Below are positions 1 through 64,000 of a DNA stretch of 64,000 nucleotides, piece by piece. Numbering within the stretch: the first letter of the stretch is position 1; every line of letters begins with the position of its first letter. The position numbers were made by a program, and so were the translations under genes. The notes under the pieces are model-generated. The model worked only from the letters and a program-made list of their open reading frames with translations, was not told the DNA's origin and searched no databases. Where the stretch lies: assembly GCA_016165875.1 (NCBI GenBank), contig JABBOT010000002.1, positions 3,001,540-3,065,539 on the forward strand, given 5' to 3'. The DNA is from Acanthopleura granulata (lineage: Eukaryota; Mollusca; Polyplacophora; Chitonida; Chitonidae).

Positions 1-496
1 TGCTGACACAACAACCACATACATAAGCAACGCATGAACGCAGAAAGAGAATTTGCAGTCTACCTTGCCACTATTGTGATGGAGGACACCAAGCTTATTA
101 AGACAATAATGAGTTTGCCAGCAAACTACTTTCGTGCACCTTGGCCCCACCTGCCAGTAACACACTATGGAAAACAACTGCTACTAAAGTGGATTGTGTT
201 GGCACTTTCAATTTTTCAATTTTCAATTACAGTGCAAGGAATTAAATTTATATTTTATCTGGCTTGACACATGCTACTGAAAAAATATTTTACTAAAATT
301 AGGAATTAATAAGTCAATTAAAAAAAGTATTAAAATGGACTGAGTTTTGCATTCTCATGACTGTCTAAGTCTGAGATTTGTGATGATACAAGCTTCATTC
401 ACAACTAGCAAGAGTAAGAAATCATGAGCTCAATGCATTTTACATGCCTGAAGACACTGAACACCACTTGACTACTTAGGTGGAAAATCCACTTAC

Positions 497-643
497 CCTG
501 AAGATTTCAGCATTCCACTTGGTGTTGTGTACTTTATGTGCGGTGATGTGTAAAGCTGGGGTGTTGTCTAGGGCATCTCTGCTGTTCTGTGGAGTTACGT
601 ATAGCAACACCTGCCTCTGAGAACCCAACATCTGACTGTCAAT
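497..643 (-). CDS. VPS13D: VPS13D exon 67 (last in window)
   Basis: IDSQMLGSQRQVLLYVTPQN then ITAHKVHNTKWNAEIFR, matching human VDNQLIGTTQPFMLYVTPLS ... VNAVKFPS. 49 residues, phase 0, donor GTAAGT. The next exon (expected H-L-M-I-T-x-Q-R-F-x-V) is not found at 1-490 and should lie to the left. Confidence 0.95.
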
Positions 644-771
644 CTGAATACAAACAAGAAAATCACAGGTTAGTCACTACTGCATTCTGCCACAGGATAT
701 TTATCATTCCCAGGAGCAGGTATAACCAGAACTAAGTGTCAACTGCAAATACTAAAAGGCAGACGTCTTTC

Positions 772-803
<32 letters not shown>

Positions 804-3800
804 GGATCCTGCTTACATCAGAAGCCTTCTAAAGTATGGATACAGAACCAATTCCAAATATCAGCTGCCATTGTTAAAGATGTAAATTTAAGGCCACAGG
901 CCAAAGAGCTCTTAATTTCCCTCCCTGAACAGAATCTTCAAGTGTGGTAACACTAAACAAGTGATAACAGGACAAACTGTATTTTATTCTATTTTGTATT
1001 GACGGTGTATTTTTTTTTTCGGTATTTTTGATTCCAAATGTATGTTTTAGCTGGTTAAATTTCATTGGTCATACCTGAAAACTGATCCATATCTCAATTG
1101 CTTCTGTTTTTATTTACAAATTCCTTACTCTCTGGCGATCTACTGTGTGAGCATGGGAGTTCAACAGAAAAGCCAGCTCTGTCTAAAAATCTGACCAGCC
1201 TTACATGAATTCAGAAAAGTTACATTTAGCCTGATGATAAACGCTACATGAAGCTGGTTTCCTGCCTGCTTCTCGCTGCACATTTTGAACTGACCATAAA
1301 GATATCAGAATAGTGGAAAATAATTTTTTATATTTACACAGCTTAGCTCATGAAACTGACTCAGTAAACTCATTATGCATAATTTTAAGAAGATGAAAAT
1401 GTTGAAAAACTTTAAGGCTGAACAGTAACAGTCCATGAATATTTAACACAACATCTGAAAAAAAAAACACAACAGAAAACGCACACACACACATACATTC
1501 TGGAGATCGCAAACCGAAACACTTACTTCTTTAGGTGCCATTTAAATGTTGGGAAGTCATCAAGACAACACTTTTTTTCAACAATAGAAGCTCCTTAAAT
1601 TTATTTACACAGCTGTTGAGAAACTATTAAAGTGTCACCTGAATTGGTCCTCATTCGACTGCTGTCTTTGTAACTTACCACTGGCTAATAAGTTGATAGT
1701 AGTACTGGTAAGTGGAGTTCATATTCTACACCCTCTCTGGACGTATGTGGAAAGGTCTGCCAGCAATCTGCGGATGGTCCTGGGTTCCCCCTGGGCTCTG
1801 CCCAGTTTCCTCCCACCATAATGCTGGCCGTTGTTATATAAGTGAAATATTCTTGAGTACGGCGTAAAACAAGAAACCAATCAAACAGAAAAACAATCAC
1901 ATTGTACACAACTAATAACATGCTGTTCCCTCAGATTGTATGTCTGATCATCGCCCACTGTAGATTCTGGTGCAGTCACTCAGCAAACAAGAGGTGTACA
2001 CAGACAAACAGGGGTAAGCTGCAGAATGACCACTTACCTGAGTGTTGACCACTGTCATGGTGAAGGTACTATCAGCAGGTGTGGATAACCTTGATGTTCT
2101 CTGGACTTATGTGGACCAACTCCTCAGGTGTTCACCAGTTGGATGTCCACTTACCTGAGTGTTGACCACTGTCATGGTGATGGTACCATCAGCAGGTGTG
2201 GATAACCTTGATATTCTCTGGATTGATGTGGACCAACTCCTCAGGTGTTCACCGGTTGGATGTCCACTTACCTGTGCGTTGACCACTGTCATGGTGATGG
2301 TACCATCAGCAGGTGTGGATAACCTTGATGTTCTCTGGATTGATGTGTACCAACTCCTCAGGTGTTCACCAGACGGATGTCCACTTACCTGTGTGTTGAC
2401 CACTGTCATGGTGAAGGTACCATCAGCAGGTGTGGATAACCTTGATGTTCTCTAGACTGATGTGGACCAACTCCTCAGGTGTTCACCGGTCGGATGTCCA
2501 CTTACCTGTGTGTTGACCACTGTTATGGTGATGGTACCATCAGCAGGTGTGGATAACCTTGATGTTCTCTGGACTGATGTGGACCAACTCGTCAGGTGTT
2601 CACTGGTCGGATGTCCACTTACCTGTGTGTTGACCACTGTCATGGTGAAGGTACCATCAGCAGGTGTGGATAACCTTGATGTTCTCTAGACTGATGTAGA
2701 CCAACTCCTCAGGTGTTCACCGGTCGGATGTCGACTTACCTGTGTGTTGACCACTGTTATGGTGATGGTACCATCAGCAGGTGTGGATAACCTTGATGTT
2801 CTCTAGACTGATGTGGACCAACTCCTCAGGTGTTCACTGGTCGGATGTCCACTTACCTGTGTGTTGACCACTGTCATGGTGAAGGTACCATCAGCAGTAT
2901 AACCTTGATGTTCTCTAGATTGATGTGGACCAACTCCTCAGGTGTTCACCAGTTAGATGTCCACTTACCTGTGCGTTGACCACTGTCATGGTGAAGGTAC
3001 CATCAGCAGGTGTGGATAACCTTGATGTTCTCTAGACTGATGTGGACCAACTCCTCAGGTGCTCACCAGTCGGATGTCCACTTACCTGTGCGTTGACCAC
3101 TGTCATGGTGAAGGTACCATCAGCAGGTGTGGATAACCTTGATGTTCTCTGGATTGATGTGGACCAACTCCTCAGGTGTTCACCAGTTAGATGTCCACAT
3201 ACCTGTGTGTTGACCACTGTCATGGTGAAGGTACCATCAGCAGGTGTGGATAACCTTGATGTTCTCTAGACTGATGTGGACCAACTCCTCAGGTGTTCAC
3301 CGGTCGGATGTCCACTTACCTGTGTGTTGACCACTGTTATGGTGATGGTACCATCAGCAGGTGTGGATAACCTTGATGTTCTCTGGACTGATGTGGACCA
3401 ACTCGTCAGGTGTTCACTGGTCGGATGTCCACTTACCTGTGTGTTGACCACTGTCATGGTGAAGGTACCATCAGCAGGATAACCTTGATGTTCTCTGGAT
3501 TGATGTGGACCAACTCCTCAGGTGTTCACCAGTTAGATGTCCACATACCTGTGCGTTGACCACTGTCATGGTGAAGGTACCATCAGCAGGTGTGGATAAC
3601 CTTGATGTTCTCTAGACTGATGTGGACCAACTCCTCAGGTGTTCACCAGTCAGATGTCCACTTACCTGTGTGTTGACCACTGTCATGGTGAAGGTACCAT
3701 CAGCAGGTGTGGATAACCTTGATGTTCTCTAGACTGATGTAGACCAACTCCTCAAGTGTTCACCAGTCGGATGTCCACTTACCTGAGTGTTGACCACTGT

Positions 3801-6800
3801 CATGGTGAAGGTAGCATCAGCAGGTGTGGATAACCTTGATGTTCTCTAGACTGATGTGGACCAACTCCTCAGGTGTTCACCAGTTAGATGTCCACATACC
3901 TGTGCGTTGACCACTGTCATGGTGAAGGTACCATCAGCAGGTGTGGATAACCTTGATGTTCTCTAGACTGATGTGGACCAACTCCTCAGGTGTTCACCAG
4001 TCAGATGTCCACTTACCTGTGTGTTGACCACTGTCATGGTGAAGGTACCATCAGCAGGTGTGGATAACCTTGATGTTCTCTAGACTGATGTAGACCAACT
4101 CCTCAAGTGTTCACCAGTCGGATGTCCACTTACCTGAGTGTTGACCACTGTCATGGTGAAGGTAGCATCAGTAGGTGTGGAGGTGTGGATAACTTGGATG
4201 TCCTGTAGACTGATGTAGATCAACTCTTCAGGCACATGGTTCACGAGAGAGATGCCAAGACCGCCCTTCAAGTTCAGGGTCAACTATGAATAAAAATAAA
4301 AGTACAAAAAACAGAATTCAATTAAATGTCACCAATCGCTAACCAACAAAAAAGAAATTCATACCTTGATTGCTCATAACATGAGCTATGGTTCGCAAGC
4401 TATCAAGTCAAATAGTACGGCGTTATAGATTGGTATTTACATACAATGCATAAAATAGTGCCGCAATATGCCAATTATACAATACAGTTTAAGCTCACAT
4501 ATGTTCAGTGTAAAGTCACAGCTTTCCTTCTGAACAGGGACAGTTTATCAACTTACACGAAGGTCCCATTGGTTATCTCCTCTGTCCAGGTCAGATTTTT
4601 CTCCAGACAGGGCTTTCACATCATCACCATATAACAACCAATCGCCATCTGAGTTAATGAGCTTCTGCAAAGCAAGCCAGAATATCAGAAACATGATGAC
4701 ACAAAATGAAACAAATTTGTGGAATGTGAAAACATTGCTTCTCCCTTTTAATATATTAAACCATAACACTCTGTTATAAACAGTGTAGAGGCCCAAACTG
4801 TTTAAAAACCCCAAAGTTTTAGAAATTGTACAAATTTGCATACAAATCTTTACACAAAATAGCATTGTATTCTTAATTTAAAACCTTTAGTATTTACAAG
4901 AATGCAAAAAAAAAAGAAATGTGGAGGGGGTAAATAATTATATACACGTGTAACTCAATATAAAAAATGTAATAAAATCATAACCATCTGCCTCCTGATT
5001 TAAAGCTGCAGCCTAATACACAGAGAATGGGATTCAGACATGTGAACTCAATGCTCACAGGCCTGATTGTTTTCAAGTGTTTTAATCATCTGACACAGTG
5101 ACGCCCTCCTCACACATGAAAGCCATGAAACAAGAATACATATTTGGTACAAGGCCTTACCTTTGCAGACTGGATGTCTGAAATTTGCAGGACTCGTGTG
5201 GGACCATCCATAAGGATATGAACAGCCAGACAGCCTGAGCCTGGTCTGAGGCGTTGTCGTGAGATCAACATGTGCAGGGGGACAGACTCTGTCTTCTTGG
5301 GGTAGGGGCCAATCACAGCTATGGCTCCTGCCAACACAAAAGTAAATAGCACTGCTAAACTACTCATACCCACAACAAAAGAGAATCAGGCATGTTTGGC
5401 CACCCATTTAATTTTCTGAGAGCTACAATCAGCAAATAACATACACTAAAGAGAGATACACATAGGTGAATTGCTGTTAACAGAGCAGTTTTTATATCAG
5501 TGTATAAAAATGTATTTCCATTCCCAATATGGAAATTAACAATGCAGAAGAGTTACATAACATATACTGAAACTTATATGAACATCCACAAAATTGAAAA
5601 CAGGAAATGTCTTGGAGAAACTGACCATCTTGGAGTCCATCCACACCAGCAATAGCCTGGACTGTCAGATCACCCAAGCTACAGCACAGCCGACCATCCT
5701 GAATAAAACATATCACACAGATGATGGATTTTAGTTAACAGAAAACTGCTTTTTAACCTGTTGCAAATGTAAACATAGTGGACAAAGAAAAGTGATTTAT
5801 TCATTTATTACCTTATTTTAATGGCTTTTAACACTGTACTCAGGAATTTTTTTCACTTTTGGGACGACTGTCAATTTTTGAGCGGATTGTCGAACAAGTA
5901 TCCCTGTCAAGTTTACAGTGGATTATTGTATCACAACATTGGTTGACTGATTTAAGTAACCCATTTCCACAGACCACATATGCTAATTAGCGTCCTGTGG
6001 CAGGTTGTGTCAGGAATATCACACATGAGACTATAGGTACAGTAATTACCTAGAGTTCCATGGAATTTTTCACATAATACTACAGTTTAAGCTAAATCTT
6101 ACGTATTTCCAGTAGGATATCATCCTTCCTCACAAACAAACCTACAAACATGTTTCTAAAATTATTGGAACTCTCAGAATTATTTATTTATTTGATTGGT
6201 GTTTTATGCCATACTATGAATGTTTCACTTGTACGACGGCGGCTAGTGTTATGGTGGGAGGAAACCGAGCAGAGCACAGGGGAAACCGACAACCATCCGC
6301 AGGTTGCTGGCAGATCTTCCCAAGTACAGCTGGAGCGGAAGCCATCATGAGCTGGACTTGAGCTCACAGCGACCGCATTGGTGGGAGGCTTCAGGTCACT
6401 GCGCTGCGCTAGCACACTAACCAACACAGCCATAGAGGGCCCTCTCTCAGAACGAGGAAGTAAATGTAATTCACCTGACTTAAGTTGGCAGGAGGTGCTA
6501 TAAGAACCTACTCACCTCAGAAAAGCTCCATGTCTGCGTGGAGCGCCTCCTCTCGTCTGGTTTCTTCAGCATGAGGGGCACCATCCTCTCTGGCTGGGCA
6601 GCAATGTCCGCAATGTCCAGGACCAGAGCGCTGGTGACGCGTGAGGGGTTGCTGGGGTCACGGGGAGGGGCGGACCCCTCATGCTCCAGCAAACCCTTAC
6701 TCGTCATGCGCCATAACTGACTTCTCTTACCCTGCTCCTGGAATCCACAGAAAAAAATAAGATGAACACAGTGTCATAAAGTAATTCCTCAAAATATTTT

Positions 6801-9800
6801 CCCAAGAACAGTTCAATTTCACAGGAAAATAAGGTCTAGAGATATGACTTGGATGCTGTACATTGTTCTAGAAGGATATTATCCTATCTTCCAAACAAAC
6901 CTTTAAATATCTTTCTATGATCAGTGGACTCTAAGAATCAGGCAAGAAGAGCTACTTCAAATACATTACGCCAACATCTGGTGACTACATGACTACAAGG
7001 TATTTATTTTGTCTTTGTGCAATCAAAGCTAAGGGGCTGGTACTAGTTCATTTTACACTTTACACAGAGTTCTACATTTAGATGACAGCAACCGAGTTTA
7101 TTGATGAGGAAGCTGGAGTAGGTTCCCAACCTACGCCAGGAGCCTGACAATCCTCCTGACTTGCAGCAAAGAGCTGGATTCAAAGTTGAAGTGCGTCAGC
7201 TCTTTGATGTTTTTGACAGCTTTTTGACTGTTCAAACCAACACTTTAACTATCTGAGCCAGCGCTGTAACAATTTGAGCCAGTGCTTTAACTGTCTGAGC
7301 CTGCTTTTAACCATCTGAGTCAGACTTTTAACCATCTGGGTCTGTGCTGTAACTGACTTGGCCAGTCCTTTAACCATGTGAGCCAGTTTTTTAACCACTT
7401 GAGCAAGCGTTTAACTCTCTGAGCCTGTACTTTAACCATCTGAGTCTGCACTTTAAATGTCAGTAATTGATTCCCGTCTGGTCCTAAGACAGCACATGCA
7501 CAGTGACATTAACCAAGAAAATAATTCAAGGCCGTCAGCAACCAAAAAAATATTTTCAAACAAGAGATGTTACCTTTTTCCTGAAGACCACATGGCTGTT
7601 GTGTTGTACATCCAGTACCAGTGTCCTTTGCGAGAGATCACCTGGTCTTTCAGCTGGGTGTGCAAACCTGTATCAAAAAACACATGTTGTTTACTATGTA
7701 ACATATTAATGAGATACACTGTACATAAAAACTGAGTGTGAAATTTGTACATTATAAGCAATTACTGTAAATGACAAAAAATGTCATTTTGTCCTAAGCT
7801 GCCCATAGTGCATGATTGGAGAGTTCAGTTGCTCTTAGAAAGGTATTTAAGGTTTATTTACTGAGTAGGATGATCTCCAACTGGAAAAAATGTTTCAGTG
7901 TTTCAGTGCATAATGTATTTTTTTATGACATTTATTTGCCTGTTAAAATGCTTTCTGAAGAATGAAATATTAGGTCAATGACATATAAATTGTCAGAAAC
8001 ATGTAATACACTGTTACTGTTGTTCAATTCTTTAAATTGAAAAAAAAAAAAGAAAAAGACAGCAGTGCAATCAATTTTAATGGCTTTGTTTTTTTTATTT
8101 TGTTTGGGTTTTTTTTTTGGACTGTTTCAGGTGTGGAAATTACATCTCTGAAAGAATCTCCTGAACCAATGAGAATGCTAAGTGTGTGCGTTTGAACGCA
8201 GATTTGCGCTAATAAACTTTCATCTCTGCCTCACCCTTTCGGAAAAGTTGCTGTTGCAGCCAAGTAGATGAAGTTCTGATAGCAGAGTTGCTCCCCTTCT
8301 CCTAAGATGTCCATGCTGTAGGTGGCACTAGTTCCTCCTTGAACCCTGACTGTGATGTGTGGTGGTAAAGTAGGCTCATCCCAGGAGTAGTTAACTACAA
8401 CACATGACACAGAAAACTGCAACAAGCATTTCTTATTGTATCAGCCTTAGTGATATGGTGTGAGAATGTATAACATTGGTGTGCACATTCATTCCCTGGT
8501 TTAAAAGGTAGTGTACTTGTGATCACATAAAATCCTCCACAATCAAAGATATCACATAAATTGGTGTATGAAACATCCAACAACATTTGTTTTCATTTTA
8601 CAAGATCTAGCCACATTCCAGGAAAAATAAAACCTGTTATACATAAAATCATAATTATTTCTACAGATTTATTTGGCATTCATCTGTACACTCACAAGAT
8701 GTGTGTTCCCGGACTGATGTTTTTAAGGCGTCACTGGTGATTTTGGACTGGTGGAAGGCAATTGGCACCTGGAAATACACAACATACATAATTTGTCCAA
8801 GCAATATCCTAAAATTTTACATACTGATTCACCTAGGGCCTTAAATCAAAACATTGGTGGTGGTATACACTCAGTTCCAGTAATGTTTTCAACAATTGTT
8901 CACCAATGCAAATTATTGTCCCTCTGTATGCAGTGAAGGAATCTGAGCATTTAGCTCTGGCAGAGGTGTGAAAATATATCTTCGACTGGCAATACATTCA
9001 TATCAAGAAACAAAAAACATTTCACTTGGGTTAGGGCAAGAAGCCAGTTGAAGTCTGCTTTCTAAACTTCTCAACAAACTACATGTATGTTGTGACAAAA
9101 ACAAATCTTAACAGGAGTACAAATTCCCAGAAGGACTACTGGTAAACATTCTGCTATTAACCTGAAGTTATTTGGAGAGTCAGCACACTCATGTAGTGAC
9201 ACGTTGAAGATTTATAAGAAGTATTCTACGTGGAGAATACTCACCTCAGAACAGTTGTCGATCCTGAAGGGAGGTGGAAACTCCTCAGAATCTGTGAACA
9301 CAATAAAAAATGTGGAGCCTTCCAGTAAGATTTCTACTCTTAGCAGAAGAGGAGTCCCAAGGTCAAAATTCCTGAAACATGAAAAGATAACAAATTAGTT
9401 GTACATGATATAAATTTTTGTTAAAAGTGTTTAATCAAAGTTAACCTTTTTTACGCTAATTATGCATTCCACAGCTGTGCAAGCCTTACAAGTCATCAAT
9501 GGGTTGAACACCAATGCACATGTACTAACAGAGTTCATGCTAATCCAAAAATAGTATGAAAAAAAATACAACAGGGCTGGGTGGAGTCTTAGCTACAGGA
9601 ACAAACTTTCTGCGTAAAATTACACTGCAAAAGTGATGGGTGAAGTTGAAATTATTAAACTATGTGCATCTAAAATGTCTCCATTTCAAAAGTGTTACCA
9701 AACCTAATGACAAACAGTTCCAATATTACCTTTTAAGCACATACATCACCAAAACCTGTTGGTTCACGCAATCCTATATCTGATATTCCAAGATGATTTG

Positions 9801-12800
9801 CATTTCACTTAGATTCACAATTTTCCAAAAGATAAAGTAAAAATGAGCAGCTTTCTATTCAGATATCGCTGATAATTTGAGCATGTCCAGTAAAACTGTA
9901 ATCAATATATTATATTTATGCTTTAAAGGATTACAAAGGTAGTTTCATCTTTCTGATATTATAAGATAGAGTCCATCATTTAAAAATGTCCAGTTTGATA
10001 ACAGCTATATTACCTCAGTATAACATGGAAAGAGTCGACTCTGTCAATGGTAAACCCACCACTCCACATACAGTTACGCTGGTCAGCCAGTCTGACACAC
10101 AGCAGCTGGTCCAAGTCAAGCCTCGGCCAATGGTATGGCAGCTTACAGTTGGGCAAGGCCAAGAGGAAGGGCGCCGAATCCTGCTGTAGTACAAAGTTAT
10201 TGGTGCATTGATAAATGTTGCTTTGGACAGTTTACCCACACTTTCCCAATATCACAACATGGTGGGAAGTAAATCAGTGAAAATCAAGACAAGCTAACCA
10301 CTGGATTTGGTTTTTCTTATCTTTCAAGAGCTAAGCAACAGTTTCTACATTCAAATCCCTAGTGGTTCTAAGCTACTGTACTTCACTTAAAGTTTAGCAT
10401 GTAAAAATGCACTTTTAGAAGTACACAAGGACCTTAAACTGACAATTTTGATGCCAGTTTTCAAGTTTTCTGAAATGAAATTGATCAGACTTCACAAAAA
10501 AAACTCTTAAATGGTTCTCTAAGTAGGATGAATCATTTAGAATCAAGTAAACGGTGTCACTTGAAAAATTTTGCGTGAAATACAGTATCTCAACAGGATA
10601 TGATAAGGTATGTGAATAAAGTTCACAGCTATCTTAGGCGAAAAGTATGAACAGGACGCTTGTACCAAATGTTATCCTATGTCAGCACTTGTCCCACTTC
10701 AACATTCATGTATTCCTGACTCTAGTAATACAGAACAACTGGACTGTGAATCAATAAATTCAATCATCCCACAAATCAAACATTCAAGGGAAAACAGCAT
10801 GAATTTCCCAGTGAAAGACTTACCTTGCCCATAGCCAGGTGGCGCTGAGAGATGGCTAACTTGTGCCTGGAACGATTGTCAATCTCATATCTGGGTGCGA
10901 AGGTGATAATGTGCGTGTCCCGGAAGCGACCCCGCCCCTGTCGCACGTCTATCCCTATGTTGTATACCCTACACAACACATATTCATTTAACAGGGTAAT
11001 CTCAACACTTCAAAACCTATAAACTGATACATAAAACAGTTGAATACCTGTAAAAATAAATATATTGGGGAAGATACTTTCGCAAAGATGGCTATTCTGA
11101 ATGATAAACTTGCTACAAGTTTCTTTTTTCTCTGCCAAATTACTACTAAAACTACCTGCGCATTCTAACATATACAGAAGTTAGCAAACACATCCGATCT
11201 GAAATTATAATGGCTTATTTTGTGCTACAACTGGCAATGTTAAACCAAGAAATGAAAAATGCTGATATAAAAAACACCCTATTCACTTAAGTAAAATGAG
11301 TTGTCTACATAATTGGCATTTGAAAAGGGTGATAAAAATACAGCAATCTCAAATATGAAAGAAATGTATTAAAATGGGAGGATGAAATGGATGCTGACAA
11401 GTACAAATTTTTTACCAAATGCAAATATTTAGCAAAGCCTTTCACCATGGGTTTGCAACTAAACAAGGTGCCTTATAAAGGCTATATGTTCAAATAAATA
11501 AATAATTCAAAGAAATATAAAAGTAATCTTGACTAGTGAGTATAAAATTCTGCAACATCTGCCTGCTAACAAGGCCAAAGTATCAACAATACCACTTCAG
11601 GTCATAAATTCAACTGCTGACTGTACAAGCCAAAATATTATGGGGAATAAAGAAAAAAAAGAAGAAATATTTGTAATTGAACTAAAAAGCAAAATTTATA
11701 TAAAAAAAAAAAACAACAGATTACTGGGATGCCCTGTACCACTAGGGAGTCCTGTGCTAGGGTGGGGCGAGTGCTGGGAAGCCCTGGTCACCAACCTCTA
11801 CCCCCCAGGCACAAGACTTACTGTTGTTTGGCTTTGTCATACACTACTGACGGCATTAGTCTTTCAAGAGTCAGACTGGCAGCTACTAACCACGACGGCC
11901 GATTAGATGGACGGTGCATCACGTGAAGCTGACGGAAGCCCGAGCCGCTCTCCAGGGAAAATCGCTGACACCTATCATCAAAAATCAAATCTGTCTTGAC
12001 AAAGAATTCTTTTTTCTATGCATTTGGCAATGGCAGATATTTTGGAAAAGAAACCAGAATGAGCAGTTGTGACATATAAAGATTTATTTATTTGATTGGT
12101 GTTTTATATATGCCATGCGCAATAATATTTCATTTATATGCCGGTGGCCAGCATTATGGCGGGAGGAAACCAGGTAGAGTCCAGAGGAAACCCACTACCA
12201 TCCGCATGTTACTGGACCTTCCCACATACAAACACTGAGGCATAAAAAGAGGTCAACAGAAAACCTTTATCCTTATCAGTACAAAAACACATGTAAAACG
12301 CTATAAAAATTGAAAAAAAAAAAAAAAAAAAATTTAAGTTACAGGAAGATCATCTGAAGACACCATCATTATAAGGTAACCAGAGAGAACAACAGCAGGC
12401 AACTTAATCAAAAAATAACACAAATTTGCCGCTAATCTTTAAGTCTTATAGACAATGTAGAGGGAGAGGGTAAGTCTCACCAGTTGGGACAGCCCTCAGC
12501 ACCATGAACAGAGGTCCCCACCCTCATTGTACACCTGTCAAAATAAGGCAAGAACCAAGGCTAAGGAATGCTTGCCTAATGGGGATTGATTCTCTGCTTT
12601 TGACACATGACTTCTGAATACCGTTACTTCAACCCCGAGTGTCTCATTTTGTCCTGATTGTGTCAGTTCTCAGCATTGTACCAGATATGACAACTGAGTT
12701 ATGGTAGGCCGTTGTTGTGTGTCTACCCCATCACACCTGCAGGGGTCCAAATGCCATGATATGGACCCCAAAAGCTCTGGGGTCTAGACTGCAATCAAGC

Positions 12801-15800
12801 CTACTCTGCGCAACGCTGTCATTGTGTGAAACGATACACATGTTACAGGGTGGAGACCATGAATCGTGAGCCTCTTTAATATCTGTATTGATGTGAGACA
12901 CTTCCTTAACTGCCAAACAAGCCTCTTGTTTATTACTTACACATTTGAAAATGACACAGCCACAAATTTCAGTAAACTCACTTTGCACCCATTAATTATG
13001 AGATGATTCATGAAATTATTTGATGTCAGGAAGAGACTGAGGATATCTATTCCTTTCGTAAGCGTTTGGATCGGAAGCCTTCCACTTGCCACTAATTTGT
13101 TCTCCTGCAGACTTTTCATTTTTACTTGACATTTGGAGAACTTATTGTAAAATTTGTGTTGCCTCTGTCAACATATTAAAACTGGATAATCTTTAATGTT
13201 ACCTGTGTGATGTTCATATTTAACACAAATTCCCCTGCTGTCATTTTTATGCCATGTTAGTATGGGACCACCTACAGTTGCTCTGCAGCCAATGAGAAGG
13301 CCAGAGAGAAGTTCCACACTAACACAGCTAGGAAAGCATAAACAGGACAGGATTTGAAGGAGTGATGAAGACATTGTTAGAGGTTTTGAAATGTTAAGGT
13401 CAAGGGCCGATTCCACAAAGCAATTTTGTACTTAAATAAACCTTTTAAAACCTAACTTAAATTGAATGTTCTTGAAATTTTAAAATAAAGGCATGGATGG
13501 CATATGTATATGATGCCAAAGCACAAGTGACACAAATTTTAATACACTGCATCAGTAAGTATCAAATAACCTGTAACATTAAGTTCAAAGGTTCTCACTT
13601 AATTCAAAAACTGCTTTGTGGAATCGGCTCCAGGTGCTGATACCACAAAGCCCATTTCTTACTGAGGTCAAAGTTTGAAATACTATTTTCGAGCTTATTT
13701 GTGGTCTTCAAAAGTAAAATTGTTCTATCATTTCATAATAGTTATCTGAAGACAATAATGTCAAAATGTCAACTTCCAGAACCGAAAACTAAGCATTGTG
13801 AGAAAGTTTTTAGATGGCTTTGTGAAATCAGCTCTTGCAGCGCAGCAAACTGATACAAACCATGCTACTAGTGTTACTGAAGTGATCCTGACTATGCTAT
13901 TAAAAAGAAATTACAGGATATTCTATGAACCACAGCTATTCATATTCAATGTGGATGGACAAACAATTTAGACGTCTGGTGAAGAAAACAATTTGCGATA
14001 TAGAAGTTTTTGAGGTGATTTGACTAGTCAAACGTTTGGAAACTGATGTGACAAGTTGCTAACTGTGCACTTTAATCATTCCCATTTATCCAATGAAAAT
14101 TATCAATACAAACTGGAATCTTCCCTACTTCCATGGAATAGTATAGTTCAGCATCTTACAACACAATTTTCAGTTTCGTCTTAGTAACTTATTCGTTACT
14201 GATACTGAAATTGCGAAAAAAAAAAGAACAATGTGTGTCATGTTACATCTAGTTTACATATGGGTGTATATCTATTAGGCATAGCTGTCAAACTTCACAT
14301 TCATTTGAATGCTTTCAAGTAACTCTAGTAGGCAGATGAACATCTAAATAGAACACAAGATGAGAAAATCATCACGAATTTTCAGCTGCACAGCTTCACA
14401 ACACAGCAAATCTGTGATAACTGATGACGTAATTTTACCTCCATGAACAATGAAAACTTCTCAAAACAGTGTACACAAGCCATCCATGTCAGGGCCTTTT
14501 GTTGACAGTTTGTCTGCCAACCCATAGCGTCTTATCCAAGACTTCTATATAAAACTACTCTACAGCAAGTTGATCAGGTTTTAATGAGATCAAACCACAA
14601 CAGCATCTATCACCTGTTTTGAAGAGCCCGCAACTGCATTTATTAGGTTAATTGAAATGTTCCAACAAAGATCTACTCAAGGCTTACATGAAACTTCTGA
14701 TGGTGGTACAGCTGATGACGCAGATCAAATCAGGTCCAAAAAAAAAAAAAGCAAACAAATTGTTCTGATCGTGATGGAACACACAGTTCTGGTATGGGTA
14801 AATATAGTGGATAGCAAATAAAACAATTCATTAAGGTAACTCTTAAATTATAACTGAGATTTAGAAATCTCCAGTTTCTAAGCTATTAATACAGAAAAAA
14901 AAAACTCATAACAGCTGTTTTCATTTTTGGGGCACCTTTGGCTACCTTGTAATGAAAATGCTAATTTATACACACTTTCTGTCTCCACTGCATTATTTAT
15001 AAAAGTGACCTCAACTGTAAATGGGGATGATTATAGCAAGCCTATACATGTATGTATCAAACTGCTAGAATGTGTGCAAGAAACAAGCTTAGTGACTGCT
15101 CCATTTTCTCCTCTAATATTTGTTTCAATAGCATTTGGTATCTACACCACCAGTCTAGCCCAACATTTGTCCGTCTGACTGTTGACAGTGGATAAAATGA
15201 TACCTTTGAAGCCATTTTGAGTGAAATGTTCTTAAGTACAGCATAAAACACCAATAAAATAAATACATAAATATATAAAGCCATTTCTCCCCCCAAAGAC
15301 GAAGACTCAATACCTTGTTTGTTGTCATATATGTTGGAACATGTAACAGTACAATAAGCACTACATGTCATGAATCTGTGCAGCTGCATGTACAAGTAGG
15401 CCAAAAGTTTAAGCCCATTAATCACCCACACAGGTGTGTTCCTTACCGCTTATGCAAAAAACTAGAGTCTGCTTTCCTGGAATTAGAAATATCAGATAAA
15501 AACGAGAAAATGGAAGGTGTGGCAGCTCTTGTGAACACCAGACACTGTAGTTCCAAAAAGAATGAATGAAAATGTTTGTATCTGTGATGATCATTTATCC
15601 GCAAATGCTACCGTCAAAAGAGAGTAACATGTTACACAAATCCAGTGAATACAGAGGGAAGAACTATCTTGAACCATTCAGCGTTTTGAGCTATCGAGTG
15701 CTGTTGATAAATTTGAATCTTTCTCATGGTTTTGTTCCTTTCATTGTACAACAATCACCATATATGGTTGGTGGTCAATGAATCTTCCCAACCATGTAAT

Positions 15801-18800
15801 CTAACAATGGAAAAGTCTGTTCATCTATCAATAGACGTACATTGCTCTATATTAGGCAAGTAACTGGTGAAAGTTTCCCACAAACTCAATTTGTGGAGAA
15901 CTCTTTTGTAATGGAAGGTAAAAAAAACCCTCTTGCTGGGAACTTTCACAACTTACAGGAAATGATCTCAAACCTGATAAAATAATTAGGTACCAGTGTC
16001 TATCTAAAGGAGATATGTTGGGGCGGGAGGGGGGGGAGAGTAATTTTGACAAGAAATATTCTACACACAGAGTTAGCTTTGTCAATCATCATGGTAGTAG
16101 AGGTGTAGCGATGTGCATTTGAATGGCACATAAACTCTATTGCTAGAGTTTAGCCTTCAGTGTAGTGTTGTATTGATAGTAGTGCCAGTCCAGCTGCTTG
16201 CAGAATGTAACATGAGCCTGACCTGGTGCTCCGTTGCACTAGCCCCAGAGACAGCTGACACCTGTTCAACTTGGACAGCACAAGACTATTAAGGCTCAGT
16301 GAAATACCCTTCTAGGGGTCTGTTTTGTGACTCCAGGTGCAAAATGATCAAAACATATTTTCCACAAATTCTGCAATGGAACCAATCTAGAAAAACATGT
16401 GAAACCATGCTGATGTAACCATACAACTAGGGGAAGTAACAGTCTCAGCTTGTAGACATCAGACCTGCCCTTCTTGACAGACAAGAATACAAGTAACTGG
16501 CTCATTCCACAGCAACTTTTTTTAATAAATGCAACTGTATTTGTAAAAATGCATTTTATCCAAAATTTCCCAAATGCACATGATAAATCATCTCACATCC
16601 ATTTCACAAGATATCTGCATGCTTTCAGCTGGTATATTAGACACATTCCCAGAAAAATTCATTGGTTAAGGTTAAAACTTGGAAGTCAGAATATTTATAC
16701 CAGCCATTTGCAGCCTGCAAAGTCTTTCCCATTCATTTGGTTAGATTACATAATGTCATCTTCTCACAGATCAGTTCTACTTTGGTCTGACTTTATGTTG
16801 TGTTTACATATGTGACTGCCAAACATTTCCGAGCCCTAGAAATCTCTGCAGCACTTGCATGGATACATAAGTTTTCGAGCTGTGAACAACAGGCTGTCTG
16901 AACTGTAGGAACGTTCACTCAATCACTGAGTCCAACGTATAGAATTACTTGGTAAAACAGCAACAAGTTCAGGAAGGCATTTATAACCACGTGCTTCTTA
17001 GAAACAAAATGCGGATGCAATAAACAATGCCATGAAGTATAACGGCCAGGCAAACCAGACAATCTGTCAAACAAAATCATCGCCAAAGTAACTGTAGGTC
17101 GGACGTCTCAGTTTTATACTGAAGTTTCACGGCACTCACACCCCTGGGACCCGTTTTACGAATCTTGAGTATGATATGCTATTTCATACATAACTACCCA
17201 GGTGACGCATCTCTACCACATGTGTCGACAAGACAGTTATATTCGTTTCCTAGTAACAGACTTATATTAGAGACAAAAAAAAAAAAGGTACAAAAATGCC
17301 TTTTCTAGTCTAACACTGAATTAGTAGGACAATCATGTTGAGAATGTATTGAACCTGGACCAGGAGCAATTGTGACTTACAAGAAAGGGTATTCCTTCTC
17401 TGTGTAGCTGAAGAGAAGCGGTGAGACACTGCGGGCAAGCTCATGTTCCTCAAACTGACCAGCGGCCAGAGACGACGTGAAGTCCTGTTTGAAGATGAGG
17501 GGTAGACCACACCTGTTCACCAGCCAGTAGGGAGCAGAGACAGACACCTGACAAACACAGAACTTATACCAGTTAGTCTACCAGCTATCAAAGGAAACTG
17601 TAGTAAACAAGAAATAAGTACATTTAGAAGTGTCAAATCTCAGGCTTTTCATGAAAAACTTATGTACCTGTCAAATTGGGTTTTGAACTTGAACTCAGAG
17701 GTATCTGCTAACAAAATTTTATCAACAGCGAACAATATCTGGAGGAGTTATTAAATGGAACTGAAGCATAACGAACAGATCAACAGAGACAAATTAATAA
17801 ACCTTTTGACAAACGTGTGAGATAAAATTGAGAATATTATTAGCAATTTTAGTACAAAGTAAGTATACTGGTCACCAAGAAACATAAACAAAGTTCCAAA
17901 AGAGGAAAGTTAAATAATGACACAAACAAATATTGCCCTTTATTTTTTCACTTGTACATAGTCTTCTGCAATGAATAGCATTTCACAATGCAGGTTATCA
18001 GGTTTCCAGCAAATTGACTGAACCCAGCAAATTGACTGAACCCAGCAAATTGGAATCATGGAGGAAATAAGGAACTGGACAGTACATGTAATATGCAACA
18101 TCACTGGTAACATTGATCTATGGGTAATACATTAATATATGTGAATATATTAATCCAAACCATCACAAAACCTGTGCAAATTCACAATGGCTCTTGACAT
18201 TTCTCATCAAGTCAATGTCATCGTGCACCTTTTTATGTAAATGGTCCATGTTAAAGACAGAGCATCAAAAATTTCACAGGACTTTAAAAATCTGACTGAC
18301 GGGCCCAAAAATTGGATACCTCAAAAACTTGAAGGAGAAGCAGACAGCAACACATAAACCTGCTTGTTGCAGCTGTACATCTTCACAGCTATTTGCGCTC
18401 ACCCTAAGTGATCCTCCTTTAGGTGCAGCCAGTCTGACGGTGAGCTCCAGCAGTCTGTTCTCCGTGTCATGCAGCCTAAGCTTGACCTTGTACTGGGTGG
18501 TGCCCGGGGGGATGTTCAGTTCCCTGCACGTGGGGAAGTTCTCCAGTAGGATGCCCAGGAGTTGGTGCTGACTCGGGTCAGCCTGTAGGTACAGGGTACA
18601 CATTTCATTATCACATTCACAGGATACAAATTTCATTATCATATTCACAGGATGCATACTTCCTTATCATATCCACACGATACACACTTAAATATCACAT
18701 CCACAAGATACACCCTTCAATATTATATCCACAAGATACACATTTCATTATCACAGCAAAAAGACACAAATTTCACTACCACATCCACAGGACACAAATT

Positions 18801-21800
18801 TCACACTAACAGGATACACACTTCATCATGTTTTCAGGAAAAACATTTCATTATCACATCCACAGGATACACATTTCATTATCACAGCCACAGGACACAC
18901 ACTTCATTATCACATCCACTACTTATCTGTCTTCATTAGGCACAGAAAATACATGTGAGCAAAAGTGGCCGTTAAACCCTGATTAACAAACTTTCACACC
19001 AAAACAAAAAATGCACACATATTTCACCAGAAAACAGAACAGAACTCACAGATGTCCACAAGACAATAATTAACCAGAAAATTTATATTTTTCAAAGTGT
19101 GCTTGTATATGTATGGTCATCGTGATCACACACAGCTACTGTTTCTTACTCGACTCAGTGTTCACAGAACGTTGTTAATTTGTCAACATACCAACACGAT
19201 GAAGATGCAAACATCAAATCTGACATGATCCCATTTGAAACACTGTAACTGACCACCAACTCCATTATATTATTTGTTTTCGTCACTGAAAGTGCGCTCA
19301 AAAATTTTCTCTCACGTGTTAAAGGACTAAATCTTAGTAAATGCAGATGTTTAATCCCTACTAACTCACGCACCGTCCTGAAGTTTGCACAGGATGTTAA
19401 CTGTAACTTAAAGGCACCTGATCATGATATATGATCCTTGGTCTTACTGTGAGGAGTGCGGCCTCTTTGCCAGACTTGATGCTGCCGCTGATGTCTGTGT
19501 CCTTCATGTAGTAGTTGAGCTCTATGGGCAGCAGGTTGATGAGGACAATGGTAGGCTGCAGGCTGATGGTGTGACCCGGCAACATGTCCGTCTGCTGACA
19601 CATTCTCGAGTCCTCGGGATAGTTCTCTCTCTTCACGGCCACACAGAATCTGCGGCAGAAACATACACAGGTTTAGTGGCTGCAGTCCACCATGTGAAAG
19701 TAATCTGTGTAACATCTCACTGACTGTGTAACATTAGTGTATCTGAGTGAATTTGTGATTTATTCATTTGTGTGATGTTTTGCTGGCCCCACAGTTAAGA
19801 ATTTTTCAGTGATACAAAAGGTGGTCTGCTTTACGGCTGGAGAAAACTCAAGGGCCCAAGGCAAACCACTGATTTTTGGGAAGTTATAGTGGGCCATATC
19901 TATACAAGACAGATGGTCTTTGGCAGTAGTTAAACTGGACCAATGGTCACAAAAGTTTGGCCTACTGCTTATTGTGTCCAACGAACCAAACTATGACAGC
20001 ATGAGAGTCATGACTGGATTTCTCCACTCACATTGTTAGTGAGGCATTTGTTAAGACTACCACTTGTCTTACACCACTATCATGTGCACTCTGTCATGAT
20101 GTCCTGTGATGTGCCTCCCCTCATATCCTATGGCTTCTTCGTTTCACCCACTGCCCAATAAGATTATTCACATCAATTCTTACAAAGTGAAATTTCACAT
20201 GGCTACATCTTGCTACATCACCCAGTGAATCAAGCTTACCTGTAAGGTGTATTGGAGGCAGGTAACCTACATATCCTAACGCTGTTGTGAGTCTCTCCAG
20301 CTCTGGTCACATGGTTCCAATGAATGGCTCTGTCACAAAACTCTACTGGCCAATCGGAAGGCTTGATCCAGAGGCGGGATGGCACGTGCCTCAGAGGGAT
20401 AGGGACTTTACCATTGACAGGAATCTCCAGCATTGTGAACCCTGCAGTCAGCAAGAACCATTATGGTGCTTACAAACTTAAATTACCACAGAGCTTATGC
20501 ACAGAAGAGTTCATTTGCTTGTCTGTATCAGTCTGCATCAGCTATGTTACATAAAAATTTATGGATGGGTTAGGAAAAAATTTTGCCCGTATCTTGACCT
20601 TTGACAAAGCACCAATCTACTAAATTTGGTTAGGACTTGGATGTGGATCATAGAACTTCTTCTATGATTCCTCACCATTGTGAGGAATTGATATGGAAGA
20701 ATGAGGAGACTTGAACATTTATTTATATGCATGATACTTAAAGATGTTCTCAGGTCCATTTAATTTATAGATAGCAGTCTGGCTCGTCGACGATGGAACT
20801 GGGTAATGCCGCATCCCCCTACCCCTCCAAAACACACAACCAATGAACAAGTACCTGCAAAAACCTGCTGACCACATGGGTTTAACTATAATACATAACG
20901 AAAATCAGACTGATCAATCTTAACCCCATCCAGCTAATTTTTTCATGTGTTATCAGAAATACACCATCTGGGAAAACAACTCTTAACGCCTTTTACCACT
21001 CAACACCCGAAAATATTTTACTACCTTTCACACATCACTGTGTATTGTCAAAAGAAAAATAGAGGCAGCATTTGACACTGCAACCTTTACTGGGATAATT
21101 TGGGAACCACTAACATGACTGTTCTAGTTACCGTTGTCATTCGTGTGAACATTTTCCATCCTAACGTTCACTGTAGAGGAGAGCTGGTTCACCAGCATCA
21201 GAGCTGATCTCACAGTAACCACCTTTTTGGCACTTCCTTCCTGTTGTACATCAAACACTATACGAGCTGGGGGCAGGGCAGGACCCTGCAAAACATAAAC
21301 ATGTACATGCTGTATGCTGTGCAGTAAACAAAATGTGAGTTGGGGGCAGGGCAGGACCCTGCAAAACATAAACATGTACATGCTGTATGCTGTGCAGTAA
21401 ACAAAATGTGAGTTGGGGGCAGGGCAGGACCCTGCAAAACATAAACATGTACACACTGTATGCTGTGCAGTAAACAAAATGTGAGTTGGGGGCAGGGCAG
21501 GACCCTGCAAAACATAAACATGTACATGCTGTATGCTGTGCAGTAAACAAAATGTGAGTTGGGGGCAGGGCTGGACCCTGCAAAACATAAACATGTACAT
21601 GCTGTATGCTGTGCAGTAAACAAAATGTGAGTTGGGGGCAGGGCAGGACCCTGCAAAACATAAACATGTACATGCTGTATGCTGTGCAGTAAACAAAATG
21701 TGAGTTGGGGGCAGGGCATGTCCCTGCAAAACATAAACATGTACACACTGTATGCTGTGCAGTAAACAAAATGTGAGTTGGGGGCAGGGCAGGACCCTGC

Positions 21801-24800
21801 AAAACATAAACATGTACATGCTGTATGCTGTGCAGTAAACAAAATGTGAGTTGGGGGCAGGGCAGGACCCTGCAAAACATAAACATGTACATGCTGTATG
21901 CTGTGCAGTAAACAAAATGTGAGTTGGGGGCAGGGCAGGACCCTGCAAAACATAAACATGTACACACTACATGCTGTGCAGTAAACAAAATGTGAGTTGG
22001 GGGCAGGGCAGGACCCTGCAAAACATAAACATGTACATGCTGTATGCTGTGCAGTAAACAAAATGCGAGCTGAGGGCAGGGCAGGACAGGGCAGGACCCT
22101 GCAAAACATAAACATGTACATGCTGTATGCTGTGCAGTAAACAAAATGCGAGCTGGGGGCAGGGCAGGACCCTGCAAAACATAAACATGTACATGCTGTA
22201 TGCTGTGCAGTAAACAAAATGCGAGCTGAGGGCAGGGCAGGACCCTGCAAAACATAAACATGTACATGCTGTATGCTGTGCAGTAAACAAAATGTGAGTT
22301 GGGGGCAGGGCAGGACCCTGCAAAACATAAACATGTACATGCTGTATGCTGTGCAGTAAACAAAATGTGAGTTGGGGGCAGGGCAGGACCCTGCAAAACA
22401 TAAACATGTACACACTGTATGCTGTGCAGTAAACAAAATGTGAGTTGGGGGCAGGGCAGGACCCTGCAAAACATAAACATGTACACACTACATGCTGTGC
22501 AGTAAACAAAATGTGAGCTGAGGGCAGGGCAGGACCCTGCAAAACATAAACATGTACACGCTGTATGCTGTGCAGTAAACAAAATGCGAGCTGAGGGCAG
22601 GGCAGGACCCTGCAAAACATAAACATGTACACACTGTATGCTGTGCAGTAAACAAAATGTGAGTTGGGGGCAGGGCAGAACCCTGCAAAACATAAACATG
22701 TACATGCTGTATGCTGTGCAGTAAACAAAATGTGAGTTGGGGGCAGGGCAGGACCCTGCAAAACATAAACATGTACACACTGTACGCTGTGCAGTAAACA
22801 AAATGTGAGTTGGGGGCAGGGCAGAACCCTGCAAAACATAAACATGTACACACTACATGCTGTGCAGTAAACAAAATGTGAGTTGGGGGCAGGGCAGAAC
22901 CCTGCAAAACATAAACATGTACACACTACATGCTGTGCAGTAAACAAAATGTGAGTTGGGGGCAGGGCAGGACCCTGCAAAACATAAACATGTACACACT
23001 ACATGCTGTGCAGTAAACAAAATGTGAGCTGAGGGCAGGGCAGAACCCTGCAAAACATAAACATGTACATGCTGTATGCTGTGCAGTAAACAAAATGTGA
23101 GTTGGGGCAGGGAAGAGCCCTGGACAACATACACATGTACACACTGAATAATGTGCAGTAAACAAAATGTGACTTGGGGGCAGGGCAGAACCCTGCAAAA
23201 CATAAACATGTACACACTGTATGCTGTGCAGTAAACAAAATGTGACTTGGGGGCAGGGCAGGACCCTGCAAAACATAAACATGTACACACTACATGCTGT
23301 GCAGTAAACAAAATGTGAGCTGGGGGCAGGGCAGAACCCTGCAAAACATAAACATGTACATGCTGTATGCTGTGCAGTAAACAAAATGTGAGTTGGGGGC
23401 AGGGCAGAACCCTGCAAAACATAAACATGTACACACTACATGCTGTGCAGTAAACAAAATGTGAGCTGGGGGCAGGGCAGAACCCTGCAAAACATAAACA
23501 TGTACACACTACATGCTGTGCAGTAAACAAAATGTGAGTTGGGGGCAGGGCAGAACCCTGCAAAACATAAACATGTACATGCTGTATGCTGTGCAGTAAA
23601 CAAAATGTGAGTTGGGGGCAGGGCAGAACCCTGCAAAACATAAACATGTACACACTGAATAATGTGCAATAAACAAAATGTGAGCTGGGGGCGGGGCAGG
23701 GCAGAACCCTGCAAAACATAAACATGTACACACCGTATGCTGTGCAGTAAACAAAATGTGAGCTGGGGGCAGGGCAGAACCCTGCAAAACATAAACATGT
23801 ACACACTACATGCTGTGCAGTAAACAAAATGTGAGCTGGGGGCAGGGCAGGACCCTGCAAAACATAAACATGTACACACCGTATGCTGTGCAGTAAACAA
23901 AATGTGAGCTGGGGGCAGGGCAGGACCCTGCAAAACATAAACATGTACACACTACATGCTGTGCAGTAAACAAAATCTGAGCTGGGGGCAGGGCAGAACC
24001 CTGCAAAACATAAACATGTACACACTACATGCTGTGCAGTAAACAAAATGTGAGTTGGGGGCAGGGCAGAACCCTGCAAAACATAAACATGTACACACTA
24101 CATGCTGTGCAGTAAACAAAATGTGAGTTGGGGGCAGGGCAGAACCCTGCAAAACATAAACATGTACACACTACATGCTGTGCAGTAAACAAAATGTGAG
24201 CTGGGGGCAGGGCAGAACCCTGCAAAACATAAACATGTACACACTACATGCTGTGCAGTAAACAAAATGTGAGCTGGGGGCAGGGCAGAACCCTGCAAAA
24301 CATAAACATGTACACACTACATGCTGTGCAGTAAACAAAATGTGAGCTGGGGGCAGGGCAGAACCCTGCAAAAACATAAACATGTACATGCTGTATGCTG
24401 TGCAGTAAACAAAATGTGAGTTGGGGCAGGGAAGAGCCCTGGACAACATACACATGTACACACTGAATAATGTGCAATAAACAAAATGTGAGCCGGCGGA
24501 AGGGCAGAACCCTGCAAAACATAAACACCTATACACTGTATGCTGTACACCAAACCCAAGGTAGTGGGGCAAAATCCTGGAAAACACTAATATCTGTACA
24601 CTTTATGCTGTACATCAAACACTTGACCAGTTGTTGGTAAGGCAATGCCCTGGCAAAGACAGATAAATTCCTTAAATCACACATGTAAATCAGAGCAGTT
24701 CAGACCACCAGCTTGTCACCAATCTGAGCTGAAGCATTTTGTCGAGAGGATGCCTAGAAAAGTGTGGTGGTTTCTTCTAGACTCTTGTTGGTAATTCATG

Positions 24801-27800
24801 CTGTTTTAACCTTTTTAACTTGATGTTAAAAATAAAAAATAGCCGGCATAATATTTTCTCACATTATTATATCATAACTGAAAGGCCTAAAAATTAGTAA
24901 TAAAGGCTTACTAGGCTCTGCTTCATTAAATTTATACCAGAGGTCATAAGGTGAAATGAAATAAATTGAAGAGCAACGTGGAGATGGTCGTGGGTTCCCC
25001 TGGAATCTGTCTGGTTTCCTCCAACCATAATGCCGCCTGCCTCCATAAAAGTGAAATATAAGCGAGCACGGAGTAAAACACCAATCAAATAAATAAAAGT
25101 AAACTGAAGAGATCATCTAGATGAAAATCATATTATAATTTCTAGACTGTTCTAAAGAGGAATAAAAGTTAAAATTTGAACTCAATCTCCTTTTTAACTA
25201 CACTAAACAAACTGAGGTTAAACACAGATGAAAGAAATCAGGCTAATATCTTCATGGAAATATGAGTACCTGTTTAAGGGCTGACTTGATTTCCACAGCA
25301 GCATGCCTGAAGTACACTCCCACTTTGTCCACAGAGACGGGCGAGACCCTCTGCCAGCCGTCCACCTTCACAACCAGCTGGTGCACGCGGAGCTCGTGGG
25401 ATTTCTACAACAGTCAGTCACTGCATGAACATCTGTCTACAAAACCATGATTGTTGGGTGGAGAATTTGACAAGTTAAGAATTAATTTAGCTGCAATTTG
25501 AAGATATAATTGATAAGGTTTTGAAAACCAAATTTCTATTAATTAGGTAGAGGCGTATTGGAACCCCAAAGAAATTATAAAACAGCCTGTCCAGATGAGA
25601 TAACATTCCTTTAATATGCTGAAACAAACACTATGTCTGTAGTCAAATTTGTTGAGGAATTAGGGTACTTGTAGGGCAATGAATTCTTGGAGTACAGCTT
25701 CACAAAGCTATAACTGCTGTATGGAGAATGCCTTTTACAAAGCCGTAGTTGCTGTATGGAGAATGCCTTTTACAAAGCCATGATTGATGAGTGAATAACC
25801 ATTTCCAGGGCAATGTTCAATACGGCTGTTTACAAGGCAATGACCCCTGTTAGAAGAACTCTATACAAAGCAATGATTACCGTATATAGAACTGTTTTAT
25901 TACAAAGCAATAGCAAATAATAGAAGGTCTTTTACTAAAGGATGTGTATATTTATATACACATACCTACATTTTGCGATGGAAAGAACGGAAAGTAATTT
26001 TATGCCAATTGTTTTCATTGTTGACTATAATATCCATATACTACAATGAATATGAGCACCCATCATTGTGGTTATTTAGGGGTCACCTATGGTGTAAGAA
26101 GTATGACGTTCAAAGTGAACACAACAAAATGTCCCGTATGAAGAAGGGCACCTGCTGACCAGGATTCACCGTCCTGCAGCTGTAGGAGAGGCAGGTAACA
26201 CGAGTATAGTGTGATTCTCTCTACCTGCACTATACTCATGCCTACAGATGTCTAGGTGTATTACTCACCTTGTGCCTCATCTTCTCTCGGTCCTGTATGA
26301 AGAAGGGCACCTGCTGACCAGGATTCACCGTCCTGCAGCTGTAGGAGAGGCAGGTAACACGAGTATAGTGTGATTCTCTCTACCTACACTATACTCATGC
26401 CTACAGATGTCTGTGTGTATTACTCATCTTGTGCCTCATCTTCTCTCGGTCCTGTATGAAGAAGGGCACCTGCTGACCAGGATTCACCGTCCTGCAGCTG
26501 TAGGAGAGGCAGGTAACACGAGTATAGTGTGATTCTCTCTACCTGCACTATACTCATGCCTACAGATGTCTGTGTGTATTACTCACCTTGTGCCTCATCT
26601 TCTCTCGGTCCTGTATGAAGAAGGGCACCTGCTGACCAGGATTTACCATCCTCCAGCTAGTGGCCTGGATGTATGCATCGTCCAGCCTCTGGGGGCGATT
26701 CCCTGATGGCACCCTGTCACATACACATCAAAATCAATGAATGCTATGATTTGTGAAACCACATGCATGTTTATTTCGAACTCTGGCAAAGAAAACCCAG
26801 GTGAAGCATCCAATTGAATACCTATACAAATGCATGGGTGACTTGGTATCTAGATGCGAGGTGGTGTAATTGTATGTCCAGAAAAAGAATGGATGAAAGA
26901 TGTAATCATAAAACAAACATGTAATAGACAACAATAAGGAATATTCCTTATTAGACAAGTACATGTACACGTAATTTAGTAAAATGGTATCTACTGAAGA
27001 CAAACGTGCGATAACAACATTCTGTGTACTTGATGAAAGCGGTCGTGACTGGACATACTTGGAGGAAGTGGTTGTGACTGTCAAGAACATACTTGGAGGG
27101 AGTGGTGGTGACTGTCAGGAACATACTTGGAGGGAGTGATGGTGACTGTCAGGAACATACTTAGAGGAAGTGGTGGTGACTGTCAGGAACTTACTTGGAG
27201 GAAGTGGTGGTGACTATCAGGAACTTACTTGCAGGAAGTGGTGGTAACTGTCAGGAACTTACTTGGAGGAAGTGGTGGTGACTGTCAGGAACTTACTTGG
27301 AGGGAATGGTGGTGACTGTCAGGAACACTCTTGGAGGGAGTGGTGGTGACTGTCAGGAACTTACCTGGAGGGAGTGGTTGTGACTGTCAGGAACACTCTT
27401 GGAGGGAGTGGTGGTGACTGTCAGGAACTTACTTGGAGGGAATGGTGGTGACTGTCAGGAACTTACTCGGAGGGAGTGGTGGTAACTGTCAGGAACTTAC
27501 TTGGAGGAAGTGGTGGTGACTGTCAGGAACTTACTTGGAGGGAATGGTGGTGACTGTCAGGAACTTACTCGGAGGGAGTGGTGGTAACTGTCAGGAACTT
27601 ACTTGGAGGAAGTGGTGGTGACTGTCAGGAACTTACTTGGAGGGAATGGTGGTGACTGTCAGGAACACTCTTGGAGGGAGTGGTGGTAACTTTCAGGAAC
27701 ATACTTAGAGGAAGTGGTGGCGACTGTCAGGAACTTACTTGGAGGGAGTGGTGGTGACTATCAGGAACTTACTTGGAGGAAGTGGTGGTGACTGTCAGGA

Positions 27801-30800
27801 ACTTACTCGGAGGGAGTGGTGGTGACTGTCAGGATCTTACCTGGAGGGAGTGGTTGTGACTGTCAGGAACTTACTTGGAGGAAGTGGTGGTGACTGTCAG
27901 GAACTTACTTGGAGGGAGTGGTGGTGACTGTCAGGAACTTACTTGGAGGGAGTGATGGTGACTGTCAGGAACTTACCTGGAGGGAGTGGTGGTGACTGTT
28001 AGGAACCAGAGTGTACTGCCCGTTTCATTCTTCAGTGTAAATGGCACAAACGGGACCCTTCTCTTTAGGCAGTCTGAGGTGGGAGACCCTTGGGACTGAG
28101 TGGGTGATGGTTTGCCACCTGGTGGAGAGCTGCTCTCCTTAAGGCTGTCAGACAGGTGACAAAAGCATCATAACAAATTGTTGTGACTTCACTAGTACTT
28201 GACATTTAACTCAAAAATATACAAAACTCCACAATGAAAAAATATATTAATTAACGAAAAGTCAAAAATACAACAGGCAAAATCCACTACATAACCAGAA
28301 ATCTACATTCCAGAATCCACACCACAATTAAATATATTAGCAAAACATAAAAATGAAAAAACAATAAAAATCACGAAATATTATATACAATAAGATCAGA
28401 TTAGGTTTTCCCTACCGGCCCCCCCTCTCCCCAAAAGCCACAGATGAGACTTTCTTACCTGGCAGTGACTTGATAGTAGTCCTCAGTCCACACTGATTTG
28501 GTCTTACTGTATTGGTCAATCAATGTGCTGGTCAGGTTGAAATTCAATACTTCAGTGGCTGAGGCAAAATGGCATAAACAAATAAAACCATTAGTCAGTG
28601 TTGAAGTACACAGCCACGTAACCAAAAAAATTGTTGTGCGTATATTTGCAGTGGTTGTTACAACAATGAAACAGGATTACTGTCAAGTCTAGCTCGCATT
28701 TTCTTGGCATCGACCAGTTTAGATACGTACTGATTATAACTCTGGTCACTCCATCACTGATTCAGTTTACAACACATAGGATGTAAGGAGAGAAGAATTT
28801 ATTTACGAATGATAAATGTCCATGGAGACCAGTTGTCGTCTGATACATGTGACCTCTCTTACACTTGCAACTAGATAAAAACTAATCTGGCTGCAGCATA
28901 TGCATACACACAATGTATAATTGTCAAACGGACAATCAAACAATGGCTGATCCAACATACATGTTGATGGTAAGAAATCATCGCCTTTTAACTGGACAGG
29001 AGAACAACATTCATTCGGCAGCTTATCATACCTGATATTACTACATCTAGCTTATTATCCACTTGTTCCCAGTCTGCCTTGCACCTGTCAAAATAGTAAG
29101 AGATAATTTAGCACAAACAGTACATAACTAGTTAACCATGAAAGTCTTCCCAAATGAAGATTCATCTCAAGCATGTTACCCATGTCTTTAGGACACATGT
29201 ACCTCCAGGAGCAAACTCTGCCAGAGAATCATTTCTTTATTTGTCGGCATGCTCAAGAAAATTTACCAACGGGTGTCAGTTTTACCAGAGGAGGATAATG
29301 GAGCACTCTGGGTAAACCACCTTTCACAAGTAAATGTACTTCATGATCATAAACTTTTCCATGCGTGACACTCAGATGTATGTCACCCTGGTGGACGGCA
29401 TCTGTTAGGACCCTCATGTAACACTGCCTTAATTGTCCTAGAAGTGCCCTCCCAGATCAATGCCTGGAGGAGAACAGCAGAGGCTGAGGAATGTAACTGA
29501 TTCCCTGTCCCAGGTAAACTTTGTAAACCGACACAAATAAAAATAGTAAATAACGCTTGGGCATTCTATCTACCTACTGATAGTACCCCCAAATGACCCG
29601 TGATACAGTGGCTTATTGTCCTGAGTTTGAGAGTTCTGTTGAATTTAAAAGGGTGTTTTGAGGTTTGTTTGGAAGATAGTATGATATGTGAGTGAAAAAT
29701 ATTTTATGACATTGATTTGCCTCTAAAAATGCACTTTTGGGGGCAAAATTTTAGATTATTTATAGTATATTTAATAAATGTATCTGTCTTGCAATAATGC
29801 AACAAAAAAAAATATATTGAAAACTTGAATGAATGGTGTGCCTTAATATCAAAACTAGTTCTGCTGCACTTTGCAAATAATGATACTGAGGGGTGTAAGC
29901 ACAAGAACTACATGTTATTTAACACAGATTGATGACTTTCTCTCACCTCCAGGGCTCCACAAAGGGTTCCCACCCCGACAGTGCTCTGTTGTAGTAATCC
30001 CCCATCACCTGGAACATGGCTTTTCCACTCTTCTTAGTCCCAAACGACTGGTGAAATGTCGTTCCTGAGGACAAAGACAGATTCATTTATTTGATTGGTG
30101 ACGGAAATAAAAAAAAAAAAAAAAAAATCCCACACTAACCGATCACTCATCACCAGGAAAATGTACCCAACAAACTTCCTGCTTTAAAGCCACTGTTAAG
30201 TCAGCAAGAGTTGGTTTCAAATCTGCATCCTCAATGTCCAGGGTACACACAGATATTCTTTAACCACCAATACCAGAGAATGGATAACATGCTTTGATAG
30301 CAGAATGCAAAAAAAATATCACACAAGAAAATGGGGACCCAGCGAATGCCAGGCAGCAGGACCCATAGGCCATTTTATTCTCGTCAACTGTTTCATATCC
30401 AACTTATCAGGATGATGTCACATTGAAGACAGAATGACGTCACAGTAGAAAGTGATGCATTGTAAAATTGTACATGTTGTGGAACAATCTCTTTTTGGCG
30501 TGACAAGGGTTTGAGGTCCTGGTTCACACTAGCACCACCTCACAGGATTAAAAAGTAGGCCTCCTTCCCAATCCATTTACTTGCATGCCTTGGTTATACA
30601 ACTGTCCAAGTATGTCCATTATATACATACTTTTTTGCCACTATGGAGGTACAATCCTAAACATAAATTACAGCTGTTATCCAACAGATATGCCACGGGC
30701 CACACTACTACCTATCTACAACATCTGGTAGTCCCCTGATAACTTCATGGTAATGAAAAAAAAAAAAAAAAAAAATGAAAAAGATGAGATGGGGTGAACC

Positions 30801-33800
30801 GGATTTGAACCCATGACTGGCATACATAATGGGCCTACGACTAAAAACCAGCATGGAAGCAGTTCAGCTTTGATTATTTGCCCATGGCCCATAGCAAAAG
30901 ACATAAAGAATACAGTGTAGCAAGGACAATCTCCATTCTCATATTAAACTGCACTCTGCAATGTCCAGCTTTACAGCTATAATGGATTCCTATCATTTGA
31001 CCTTTAAATGTTGTCAAATTTTGCTTTTCCACACTTTGCATAGTACATATCTGGCTCTTTGCTCTCTGTAATTTTAAGCATTACAGCTGTAACGGTTTTC
31101 TGTAACTTGACGTTCAAATATGGGGAAAATTGCATTTTTCAAACTTTGATCATAATTTTCGTCAAAAGTATACATCTAATATTTCATATATTAATCAGAT
31201 TCGTGATCAGGAAGTCAAACTACATTAGGTAGCATACTTAAAATATTTAAATTCAAAAACTTCTGGTCACATGACAACTTCAGTAATCAGTGCATTTCTA
31301 CAGTTTTCAAGACAGGAAAATGATTTTTGCACATGTAATTTGCCCTGACATATTGTGTCTGTGTTTTAAATTTCAGCCCGATTGAATAAATCCTTGTGGA
31401 CAAAATGACATGTCAACGCATTATATTCATGGCAACATGGTGTTCAAAGTAGGTGAGATGGAAAAACAAAAATTGTGGGGAAAAAATTTCCATGTAAAAA
31501 TGATAAGACATTGACTGGAATGGAACCTCAGAGTGCTAGGAATAGTCTGCAGTGCCTCATAATTTCATGACACTTGAAAAAAAAAAAGAGAGAAAAAAGA
31601 CCAGCAGAATTTAGCTGAATCTGAACCTGAGACTGCTAGGTACAGCATTCATTGGGGCTAAGGTGAAAGCCAGTGAAAAGAAAATAAATAGTCAGATACA
31701 AAGGCTATGCCACATGTGGGGAGAGACTGTGCTTTTGATGTGCTGCTTCGGTGCCAGACAGAATCAGAATACCCAGCTCATGCCAGCCAACCACAGGTAA
31801 GGACTGTGGCCTTTGATCAACGGCTCCCATGTAATTTAAATGAGATATTTGAGAAATCTGTTGGTTTTTTGGCAAAAACTTCAAAACTACAAAATGTACG
31901 AAACTAATTCTTGCAAAATTGTAATCCTGACAACAATGGAGCACCAGATATTATGTTTGGTTAATCATTTTAAGCAATATTTACAGAAGATGTTCTTTTT
32001 TTTATGTAACTTCGGAGTTTAATTACAGCCTTATTTGCATATCAAATTAAATGTGTCAGGGAAACTGAGTAGGGCTACCCACCTAGAAACAGCAAAAGGA
32101 ATTTCCTCTTGACAACCTTATCCATTTTGGAGAAGAAGACTTTTTAAGATTAACAACAAAATTCAAAATGGCCGCTAAATCATGTGACTGGCAAATGGAC
32201 ACTAAACTTCAGAAGTTGCTACATATGTTCATTATATATAGACTGCAAAGTTTGGATTCTCTGCCTTCAGCAGTTTGGGAGATATTGCAGTTTTACGAGC
32301 AGACTAAAAATAATAATAATAATAATCCGAACAATTTCAACAGGTGTCCCACATGGAACCTGTGTGGACCCCTAATTCTGTTAACATTAGAGTCTGTACG
32401 GAATAAGTTGGTATCTTATCTACCCTTATGTGCATTACTAGACCAATTTGTTTTTTATAGCTCTGGGGCTCGTTCTATGACGAAGGTGTAGTGCAAGATC
32501 AAACGCAATTTCTGTGGCGACGTATCTCTACAGTATGTGCGATCATCACAGTTATGTTTGACACAACATACACCTTGTTTGTAAAACGGCCCCTGAACAG
32601 TTGCTGTTGATCTGCCAGTTGAGGATGGCATTCATCTGCTTTTAGATCATGAGATAAAATTCTGAAATGACATGCAATCACAGCTTGCGACTGAACACAG
32701 ATCATTTGTTCCTATCACCAACATCACAGAGTCACATACATGTTTAAATCACCGTCACTCACCATTGAAGGAAATTTCTGCCAGGGGAACATCAGCATCC
32801 TGGCAATCGTCTATAAAGCAGATACATATGGATGTGGCCTTCAGCTACAAACAAACACAACATACATGAATGATCAAATACACTGCCTCCACACCAGCAC
32901 AGTCAGACATGCTTTTCTGAACAAGGGAACGGATATGACCTTGACAGTGAGCAGAAAAATCTCTTTCTTTCACATCCTGAATTATAACCTCTCCATTTGC
33001 AATGTCAAAAATAAAAACTTATGAACCAATTATCTTAATATTGCTTGTACAAAAACAACAAAAGGTCTCAAAGAAGAATGGGGTATTGACAAATTCAGTA
33101 CTGCATTAGAGCTATTCACAAGACACAGATCATTCTGTAAGTCATCCTAGCATTTACATGCAAAGACCCTGACGTAAATTGACCTGAGGCTGGACTTCAC
33201 CAGTTACACTGACCCTTTGTCAATTATCACACTGCAGTCATTCTGCTTTTTACCCTCCATGCCGCAGTCTTTTGAAACTAGGTAAGGTGTATTGCCTGTG
33301 TACCTCTAAAGCAGTGATGTCCAGGTTATCCTTGTGTTTCTCTGGGGTAGGGGTGAGGGGTAAGGGTGTGGCGTGACTGGTCAGCCAGATGGCAGCGTCA
33401 TTGATATGGCCGCCAGAGGCCAGCAGAGCCCTCTCACAGTCAGTTGGACGGAAGCCTAGGTTGTGCAGCTGCTGGATTTTCTTATCTGAAACAACAACAG
33501 CATGCATTATTTATTCATTTATTGATTTCATTGGAGTTTCATTCGGTAGAATATTTCATCTATATATTATGATGGTGGCCAGAATTATAGTGGGAGGAAT
33601 GCAGGCAGAAGCGCCTGGGAATTCCACTACCATCTGCAGGCTGCTGGCAGCTTTCTGCCATTGTGACCAGAGAGGAAGCCAGCATAAGTTGGCTGAACTC
33701 ACAGTAATTGTACTGGCGAGAGGCATTAAGGTCATTGTGCTGCGCCAGCATGCTACCCCCTTAGCTACAGATGCCATCAATACACATAGTGCATAACAAT

Positions 33801-36800
33801 TTATGAAAGACTGTGAGCAAAGCTTCAACAAGTAAAACGCAAGTAAAACATACCAAAAAAAAAAGTGAGAAAACTGAAGGGACAGGCATTGGTCCTATAC
33901 AACTTGGTAACTTTTACAGTGACTGTCACTTTGAAACTTGACATATCAGTGGAATTTTGGGATCAAGCTCTCTTTATTGTCAGTAAAAATAGTCCTACTG
34001 CATCATGTGCCTTGTCAGTAATGTTAGGCAACTTTTGTTATTGTTACTGTACTGATCACCTTTCTTGCCGGGCTTTGGAGGCACAAATGACATCCCTCTC
34101 CTTCACCAATGTTAGAGTCCACGTAATCATAAATAGTCACCTAATATTTCTGCCAGGTCACATGGTACAGTAGGACCACTTTAACCTTCAGCAATAAAAG
34201 AGATTGAACCTGCAATTCCCCTACTGTTAACCAGTTTCAACAAGACTGGTGCTGTTTGCTTTTACCTGTGTAAACCTGTTGTGAAGCTCCTGGACCTTTG
34301 GCATGGTCAGCTAGTTTAGGGAGGGTGTTGAGGATAGACAGGAACAGCTTCAGGTCATGATAGGATAGACGGATGTTCATCGTGTTGAAACTCACCTGAG
34401 GCGACAAAGACAGTTTTTACTTTTCATGAATGAACACAAGAACTGTTAACTACTATTCCGAATAGCAGCCATTTCACCTTTTACTATACCTGACAACTGA
34501 AAAATTTACTTCTTAATTTGGGAATGAGCAAATCATTAATGTTTTTGTTCCTACATGAATGTGTTCACCATGTGAGTAAAATATGAACTTACAAACCACT
34601 AATCAGTCTCTTACATAATGAGAAAATATATGCAAAAGCTTAAAAATCTAACAGGAGCCAGTTCATTTTACTTTACAGTATTCTCGTTACTACGTTGAAA
34701 TTCATTCACATACTCATAGTTCATATTCAAATCCACATATTCAAGTGCCAATTTCCTTCAATTAAAAGTGAACGGCAAAACCTATGAATGCAGGCAACAA
34801 AATTACTCTGGCAGTGATTGTAAATGCATCACATAACTTACTTCCAGCAGTAATGGCTTCTCCAGATCTTGAGTGACATCTAGAAGTCCTGCTGAAGCAG
34901 ACTTACGCGGCTTGGGGACAGGGTTGGCATTCAACTCTATTGATATAGTCATGGGGTCGATGATGGAGAGGGCTGTTTCTTCCTCCGCCTCTAGAGAGCA
35001 GGAGAACACCTCTAAACTCTGCAGGCTGCAGGACAACGGACGCTCATTGGACTTGGGTTTATATGACATCACCGCTGTGCACTGTAAGAACAATTTGAAA
35101 CGGTTTTTATAACATGCTAAATTAACCTGAATATGTGAGCTATCTATTCATTAACACCATAGTAACCACTGCTAAAACAGTATGAAGCCACAAAGCTATT
35201 TACTTAAACTGTGTATGCATAAAAATAGACATTTTCAACGAAGAAACAAAAGATATGATATAAATTCTTCAGCATAACAGTATTACTTCAGCTTACAACT
35301 TTCTTTTAGGTTCCCTTATTATTTAGTACATAAGCTTAACTAACACATGTCAGAAATATTAACTTCGGATTTATCAACGTTATTTCTGAAGGCCACCCAA
35401 GAAGGTGTTTTCCAAATGTGTACCATGTAAGGATGCAAAGAGGTGAAATATTACAGTATCTGGATACAGTGAGTTGACAATGATTTCTGAAACATATATA
35501 AGTTTGTGCCAGTAACAGAAACTGGAAGTAAAACATTACGAGTGTAGGAAGAGATGTTTTTTTCACCTTGAGAATGACAGCACTGGTGTCACAGACCGTC
35601 ATGTCCTCCACCACCACAAACTCGGTGTCTGTCACATTCATCCGCAGCTCAAATGGAGCCTGCATCTGTGTGGATGGATAGGTGTGACAAGTAACGAATT
35701 GGGGACAAGTGCTGGTCACACATATACTGTATGTTTGTTTAGGCATATAATATACAATACTGTGAAATGAATCTTATCTTGAATGAAATTCAGACCATGC
35801 AACCCAGCCTTAAATTTGTACTAATCAGCATATTACGTCTCAAGCCTGATGGGGATTTTACATAAATTTGCATCTTATACCTAAACAGGAGAATTTGAAC
35901 GAGAATTTGCAAAATACAGACAAGTAAAATTTGTTCTGTAAACATTATACGTGGATCATCATACATCACAGGTCATAAAGCTTTAATATTTGTAAGACTG
36001 CACATCAATGGAAGGTAGTTCACATCTATTGTAAACCTAGGGTCCACTTTGCACAAAAAATTTTCTACTCCCACTCCCCTGAAAATTTAGCTACGTGTAA
36101 AATAAACGGTTCAAACAATTTAGGCTTAGCTCTGACTTGCGTTTGCCAGATGTTGAATCATCTTGTCCTTTACACACCTGTTCAATATAAGGTCCTCTCT
36201 TGGTAACAATTCCTCCAGACACAGTCAGAGGGCTCTTGGATTTCCCTGGCCTAGGAGAGGCCATGCTGTCAGACTGAGACCTGGTGAACTGCTTCTTCTC
36301 TGGGGTTTTACTCTCCACTGGCAAAAGCAAATAGGGATCATGTCAAATCGTATGGAAATTCTTCAAAGCACTCCTACCTGTATGTTTAAGCACACCAAAT
36401 GTTGCTTTTTATGTAGTCTATAAAACTGAAAATGTGACACATTTTTTAATGCCTGACAAGAATACATTATTTGTATTGCACTTTCAGGTAAGAGATATCA
36501 GCAACAGACACTGAATCAAGCTTTGGAGTAAGTTAATACATGGCTGATCAACCTCTACACATTACCAAGTCTTCAAAGATGTCTTACTTCAGGATTCTAC
36601 ATGAATTATGTGTCTGAAGACATAGTGGTATATAAAAAAAAACATTCCACTGAAATGCTTGATTTTCTTCTTACCATATATGTAAAACTAGATTTAAGGG
36701 GGGATTATGGTGAACCCTACGTTTGCTAAATTTACTCCAACAAACAATGCTGAAAAAGACTGAAAAATGTTACTTTTTGTCATACCTTTTAATACAAATA

Positions 36801-39800
36801 CACTGTACCTACAAATGTTTAATAAGGACAAAATACTTGAGATGCATTTTGGCAAGGCTTACTATTGAAAACCTTTCCACTGGGCCTCATTCAAAGTTTT
36901 AAAGTTTAAAAGGACAAAAGTCATTAAATTCAAAAGTACAAAAAAGCTCTCTTCACGCTGTGCCACTCATTACCTGTCTCAAATGGGTCGTCAGCTGTGG
37001 TGAGCAGGAAGGTCTGCACACTGAGCAGCCAGTCCACGATGCACATGAGGCGCATATTGTTCAGCAGCGCTGTGAAGCGGCTGAAGTCCTTTGTGGAGCG
37101 ATAGTGCAGCTCCATCTGCATGCTTCTGGGGCTGGGACGGTGGTCAGACGGCTTCAGGACATTCGCAAAGACGTTTGGTCGCTTGTTTTTAGGGACATCT
37201 GAAATACACGTGCGTTTTTAGACAACGCTTTGAAAGTTACCTATATTCATATACATGTACACATGTTGAAGGCACTAAAAACTGCATCAGATAGAAATCT
37301 ACTTATATACGGCTGTGAAAATTAATATCTGAAGATTTATATGTGCAGTATATGTTATTCATTCATTTATTTATTAGTGTTTCATGCCATACTGAGAATA
37401 TGGCATAATCCATAACCAGCCGCAGGCTGCCAGCAGACCTTCCCATATATCACTGGAGCATAAACCAGCCTGAGCCAAACTTGAACTCACAGCTACTGCA
37501 CTGTGCTGTGCTAGCACGCTAACCACTCTGTCCACAAGGCAAATTGTATGCTATAGAAGATGCAATAATAACAATTTAAGACACACTGGGCTCTCATGTT
37601 AACAGATGGTTTGCATCTAAACACAGCAATAGATTTCAAATCCATCACTGAGGATATATTTACTACCATATTCTCCTACCTGAACTTCATTTACTAACTA
37701 CTCACTGGTAAATCTGGTGTCTGTGACAGCAATTTCATGCGACACCAGGTCCACGTCACGTGACTGGTCAGAGTAGCTCTCGAACGACAGGCAGGACTTG
37801 ATGAAGCTGAGCTTAGCCAGTGAGTCTTCAGTGTGGTGAGCAGTCTGGAGGTGAGCAGTGAGCAGTTCGACTGTCACGTCGTTCAGGTCAATCACCATGG
37901 AGATACACTTATACACGTCACCACTCAGCACAGTCTGTAATATACATGTCCAGCCAACTCAACTTTTCTATCGTTTTTTAATATAATTATTTACATTGCA
38001 TGTCACCTAAAATTGGATCTGTAAAAATGCTCTCTTCAGAAGCACCTTAAAGTCAAAGGCCTTAAAATCATACTTTTGATGCCAACAATTACATTTTTCT
38101 GATAAGAAAATAATAAAAAAAAAAAACCCTCGTATGAGGCTCTATGTGAATCCATCAGAATCAAGCAAAATATGCCACATACGTTTGTATTTCTCTAAGA
38201 TTGCAGACTTACAACTGCACTCAAACCAGCAAGAGCCACCTCAACAGTCTGGAACCTACCAGTGTCCATCAAAACTATGTCTTCAGCGAGTAAGGGCCCT
38301 ATATTGATATACGAGCCCAATTCTTGGGTCACATGGTTTTCTTCGCTGTCTTGAAAATCTCTTAGCAGAACAACAATCTGTCACAAGGAACCATACTGTC
38401 TGGTACCACAAACACATACAGAAAAAAATTTAAATTCACAAAACTTTCCCATATAATAAGGAAGACAAAGTTCAGTAATTAACATGGCCAGGTATTTCTT
38501 GACCACACGCAATGTGTTTGAAATAGGTGCACACATGTAACTGAATTTATAAACATTTTCAACTATGTACTTATTCTCCACATCCATGCACCAAACAAGG
38601 TATGTGTGAAGTTAAAATGGTAAAATGTACAAACTTCTGATTTCCCCTTTCAGTGGCCCTTTGAATCATTACACTTACCTGTATTTTGGGGTCCTTCAGG
38701 TGTGACATGAGTGGCCTCTGGAACTCCTCCAGTGGTTCTCCCAGGTTATGATCCAGGATGCCCCGCACCAGTTTGTACTGGGTCAGGTCCAGACTGAACT
38801 GGACAGAGGTCAGCTTGCCCTTAACACAATAGTCAGGAACAGCGTGGCTGATGTCGCCCTCCAGGTTCCTCTCTACCTGCAGGTTCAAGGCACACTTCTC
38901 ACGCAGTAAATTACCTCCCTGAAACCATGGCGAGAAGACGGAGTTTATACTTAAACAGAGCTGGAATTGCATGGCTGTTGTGACACCTCCATGCATAATT
39001 ACATTCACAAAAACCCCAGTTGGCTCAGCTGTGTAAAGTGCCAATATTTCTGTACACAACAGGTGCTTGAGCAATGAGGTCATATGTTCAAATTCTGCTC
39101 TTACTGGTTCAGCTACAGCCTTAGGTTTATCTGTTGCCTGGTAAACACTTATCACTGAAACTCATCAATGAATGATTCAGTCTGCACAAAGATGATTGGA
39201 TAAATAAACAGGATATGATGTGAAACTTAAAACGTCTTATCACTGAATAATATAAACTGACAGTCAAATATCATAACACACAAGAACAACAATAGCTTCT
39301 GAGCCAGTAATAAAAATGCATTATTTGGCTTCTGTACTGGGGCACACTCACCACTCTTTTGACAACACATGAAGGAAATTCCATATCTTGACTTAGCTTC
39401 CCCTCATACAGATGTTTATCCACTCTCTCCGCTGAGAATAAGTCCATGTCTGACAACAGCAGTGTCATGACATCTAGCAGACAGACATGGCTGCTCAAGC
39501 TTCCAGACCGGTACGACGACAGAGTTCTCTCCCCTCCCTGGAACATCAACCTCCTCTGCTGCGCAGTCATAGGCCTGGAAGGGCTGGCAGAGCTGCTGGA
39601 TGACGACTGGCTGAGGTCCGTGTTCATGGAGCCTAACTGACTTGTGGTGAATGCCACTGAGGGTAAAGCAACCGAATCAGTACCCGAATGGTCTGTGGGA
39701 TCGTAGACCTCCCCGTTTGCTGACCCCGTCATGGGGTCCTCACTCCTGTAGTCCTGCTCCAGGCTACCATAGATGCTACTTGTCATGGGGTCTACATCTG

Positions 39801-42800
39801 TCTGGGGTGGGAAGCACTCGTCAAAAATGCTTTGCGTCATTCCCTGGGCGTACTGAGACCCTGAGAGCAGGCTGTTATCTGTGGGTTGGGCCAGTATCTT
39901 CACCACGTCCCCAGGAGAGGACGTGTGGGAGGGGGTGCTGGCGTGTGTTTCCGACGACGCCATGAACTTGATGGTGCCCTGCTGGCCATCAAACAGGAAC
40001 TTGTTGGTGAGGGTGAGGTTGCCGAGGTCCATCACGAGGATATCAGTGCTGCGGGAGCTGTGAGGCACCAGGATGACTGGTGTGTCAGCCTGCATGTCTA
40101 GCAGCAGACGAGTCTGAATACTGGCTGTCTCACTCACCTGGAGGGGACGGAACAATACAGTATTAATCTGCGGGATATTTTAATTAGTTTTGTTTCTGGT
40201 CAATTTTTATGAAAACTAATGCTCTTGTACTGAGACAAGAAAAACAATTCAGCCTGAAAAGCAACACTCAAACAAAAAAAAGTGTTGCAAATCATCAACT
40301 TACCTTACCTTAAATGGCCTAGAATATTGACCCAAGAGTGAATTATTAGAAGCAAATAAATGTCATAAAATATAAATTTTGGGGCTACAACTTACACAAT
40401 TATTCCAGTAGGATATGATCGTATCTTCTTATCATGGCATACTGTAGATATCTCCGTTAATCAATCATCATCAGGATTTGATAAACATATTCAACAGTCT
40501 ACTATGCACAATACATGACTGATACTGTGCGCTACTGTACAAAACGTGTCATTTACAGTTGCAACATTATTTATTGAGACGATTGAAACTGCAGCATTAC
40601 TTGGCCTTCATTCAAACACTTTCCTACACTCCTCAAACTCACCCTTTTGCCAGCAGAGGCAGTTCTAATCCTTCCCAGGTGGAAATGTCTGCCAGCAAAA
40701 TGCAGATGGTTGTAGGTTTTTCTCAGGCTATGTCCAGTTTCCTGCCACCATAATACTGCTCTTGTATAAGTGAAATATTCTTGAGTACAGCATAAAACAC
40801 CAATCAAATGGATGACAAAGAAAAAATCCTTTCCAGCATGTTCTGAAGTTCTAAGAAAAGCAGAGGTTACAACCTCTCCAACTCACCTTTTTGCCAGCGG
40901 ATGCAGCCCTCATTCTTCCCAGCACATCCTGAAGTTGTAAAAAGTGCTGACAGAAGGCTAAGGTTTCTGCCTGGAACCTGTTAGTGTGGACGTATCTGAC
41001 AGAGGCCATGCGCAGCTTCAAGCTGATGTCATACTCCCTCTCCAGGTTAGGGTCAGGAAGACCGTATCTACAAGAAATGAGAGCGCATATGATACAGAAC
41101 TTACACTCTTGTGTCAATTAAGGTGGTAGATGCAGTTCTACAGCTTTAAGTCAACTCACATTATAACTTGGCAAGTTTTAAGGACATGATATGTTGTAAA
41201 CATTCTGCTTTGTCAATTTTTTAGAAGCATTCAAAAATAAAATTAACCCGAAGAATTAGGCCAAATTCACAATAAACATGTCTTTAATACTTTCTTTTTA
41301 TCTTCATTCAGTGTTAAGGGTTTATTTTTCTATTTGCTAGGTGCTTAAAACAATAGTGAAGAATTTTTCACTATAACAGTGATGGCCAGGGCTAGCATCA
41401 AGCCAGAGCAGGCATCACATCTTTTGAAGAAATGCATGTTTTGTACTGGGTAATAAACTCAGATAAAGTGATCAGTTAGAGAAAAGACAATGACTTGGGC
41501 TTGGTTGCCTGAAACCTTCTTGCACTATGTCCAAGTAACTACCGAGATAACCAGTACTGTAGGCATACTGTTGCCATCGCTGTTACATGCCCGAAATACT
41601 GAAACGGCTTTATGCATGAGGACCCTGAACACGTTGATCTCTGGAAACAGACTCACTTGAAGAAGTCAAAGTGGAGGGCATGTTGGCCGACAGTCATGAA
41701 CCTCTCCCTGTAGAGGTTCCCCTGGGGGGACTGGTCCCTGAGGGAGATGCTGCCTAGCTGACCCTTCACCATCATGTTCTCATCCCTCATGGCCATGTGA
41801 GCCGTTAGTCCCGACACACTGGCCTTAGCCAGCTCGTACTCAGGCTTGTTCAGAGTGAGGGACAGGCTCTTCACGCTCAGGTCTACCTCGGTGTTCACTG
41901 CATCTTCTGTCATACCTGGAAGAGATTTAGTTGTGTGCTTATTTGTTGTTCGGCACCATATTCAAGAGTTTTTCACTCACATGTTACTGGTCAGTTTCAT
42001 GGATGGAGGAAGTTAGTCCATTTCCACAAGGTGGTGTACAGATATGTCCCACCATATTGGTGGATGACTTAGATGTGGTGACAAGGCTGCCAAAGAGCTC
42101 GCCTGTACGGGATAGATTTTAATATGCGATACACTAAGTCAGGAATTCGGTAAATTACGGTATTTAATATACACACACAGAATCAACGATGGAATGTCCC
42201 CCTCGTGTTACTGTGCTCTACATGTGTGCAATCCCTGAACTCAATATATGCAGAATTTTTAAGATACCACCCTAACATTTTGTTTAACACTGATTCTAAT
42301 ACACAGTGCACTAAGTCAGAAATTTGGTACTTTACAGTATTTCATATGCACATGTGGAATAAACGATAGAATATCCCCCTCAAGTTATTGTGCTCTGCAT
42401 GTGTGCAAACCCTGAACTCAATATATGCAGAATTTTTAAGATACCACCCTAACATTTTGTTTAACACTGACTCTAATACACAGTACACTAAGTCAGAAAT
42501 TTGGTACTTTATAGTATTTAATATGCACACGTGGAATAAACGATAGAATATCCCCCTCGTGTTATTGTGCTCTATATGTGTGAAAAAACCCTGAGTTCAA
42601 TACATGCAGTACTTTTTAAGACAGCACCCCTAACATTTTGTTTAACATTGCTTTCCCTGTTCTTGGATGCCAATCCGATGCCAATGCTCAGGGTACGACA
42701 TAAGTTATGCCTATACTTAGTACAGGTGAGCTAACAAGTGGTCTTCAACGAACACTGGGCTGCAGCACAATGCACCTGAATTACACAATGTGGCTAATGT

Positions 42801-45800
42801 AGGATGATTCAATCATTCTGGATATTAAAGGAAGACAGGTAAATGGAAAGTATTTATATATGAACAATGAAATCGTTTTCAACTTTTACAACACACTATT
42901 TGAAAATTCAGCACAGAATAGTGGAAAAACAAATTTCAATGTGCATACAAGAATATTAAAATTTTTGAACATATTTACCAATCTCAGAAACAAGTAGAAA
43001 CCCTCAATAAGTGTGACATTCCAAATAAAAGAAGCTGCTATTTTGCAATCAAGCCTTTTGCTATGTGAATGGCTCTTAGATAAATTATTAAAAAATCTGA
43101 CTGACTGAACAACTGACAAATAGACATATAGAGTTGCTTGTCTCTGACAAGGAGACTACCTTTGTTATCTTCTGAGGAAGGCAATACATCCGAGTCCTGA
43201 CTGTCCATTTGTCCGTCCACTTGGGAGCTTGCATCATGGATTTTAGCCCCCATCCCTAGAAAGTCCAGCAGAACCACCCAGGTCTGTAGGTTCACTGTCA
43301 TGTCCAGACAGTTGAAATCCACCGTCACAAAACGGTTAGTCTACAACAGGAAACAGATTTATAATTAATATGGTAACAAAAAATTTTAACCCTACAATGA
43401 AATAAAGAAACTGTGTAATACCACATATAAATTTCAAAGAAAATCAGTAGAATGGGAAATGTGAGCTACAACATCACTTACTTTTCACTATGACAGGACA
43501 AATAGCTTACAAAAAAAAGAGAGAGAAGAAAATATATTACCTGTTGTATATATATATACCTGACAATCAAAAAATTCTTCCAAAGCAAATACATAAATAA
43601 GTATGTGGATGTAAGCATTACGCTATCATCTTGTTTAGAACATACCCTGTTGAATTCAGATATGTACTCTGGAGATTTCTTGTCAATAAGCACCACATTG
43701 ATATGGACAAGGGCATGTTCTGGGCAGTCCTCTCTAGACCTCTGTCGGGAGAAAAGCGGGGATGGCGGAGGCGTCAATGGGCAGTCTTCCCTGGAACAGC
43801 TCAATAAATTCAACTGTTTGAGCAACAGAGCAATTCAACATTCGTCTGAGATATTTTGTCATCTAATGTGATCTAGTTCCCAATTTCTGCCAAGTCACAT
43901 TAAACTGTGTCTACTTCACTTTCTTACTACATATCATTCAAATGAGCTTAATGTAAATATGTTTATTGTAAATTACATGTAGGTTTGATAAGGATCATGT
44001 GATCACATATACATGTAAATACTAAAATTTCTGAAACACTGCAGTGCATTCCGACTTTGGTTTCACAAGTGATGATAAGCGTTTTCTTTCTTTCCAGTGG
44101 GTATTTTAGAATAATCACCAAGTGTAAAGTAAAATTTCAGAAAGGCCTCAATTTTACAAAAGTTGCATCTGTGATAATAACCTAAGTATGAAAGATAATA
44201 AATTATATATAATTATTAAAGAAAAAATTAATAGACAAATTCTGAATAAACTTCCTGTTCAAGTTCACAGCTAAGGTAATGACACAAGAATTTCTTATCC
44301 AAACATATTTGCTTTTGCTTTTTGCTGACAGTTACTTGTATGATCTGACTGACTGCATTTGAAGATGGCAAAACAGAAAACAATTGTTGGACCACCAACC
44401 TCTGACTGCTGATCTTTTTGCCAAATGGTGGAAATGCACCCAGGTTCACCGGCTTGGATTTCTGTTGGAGGACTGTAAAAACGTTCTGGTGGTGTTCATG
44501 GAAGCTGGATGGGAGAGAAGATGGCATTTTCGGGGTGGGTGAAATGATAGTACTATCCGGGCATGAGGTAGACAGAAACATCTGAGGCTTCATCTGAGCA
44601 TCTTGTGTCTCGTTTGGAATGCTGGACATCATCAGAAGTCGATGTTTGGAGTCCGGTTCCTGAAGCAGATCTTCCATCACCAAGGTCGTTAGGGCAAGGT
44701 CAAATTTCGTACTATATGGATTGTTTTTCTCGTAGTTCATAGAAAACTTCTGAAGTTTCAGGTTGACTAGGCCCTGCTCCCCTTCCCCGAAATCTCCTCG
44801 CATTTCTACATTGAATTCAGGAACATCGAACCTGGTCCGTATAATGAGCGGCCTATCGGCTTGCTGCGTCTCTTCCAGCCGAGCCTGAAAACTCTCAAAT
44901 GGTACAGAGGACAGATCGATACCATCCAGTTTTAGCGCAGACATACTTGGCTCCACACGCGGGCTCTCCTCCATAATCACTCCCAGGGAGCATGACACCT
45001 GGGGTGGGGGTGCGTCGCCCTCAAACGTTAGGTTGTCCATACTCTCTAAGATCTGCTCATATACTCGCTTGGACACCACCAAATTAAGCGGCGTTGCGAT
45101 ACAAGCATTGACGAGCATCACACTCTCGACATTCTCGATTTGTATGGAGTCGTGTGTGTGCGGGAGGAGGTCCTCGTCTAACAGGAAGTCTTGGGTGACG
45201 TTTGGATTGATGATGGTGTAATCAGGGTCAATCATGTCGATGGAGCATTCAATGGTTGTGTCGTAGATAATTGGAATGTTGTGCTTCTGAGTCCCTACCC
45301 CAATGTCGCTGCTTTTTCCTTGACCCCATGCCTCTCTGGATGAATCCAGAAACACATCCTGGTCAACATTCACTGAATAAAGATTCATATTCTGAAACTC
45401 AATGTAGATTCTGTCCTTATTTACTTGACAGGGCAGAGATTCACTTGGTATATTTAGACTATCCTCACCGTCATCCGGATTGCACAGGTTAGAGTTTCTA
45501 ATGGTGATAGTACCCAGATGGGACACTAGGGCCTCTGAGCTCTGCGGGGTCCTGGGTAAGACAATAACAGGAGATTCAAGCCTGGCATCTATTATAATAT
45601 TCAATGGCGGGGACAGTGGAGGCTGAATCTCCACTGCGTCATCGAGAGAAAACGAATCTCTACCGAGTGAGAGATCGCCCTTTCTCCTACCCACCGGCAG
45701 AGCATCTAGGCTGGAGGAACTGCCATACAGCGAGGTGTTAATGTCGCTTCTCTTGTGCACGATGCCCATCGCCACTTCTGTAGCCGCGTACCTCAGGGAG

Positions 45801-48800
45801 GCGGCCAACCGAGCCATATAATCCTGGAATTCGGATGCGCACTGAGACATTTCATTTAGAAGCCTAGGACAATGCGTGTAGCAGAGAGACGCCATCTTGA
45901 GGTTGACCTCTACAGTGCTGCAGTTCACCCCTGATGTGTTGTACTGCTTGGTTGGGGACGCTGGCTGTGAGGGCTCCAGAGCGGGACCTGGTCCAGGTTT
46001 ATTGAGAGTGAATGTGAATGCTCTCAGATCTGACTGGTAGATCCTAGACATGCTCGGTGTGAAGGATTCGTGAGCTGTCTGGTACATGTCTGGCTTAGGA
46101 GCCAGGGTAAACCTGTACGAGCCATGGGGGTTGGGATCATGCCCCACACTGAACACCTTCTGGTACTTCCTTCCCTCAGGGGTAACATCCAGGAACTGTA
46201 AACCACCCAGAGAACCTTCCACGTAAAGACATTCATCTGAAAAGAGCAGAAATGCATCATTTCAAAATCACTGGGCGCCTAAATTTCAATTTCAAAATGA
46301 TCGGAAACTAAATCCACTGAAGTTTCCATAAATCTCCCTTTCTGACTGAAATCTGAAAACAAAAACTGAAAGTTTCCTTTGTACCTCTGTAAATACAATT
46401 TAGGTTTGATCAAACTATAAATCAAATTATCTTTCAAAAGTTATCTTTTTCAATTCGAAAGTTAATTTCAACAACCCTGAAACTGATTAGGATTATAACA
46501 CTCGAATTTTTAAGAAGAAAGTGTAACATGAAATTGTAAGATGATGGCATTTATGGAAACAAACCATTCAAATCACAGACGGAAATTTAAAATAAATTTT
46601 AAAAAATTCATCCTCACCTATTGTGGACTGTATTTTGGCAGACGACAACGTAGCGGTGGCCACTTTCCTTGCCTTCTTGCCAGCTCTGTCCTCCACCACC
46701 CTCATCAAAAGAATGTTCAGTTTGTTGAAGTCGGCAGTCACTTCTGTCCTTGTCTGCACCTGTCATCAGAAAAATCAATACTGAAAAGTTTTTAAATGAA
46801 ACCTTTGTGGGGTTATTTGTGTCCTTTGAAACCACCTGTTTCATAGGAATACACAGAAGTTTGTACGTCAAGTCGTGTATTTGTCAGTAACTTGCCAAGG
46901 TTTATGTCTGGCACTCACTTTTCATCACTCATAAAACTGACCCGCCACCATATAAGTAAAAAGTTCTCAAGGACTATGCAACACAACAATCCAATCCAAT
47001 AAATAAAAAAGTCCTCCAGTCACAATATATTTCAGGGATAAAATGATTTACACTTTACAGCTGTCTGAGACAGTTTTATATTTATTTTATCTGACATCTG
47101 AATGAATCTGTTATTTTCATGAGGGTTGAACATCTTATTGCTTGGACTCTCTTCGAACAGTTTTATGTCTTTATGTTTTATGTCTAACGAATCTCTTATT
47201 TTCATAGCAGTTTTACATTAATCGTTATGGATTCATTTTCATGTTATCTAAATTACAGGTCTAACATGGTATGTCAAACCTGTTCTGTTGTGGTTGCAGT
47301 TCCTCCCTCTGACGCAACATTCTTGGAGCTCACACTTCCTGTTGCAGCTGTATCTCCGGGCATAATTCTCTTAAAGAATCCAAGGATTTCAACAATGGTC
47401 TCTTGATTTGCTGTAAATATCAGAATTTTCTTCCAAATGTTATTATTTAGATTAGGTAGTTTCACAATATTCAAGAAGGACAAAATACAAAGTTTTCACA
47501 GTCTGAGAGAATATTTATTTATTATTGTCTCCTAACAACCTCAAACAAGTTTGAAGCAAACAAATTTTGTAGTTTCCTCACAGCACTCTGGTTTCCTCCA
47601 CCCAAAGACCTCTCCCCTGTTATATAAGTCAAGAATTTGAGTACAGATTTAAAATACCCATCAAATAAACAAACAATTTACTGGAAAACTATCAACAAAC
47701 AAACACATCAACATGAACAACATACCGATAACATCCAGATTGTTGAACTGTATATTAGCAATCTGCAGGCCACACTCCCCTGGGAGGGTATTGGGAGAGT
47801 TGGGACTGATGATCTCAATGTCCAAGGTGATCAGCGCCTCCGAGTCTGGGATTGGAGACATGGGGTGAGGAAAAGGGGCTCCAAAGCCTTGGGGGCTGGG
47901 GCTGGTGCGTCGCCCAACATCATAACTACTGCCTACAAACAGGACAACAGACTTTTTTTTACAAGAAAAAGTGTTTACTAAACAGTAAGAGAAACTGCAA
48001 TGATGCTGAAACCAAAAACTTCACCAAAGGTTTTGTCACTAAAACTCACTACTATTACAATCAGACAGTATAAAAAAACAGAACATTTACAAACCAAATC
48101 ACAGCTTATATTTTTCCATACATGACTCCTGGATCATGAAGCTTGAAATCTACAGGAAGAATTAGCACATATCACGCTCCATCTAACAAATCACCACTTT
48201 TAAACTGGCAGTTATTCAAGTAACTGTGAAGTAGCAATTAAGTAAAAAATTACTAAGGAATAAGATTAAAAACTGCATATTTCAAAAGTAAAAAAAAGAA
48301 CCACAAAATAATTCACAGACTGGACAAGCCTACCTCTTGAGTTCATGAGAGACTGGACTGTGCTGGTGAGAGCTGCCTGCATAGCTTGTAGGCTTGTGTT
48401 GCTGGAGAAGGGGGGTTGGGGGGACTCCTGGGGGGAGCGGGGGGACTGTGGGGAAACAGGGGAGCTAGGGTCCGAGTCACGCATACTGCCACTTCTACTG
48501 TCCAGACTGAAACAGAGGAAGATGCAGGAGAAATGATCATGTCCACAATGACTGTAAAACCCCACCTTAAGCCATGCACACACAAGGCGTTTTGTGAATG
48601 ACTAAGAAATACTTGTGACTCTCAAGACAAAACTATATGGAAAATGTAAAAAGTCACAGAAAATAATAACAGGCAGTTAATTGTATATATTGATTAAGGT
48701 GAATCAAAGTGAAAAATCTACACTACTAATCATGACATGACAGGAAATGTTCAAATACAGAAATACATTCAGTAGTGTTGATAGTTTACTTGCAATATTT

Positions 48801-51800
48801 TGTCTATTTGTAACTTATAATATTGTTACAGCATGGAGGGTAAACTACATATATAAAAGAGCAGTCATGAAAATTATGGAGCATATACAAATCAACTTAA
48901 TCTGTATATATACCTCTGAACTAACATTACAAACTAAAACAACAGGCCACATACCACAAGTTTTTGTGAGAAGCAACCAACAGCTCAAAGTCCGGTCCAA
49001 ATGTTTGTACTGCGTCAACCACCAGTAAGCTGTGCACAGTGAAGGAGACAGAGGTGGTGTCGGATCTCTTAGTCAGGGTGGCCCTCACCCCTCCAACCTG
49101 CAGCTCTGCTATGGCCTTACCTGGGGAGATAATGCATTTATTTATTTATTTATTTGATTGGTGTTTTATGCCATACTCAGGAATATTTCACTTATATGGT
49201 GATGGCCAGCATTATGGTGGGAGGAAACCGGGCAGAGCCCAGAGGAAACCCATGACCATCCGCAGGTTGCTGGTAGACCTTCCCATATACGACAGGACAA
49301 AGGTTATATGAGAGGGGAATATTTATTCATTCTGTGCATACTAACACAACTATTTTATACATAATGAAGTAGCCAACATTGGCTTATCAACTTTTTTTTA
49401 AAATTTTACTGTTCTGTACTTCTGGTTTCACAACAGAGTAAAGTCCCTTTGTGTTATACTGTTTCCACTGTTGGGATAAAATAATAATACCTTTCTCATA
49501 CCAAGGCAGTTGATGTACCGAAGAAAAGATGCTACAAAAAATTTCGATGTTTACGCACTTTCTAAAATGCCACAGCAAAACACTATCCTGACAATAACTT
49601 TTACTATCCATGTTAAATTACACATATTGACCCTAATGTTCTCTGCTGTTGTAACTTGAACCTGGAAATTTACATATTACCAGAAGCAAAACAGTAAAGA
49701 AATGATACACTTTTTCTTATTTGCACAAAGAGCACACATATTACCAACACTGTTCAAAGAAATTTTTTTTTCCAATCACATTTGACAATCCATGTCATGG
49801 AATAGACGCATATTCACAAGCAGCATTTGGAAACTGTTATAGATTATGCACAATCAAATAACAGACGAGAATTAGTATCCGTATTGAGCTATGTTTCAAC
49901 CATGGAGCCAGATGTGTATTACCTTGACTCTGTATCTGCAGTGAAGCCTCCTTGATGGTGAATTGCATCATGAGCCAGCGAGACTGTTCTACCATGTCAC
50001 GCTCAGTTCCTTCCCCTGCTCCTCCTATAGAGCTGCCACTGGGAAGTCTGCAAAGGTAAACCACATTACTAGTATTAATGACATCAGCTACTTATCTCAC
50101 CTTACACCAAAGGTAACCCACATTACTAGTATTAATGACATCAGCTACTTATCTCACCTTACACCAAAGGTAACCCACATTACTAGTATTAATGACATCA
50201 GCTACTTATCTCACCTTACACCAAAGGTAACCCACATTACTAGTATTAATGACATCAGCTACTTATCTCACCTTACACCAAAGGTAAACCACATTACTAG
50301 TATTAATGACATCAGCTACTTATCTCACCTTACACCAATTAAGTCCTAAAACCAACTGTAAGATTGCATTTCCCATCTACAGGACAGTCAAAGAAATACA
50401 TTTTTTTTTTAACATCTGATATTTGATATTTTCCTATCATATATTGCAACAAGATCTGATATACGTGAAACTCACATTAATCTGATTACATACATCTGTC
50501 AGCTCAATTTGTCTATTTTCTAAATTAAAATTCTAACTTAAGATATTAAGCTAACATCAAAATGTCAAGTGCTCCTCTGTAGCAGTAGAGTTCAAAATTT
50601 CTTCAAAGAGGCTGAGCACATTTTAATATAATCACTAAAACCTTTTTTTGGAAACCAGCACATCAGTGTAGAGATCTGACCTGTTAGTTGAGCTCTGGTT
50701 TGCTGCTGCACCCTTTGCAGGTCCTGACATGGTAGGACTGGAGTCAGCAGAGGGTGAAGCCTTGGTTGATGGCTTCCTATCTCCAGTAACCAACAACATA
50801 CATGTTCTCAAGGCTTGCACCTAAACACACAAATGTATTGATACATGTACATCAGTCTGTGAAGATGGAAAGTACTCTGAGTGTATCCATCAAAAGAAAT
50901 GGATATATTCTTGACACTTTATTCATACAGTGAGAACAGAGTACTTGTTCATGCCCATCAGATGTAAGCTTGCATGCAAACAGATGCTTAACATTTTTGA
51001 AAACACCCCCTTGGATGAAATGGCAGGTCCCTGTTGTTCATGTTACAAGTACTGGACAAAAATCTCTTGGGTCATACTACTTTCACCACAGGGATGTTTT
51101 CAAAAATGTCAGGCACGTATTTGGTGGAGTGAGATATCTTGAATGTTTTGGGAAGATTAAATATGGCGCTACATTGCCCTCGTGCATGTAGGAAACTCAC
51201 TGATGGCAAATTTTGACTGCTGATATACATATATAAACTATATCAGCACAATTACTTACCTTTTGCTCGTTGATGTGAACTGTCAAAGTGGGAAGAGTCC
51301 CTGACAAGGTGGCACTAGGCCACTGAGGATCTGTGGTAAACAATAAACGTCTGGAAAAACAAACAAAAACAAACTTACTCACTGACATATGTTCAACTCC
51401 AATAGCTGGTTACAAAATTACACCTTCTCACTTTAGTGATTTATTTGTTTAGAAAAAAACTGTATAACTACAGCTGTATGGACTACAAATAATACAAAAG
51501 CCCGCATAAGAGCATAATTCAAGAGTTGATATTAAATCAAAGGTCAAACCAAGTCAACAAATGAAACAACATTCCATAAAGGTGCAAGTACCTTTCTAAG
51601 AGGAGAGAAATGCTAAATCTGTCAATCACGTGTAAATGACTGGTCCCTTTGAAGTGGGCATGTCTCCAGTTGTCCTTGGCCCTGCCCACCAACACCTGCA
51701 GGTCAGACAATTCCAAGATATATCTGAAATAAAAGGAAATGTCATACAGGCTTAATTCAGATAACACTGAAATGGACTTATTTTTGGAACCTTGAGTTGA

Positions 51801-54800
51801 CTGAAGTTTAATACCATATCCCGGTACATGCTTTGTCCATGTGCTACTTTTTTTTTTTTTTTTTTGAAAAAATACCTTCTCTGTGTCCTAATATTATCAC
51901 ATAGGGTACAAAAGTACAAATATTTGTGAGCACATTATCGAGAAACGGAACTCAAAATATCACGGGGGCCTCCATGGCTCAGTCGATTAGCGCGCTATCG
52001 CAGCACAATGACCCGAAGCCTCCCACCAATGCGGTCGCTGTGAGTTCAAGACCAGCTCATGCTGGCTTCCTCTCCAGCCGTACATGGGAAGGTCTGCCAG
52101 CAACCTGTGGATGGTCGTGGGTTTCCACCGGGCTCTGCCCGGTTTCCTCCCACCATAATGCTGGCCGCTGTCGTATAAGTGAAATATTCTTGAGTACGCC
52201 GTAAAACACCTATCAAATAAATAAATAAATAAACCAAAATATCATATTTCACAATGCCAGAGATAAACAAAACAACAAAATACACTTTGTGAAAGCCTGT
52301 GATTACGTCAGCATGAGATAAGTGTTCTTTGTCTTTCTGTTCATCACTAATATCATATTTATTTACATAGTTGAGTTTACTATCATTGGCAAACCTCCAG
52401 AGTTCAAGCCTAGTCAGCCTTACCAAGGGCTGGATTCATTGCAGCCACCTCATTAACCATGGCCTGATCAACATAAACCCCATGAGTCTGCGAGAGAGCC
52501 CAAATTATTACAAAATCCACAATTTTATTTTGCTCTTCATTAAGCCACCATCAGGAATATGTTCAGCTCTAGCAACATTTTTCTCACTCTCTTAGAAAAT
52601 GGTTTTTCAGACAACTGAATAACTGTCACGGAATTCGCCAAGTTACATAAATACAGCATGACAAAATTTGTTAAACCATGGTAAGAATATGTCTTACTTC
52701 TCATAGAGCCTCTGGCGCAGAGCTGTTTCTGAGAGGTCCTGAAGTTGCGAGAAGTCTGGGGCTGGGGTTGCCTTGGTGTTCTGGGACCCTGCCTCCTCCG
52801 CCTTCTCGCTAGGTGGTGTGGATAGAGGCGTCATGAAATCATCTGCATTAGTGATTTATCATGTCAGAATAATATGATAAGCTTAGCAGCAAACTCATTT
52901 CATATGGGAACAGAAAAGTTGACATGTACTCTCTTGTTCATATATTAAATTTCACCGTATTTCAACAATGTCATGTAAAAAGTCCACACACTACAAGCAT
53001 AAAATGGAGACAAAACTGCTAGATCAGTTAAATATACTGGAATTGAGAGTCACTTACCTATTAGCCCTATAGTAAAATGTTTGAATTCTTTGCTCAGGGC
53101 CCAACTACATGTGTTTTAACTCAATATTGTGGCTCCCAGTTATTCTATAGACATGCATACTATGTTAAATGTACCATTGTATAAAAGTCTACAAAACCAA
53201 ACAATCAACAGGAACCTTTAAAACTGTGATTTTTTGGTCAAGGGAATATCTTTACAGAGTTTTCTTCTCTTTAAACTTAGCCAACTTTGGACTGGTGTAA
53301 TTCTGACTAGATGAGATGCGATGCACTGTACCCTCTGACGTCTGATCATCGTCCGTGCTCTCCCCTGGGGTAGCAGGTTCAGGCTTAGGGGCACTGTTAT
53401 GGAAGCGCAGGTTGCCCAGATCCAGCACCACCATGTTGGAGTTAGAGTCATAGAAGTTCTCAGGAATGATAAACTGCGGGGCAGAGATGTCCAGGTTGAC
53501 CTCCCATCTGTGTGTCTGCTTCTATAACATGGACATTTGGAAAGTTTTTCAGCTAACACTTTTAGCTACTGGTCAGTTATTGGTCACATCTCAAAAATAC
53601 GAACGACATGGCTAAGCAATAGCTATGAGGTTCATTTCATACCATTTTCAAAATCTAATTTATGTCCCTTCCATCTTCTTGTCAGCTAATCAAACAAACA
53701 AAATAACAAATTTACTGCCACAAAGAGATGTTCTTGCACATGTACCTATATTTTCCATTGAAAACAAACTGCTATTGCTTACATGATGTGTGCCTTTTAA
53801 TTCCTGGGTCACACAAGACGTGGTTTCAATCCAATTCTAAGTGAATTTTCAAAACTCCAATGTTTCATTTGTTCTTAGGGTAATAAACAGTCAACGGTGC
53901 ACTGATCTTATCTGGCATAACGTTTGCAAGAGACCACCTGACACAAACCAACACAACATAATTATGTCATGTCTGGCAGAGTATGGACATATAATGTCTT
54001 ACGTATTTCATTTCATTTTAGTTCAATTACTATATTGTGTTAATGTTTATAACTGTGTGTTTGGGGAGGGCCTCAGGGAAGATCAGTAAGATGTTGACTG
54101 AGTTGTATTGCCCTCAGAAAATAAAGACATTATTAACAGTATTATTATGGCTGTAATTCAATGGTCGAAGACTTACTATGGTCACTTCAGTTTGCTCCAC
54201 CCATAAATTTCGCCACTATTTAACAAGTGAAAATATCTGGAGTATTTTGTTAAACAACAATCACATAAATAAATACTGTACTGTACATGACCTACAATTT
54301 CATCTCAGAAAGGGCGTCTTTAGTGGCAAATAAATGTAACAAAATATTATTTCTGGAGATGAAACTGTAATTTTCCCGGAGGATCATCCAACCTTCCAAA
54401 GAAACCTTAAAACTACTTTCTAAAATCAACAGAACTCTCAGAATCAGGAAAAGTAAGTAACTTAATCACGGAGGAAATCATAGATCATTTAGGGTAAGCG
54501 GGACACATATAAGGTTTATGTCAATACCGCCTCTCCCTCCATCAGGCTGTCCAGGGTGTGTCTGAGCTCCACTTTGGTCTGTTCCTTCATCTTCTGAATG
54601 CGAGTACGAGCTGCAGCTGGAATACCACCCATACACAAATACATAACATTACTTATATTATGTCTTCACAAAACAAGATATGTCAGTATGATGTATACTT
54701 GTACTTTTCCTATTTCATGCTTTGATTGAGGTCAATACATAGTTGTATGAGCCCAAGAAAGCCAATACTGACAATGTATGAATTCATTAGTCAATATTCT

Positions 54801-57800
54801 TTTCTGCCGAAACATGTACCACCTGTATCAAATGTCAGCCATTGTTTTATTACAGAATGAAATAATGAAACATAACACATGTGAATAGCACACAAGACAC
54901 TGAGTATATTATGTCATATTGGAGGTAGAGAGTTAACCAACATCAAGTATGAATAAAATAACTTATACGGTTAAAAATATGTTACCCCTCTTCTCGCAGG
55001 GCTTCATAGGACTTGTTGGGAAGAATGAATGAAAGTCAAAATACAAAAATGGAGAAAACTGAAAAAGGCTCATTTGTTTATTTTATCATTTCTCCTTGTT
55101 TTTTTTATACCAACAAATGAATACATGTACATCTAAATGAAGAAGAGGGTAAGTTAACCTGTGAGTTGGAGTGCGGACGGATTTGATGCCATGCCCAGTT
55201 TGTTGGGGTTAGTGAAGAAATCAGACACTCTCTTGGCAGCTGCAGGGTTGTATACAATGTCAAATGGCTTTGTCTGCATACTCAACCTGAAAGAAAAAAT
55301 GCACTAAGTATAAATCTAATTTCATGCCGTGATATGACTGAAAATACTGGCTTGAGTTAGAATCAAACTCAGGATGTGGATGGGATAGCGTACTGCACTA
55401 CCACCTCATCTATAAAGCCAGATGGAAATGGTTGGCTCAATATGCAAAGAACAAATTTCACTATTCCTTACTACTACATATATATGTAGGTAGTATTTAT
55501 ACTGATGTATTTCCTGATGATGACTGCAGAAACACTGTTAATCATCAAATATCAGAGGTTTGTACTACTTTTTAAAATGTACAAACAGAAGCCAGCATCA
55601 AACTCATAAGTTTCATTGTGAAAGGCTAGATCACAGATGGAACACACCAACAGAAAATGTCAGAATTACAGTCATCGGTATAGACATGGTTCTGTTGACC
55701 CTTGGATGACTCCTTCTTAACTTACAGTAATAGTTGTAGAATTATGGAAGTGAATGCTGAGACACAGACTTGCCTGTAATAAGCGTCTGTGCCTGGTGGT
55801 TTTCTCTCCCAGCTCAGCTGGAACAGCTTGCCATCATCAGCTTTGCTGATTGGGTTGAGCAGGCCTAAAGCCGGACTCTGAGACGAGGTAGACATTGGAC
55901 GCTGGACGTTAAACATTGGCCGGTTCTGACCTCTGTCCTGTGATCGGCAAAGAAGAAAATCAACTATGTAATTAGTTCCCTACTTGTACCTAGAAGTCAC
56001 ATCTAGGTTTACAACCCATCTGTCAGATTGTGTGTCTGTCATCTGTGTGTTTATCATGAAATAGTTTCCAGATTGCCTTTCATAACAATCCATCGTACTG
56101 AACTGAAATGTGGTAAATGGCTTCACAATGACAAGTTCCAGATTAAATTTGATATCTTCCGTTTTATCCAGGTTTGACAAAACTATGGCCATTTTTCTCC
56201 TGTTATGGACAAAATTTCCAGAATGCTTGTTCTGATTAAATTTTAGCACACCAAAAATGAGACTAAATAAAACATAACAAAAAAAAAATTCAACTACTGC
56301 AATTCTTCAACCTTTTTGCATGTTTGCACAGCTTTTATTCAAGATTATTTATTCTGAAGGCATTATTCTGTGTTGGCTGATATAATTATACTTATTGTGA
56401 AGCCCTAAAACTGGCCCATCCAACAAATGTAGTTTTGTCTCCAAAATCGAATTAAAAATGTGCATGAACTGTACTGAAAGTTGCTCTTTCATATGTGAAA
56501 AGATTGAGGAATTAGAGTATTGTCCAAATCATTATTCACACAAGCAAGTCCCGAATACATACCACTGTCTGAGGTGCCACTAGCGTGTTGAATATGGTGC
56601 CCTTTGTCATGCGATCGCGCAGGTACAGGCCTCCAATGCTGATGTCAAACTTGAGGGCGCCAGTCCTGGGTCGGGACACCACTGTGGATGTGATCGCTGT
56701 ACACTCCATCTCCAGGATATTCTGACTACTACTTGATGTGCCTGGGAGAACGAGGGAGTTAAATGCTTCACGACTGGATCAGTTTATTTACTTCATTGTT
56801 GCTTAATGCTACACTCGATAATTTTCAGTCAGTTTTATGGGCAGAGCTGACAAAAACTGACAAACTTTCCCACATGGCACATGATAAGCACATCCAGTAA
56901 GACTGCACAAACTGTCATTTCAGTGTCGTCGATTGCATATTAGTACTAAGGCCCAACTAACAGTGAGAGTGACGGAATCTACAAATCCCCTTATGAAGGC
57001 TAGGGTTGAACCCATATCTTGTGCTAAAATACATGTATCACAAATAAATAAATTTATTTATGCAAGCTGGTTGTTATTAGCCTCATGGGAAAAAAATTCA
57101 ACCTTTTACTAGATAGAGAGTTCAGGAATAAACTCACCTGTTTTAAAATCGCTGGCCTTCAGAGAGAATGAGCCACTCTTGAGGGTGAAATTCACAACAG
57201 CAAACACCACGTCTCTCCTCAACAACGTGTTATCTTCTTCACTGTTCTGTATCACATCCCGGATCTCTTGCTCTATGTGGATAAAACATGAAGCCACGTA
57301 ACTACAAATTTTTTTTTTTCTTTCGCTACTTTACCTTATTTAGGAGCTTCTGACAGTGTAATTGTATTTATTACTAAAGCCTGACAGAGGCAATGACTTC
57401 AACTGACCGCATTGAGTATGCAAATATTTCTAACCTGAAAAAAATCCACACAAATGACAGCTGAGATGTTTATGAAAGAAACATAACCTATGATAAACAA
57501 GAAAATTCAGAAATTTTTGACTCATGCTTAGTAAGCAAAACTTGTGCATGAATCAGTCTGGTTTTTCAAACTTGATCTAAGACTCCATAAAGTGAGCTTA
57601 AATATAAACTTTTATCAAAATTGGACAACATTTAAAGCACAGAAACCCCAGCTTGATTTTTGTATTAACATTTGATAAGAGTCAGGTTGATCCAGGTGTG
57701 AATTATTGTTGTCACATTATTATTATTAACTCCTTCTCTAAATTACACACACCTATCTCCAGATCTGAGTGCGGTGGTGGTTCCCCTACACTCTGAGCCC

Positions 57801-60800
57801 TGGGGTGATGCTCCGTCGTGCTGGATGACTGTGACCCCCGGCTATACCAACCACCCCACCCTGGGAACCAGCCCTGGAACAGACCCCAGCTTTCCTGAGG
57901 CGACTCCTGCTTTGGGACAGGGAGAGAGGCAGTAGATCTCGTGGCTTTCTTCTCTTCATGCTCTGCTCTCTGCTCTTCATCCTGCAGAACAATTCATGCA
58001 CTCTTGAATTCCCAATATTTTCATCCTTATTAACAAGTGTTATTTGCAGACTGTAAATGACCTAAACTTGTATCCATGCCTTTTCATGTTGCTCCTTATC
58101 CAGATTCTGAGAGTTCTACTGGTTTTAGACATTTTCAGATTTATTTGGATTGGATTGGGGTTTACCGGATTAATTTGGGCCATACCACAAAGGTAATGGA
58201 CACAATGCGGACATATTTACAGTGCTGCCTCACTGGAACGCCATGACCAAGACACCACACATGACACCCCACTTAGCCATGTTATACTGACACAGGGCCA
58301 ACCAGAGCATATTAACGAATTAATAGACACTAAAACTACACAACAAATTTACCAAGAACCCATTTCATAAGAATGATGTTTTCAACTGTTTAGTTTTTAA
58401 AACTCTGGGAAAATGAACACGTCTGCCATACCATGTTCTGTTTCTTCAGCTTCTCATATGTTAACTCTCTGAGAATCTTCAATTCTTCAAAGTTCAACTC
58501 TCCTTCCATCTTTGTCATAAGAAGCTGAACAAAATTAAAGAAACAGTTGAGAACATGTTGGGAAAATGGAAAAATATCTATGCAATTTTACATAAAAATA
58601 TCCGCACCTTTTAATAAATATCTGTTTCTATTTGGTTAACTTCGCCGAATGAATGAAACTGATACTTTGGCATTTGTAACAAGAAACTTGATTTGATAAA
58701 CAGTAATAATATTTGATGCTAAGCTTGACCACAACAATACAGTCAGACAAAATCAAAATGTATCTTCTTCAGACCTCGGAGTCAAGCCTCAGTAAATGTT
58801 GTCTTTGATACACTGTGATAGTACTGTGCTCACTTTCTGTTTGCCGTCCACATATTCCCCGTTTAGGTGCCGAGTGTAAGCTTTGTTGTAGAGCACGTTG
58901 TCTCTGGCACGCTTAAGAACGTACTTCCACGTGGCTCGTCTGTTCCTTTCCTTGATCTGATGATGATGCACGCCAATGGCAAACTTCCACCACTCACGGG
59001 GCCTAAAAGAAACCAGATATGACTACACCGTATCATTTTTGCCAGAGGCTAATTAATATTAATACCCCATGAAACTCATTAGTTCTGGCAAACTGAAGAC
59101 ATGCATATGCTGAGAAATGCCTGAGAGACTTTGACTGCATTTGTCTGGCTTAACACTGGTGCTTAGCAAGCATTATAAAGGTTGCATATATTAAATACAT
59201 TAAAGCTTTAAGTGTTTCTTAAAATATTAACACTTCTTTACAACTGTAATAATTTGCAATCAACCTTAGGAAAACTGTTGAGCCCACTGTAAACTGTAAC
59301 TTTTGGTAAAAACCTTGCTATTCTCTTTTACTATAATGCTTTTGGCTGTAGCTGGCAGCTTGGTCTGTCTCTTGCCTGGTTGGTTAGGTAAATCTTTCAA
59401 CATGGGCTATTTACCTACTGAGTGGTCTGCATCCAAAGGAACATTCTAATGTCATAGGTTTAGTAAATTTGTGCTTGTTTTCAACAGGTAAAAGACAGCA
59501 AACAGTCTGTAAATACTCGTCAATGTAGTGAGGCTTCTGTTTTATTCAGTATTCATTCTGTATACAAAATCTACGATCTCCTCACCTTTTCTTCACACTA
59601 CAGGTAGGCTTCCACTTGCGGTACTTCCTCTGTTTGTCATGTCTCTCAAACTCCCTCAACCAGACAACAAAGCCTCGGTACTGCACCTCACTGAGGGAGA
59701 CGGGAATCTGCTCCAGTAGTATGTCCAGTGTGATGCGCGGACTCTTGGTGGAGCGCAGTGGCAGCTGCGACATGTTCCTCGTCATCTTAGCCTGGGCACT
59801 CACAGGGGATAGGATGTAGTCATGTCCCTTAGACAGAAAACAGGGTGGAACAACAATTAATCTTCTGATCTCTTTCAAATAATTCACAGGAAATTTACAT
59901 CACCGCAAGTATTTCAAAGAAGCAAACAGCACTGTGTTCATAGTCTTATTTCTTGATATATACTTTCTACAAAATTCGTTTTTGTTCTTTCATGGAGTGT
60001 TTAACAAGAAACTCAACACAGCTGTAGTATTAACTTCTATGCAATGGCACAGTTTTGGTTGGAGGAGCCTGGGAGGTATAAAAAAATGGAAATCTAAATG
60101 TGTAATTAATCACTACCTGACAAATATCTTGAAAGGTATCAACAAATACCTGACAAACATCTGGATATTTAAAGATGATGATCCATTTTGAGGCATGAGG
60201 CATAATTCATGAACATGCCATTTATGATAACTGGCCTAATGCACTGAACTGAGCTAGCTTGACCCACTCAGAAGTTCCTCGTAAATGATACACTGGCCTA
60301 CCTTAAAGACTTTTGTGCTGCTCGTTTGGTACTTGTCACTTTCCAGTGCTTTCTGCTCAGGAGAAACAAGGATAGAAAACAAATGGTGGAGGCAATTCAT
60401 GACAAAATTTGTTCTAAATAACGATTCGTTCATGATTTTATGTTTTACACCGCATTTGAGAATATTTCACTTCTATGAAGGCAGCCAGCATTACAGTGAG
60501 AGGAAACCATGCAGAGCCTGGCATAAAACCCATCACCATCTGCTGGTTGATGGCAGACCTGTTCTTGAATGAAACCAAATCCTATATACACGCTGTCGAA
60601 TATAATTTTCGCGAGAAATGATCAAGAAGTCACAAGCTGTTCAGTATGCCATATGAATCTGTACAAGTGTCAGATGATGTGGCTTGGCAATACATGTGAA
60701 ATTATATACAAATACAAAAATTCTGAAAAGCACACCAAATGGAGAATCTAATCTTACTTTTATATTCCAGTTTCTTTTCAATTTTTTTTTTTTTTTTGGC

Positions 60801-63800
60801 AGTATATTTTGACCAATTACAGATCATTACAGAACTGGCAAAAGCAGCGATTCACTGACACCTCTGTCACCATTAATACATATTTAGCCCTGAACTCCAC
60901 TGAGATCATGGCTGTTGTGTGACTCACCATGAGCTTCTCCCGTGGCAGCCCGCCTAACATGACAGCATCTGTGTCCATGTACACAGAGAAGTTCTGCAGG
61001 TCTACAAGCTTCCTCATCATGTCAGCAGCAGCTCGACTCACAAACTTGGGGATCTGAAATCGCCACGGTTCATTTAAAAATTTATGGTGCAAAGGAAAAA
61101 GTGATTCACGGCTTGTATCATGGCTGTTTAACATTCTACTCAAGTATTATTTCACCTGACTACTTTTGCTCCACCAATAAAACTCCACCAATATTCCCTC
61201 ACATTTTCATTCTCTTACGATCAAGAGAATACATGTTTCATTCATGAATATCGTTAACGATGTTCCAATAAATTATTAATGATAATACACATTCTCAAGA
61301 GAACAAGTCTTACTGTAAGAAGTGAATCCAAAAGTTGTTCAGTTCAAGCTTTCATACATAACTGTACTGAAGAGAAACAGAAAAACCATGACATGTATGT
61401 ATCACATTGATCTAATTGCAGGTAAATATCATATATCCTGTATCCCAAGGTGTGTCAAGTGAAACTGTTCATATCCATAACAAACAGGCATTCAATTAGA
61501 CATCTGAGATGTTGAACCTGACAACAACTGACTCACCCACTGTCCATCAGTACTCTGCGCAGAGAGGCTCTTGATGACCACACCACAGGCAAACGGGCAG
61601 GATGGAATCAGCTCACTGTCTTCATAGCGTAGATGCACCTCCTTCACTTTCAGCTGTCACACACGCACAACACACACAGTATTTTACAGTATGCCAACAA
61701 CACTGATTTCGTGTTTCAAGTAAATAGGCTAGAACTGCAATTCCCCCGCACACACACAAATTTGTAACAGCCGATATATAACCACAAAAAGTTGACTGTG
61801 TAGAGTATGTGTAAGGTTGCTCTTGTGCCTGTCCTTAAAGTGAATAACTCCTGTTAATAACCCAAAGCAGGATGTCAAAACACTCACGCACACAGCGACT
61901 CATACAGCTGTTTGTCATAGACAAAAAAAAGGAAGAAAATCCTTAAAACGTATTTCTTTGAAGAACATGGCAAATTAATTTGAGTAAAAGGAAACAAATA
62001 ACTTTGGTAGATTCACCCACCTGAAGATTCTCCAGGATGTTTGATGCCAACGAGGTACCATAGGCAAACCACGAAGAAGATGAGGTGTCCCCACCCTGTA
62101 CCTATCAAAAGTCACGCCAACATTTTATTTCATAAAATAGTAAAATGTGAAACAGTTGTCCTAATAACCTGCAAAACCATTTCTTGACATTAAAATGGTG
62201 AAAGTGTGTCTTGAAAACAAAAACATAAAAATGAAAAATAATCTGAGAATACAAACTGATTTGCAAAGAACGATACCAGCACTAGCACCATAAAACCTTC
62301 TTCATTTAAACAATAAGATAACAGAGACTTCATCATGTTACTGCCTGGCTATGGCGGCCATCTCATAATGAAGCAGTCAAGGAACATGATACATGTACAC
62401 TGAAAGACTCCCCATAGGGTACCAGAGCTTTTCAAACTTTATGACTTTTAAGTATGCTCTGTTTGTATATGCAGTTGAGACAAACCTGCCACTTGGCCTC
62501 CAAGGCTTTCAGCATAGCTTCTTTCTGAGCCATCTCATTTGCCTTCTCCAGCTCCGCAGAGTACTGGTAAAGAGAAACACGAACTTCGTCAGGGATTCAT
62601 TATAATAAGGGTTACGACAAACCTAGCAGCTCGTCATGAGGAAGTTCTTGAGTGTAAATTGCAACTTAAGATGACCAGAACGCTGGCTTTAACGAGAAAG
62701 CTTACACGGCCACAGACACTGATGCCCAGAATCTGGCAGGATTAAAAGGAACAAATGTAATTTTACTAAGATTATTTTCAGAATCCTACACAAAAAATTA
62801 AAAAAATATTAAAATAAAAGAATATCACAGTGAAGGCTGCTTGAAATGCTCATCTCTACTCAGTGTCAATTTATGCAGAACAGTGGAGTGGGATATCCAA
62901 ATTTTTTCATCCAATTCTACAATGGCAAGGCAGCATATTTTTCCTGTGAGGTGGTGCTGGTGTATAGCAGGACCTCAAACCATTTCTGCGTTCAATCCTG
63001 TGAGGTGGTGCTGGTGTATAGCAGGACCTCAAACCATTTCTGCGTTCAATCCTGTGAGGTGGTGCTGGTGTATAGCAGGACCTCAAACCATTTCTGTGTT
63101 CAATCCTGTGAGGTGGTGCTGGTGTATAGCAGGACCTCAAACCATTTCTGCGTTCAAAATGGATTGGAATGTTTGACATCACTAAAATGCTATCAACGTC
63201 CTGCTGTCAAGCGTTTCACGGGTCCCCATTAATTGTACTACTACTAGCATGGCTATGAGAGGTAAGCCAAATAAATTAGGCGTTGTATTCTACCTATATG
63301 TCTATTAAAGAGAGGTCCATTCCCAAGACTATGGGTATTTTCTAATCCGTACCTAGCCTTTAAAATCTGTATGTTCCTCAATTAGCAATGATTATCCGAG
63401 GGGATCGCACAGTGCAAAGGTTTTACAACCCTTCTGTTCAGCTCACATTGCTTGTTTTAGGCAGTGGCCCCATTAGTTTACTACTTGCTGATTGCTAGAC
63501 ATTTTTGTTTATTGTAAATTCTTTGCACTGTGAGAGTTTTTGGCTGTTCAGCTACCCTATAGGACAGTGTGAATCCTGCGTCGAGAAACTCCACCTCATG
63601 TAGATTACCAGATTCTATTGATGGCTGACTAAACATGGGAGACTGCTGGAATTTTTAACCTAAGCAATGGTCTAAAACAGCCTATATGACCCTCACACAA
63701 GTGTTTTAAAACCTCTGCAACATGCGATCTCCTCGGCTCATCATTATTAATTAAGAAACATAAAGATTTTAAAGGCTAGGCAGCGTCTAAATACAGATAG

Positions 63801-64000
63801 AAATATACCCATGGTTTTCAAATAAACCTCCGTTAGACGTTATATTCATAGCATACAACGTCTAATACCTTAAGGTAAGGATAGGTCAGCATGCTTCATA
63901 CTACCAGCGCAAACCAACCTGTGTTCTCTTGAGAGGCCCAGCCACCAAGTACAGCTTCTCCATAGAGATCACCCAGGGCTCGCTTCTCATCCTCCTCATG
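497..64000 (-). CDS. VPS13D: VPS13D gene, partial (67 exons in window; both ends missing)
   Basis: Intermembrane lipid-transfer protein of the VPS13/bridge-like family. In animals VPS13D works at contacts of the ER with mitochondria and peroxisomes and is needed for mitochondrial shape and clearance (known of the family). Seen here: 67 exons whose phases match at every junction with no stop, about 4,030 residues. Order: chorein N region (63.9-61 kb), long series of beta-groove segments (60-34 kb), UBA domain (33304-33485), VAB/SHR-BD region (about 21.3-8.2 kb), and the start of the C-terminal chorein-like part (6.7-0.5 kb). All introns used are GT-AG except one GC-AG. Human VPS13D is about 4,390 residues, so about 70 N-terminal and a few hundred C-terminal residues should lie outside. 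UBA presence separates it from VPS13A, B and C. No promoter, 5' UTR or poly(A) site is visible. Exon ends are my reading of the sequence and have no transcript support. Confidence 0.95.
776..803. repeat. Poly(T) tract, 28 bp
   Basis: An uninterrupted T run in the intron ahead of exon 67; in gene sense a poly(A). Similar runs occur at about 12309-12331, 30109-30127, 30758-30775, 51848-51865 and 60780-60799. Confidence 0.9.
1725..1905 (+). mobile_element. SINE family A, 5'-truncated
   Basis: Core GTGGAAAGGTCTGCCAGCAA through GAGTACGGCGTAAAAC, with no tRNA-like head. Intron between exons 66 and 67. Confidence 0.85.
2030..4180 (-). repeat. 117-bp minisatellite, 19 splice-donor copies
   Basis: 19 tandem units of 117 bp (39 codons; a few are shortened). 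Each unit holds a copy of the exon 66 end (ACATFTMTVVN-like), the donor CAG|GTAAGT or GTATGT, and about 65 bp of intron start. The rightmost unit is the real exon end at 4134. Some units are open through the next donor; others carry TAG from a CTCTAGAC variant on the plus strand. Units differ by a few substitutions and alternate in subtypes, which suggests unequal exchange of multi-unit blocks. Confidence 0.95.
4134..4283 (-). CDS. VPS13D: VPS13D exon 66
   Basis: LTLNLKGGLGISLVNHVPEE then LIYISLQDIQVIHTS, matching human VRLEGGIGLSLINKVPEELVFASLTGINVHY. 50 residues, phase 0. Its last ~45 nt plus donor CAG|GTAAGT is the founding unit of a 117-bp array that fills the next intron. Confidence 0.96.
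4557..4664 (-). CDS. VPS13D: VPS13D exon 65
   Basis: 36 residues, charged linker (KLINSDGDWLLYGDDVKALS ...), phase 0. Acceptor TTTGCAG, donor GTAAGT. Sequence is weakly conserved; position and phase support it. Confidence 0.82.
5161..5327 (-). CDS. VPS13D: VPS13D exon 64
   Basis: LISRQRLRPGSGCLAVHILM then DGPTRVLQISDIQSAK, matching human INQKMRPGSGMLSIRVIPDGPTRALQITD. Phase 0 out. Confidence 0.97.
5626..5698 (-). CDS. VPS13D: VPS13D exon 63
   Basis: DGRLCCSLGDLTVQAIAGVD GLQD, matching human EGKLTCGLHGLVVQAKGGLSGLFD. Donor GTCAGT, phase 1 out. Confidence 0.95.
6178..6447 (-). mobile_element. SINE family A, near full length
   Basis: Starts (plus-strand view) TTATTTATTTGATTGGTGTT and runs through the whole core into the tRNA-like head (GTGCGCTAGCACACTAACCA region, 6400-6445). 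Somewhat diverged. Confidence 0.87.
6516..6737 (-). CDS. VPS13D: VPS13D exon 62
   Basis: GKRSQLWRMTSKGLLEHEGS then ALVLDIADIAAQPERMVPLM LKKPDERRRSTQTWSF, matching human GKRSQLWRMTGTGMLAHEGS ... AILDIAGLAAVTDNRYEPLMLRKPDRRRSTTQTWSF. 74 residues, phase 0. Confidence 0.98.
7230..7462. repeat. 21-bp degenerate tandem repeat
   Basis: About 11 units of 20-22 bp of the form GAGCCAGTGCTTTAACCATCT, in the intron downstream of exon 61, about 110 nt beyond its donor. No boundary is included. Confidence 0.85.
7574..7667 (-). CDS. VPS13D: VPS13D exon 61
   Basis: FAHPAERPGDLSQRTLVLDV then QHNSHVVFRKK, matching human ELVLDVSPKTQRVILKKK. A longer open frame overlaps (MLIMYK...SSGKR) but does not fit the phase. 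Confidence 0.93.
8235..8394 (-). CDS. VPS13D: VPS13D exon 60
   Basis: NYSWDEPTLPPHITVRVQG, then EQLCYQNFIYLAATATF, matching human LDYAWDEPTLPPFITLTVKG ... RQLYYENFIYIAATYTF. The W-D-E-P motif ends the VAB domain family-wide. Phase 2 out. Confidence 0.98.
8696..8768 (-). CDS. VPS13D: VPS13D exon 59
   Basis: VPIAFHQSKITSDALKTSVR EHTS, matching human VPVVFTQHGVAEPRLRTEVKPMTS. Donor GTGAGT, phase 1 out. Confidence 0.95.
9245..9371 (-). CDS. VPS13D: VPS13D exon 58
   Basis: TPLLLRVEILLEGSTFFIVF TDSEEFPPPFRIDNCSE, matching human FFLRVEITLRGATYRISFSDTDQLPPPFRIDNFSK. Confidence 0.97.
10014..10183 (-). CDS. VPS13D: VPS13D exon 57
   Basis: LPYHWPRLDLDQLLCVRLAD then NCMWSGGFTIDRVDSFHVIL, matching human FHWPRNDYDQLLCVRLMDVPNCIWSGGFEVNKNNSFHI. 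Phase 2 out. Confidence 0.98.
10184..10823. other. Intron between exons 56 and 57
   Basis: Unique AT-rich sequence; nothing recognised. The following intron, 10969-11890, is the same. Confidence 0.7.
10824..10968 (-). CDS. VPS13D: VPS13D exon 56
   Basis: VYNIGIDVRQGRGRFRDTHI then ITFAPRYEIDNRSRHKLAIS QR, matching human IYNIGIDVKKGRGRYIDTCMVIFAPRYLLDNKSSHKLAFAQR. Phase 0 out. Confidence 0.98.
11891..11971 (-). CDS. VPS13D: VPS13D exon 55
   Basis: CQRFSLESGSGFRQLHVM then HRPSNRPS, matching human CQGFSLDGGSGVRALKVIQQGNRPG. Donor GTTAGT, phase 2 in and out. Confidence 0.95.
12080..12237 (-). mobile_element. SINE family A, 5'-truncated
   Basis: Tail and core (TTTATTTGATTGGTGTTTTA; GGCGGGAGGAAACCAGG), ending at CCTTCCCACATAC. 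The head is lacking. Confidence 0.85.
12481..12534 (-). CDS. VPS13D: VPS13D exon 54 (54 nt)
   Basis: Small exon CTMRVGTSVHGAEGCPN ending in a split Trp codon (human LCTMRIGRGIHPEGMPGW). It lies after a 4.8-kb intron. Confidence 0.93.
13404..13630. mobile_element. Fold-back (MITE-like) element 1
   Basis: Inverted arms: GCCGATTCCACAAAGCAATT at the left and, read on the other strand, GCCGATTCCACAAAGCAGTT at the right (ending 13630). Arms are ~30 bp and no coding sequence lies between them. Confidence 0.82.
13636..13835. mobile_element. Fold-back (MITE-like) element 2, adjacent
   Basis: Starts 6 bp after element 1. Arms GCTGATACCACAAAGCCCAT and, on the other strand, GCTGATTTCACAAAGCCATC. Same family as element 1 but more diverged. 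Confidence 0.75.
15210..15275 (+). mobile_element. SINE family A tail fragment
   Basis: GAGTGAAATGTTCTTAAGTA CAGCATAAAACACCAATAAA: the last ~65 bp of the family only. Confidence 0.7.
17381..17547 (-). CDS. VPS13D: VPS13D exon 53 (VAB/SHR-BD)
   Basis: SVSAPYWLVNRCGLPLIFKQ then GQFEEHELARSVSPLLFSYT EKE, matching human ISAPYWLINKTGLPLIFRQ ... GQFEEHELARSLSPLLFCYADKE. Phase 2 out. Confidence 0.98.
18008..18055. repeat. 18-bp repeat, about 2.7 copies
   Basis: CCAGCAAATTGACTGAAC repeated in tandem in the intron upstream of exon 53's neighbour; short and intronic. Confidence 0.8.
18403..18582 (-). CDS. VPS13D: VPS13D exon 52 (VAB/SHR-BD)
   Basis: LLGILLENFPTCRELNIPPG then YKVKLRLHDTENRLLELTVR, matching human LGVSLENFPLCKELLIPPGTQNYMVRMRLYDVNRRQLNLTIR. 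60 residues, phase 0. A 28-bp array starts about 15 nt upstream of its acceptor. Confidence 0.97.
18598..18925. repeat. 28-bp degenerate tandem repeat next to exon 52 acceptor
   Basis: About 12 diverged units around ACATTTCATTATCACATCCA + CAGGATAC on the plus strand. Starts about 15 nt from the exon 52 acceptor at 18582. Confidence 0.85.
19448..19649 (-). CDS. VPS13D: VPS13D exon 51 (VAB/SHR-BD)
   Basis: FCVAVKRENYPED, then LPGHTISLQPTIVLINLLPI ELNYYMKD and SGKEAALLT, matching human CVAIKKENYPDY ... QPGHTIYLLPTVVICNLLPCELDFYVKG ... GKEAALHT. This P-x-x-x-x-x-N-L-L-P block is the SHR-BD core. Confidence 0.97.
20240..20441 (-). CDS. VPS13D: VPS13D exon 50 (VAB region)
   Basis: GFTMLEIPVNGKVPIPLRHV then LWIKPSD and AIHWNHVTRAGETHNSVRIC R, matching the human P-G-D-S-F-A-V-P-L strand and APIHWTNVVKTAE. 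Confidence 0.95.
21132..21285 (-). CDS. VPS13D: VPS13D exon 49 (VAB region)
   Basis: GPALPPARIVFDVQQEGSAK then VVTVRSALMLVNQLSSTV, matching human SLPPVRVVFAVTMEGSARKVITVRSALIVRNRLET. Acceptor TTTTGCAG. This acceptor and the first ~22 nt of the exon are one unit of the 73-bp array upstream. Any of ~45 acceptor copies could compete. Confidence 0.93.
21262..24600 (-). repeat. 73-bp minisatellite, ~45 splice-acceptor copies
   Basis: About 45 units of 73 bp. In gene sense each has TGTTTATGTTTTGCAG followed by GGTCCTGCCCTGCCCCCA, i.e. the exon 49 acceptor plus exon start, then about 40 bp ending near CATACAGCATGTACA. The leftmost unit is the true exon 49 boundary. The unit has few stops in any minus frame, so open frames of up to 527 codons arise. 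One unit is 10 bp longer near 22081; the rightmost units (24420-24600) are the most diverged. Confidence 0.95.
24980..25100 (+). mobile_element. SINE family A, 3' part
   Basis: GATGGTCGTGGGTTCCCCTG through AAAACACCAATCAAATAAAT. Lies upstream of the 73-bp array. Confidence 0.85.
25270..25404 (-). CDS. VPS13D: VPS13D exon 48
   Basis: SHELRVHQLVVKVDGWQRVS then PVSVDKVGVYFRHAA, matching human THDLRIHQLQVRVNGWEQVSPVSVDKVGTFFRYAA. Phase 0 at both ends. Confidence 0.97.
25690..25935. repeat. ~42-bp degenerate tandem repeat
   Basis: Two good units (GCTGTATGGAGAATGCCTTT TACAAAGC at 25708 and 25750) and three or four decayed ones, each with ACAAAGC(C/A)AT. Intronic. Confidence 0.75.
26134..26652 (-). 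repeat. 159-bp tandem repeat of exon 47 3' half, donor and intron start
   Basis: Period 159 bp (equivalent bases at 26136, 26295, 26454 and 26613). The copy at 26587-26652 is the real exon 47 end. The two intact downstream copies hold N-P-G-Q-Q-V-P-F-F-I-Q-D-R-E-K-M-R-H-K coding sequence preceded by a new acceptor-like CTCTCCTACAG. The leftmost copy is truncated. The donor of the middle copy is mutated (GATGAGT instead of GGTGAGT). Confidence 0.92.
26269..26338 (-). pseudogene. Decoy exon in the 159-bp array
   Basis: A 70-nt copy of the exon 47 end flanked by a plausible acceptor (CTCTCCTACAG) and the original donor GTGAGT. Inclusion would shift the frame because 70 is not a multiple of 3. 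Inferred to be skipped or degraded. Confidence 0.5.
26587..26713 (-). CDS. VPS13D: VPS13D exon 47
   Basis: RVPSGNRPQRLDDAYIQATS then NPGQQVPFFIQDREKMRHK, matching human G-E-E-I-P-F-E-F-E-x-R-G-K-L-R-H-R. Its 3' half and GTGAGT donor are repeated downstream in a 159-bp array. Confidence 0.92.
27055..28006 (-). repeat. 34-bp minisatellite, 28 copies of exon 46 end plus donor
   Basis: 28 units of 34 bp. In gene sense each unit reads GACAGTCACCACCACTCCCT then CCA(A/G)GTAAGTTCCT: the codons for T-V-T-T-T-P-S and the donor. The rightmost is the real exon 46 end (27977). Most copies keep GTAAGT. At least three carry GAGTGT instead (plus-strand CACTCTTGG), which destroys that donor. Confidence 0.95.
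27977..28144 (-). CDS. VPS13D: VPS13D exon 46
   Basis: Ser/Pro-rich start, then RVPFVPFTLKNETGSTLWFL TVTTTPS, matching human RQPFVPFALRNHTGCTLWFATLTTTPT. Its last 30 nt and donor are the last copy of the 34-bp array that fills the next intron. Confidence 0.97.
28459..28558 (-). CDS. VPS13D: VPS13D exon 45
   Basis: TEVLNFNLTSTLIDQYSKTK then SVWTEDYYQVTA, matching human LDINITSVLIDQYVSTKESWMADY. Phase 2 out. Confidence 0.95.
29032..29084 (-). CDS. VPS13D: VPS13D exon 44 (53 nt)
   Basis: Small exon CKADWEQVDNKLDVVIS (human C-S-V-S-W-Q-Q). Identity rests on phase fit (2 in, 1 out) and position. Confidence 0.86.
29947..30064 (-). CDS. VPS13D: VPS13D exon 43
   Basis: MFQVMGDYYNRALSGWEPFV EPW, matching human FTLSGDYYNRALSGWEPFIEPW. 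Donor GTGAGA, phase 2 out. Confidence 0.97.
30065..32762. other. Intron between exons 42 and 43 (2.7 kb)
   Basis: AT-rich with A-runs and an (AAT)n microsatellite at about 32309-32326. A tRNA-like T-arm segment lies near 30790-30815 on the minus strand. No gene is seen. Confidence 0.65.
32763..32844 (-). CDS. VPS13D: VPS13D exon 42
   Basis: LKATSICICFIDDCQDADVP LAEISF, matching human IKAESVCICFIDDCMDCDVPLAELTF. Phase 1 out. Confidence 0.97.
33304..33485 (-). CDS. VPS13D: VPS13D exon 41: UBA domain
   Basis: DKKIQQLHNLGFRPTDCERA LLASGGHINDAAIWLTSHA is a classical three-helix UBA domain: L-x-x-L-G-F loop, A-L-x-A-S/C-x-G-x-x-x-x-A helix 3 and a trailing W-L. The human domain binds K63-linked ubiquitin. 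This domain sets VPS13D apart from its paralogues. Ends DNLDITALE at donor GTACAC, phase 0. Confidence 0.98.
33508..33768 (-). mobile_element. SINE family A, diverged, near full length
   Basis: Begins TTTATTCATTTATTGATTTC and reaches the tRNA-like head (CATTGTGCTGCGCCAGCATG, 33735-33755). It lies just upstream of the UBA exon. Confidence 0.8.
34266..34395 (-). CDS. VPS13D: VPS13D exon 40
   Basis: VSFNTMNIRLSYHDLKLFLS ILNTLP, matching human LDIRLSYNDVQLFLAIAKSIP: the last groove strand before the UBA domain. Phase 1 out. Confidence 0.96.
34842..35081 (-). CDS. VPS13D: VPS13D exon 39
   Basis: CTAVMSYKPKSNERPLSCSL then LEVFSCSLEAEEETALSIID P, matching human TTVLTYKPRFVDRPFSGSL ... EVFSCRLGNEHDTALSIVDP. 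Phase 0. Confidence 0.97.
35567..35665 (-). CDS. VPS13D: VPS13D exon 38
   Basis: 33 residues: FELRMNVTDTEFVVVEDMTV CDTSAVILK, matching human LEVKVNVTGTEFVVIEDVSCFDTNAIILK. Donor GTGAAA. Confidence 0.97.
36178..36317 (-). CDS. VPS13D: VPS13D exon 37
   Basis: Basic, Ser-rich linker FTRSQSDSMASPRPGKSKSP, then VSGGIVTKRGPYIEQ (human SGVVTKRSSLPV). Phase 0 out. Confidence 0.9.
36974..37198 (-). CDS. VPS13D: VPS13D exon 36
   Basis: NVPKNKRPNVFANVLKPS then MQMELHYRSTKDFSRFTALL NNMRLM, matching human IQIELHFRSTKDSSCFTVVLNNLRVF. Phase 1 in and out. Confidence 0.97.
37352..37530 (-). mobile_element. SINE family A with internal deletion
   Basis: TTTATTTATTAGTGTTTCAT, then a jump to CCGCAGGCTGCCAGCAGACC, then the head (CTGTGCTAGCACGCTAACCA). 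About 80 bp of the core is missing. Confidence 0.8.
37706..37934 (-). CDS. VPS13D: VPS13D exon 35
   Basis: TVLSGDVYKCISMVIDLNDV TVELL then DVDLVSHEIAVTDTRFT, matching human TVLSGEVYTCMCFLIDMVNVSLEL ... SINLVSHSMMAFDTRY. Phase 1 out. Confidence 0.97.
38213..38377 (-). CDS. VPS13D: VPS13D exon 34 (candidate extra cassette exon)
   Basis: 165 nt, 55 open codons, phase 0 at both ends, with acceptor TGTGACAG and donor GTAAGT. Reads IVVLLRDFQDSEENHVTQEL, then LGSYINIGPLLAEDIVLMDT. Human VPS13D, as I recall it, joins the flanking segments (D-P-x-I to T-V-L-S-G) directly, so this would be an inserted or optional exon. Skipping it keeps the frame. Evidence is splice sites and open frame only. Confidence 0.62.
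38679..38918 (-). CDS. VPS13D: VPS13D exon 33
   Basis: 80 residues, phase 0. ALNLQVERNLEGDISHAVPD then KYKL-type strand TQYKLVRGILDHNLGEPLEE F, matching human RLKLQVERNLDKEISHTVPD ... YKLIRGLLENNLGEPIEEF. Confidence 0.97.
39352..40137 (-). CDS. VPS13D: VPS13D exon 32 (786 nt)
   Basis: 262 residues, phase 0 at both ends. TRLLLDMQADTPVILVPHSS RSTDILVMDLGNL begins the exon (human SRVLLDIEAGAPVLLIPESS). A long Ser/Thr/Asp-rich disordered linker follows. Ends HVCLLDVMTLLLSDMDLFSA ERV (human HVCLLDCVVVDLQDMDIFAAER). Confidence 0.96.
40672..40812 (+). mobile_element. SINE family A, 3' part
   Basis: GGTGGAAATGTCTGCCAGCA through ACACCAATCAAATG. Lies directly downstream of exon 31 in gene order's preceding intron. 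Confidence 0.83.
40887..41067 (-). CDS. VPS13D: VPS13D exon 31
   Basis: YGLPDPNLEREYDISLKLRM then ASVRYVHTNRFQAETLAFCQ. Near-identical motif M-A-S-V-x-Y-V-H-T-x-R-F-Q-A-E in human. Ends LGRMRAASAGKK, phase 0. Confidence 0.97.
41657..41915 (-). CDS. VPS13D: VPS13D exon 30
   Basis: TEVDLSVKSLSLTLNKPEYE LAKASVS then GQLGSISLRDQSPQGNLYRE RF, matching human TKLDLKVHSLSLVLNKTTSELAKANVS ... GSIGSLSLSDLTCHGEFYRERF. Confidence 0.97.
41935..42010 (-). mobile_element. Family C repeat fragment
   Basis: TTTGTTGTTCGGCACCATAT TCAAGAGTTTTTCACTC then TGGTCAGTTTCATGGATGGA. Short, diverged. Confidence 0.5.
42130..42655. repeat. 177-bp tandem triplication
   Basis: Three units of 177 bp (CACTAAGTCAG at 42132, 42309 and 42486). 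Units 2 and 3 are the most alike; unit 3 is slightly diverged at its end. They lie in the intron between exons 29 and 30 and do not touch an exon. They contain no open frame of note. Confidence 0.9.
43160..43340 (-). CDS. VPS13D: VPS13D exon 29
   Basis: VTVDFNCLDMTVNLQTWVVL LDFLG is close to human IDVDFNCLDVLITLQTWVVILDFFG. An acidic Ser/Asp linker follows. Confidence 0.97.
43646..43790 (-). CDS. VPS13D: VPS13D exon 28
   Basis: REDCPLTPPPSP then HALVHINVVLIDKKSPEYIS, matching human DYPLTPPPSP ... SLVHINIFLVDKKHPEF. The T-P-P-P-S-P patch is a likely phosphorylation site cluster (inference). Confidence 0.97.
44400..46236 (-). CDS. VPS13D: VPS13D exon 27 (giant exon, 1,837 nt)
   Basis: About 612 residues without a stop. 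Begins DECLYVEGSLGGLQFLDVTP (human FDMNGSLGCLQLMDLT). Continues through VNLKMASLCYTHCPRLLNEM, LESPVIVLPRTPQSSEALVS HLGTI, VVSKRVYEQILESMDNLTF and LTTLVMEDLLQEPDSKHRLL, each a clear counterpart of a human VPS13D groove segment. Disordered Ser/Pro linkers lie between. Ends ISSQ plus AG at donor GTTGGT; phase 2 fits exon 28. The region is split into several exons in vertebrates as far as I know, so intron loss is possible. The frame runs on past the donor to 44228, which I treat as intron. Confidence 0.96.
46618..46759 (-). CDS. VPS13D: VPS13D exon 26
   Basis: EVTADFNKLNILLMRVV then KKARKVATATLSSAKI, matching human VAVEIHRLNLLLLRTV ... GRKIATASIGGTKV. Phase 1 out. Confidence 0.95.
47280..47410 (-). 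CDS. VPS13D: VPS13D exon 25
   Basis: ANQETIVEILGFFKRIMP matches human NPETIVELIGFLQKSFP. A Thr/Ala/Gly-rich tail follows. Phase 0 out. Confidence 0.94.
47575..47680 (+). mobile_element. SINE family A, decayed 3' part
   Basis: CTCTGGTTTCCTCCACCC, then TATATAAGTCAAGAATTTGA GTAC, then CATCAAATAAACAAAC. Diverged. Confidence 0.65.
47726..47932 (-). CDS. VPS13D: VPS13D exon 24
   Basis: SEALITLDIEIISPNSP then GLQIANIQFNNLDVI, matching human LIKLEYQFVSSECPS ... LQVISLQVNNLDIIL. Confidence 0.93.
48334..48506 (-). CDS. VPS13D: VPS13D exon 23
   Basis: DSRSGSMRDSDPSSPVSPQS: Ser/Pro-rich disordered linker corresponding to the SLRDSRAQSPVSGP linker in human. Phase 2 in, 1 out. Confidence 0.86.
48955..49120 (-). 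CDS. VPS13D: VPS13D exon 22
   Basis: Contains VSFTVHSLLVVDAVQTFGPD then ELLVASHKNL, matching human VSLTVHGLLLVDTMQTYGADFDLLMASHKNL. Confidence 0.97.
49132..49295 (-). mobile_element. SINE family A, 5'-truncated
   Basis: TTTATTTATTTATTTGATTG followed by a well-preserved core ending CCTTCCCATATACGAC. Starts about 12 nt upstream of the exon 22 acceptor in gene sense, so it sits in the intron close to the branch region. Confidence 0.88.
49923..50047 (-). CDS. VPS13D: VPS13D exon 21
   Basis: Gly/Ser-rich start, then SRWLMMQFTIKEASLQIQSQ, a groove strand (human VLVESQLLLAEFKVNCMQL). Its acceptor lies a few nt from a 57-bp intronic tandem array. Confidence 0.87.
50052..50336 (-). repeat. 57-bp tandem repeat, 5 copies, next to exon 21 acceptor
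   Basis: Five near-identical 57-bp units (first base at 50052, 50109, 50166 ...). The first begins 4-5 nt from the exon 21 acceptor at 50047, so the branch-point and pyrimidine region of this intron is repeated. The exon itself is not included. Confidence 0.93.
50681..50820 (-). CDS. VPS13D: VPS13D exon 20
   Basis: VQALRTCMLLVTGD, then a Ser/Pro/Ala-rich disordered linker. Only the first part resembles the family (ALKNCFALL). Phase 0 in, 2 out. Confidence 0.85.
51260..51350 (-). CDS. VPS13D: VPS13D exon 19
   Basis: RRLLFTTDPQWPSATLSGTL then LTVHINEQK, matching human TSDPKYPGAVLSGNLPDLKIHINEDK. Donor GTAAGT. Confidence 0.96.
51592..51723 (-). CDS. VPS13D: VPS13D exon 18
   Basis: YILELSDLQVLVGRAKDNWR then HVIDRFSISLLLE, matching human LSFMDLQIMVGRVKDNWK. 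Phase 2 in and out. Confidence 0.96.
51963..52234 (+). mobile_element. Intact tRNA-derived SINE (family A)
   Basis: Head GGGGGCCTCCATGGCTCAGT carries a pol III A box (TGGCTCAGTCG, 51975-51985) and a B box (GTTCAAGAC near 52044). A core with TTTCCTCCCACCATAATGCT and TATAAGTGAAATATTCTTGA follows, then an AAATAAATAAAT tail. Flanked by a perfect 10-bp target-site duplication CAAAATATCA (51953-51962 and 52235-52244), so it is a fairly recent insertion. It lies antisense in a VPS13D intron. Tail and TSD imply LINE-dependent copying. Confidence 0.9.
52698..52842 (-). CDS. VPS13D: VPS13D exon 17 (phospho-FFAT-like site)
   Basis: Starts DDFMTPLSTPP. With the end of exon 16 it forms SEDDFMTPLSTPP, matching human SDDEYKTPLATPP, the region reported as the VAP-binding phospho-FFAT motif. 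A Pro/Ala-rich linker follows, then FSQLQDLSETALRQRLYE. Confidence 0.88.
53332..53521 (-). CDS. VPS13D: VPS13D exon 16
   Basis: KQTHRWEVNLDISAPQFIIP and MVVLDLGNLRF: the V-x-L-D-I-S-A-P-x-x-I-x-P strand. The frame stays open to a second possible donor at 53256. Only the proximal donor GTACAG (phase 1) joins exon 17 in frame and gives the conserved DDFMTPL segment. Confidence 0.82.
53522..54527. other. Intron between exons 15 and 16
   Basis: AT-rich. Only a family C repeat fragment near 54.2 kb is recognised. Confidence 0.65.
54185..54278 (+). mobile_element. Family C repeat fragment
   Basis: CAGTTTGCTCCACCCATAAA, then CAAGTGAAAATATCTGGAGT and a tail CACATAAATAAATA. Opposite strand to the 56.8-kb copy. 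Confidence 0.5.
54528..54616 (-). CDS. VPS13D: VPS13D exon 15
   Basis: AAARTRIQKMKEQTKVELRH and TLDSLMEGEA: helix with K-x-Q-T-K-x-E-x-R, as in human VPS13D. Acceptor TTCCAG fits phase 1. Confidence 0.92.
55159..55286 (-). CDS. VPS13D: VPS13D exon 14
   Basis: LSMQTKPFDIVYNPAAAKRV matches the family motif L-x-V-x-T-x-P-L-x-I-x-Y-N-P. Donor GTTAAC, ends in phase 1. Confidence 0.95.
55768..55773 (-). other. GC-type splice donor (GCAAGT)
   Basis: The junction of exon 13 reads CAG|GCAAGT, the usual consensus of GC-AG introns. The GT four bases on would shift the frame. Confidence 0.8.
55774..55937 (-). CDS. VPS13D: VPS13D exon 13 (GC donor)
   Basis: DRGQNRPMFNVQRP ... KLFQLSWERKPPGTDAYY. Ends in phase 2 at CAG|GCAAGT, a GC donor. 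The next exon's frame (R-L-S-M-Q-T-K-P-F) is reached only with this site. Confidence 0.87.
56563..56741 (-). CDS. VPS13D: VPS13D exon 12
   Basis: Contains LKFDISIGGLYLRDRMTKGT and FNTLVAP, matching human LSVRLGGLFLRDLATEGTMFPLLVFP. Phase 1 in, phase 0 out. Confidence 0.94.
56785..57025 (-). mobile_element. Second dispersed repeat (family C), diverged
   Basis: TTCATTGTTGCTTAATGCTA CACTCGATAATTTTC then GTCAGTTTTATGGGCAG and ACTTTCCCACATGGCACATG. It shares its general plan with family A but differs in sequence. Fragments of the same type are at 41935-42010 and 54185-54278. Confidence 0.6.
57138..57272 (-). CDS. VPS13D: VPS13D exon 11
   Basis: EQEIRDVIQNSEEDNTLLRR then VFAVVNFTLKSGSFSLK: beta-hairpin of the groove. 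The acceptor that keeps the frame is ACATAG; another AG two bases downstream would break it. Confidence 0.86.
57753..57981 (-). CDS. VPS13D: VPS13D exon 10 (WFPGWGGWY motif)
   Basis: Acidic/Lys-rich start, then LFQGWFPGWGGWYSRG, a Trp/Gly-rich motif I recall almost unchanged in human VPS13D (SWFPGWGGWYG). The flanks are low-complexity Ser/Pro/His. Ends in phase 1. Confidence 0.92.
58140..58335 (-). mobile_element. Third dispersed repeat (family B)
   Basis: TTGGATTGGATTGGGGTTTA, then CAGTGCTGCCTCACTGGAAC, CAAGACACCACACATGACAC CCCAC and TTATACTGACACAGGGCCAA CCAG. I recall similar intronic repeats in molluscs; the family name is unknown to me. Confidence 0.6.
58432..58524 (-). CDS. VPS13D: VPS13D exon 9
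   Basis: 31 residues, phase 0: NFEELKILRELTYEKLKKQ matches the E-L-K-I-L-R-E-L-V helix of human VPS13D. Acceptor TGTTCAG, donor GTATGG. Confidence 0.92.
58834..59002 (-). CDS. VPS13D: VPS13D exon 8
   Basis: REWWKFAIGVHHHQIKE and RATWKYVLKRARDNVLYNK. The R-x-W-W-x-F-A and W-x-x-x-L-x-R-x-R-D motifs are hallmarks of the VPS13 N-terminal region. Ends GGC AAA CAG AAA at a GTGAGC donor. Confidence 0.95.
59586..59827 (-). CDS. VPS13D: VPS13D exon 7
   Basis: Reads GHDYILSPVSAQAKMTRN, then SPRITLDILLEQIPVSLSE, then KQRKYRKWKPT. This is the conserved VPS13 stretch with I-L-x-P-x-x-A/S and R-x-W-K-P. Ends in phase 2. Confidence 0.95.
60302..60352 (-). CDS. VPS13D: VPS13D exon 6 (51 nt)
   Basis: Short 17-residue exon (KALESDKYQTSSTKVFK), phase 0 at both ends. 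Acceptor CTGAGCAG, donor GTAGGC. Supported mainly by the fit of its phase between its neighbours and by its position in the family alignment. Confidence 0.78.
60432..60565 (-). mobile_element. SINE family A fragment
   Basis: TTATGTTTTACACCGCATTT through GGTTGATGGCAGACCTG. The tail is missing. Confidence 0.75.
60928..61053 (-). CDS. VPS13D: VPS13D exon 5
   Basis: 42 residues, phase 0. Contains KLVDLQNFSVYMDTD and LGGLPREKLM, corresponding to the L-x-x-F-S-I-Y-W-D-x-D strand and L-G-x-L-P loop of human VPS13D. Confidence 0.92.
61537..61653 (-). CDS. VPS13D: VPS13D exon 4
   Basis: 39 residues, phase 0. LKVKEVHLRYEDSE then PFACGVVIKSLS: the family signature I-x-x-V-H-L-R-Y/F-E-D followed by F-x-x-G-I/V. 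Strong chorein-N match. Confidence 0.93.
62021..62101 (-). CDS. VPS13D: VPS13D exon 3
   Basis: 27 residues, phase 0. Ends ASNILENLQ, the amphipathic helix before the next beta strand (human ...RIVENIELKI). Ser-rich start. Confidence 0.88.
62486..62563 (-). CDS. VPS13D: VPS13D exon 2
   Basis: 26 residues, phase 0 at both ends. Charged helix ending in ALEAKWQ, which corresponds to the ALEEKWK helix following the first chorein strand in human VPS13D. Acceptor TTTACCAG, donor GTTTGT. Confidence 0.88.
62943..63158. repeat. 54-bp tandem repeat, 4 copies
   Basis: Four almost identical 54-bp units (CCTGTGAGGTGGTGCTGGTG ... TTCTGCGTTCAAT) in the first intron of the window. The unit is a multiple of 3 and stop-free in several frames, giving misleading open frames on both strands. 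Confidence 0.93.
63274..63868. mobile_element. Large fold-back element, ~160-bp inverted arms
   Basis: The left arm (63276-63435) and right arm (63705-63865) are diverged inverted copies: TTAGGCGTTGTATTCTACCT versus TTAGACGTTGTATGCTATGA outside, CCTAGCCTTTAAAATCTGTA versus GCCTAGCCTTTAAAATCTTT further in, and CGCACAGTGCAAAGG versus CGCATGTTGCAGAGG inside. No transposase frame. It lies in the first intron of the window, about 50 bp from the exon 1 donor. Confidence 0.8.
63919..64000 (-). CDS. VPS13D: VPS13D exon 1 of window (chorein N region, cut by edge)
   Basis: Reads SEPWVISMEKLYLVAGPL, the chorein-N segment found near residue 75-95 of VPS13 proteins (P-W-V-I, then L-x-x-G/A-P). Donor GTTGGT. 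It is open to the right edge, so the start codon is outside; the ATGs here are internal. Confidence 0.88.

Follow-up and report, generated by a model that had tools for sequence, protein, structure and literature searches.

Minisatellite arrays founded on splice junctions of VPS13D in the chiton Acanthopleura granulata

The splice-donor minisatellite is already a known kind of repeat, represented by the human gene IFI6. The repeat unit of this gene (also 6-16 or G1P3) is 12 bp. Its minisatellite, which offers multiple splice donors, was reportedly described by Turri, Cuin and Porter in 1995. According to an extract of a further source, two downstream repeat units of IFI6 serve as donors (PMC4526556). 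Extracts of other papers describe related cases. In human segmental-duplication genes, internal tandem repeats at exon-intron boundaries alter gene structure, with 27 intron modifications (PMC2812944). In the potato RdRp gene (and in ATP2A1, as cited there), introns were gained via the tandem duplication of a stretch spanning a boundary or of AGGT segments (PMC4974935). Dual-specific splice sites were reported for genes made of tandem repeats, human UBC among them; 792 human introns lie in 262 repeats, and 77 have a length equal to a multiple of the unit (PMC10809524). Among the titles and abstract openings of 10 of 18 papers on VPS13D and tandem repeats, arrays of the kind reported here were not found. 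Like IFI6, the VPS13D gene of the chiton carries minisatellites with multiple donor motifs at an exon end.

VPS13D and the arrays at its junctions

The gene in the 64,000-nucleotide stretch analyzed here (the window) is VPS13D, on the minus strand. The final exon list, a hand merge of de novo prediction with homology to VPS13D proteins, those of molluscs among them, contains 65 exons within the window, and not the 67 in 64 kb first proposed, in a single stop-free frame of 3957 codons; introns in this exon model are GT-AG, apart from one GC-AG. Against P0025 and P0020, the 3957-residue translation aligned over its whole length with 46% identity, and Pfam VPS13_N and VPS13_VAB were matched in two of the three translation pieces tried, the third being without a match. 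Following the gene past the edge of the window revealed two further exons upstream. With these counted, the exon numbers 66, 46, 47, 49 and 52 assigned earlier to the exons at the arrays were kept, and the one at the 57 bp array became 22 instead of 21. The first (de novo) model had 61 of the 65 final exons exactly; it gave 113 exons, many of which were array copies and were rejected as real exons, so gene predictors can take such copies for exons.

Tandem arrays were called by TRF, and the set of 13 in the window comprises every period of at least 18 with a score of at least 50. These arrays belong to the minisatellite class, in which head-to-tail units range from tens of bp to about 200 bp. 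All six arrays that had been predicted at or near junctions were recovered, four of them spanning a junction and two beginning close to an acceptor, at 3 and 8 nt. The 117, 34, 159, and 73 bp arrays copy part of an exon together with its donor or acceptor, as had been claimed, and the register of the copies with the real junction was confirmed. The arrays and their exons are as follows.

2026..4181, minus strand: 117 bp array, 18.5 copies (TRF), copying the last part of exon 4134-4283 and its donor
4134..4283, minus strand: exon founding the 117 bp array by its 3ʹ end and donor (de novo and homology), with 48 nt inside the TRF array
18591..18919, minus strand: 28 bp array, 12.1 copies (TRF), starting 8 nt from the acceptor of exon 18403-18582 and not spanning the junction
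18403..18582, minus strand: exon adjoining the 28 bp array (de novo and homology)
21264..24546, minus strand: 73 bp array, 44.8 copies (TRF), copying the acceptor and 22 nt of exon 21132-21285
21132..21285, minus strand: exon founding the 73 bp array by its 5ʹ end and acceptor (homology)
26131..26658, minus strand: 159 bp array, 3.3 copies (TRF), copying 72 nt of exon 26587-26713 and its donor
26587..26713, minus strand: exon founding the 159 bp array by its 3ʹ end and donor (de novo and homology)
27056..28006, minus strand: 34 bp array, 28 copies (TRF), copying 30 nt of exon 27977-28144 and its donor
27977..28144, minus strand: exon founding the 34 bp array by its 3ʹ end and donor (homology)
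50051..50338, minus strand: 57 bp array, 5.1 copies (TRF), starting 3 nt from the acceptor of exon 49923-50047 and not spanning the junction
49923..50047, minus strand: exon adjoining the 57 bp array (homology)

Founding on splice junctions is therefore correct for four arrays in the window, and a fifth junction-spanning VPS13D array, with about 108 bp per unit and donor motifs in its units, lies just outside it. By position and donor-bearing units, the 117, 34, 159, and 108 bp arrays are splice-donor minisatellites of the IFI6 kind. Conserved VPS13D sequence is present in the exons flanking each array on either side; this conservation gives no age for the introns. That unit lengths are multiples of 3, a point raised in the original prediction, is true for three of the six arrays and is not notable, as two would be expected.

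The other seven of the 13 window arrays lie 98-378 nt from any junction, and the following three among them count against the pattern.

7243..7444, minus strand: 21/62 bp array (TRF), nearest junction 129 nt away
42130..42647, minus strand: 177 bp array, 2.9 copies (TRF), nearest junction 214 nt away
62942..63157, minus strand: 54 bp array, 4 copies (TRF), nearest junction 378 nt away

The first had been a candidate for a seventh junction array and was rejected, as homologs put the exon at 7574-7667 and not at about 7460; the 54 and 177 bp arrays were ruled out by their junction distances.

Junction contact, chance and possible duplication hotspots

In the window, 4 of 13 arrays span a junction compared with 1.7 expected under a uniform null (P = 0.07), while a null of placements not wholly exonic gave P = 0.11 and a G+C-matched null gave 3.0 expected (P = 0.33). 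In the whole gene, the count was 5 of 16 against 2.1 expected (P = 0.042). When long arrays within 15 nt of a junction were counted, there were 7 of 10 in the whole gene (2.5 expected, P = 0.0023) and 6 of 9 in the window (2.1 expected, P = 0.005; G+C-matched, 3.1 expected, P = 0.029), with both the 15-nt limit and the gene chosen after the data were seen. G+C matching may over-correct, because founding on exons itself raises the G+C of an array. The earlier judgment that the contact is more than random is thus only marginally supported; the nominal excess is modest and varies with the null, the array set and the measure (P from 0.002 to 0.33).

The five VPS13D arrays were most likely founded by chance tandem duplications spanning junctions, which were then amplified and tolerated. 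The spanning counts expected by chance (1.7-3.0 of 13, with 4 seen) speak for this origin, as does the density of arrays outside the window: minisatellites cover 13.6% of the window, and in the two flanks they cover 6.4% and 12.9%, with 8 arrays found over 20 kb and 52 over 220 kb. Against it, the nominal excess persists in the whole gene and in the near-junction counts. A tandem duplication would happen to span an exon-intron junction and then amplify into an array, which would be tolerated because splicing would keep to the site next to the intact exon. Exon sequence within an array would be harmless to the protein only if the splice site of the exon were included, since the extra copies would then fall within the intron. 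Most of the contacts would be accounted for by such survivorship together with the large number of junctions (128 in the window) and a probable leaning of minisatellites towards G+C-rich sequence. Survivorship does not explain the two abutting arrays of 57 and 28 bp. The pattern is real and likely mostly ordinary. In the right flank, none of the 14 arrays in three predicted gene regions touched a predicted junction; these arrays are few and mostly short, and hence little informative. A flank array at 64383 appeared to touch a predicted exon, which was judged false because the site falls in a VPS13D intron.

It is unlikely that minisatellites arise preferentially at splice junctions across the chiton genome, with splice words seeding duplication and introns growing from their ends by copying exon edges, so as to leave multi-donor and multi-acceptor arrays as a class found genome-wide. 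That junctions act as duplication hotspots, for example through donor-like words (AG|GTAAGT) giving short homologies between exon and intron, is also quite unlikely. The nominal excess in VPS13D would fit hotspots, and extension of the gene past the window yielded one more spanning array; the spanning count under the G+C-matched null does not favor them. In two arrays elsewhere (L036 and L039), the exon has AAGT where the AAGT of the donor matches, as noticed by eye. Genome-wide, the tandem donor motif gave 95 matches (matches, not arrays) compared with 24 for the reversed motif. However, single copies of the donor motif outside arrays numbered 7 in 304 kb, whereas 3000 permutations, with arrays included, averaged 2.1, and a motif commoner than its shuffled versions would account for much of the difference between 95 and 24. 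Tandem-donor arrays numbered 20 genome-wide, 6 of which start at identifiable exons of other genes, whereas single donor motifs were exon ends in 3 of 7 cases; on these small numbers, the proposal that duplication tends to start at such sites was not borne out. Junction arrays are not special to VPS13D, as similar arrays lie at exons of six other genes. Separately, dynein heavy chain genes gave 92 exon matches, in 18 places by our own count. If true, junction hotspots would tie splice signals to genome instability, for which support here is thin.

Extra splice sites within the arrays

The arrays repeat splice sites to different degrees. The 117 bp array contains 15 exact CAG|GTAAGTGG donors, the real one counted, and the 159 bp array has three donor places, the middle one mutated (AAG|ATGAGT). 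The 34 bp array has 24 GTA(A/T)GT sites including the real one, with CAG preceding only 2. The 73 bp array has 43 GCAG|GG acceptors, the real one among them, and 42 of these share an identical 18-base context. An in-frame stop precedes every extra donor found in the 117 bp (14), 34 bp (23), and 159 bp (1) arrays. The exon is intact, with its frame and its own site kept, and the view that copies of the boundary are tolerated is supported.

Selection for the arrays, with repeated sites regulating splicing through alternative sites, U1 recruitment or controlled frameshift and decay, is very unlikely, and the suggestion that the copies are selected was left unsupported. The uniform acceptor context of the 73 bp array would fit it, as would the donor stretch of the 117 bp units, invariant in 10 aligned copies that were picked by that same motif, and the use of downstream units as donors in IFI6 is a precedent (PMC4526556, in extract). 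Further, some extra sites would keep the frame without stops, namely the first two of the eight extra donors in the 108 bp array and the acceptors at +219, +438, and +657 in the 73 bp array. The stops before the extra donors of three arrays argue against selection, as does the 34 bp array, in which G before GT is absent at 22 of 24 sites and the donor positions rank with those that vary most within the unit across 18 copies.

The same in-frame sites would allow the arrays to be partly coding in some isoforms, with 36 residues added per copy of the 108 bp unit and 73 residues per three copies of the 73 bp unit. Several frames of the 73 bp array are open over long distances, the longest reaching 533 codons; however, its usable extra acceptors are only 3 of 42, those of the 108 bp array being the two donors named above, and a coding role is most improbable. 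The arrays can scarcely be assembly artefacts: the assembly combines Nanopore and Illumina data (PMC7850002, in extract) and may give copy numbers only approximately, but copies differ among themselves by substitutions, the arrays sit on a 47 Mb contig, and 20 other places in the genome carry tandem-donor arrays.

Comparison with known systems

Should junction arrays prove common in a genome rich in minisatellites, they would offer a natural test of choice among dozens of near-identical donors or acceptors. They would also be a route for intron growth, and exon ends may lengthen.

Compared with IFI6, the VPS13D units are longer (34-159 bp), the copied sites include an acceptor in addition to donors, and five arrays occur in one gene; the extra sites are mostly blocked by stops and are known here from genomic sequence. 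The VPS13D arrays share with the repeats of human segmental-duplication genes, as far as the extract describes them, that they are minisatellites at exon-intron boundaries, whereas those genes are recent primate paralogs with transcript support and VPS13D is a conserved mollusc gene (PMC2812944). As in the extract on RdRp, duplication spanning a boundary copies splice signals and the copied piece of exon turns intronic, but what is seen in VPS13D is the extension of one intron end and not a new intron (PMC4974935). Like the introns of UBC, again in extract, those of VPS13D are associated with tandem repeats, which here lie at one intron end (PMC10809524).

Arrays at the exon-intron junctions of VPS13D

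A minus-strand frame at 44228-46258 gave protein matches, two of them named VPS13D, and the draft translation matched full-length molluscan VPS13D proteins. The exon model, a hand merger of de novo prediction and homology, placed 65 exons in the window, which joined into a single frame of 3957 codons with no stop. The introns were GT-AG except one GC-AG, the single VPS13D intron starting with GC in place of GT, at 55774. The protein aligned from the first to the last residue with VPS13D of Potamilus and Haliotis at 46% identity, and in a tree of 20 proteins it was sister to cephalopods, gastropods and bivalves with a support of 1.0, which fits a chiton.

Arrays with a TRF score of at least 50 were collected and overlaps merged, yielding 13 arrays in the window, all with a period of at least 18. 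Four of them spanned an exon-intron junction, two adjoined an acceptor, and the remaining seven lay 98 to 378 nt from a junction. Comparison of TRF with the exon model thus bears out the original prediction that six arrays sit on or beside splice sites. Outside the window but still in VPS13D, within its 3ʹ part, TRF gave a 323-bp array at -4442 to -3493, which we read as ~108-bp units copying the end of the exon at -3555 to -3349 plus its GAG|GTAAGAAT donor, with nine donors altogether. This brings the junction-spanning arrays of VPS13D to five, and an intact exon lies beside each array.

Arrays on or beside junctions of VPS13D (minus-strand gene)
-4442 to -3493, ~108-bp units, spanning a donor, just outside the window
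2026-4181, 117-bp units, spanning a donor
18591-18919, 28-bp units, starting 8 nt from an acceptor
21264-24546, 73-bp units, spanning an acceptor
26131-26658, 159-bp units, spanning a donor
27056-28006, 34-bp units, spanning a donor
50051-50338, 57-bp units, starting 3 nt from an acceptor

Arrays covered 13.6% of the window. Cover was 12.9% in the flanking 20 kb that include the 3ʹ part of VPS13D, and 6.4% in 220 kb of the opposite flank. A dispersed repeat, presumably resembling a molluscan SINE such as RUDI, gave matches of ~90-225 bp on both strands (1742-1897, 6218-6442, 12082-12215, 49137-49297, 51965-52233 and 60433-60530). The unit of a 54-bp array (62942-63157) was related to a single copy at 30485-30552 in VPS13D, which suggests a possible mobile-element origin of this array. 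On the same contig, a dynein heavy chain-like gene (G000:C2:3238000-3285500, loci L021-L025) lies ~170-220 kb from VPS13D; the dynein AAA_6 family had 18 matching genome places by our count.

Splice motifs and coding potential of the copies

The units of the junction-spanning arrays contained an exon edge and its splice site, and the copies differed among themselves. Counting the real splice site in each case, the 117-bp array held 15 CAG|GTAAGTGG donors and the 73-bp array 43 GCAG|GG acceptors, with one identical context in 42. The 34-bp array contained 24 GTA(A/T)GT sites, preceded by CAG in only two; its true donor was CAG|GTAAGT, 22 of the 24 sites had A before GT (most were CAA|GTAAGT), and by motif the copies look like weaker donors than the true one. 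In the 159-bp array, the AAG|GTG donor occurred twice and a mutated donor once, and three acceptor-like CCTACAG words each lay upstream of an exon copy, so that the copies look like small pseudo-exons. The 117-bp array was partly homogenised (a 545-base block at ≥97%), and its multi-unit blocks recurred at ≥97% identity with shifts of 580, 351 and 814 bases, pointing to recent block duplication.

When we read on from each exon to every further motif-matched donor and checked for stops, an in-frame stop came before every extra motif-matched donor of the 117-, 34- and 159-bp arrays. In the 108-bp array, the two extra donors nearest the exon, at +108 and +216, were in frame and open, and their use could add 36 or 72 residues to VPS13D. 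Of the 43 acceptors in the 73-bp array, 14 were in frame with the real one counted, and among these the copies at +219, +438 and +657 were open as well. Its unit was mostly stop-free, with overlapping minus-strand open frames of up to 533 codons. Most copies could thus do no more than stay inert or yield faulty messages, and a few could lengthen the protein.

Chance or excess at junctions

In the placement test, each array was reduced to one unit as its founder (the array at 7243 was taken as 21 bp), and founders were placed randomly against the 128 junctions of the window, one of them set 2 nt off.

Arrays spanning a junction or near one (within 15 nt), observed versus expected; the whole-gene test used approximate junctions in the 3ʹ part and took 108 bp as the unit of the extra array, without G+C matching
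Window, uniform placement: spanning 4/13 vs 1.74 (P 0.074); near 6/13 vs 2.56 (P 0.024)
Window, wholly exonic founders barred: spanning expected 1.96 (P 0.11); near 2.48 (P 0.020)
Window, wholly exonic barred and G+C matched: spanning expected 2.98 (P 0.33); near 3.45 (P 0.073)
Nine window arrays ≥150 bp: spanning 4 vs 1.54 (P 0.044); near 6 vs 2.09 (P 0.005)
The same nine, G+C matched: spanning expected 2.79 (P 0.27); near 3.07 (P 0.029)
Whole gene: spanning 5/16 vs 2.14 (P 0.042); near 7/16 vs 3.19 (P 0.023)
Whole gene, ten long arrays: spanning 5 vs 1.85 (P 0.018); near 7 vs 2.47 (P 0.0023)

These P values are optimistic, as both VPS13D and the 15-nt limit were picked once the pattern had been seen. 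Arrays founded on exons become G+C-rich for that reason, and matching for G+C may be an overly strict control. At VPS13D junctions the excess is suggestive, not established: that the contacts are more than random is a marginal claim for spanning (P 0.074 in the window, 0.042 in the gene, and 0.33 in the window under G+C matching).

Across the genome, three CAGGTAAGT words at spacings of 29-59 bases gave 95 matches, grouped by us into 20 places, versus 24 matches for the control, the motif read backwards. VPS13D contained none of the matches, and its arrays do not fit this pattern. The upstream side was inspected at all 20 places, and six arrays started at the donor of an exon whose protein could be recognised, so junction arrays are present in genes beyond VPS13D.

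Exons at the start of tandem-donor arrays
FATP2-like, PDB sequence search, 5e-12
GABA-B receptor 1, PDB sequence search, 8.8e-6
Leucine aminopeptidase, PDB sequence search, 1.6e-4
Relative of chain 8w75_D, PDB sequence search, 4.9e-4
SNF2, Pfam, 7.5e-13
MCRS_N, Pfam, 2.2e-7

Pfam gave no match above cut-off for the four exons from the PDB search or for a seventh candidate, L032. By eye, an exon was absent at six of the 20 arrays, and eight reached or passed the edge of readable sequence and were not judgeable. In 304 kb, three of the seven single CAGGTAAGT words lying outside arrays were exon ends, one in VPS13D, by an exon score trained on VPS13D and set after the six exons had been seen. These small numbers show no higher rate of exon ends among tandem donors than among single ones.

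Proposed origin and known relatives

We propose that a chance duplication across an exon-intron junction would start an array, which slippage or unequal exchange could then amplify. Such an array would be tolerated with the exon and proximal splice site unchanged. Wholly intra-exon duplications would change the protein and would tend to disappear; exon-containing arrays would therefore be expected on the exon's edge. Chance with tolerance is the more likely reading. The other reading, that duplication prefers splice sites or that copies are selected, as originally suggested, is possible but weakly supported. For a preference of duplication there is the suggestive excess; against it, exon ends made up 3/7 of single donors versus 6/20 of tandem ones. 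Two donor arrays outside VPS13D (L036 and L039) had AAGT in the exon at the copy start, matching the donor AAGT by eye, possibly a short homology at the duplication ends.

Arrays of this kind are already known. Variable tandem repeats occur at exon-intron boundaries of human genes (PMC2812944), duplication across a boundary has accompanied intron gain (PMC4974935), and human introns embedded in tandem repeats have been counted (PMC10809524). What is notable here is that one gene carries five arrays, that an acceptor has been copied besides donors, and that the acceptor copies number more than 40. The minisatellite of human IFI6 offers splice donors, with downstream units in use (PMC4526556); the extra donors of VPS13D are candidate sites.
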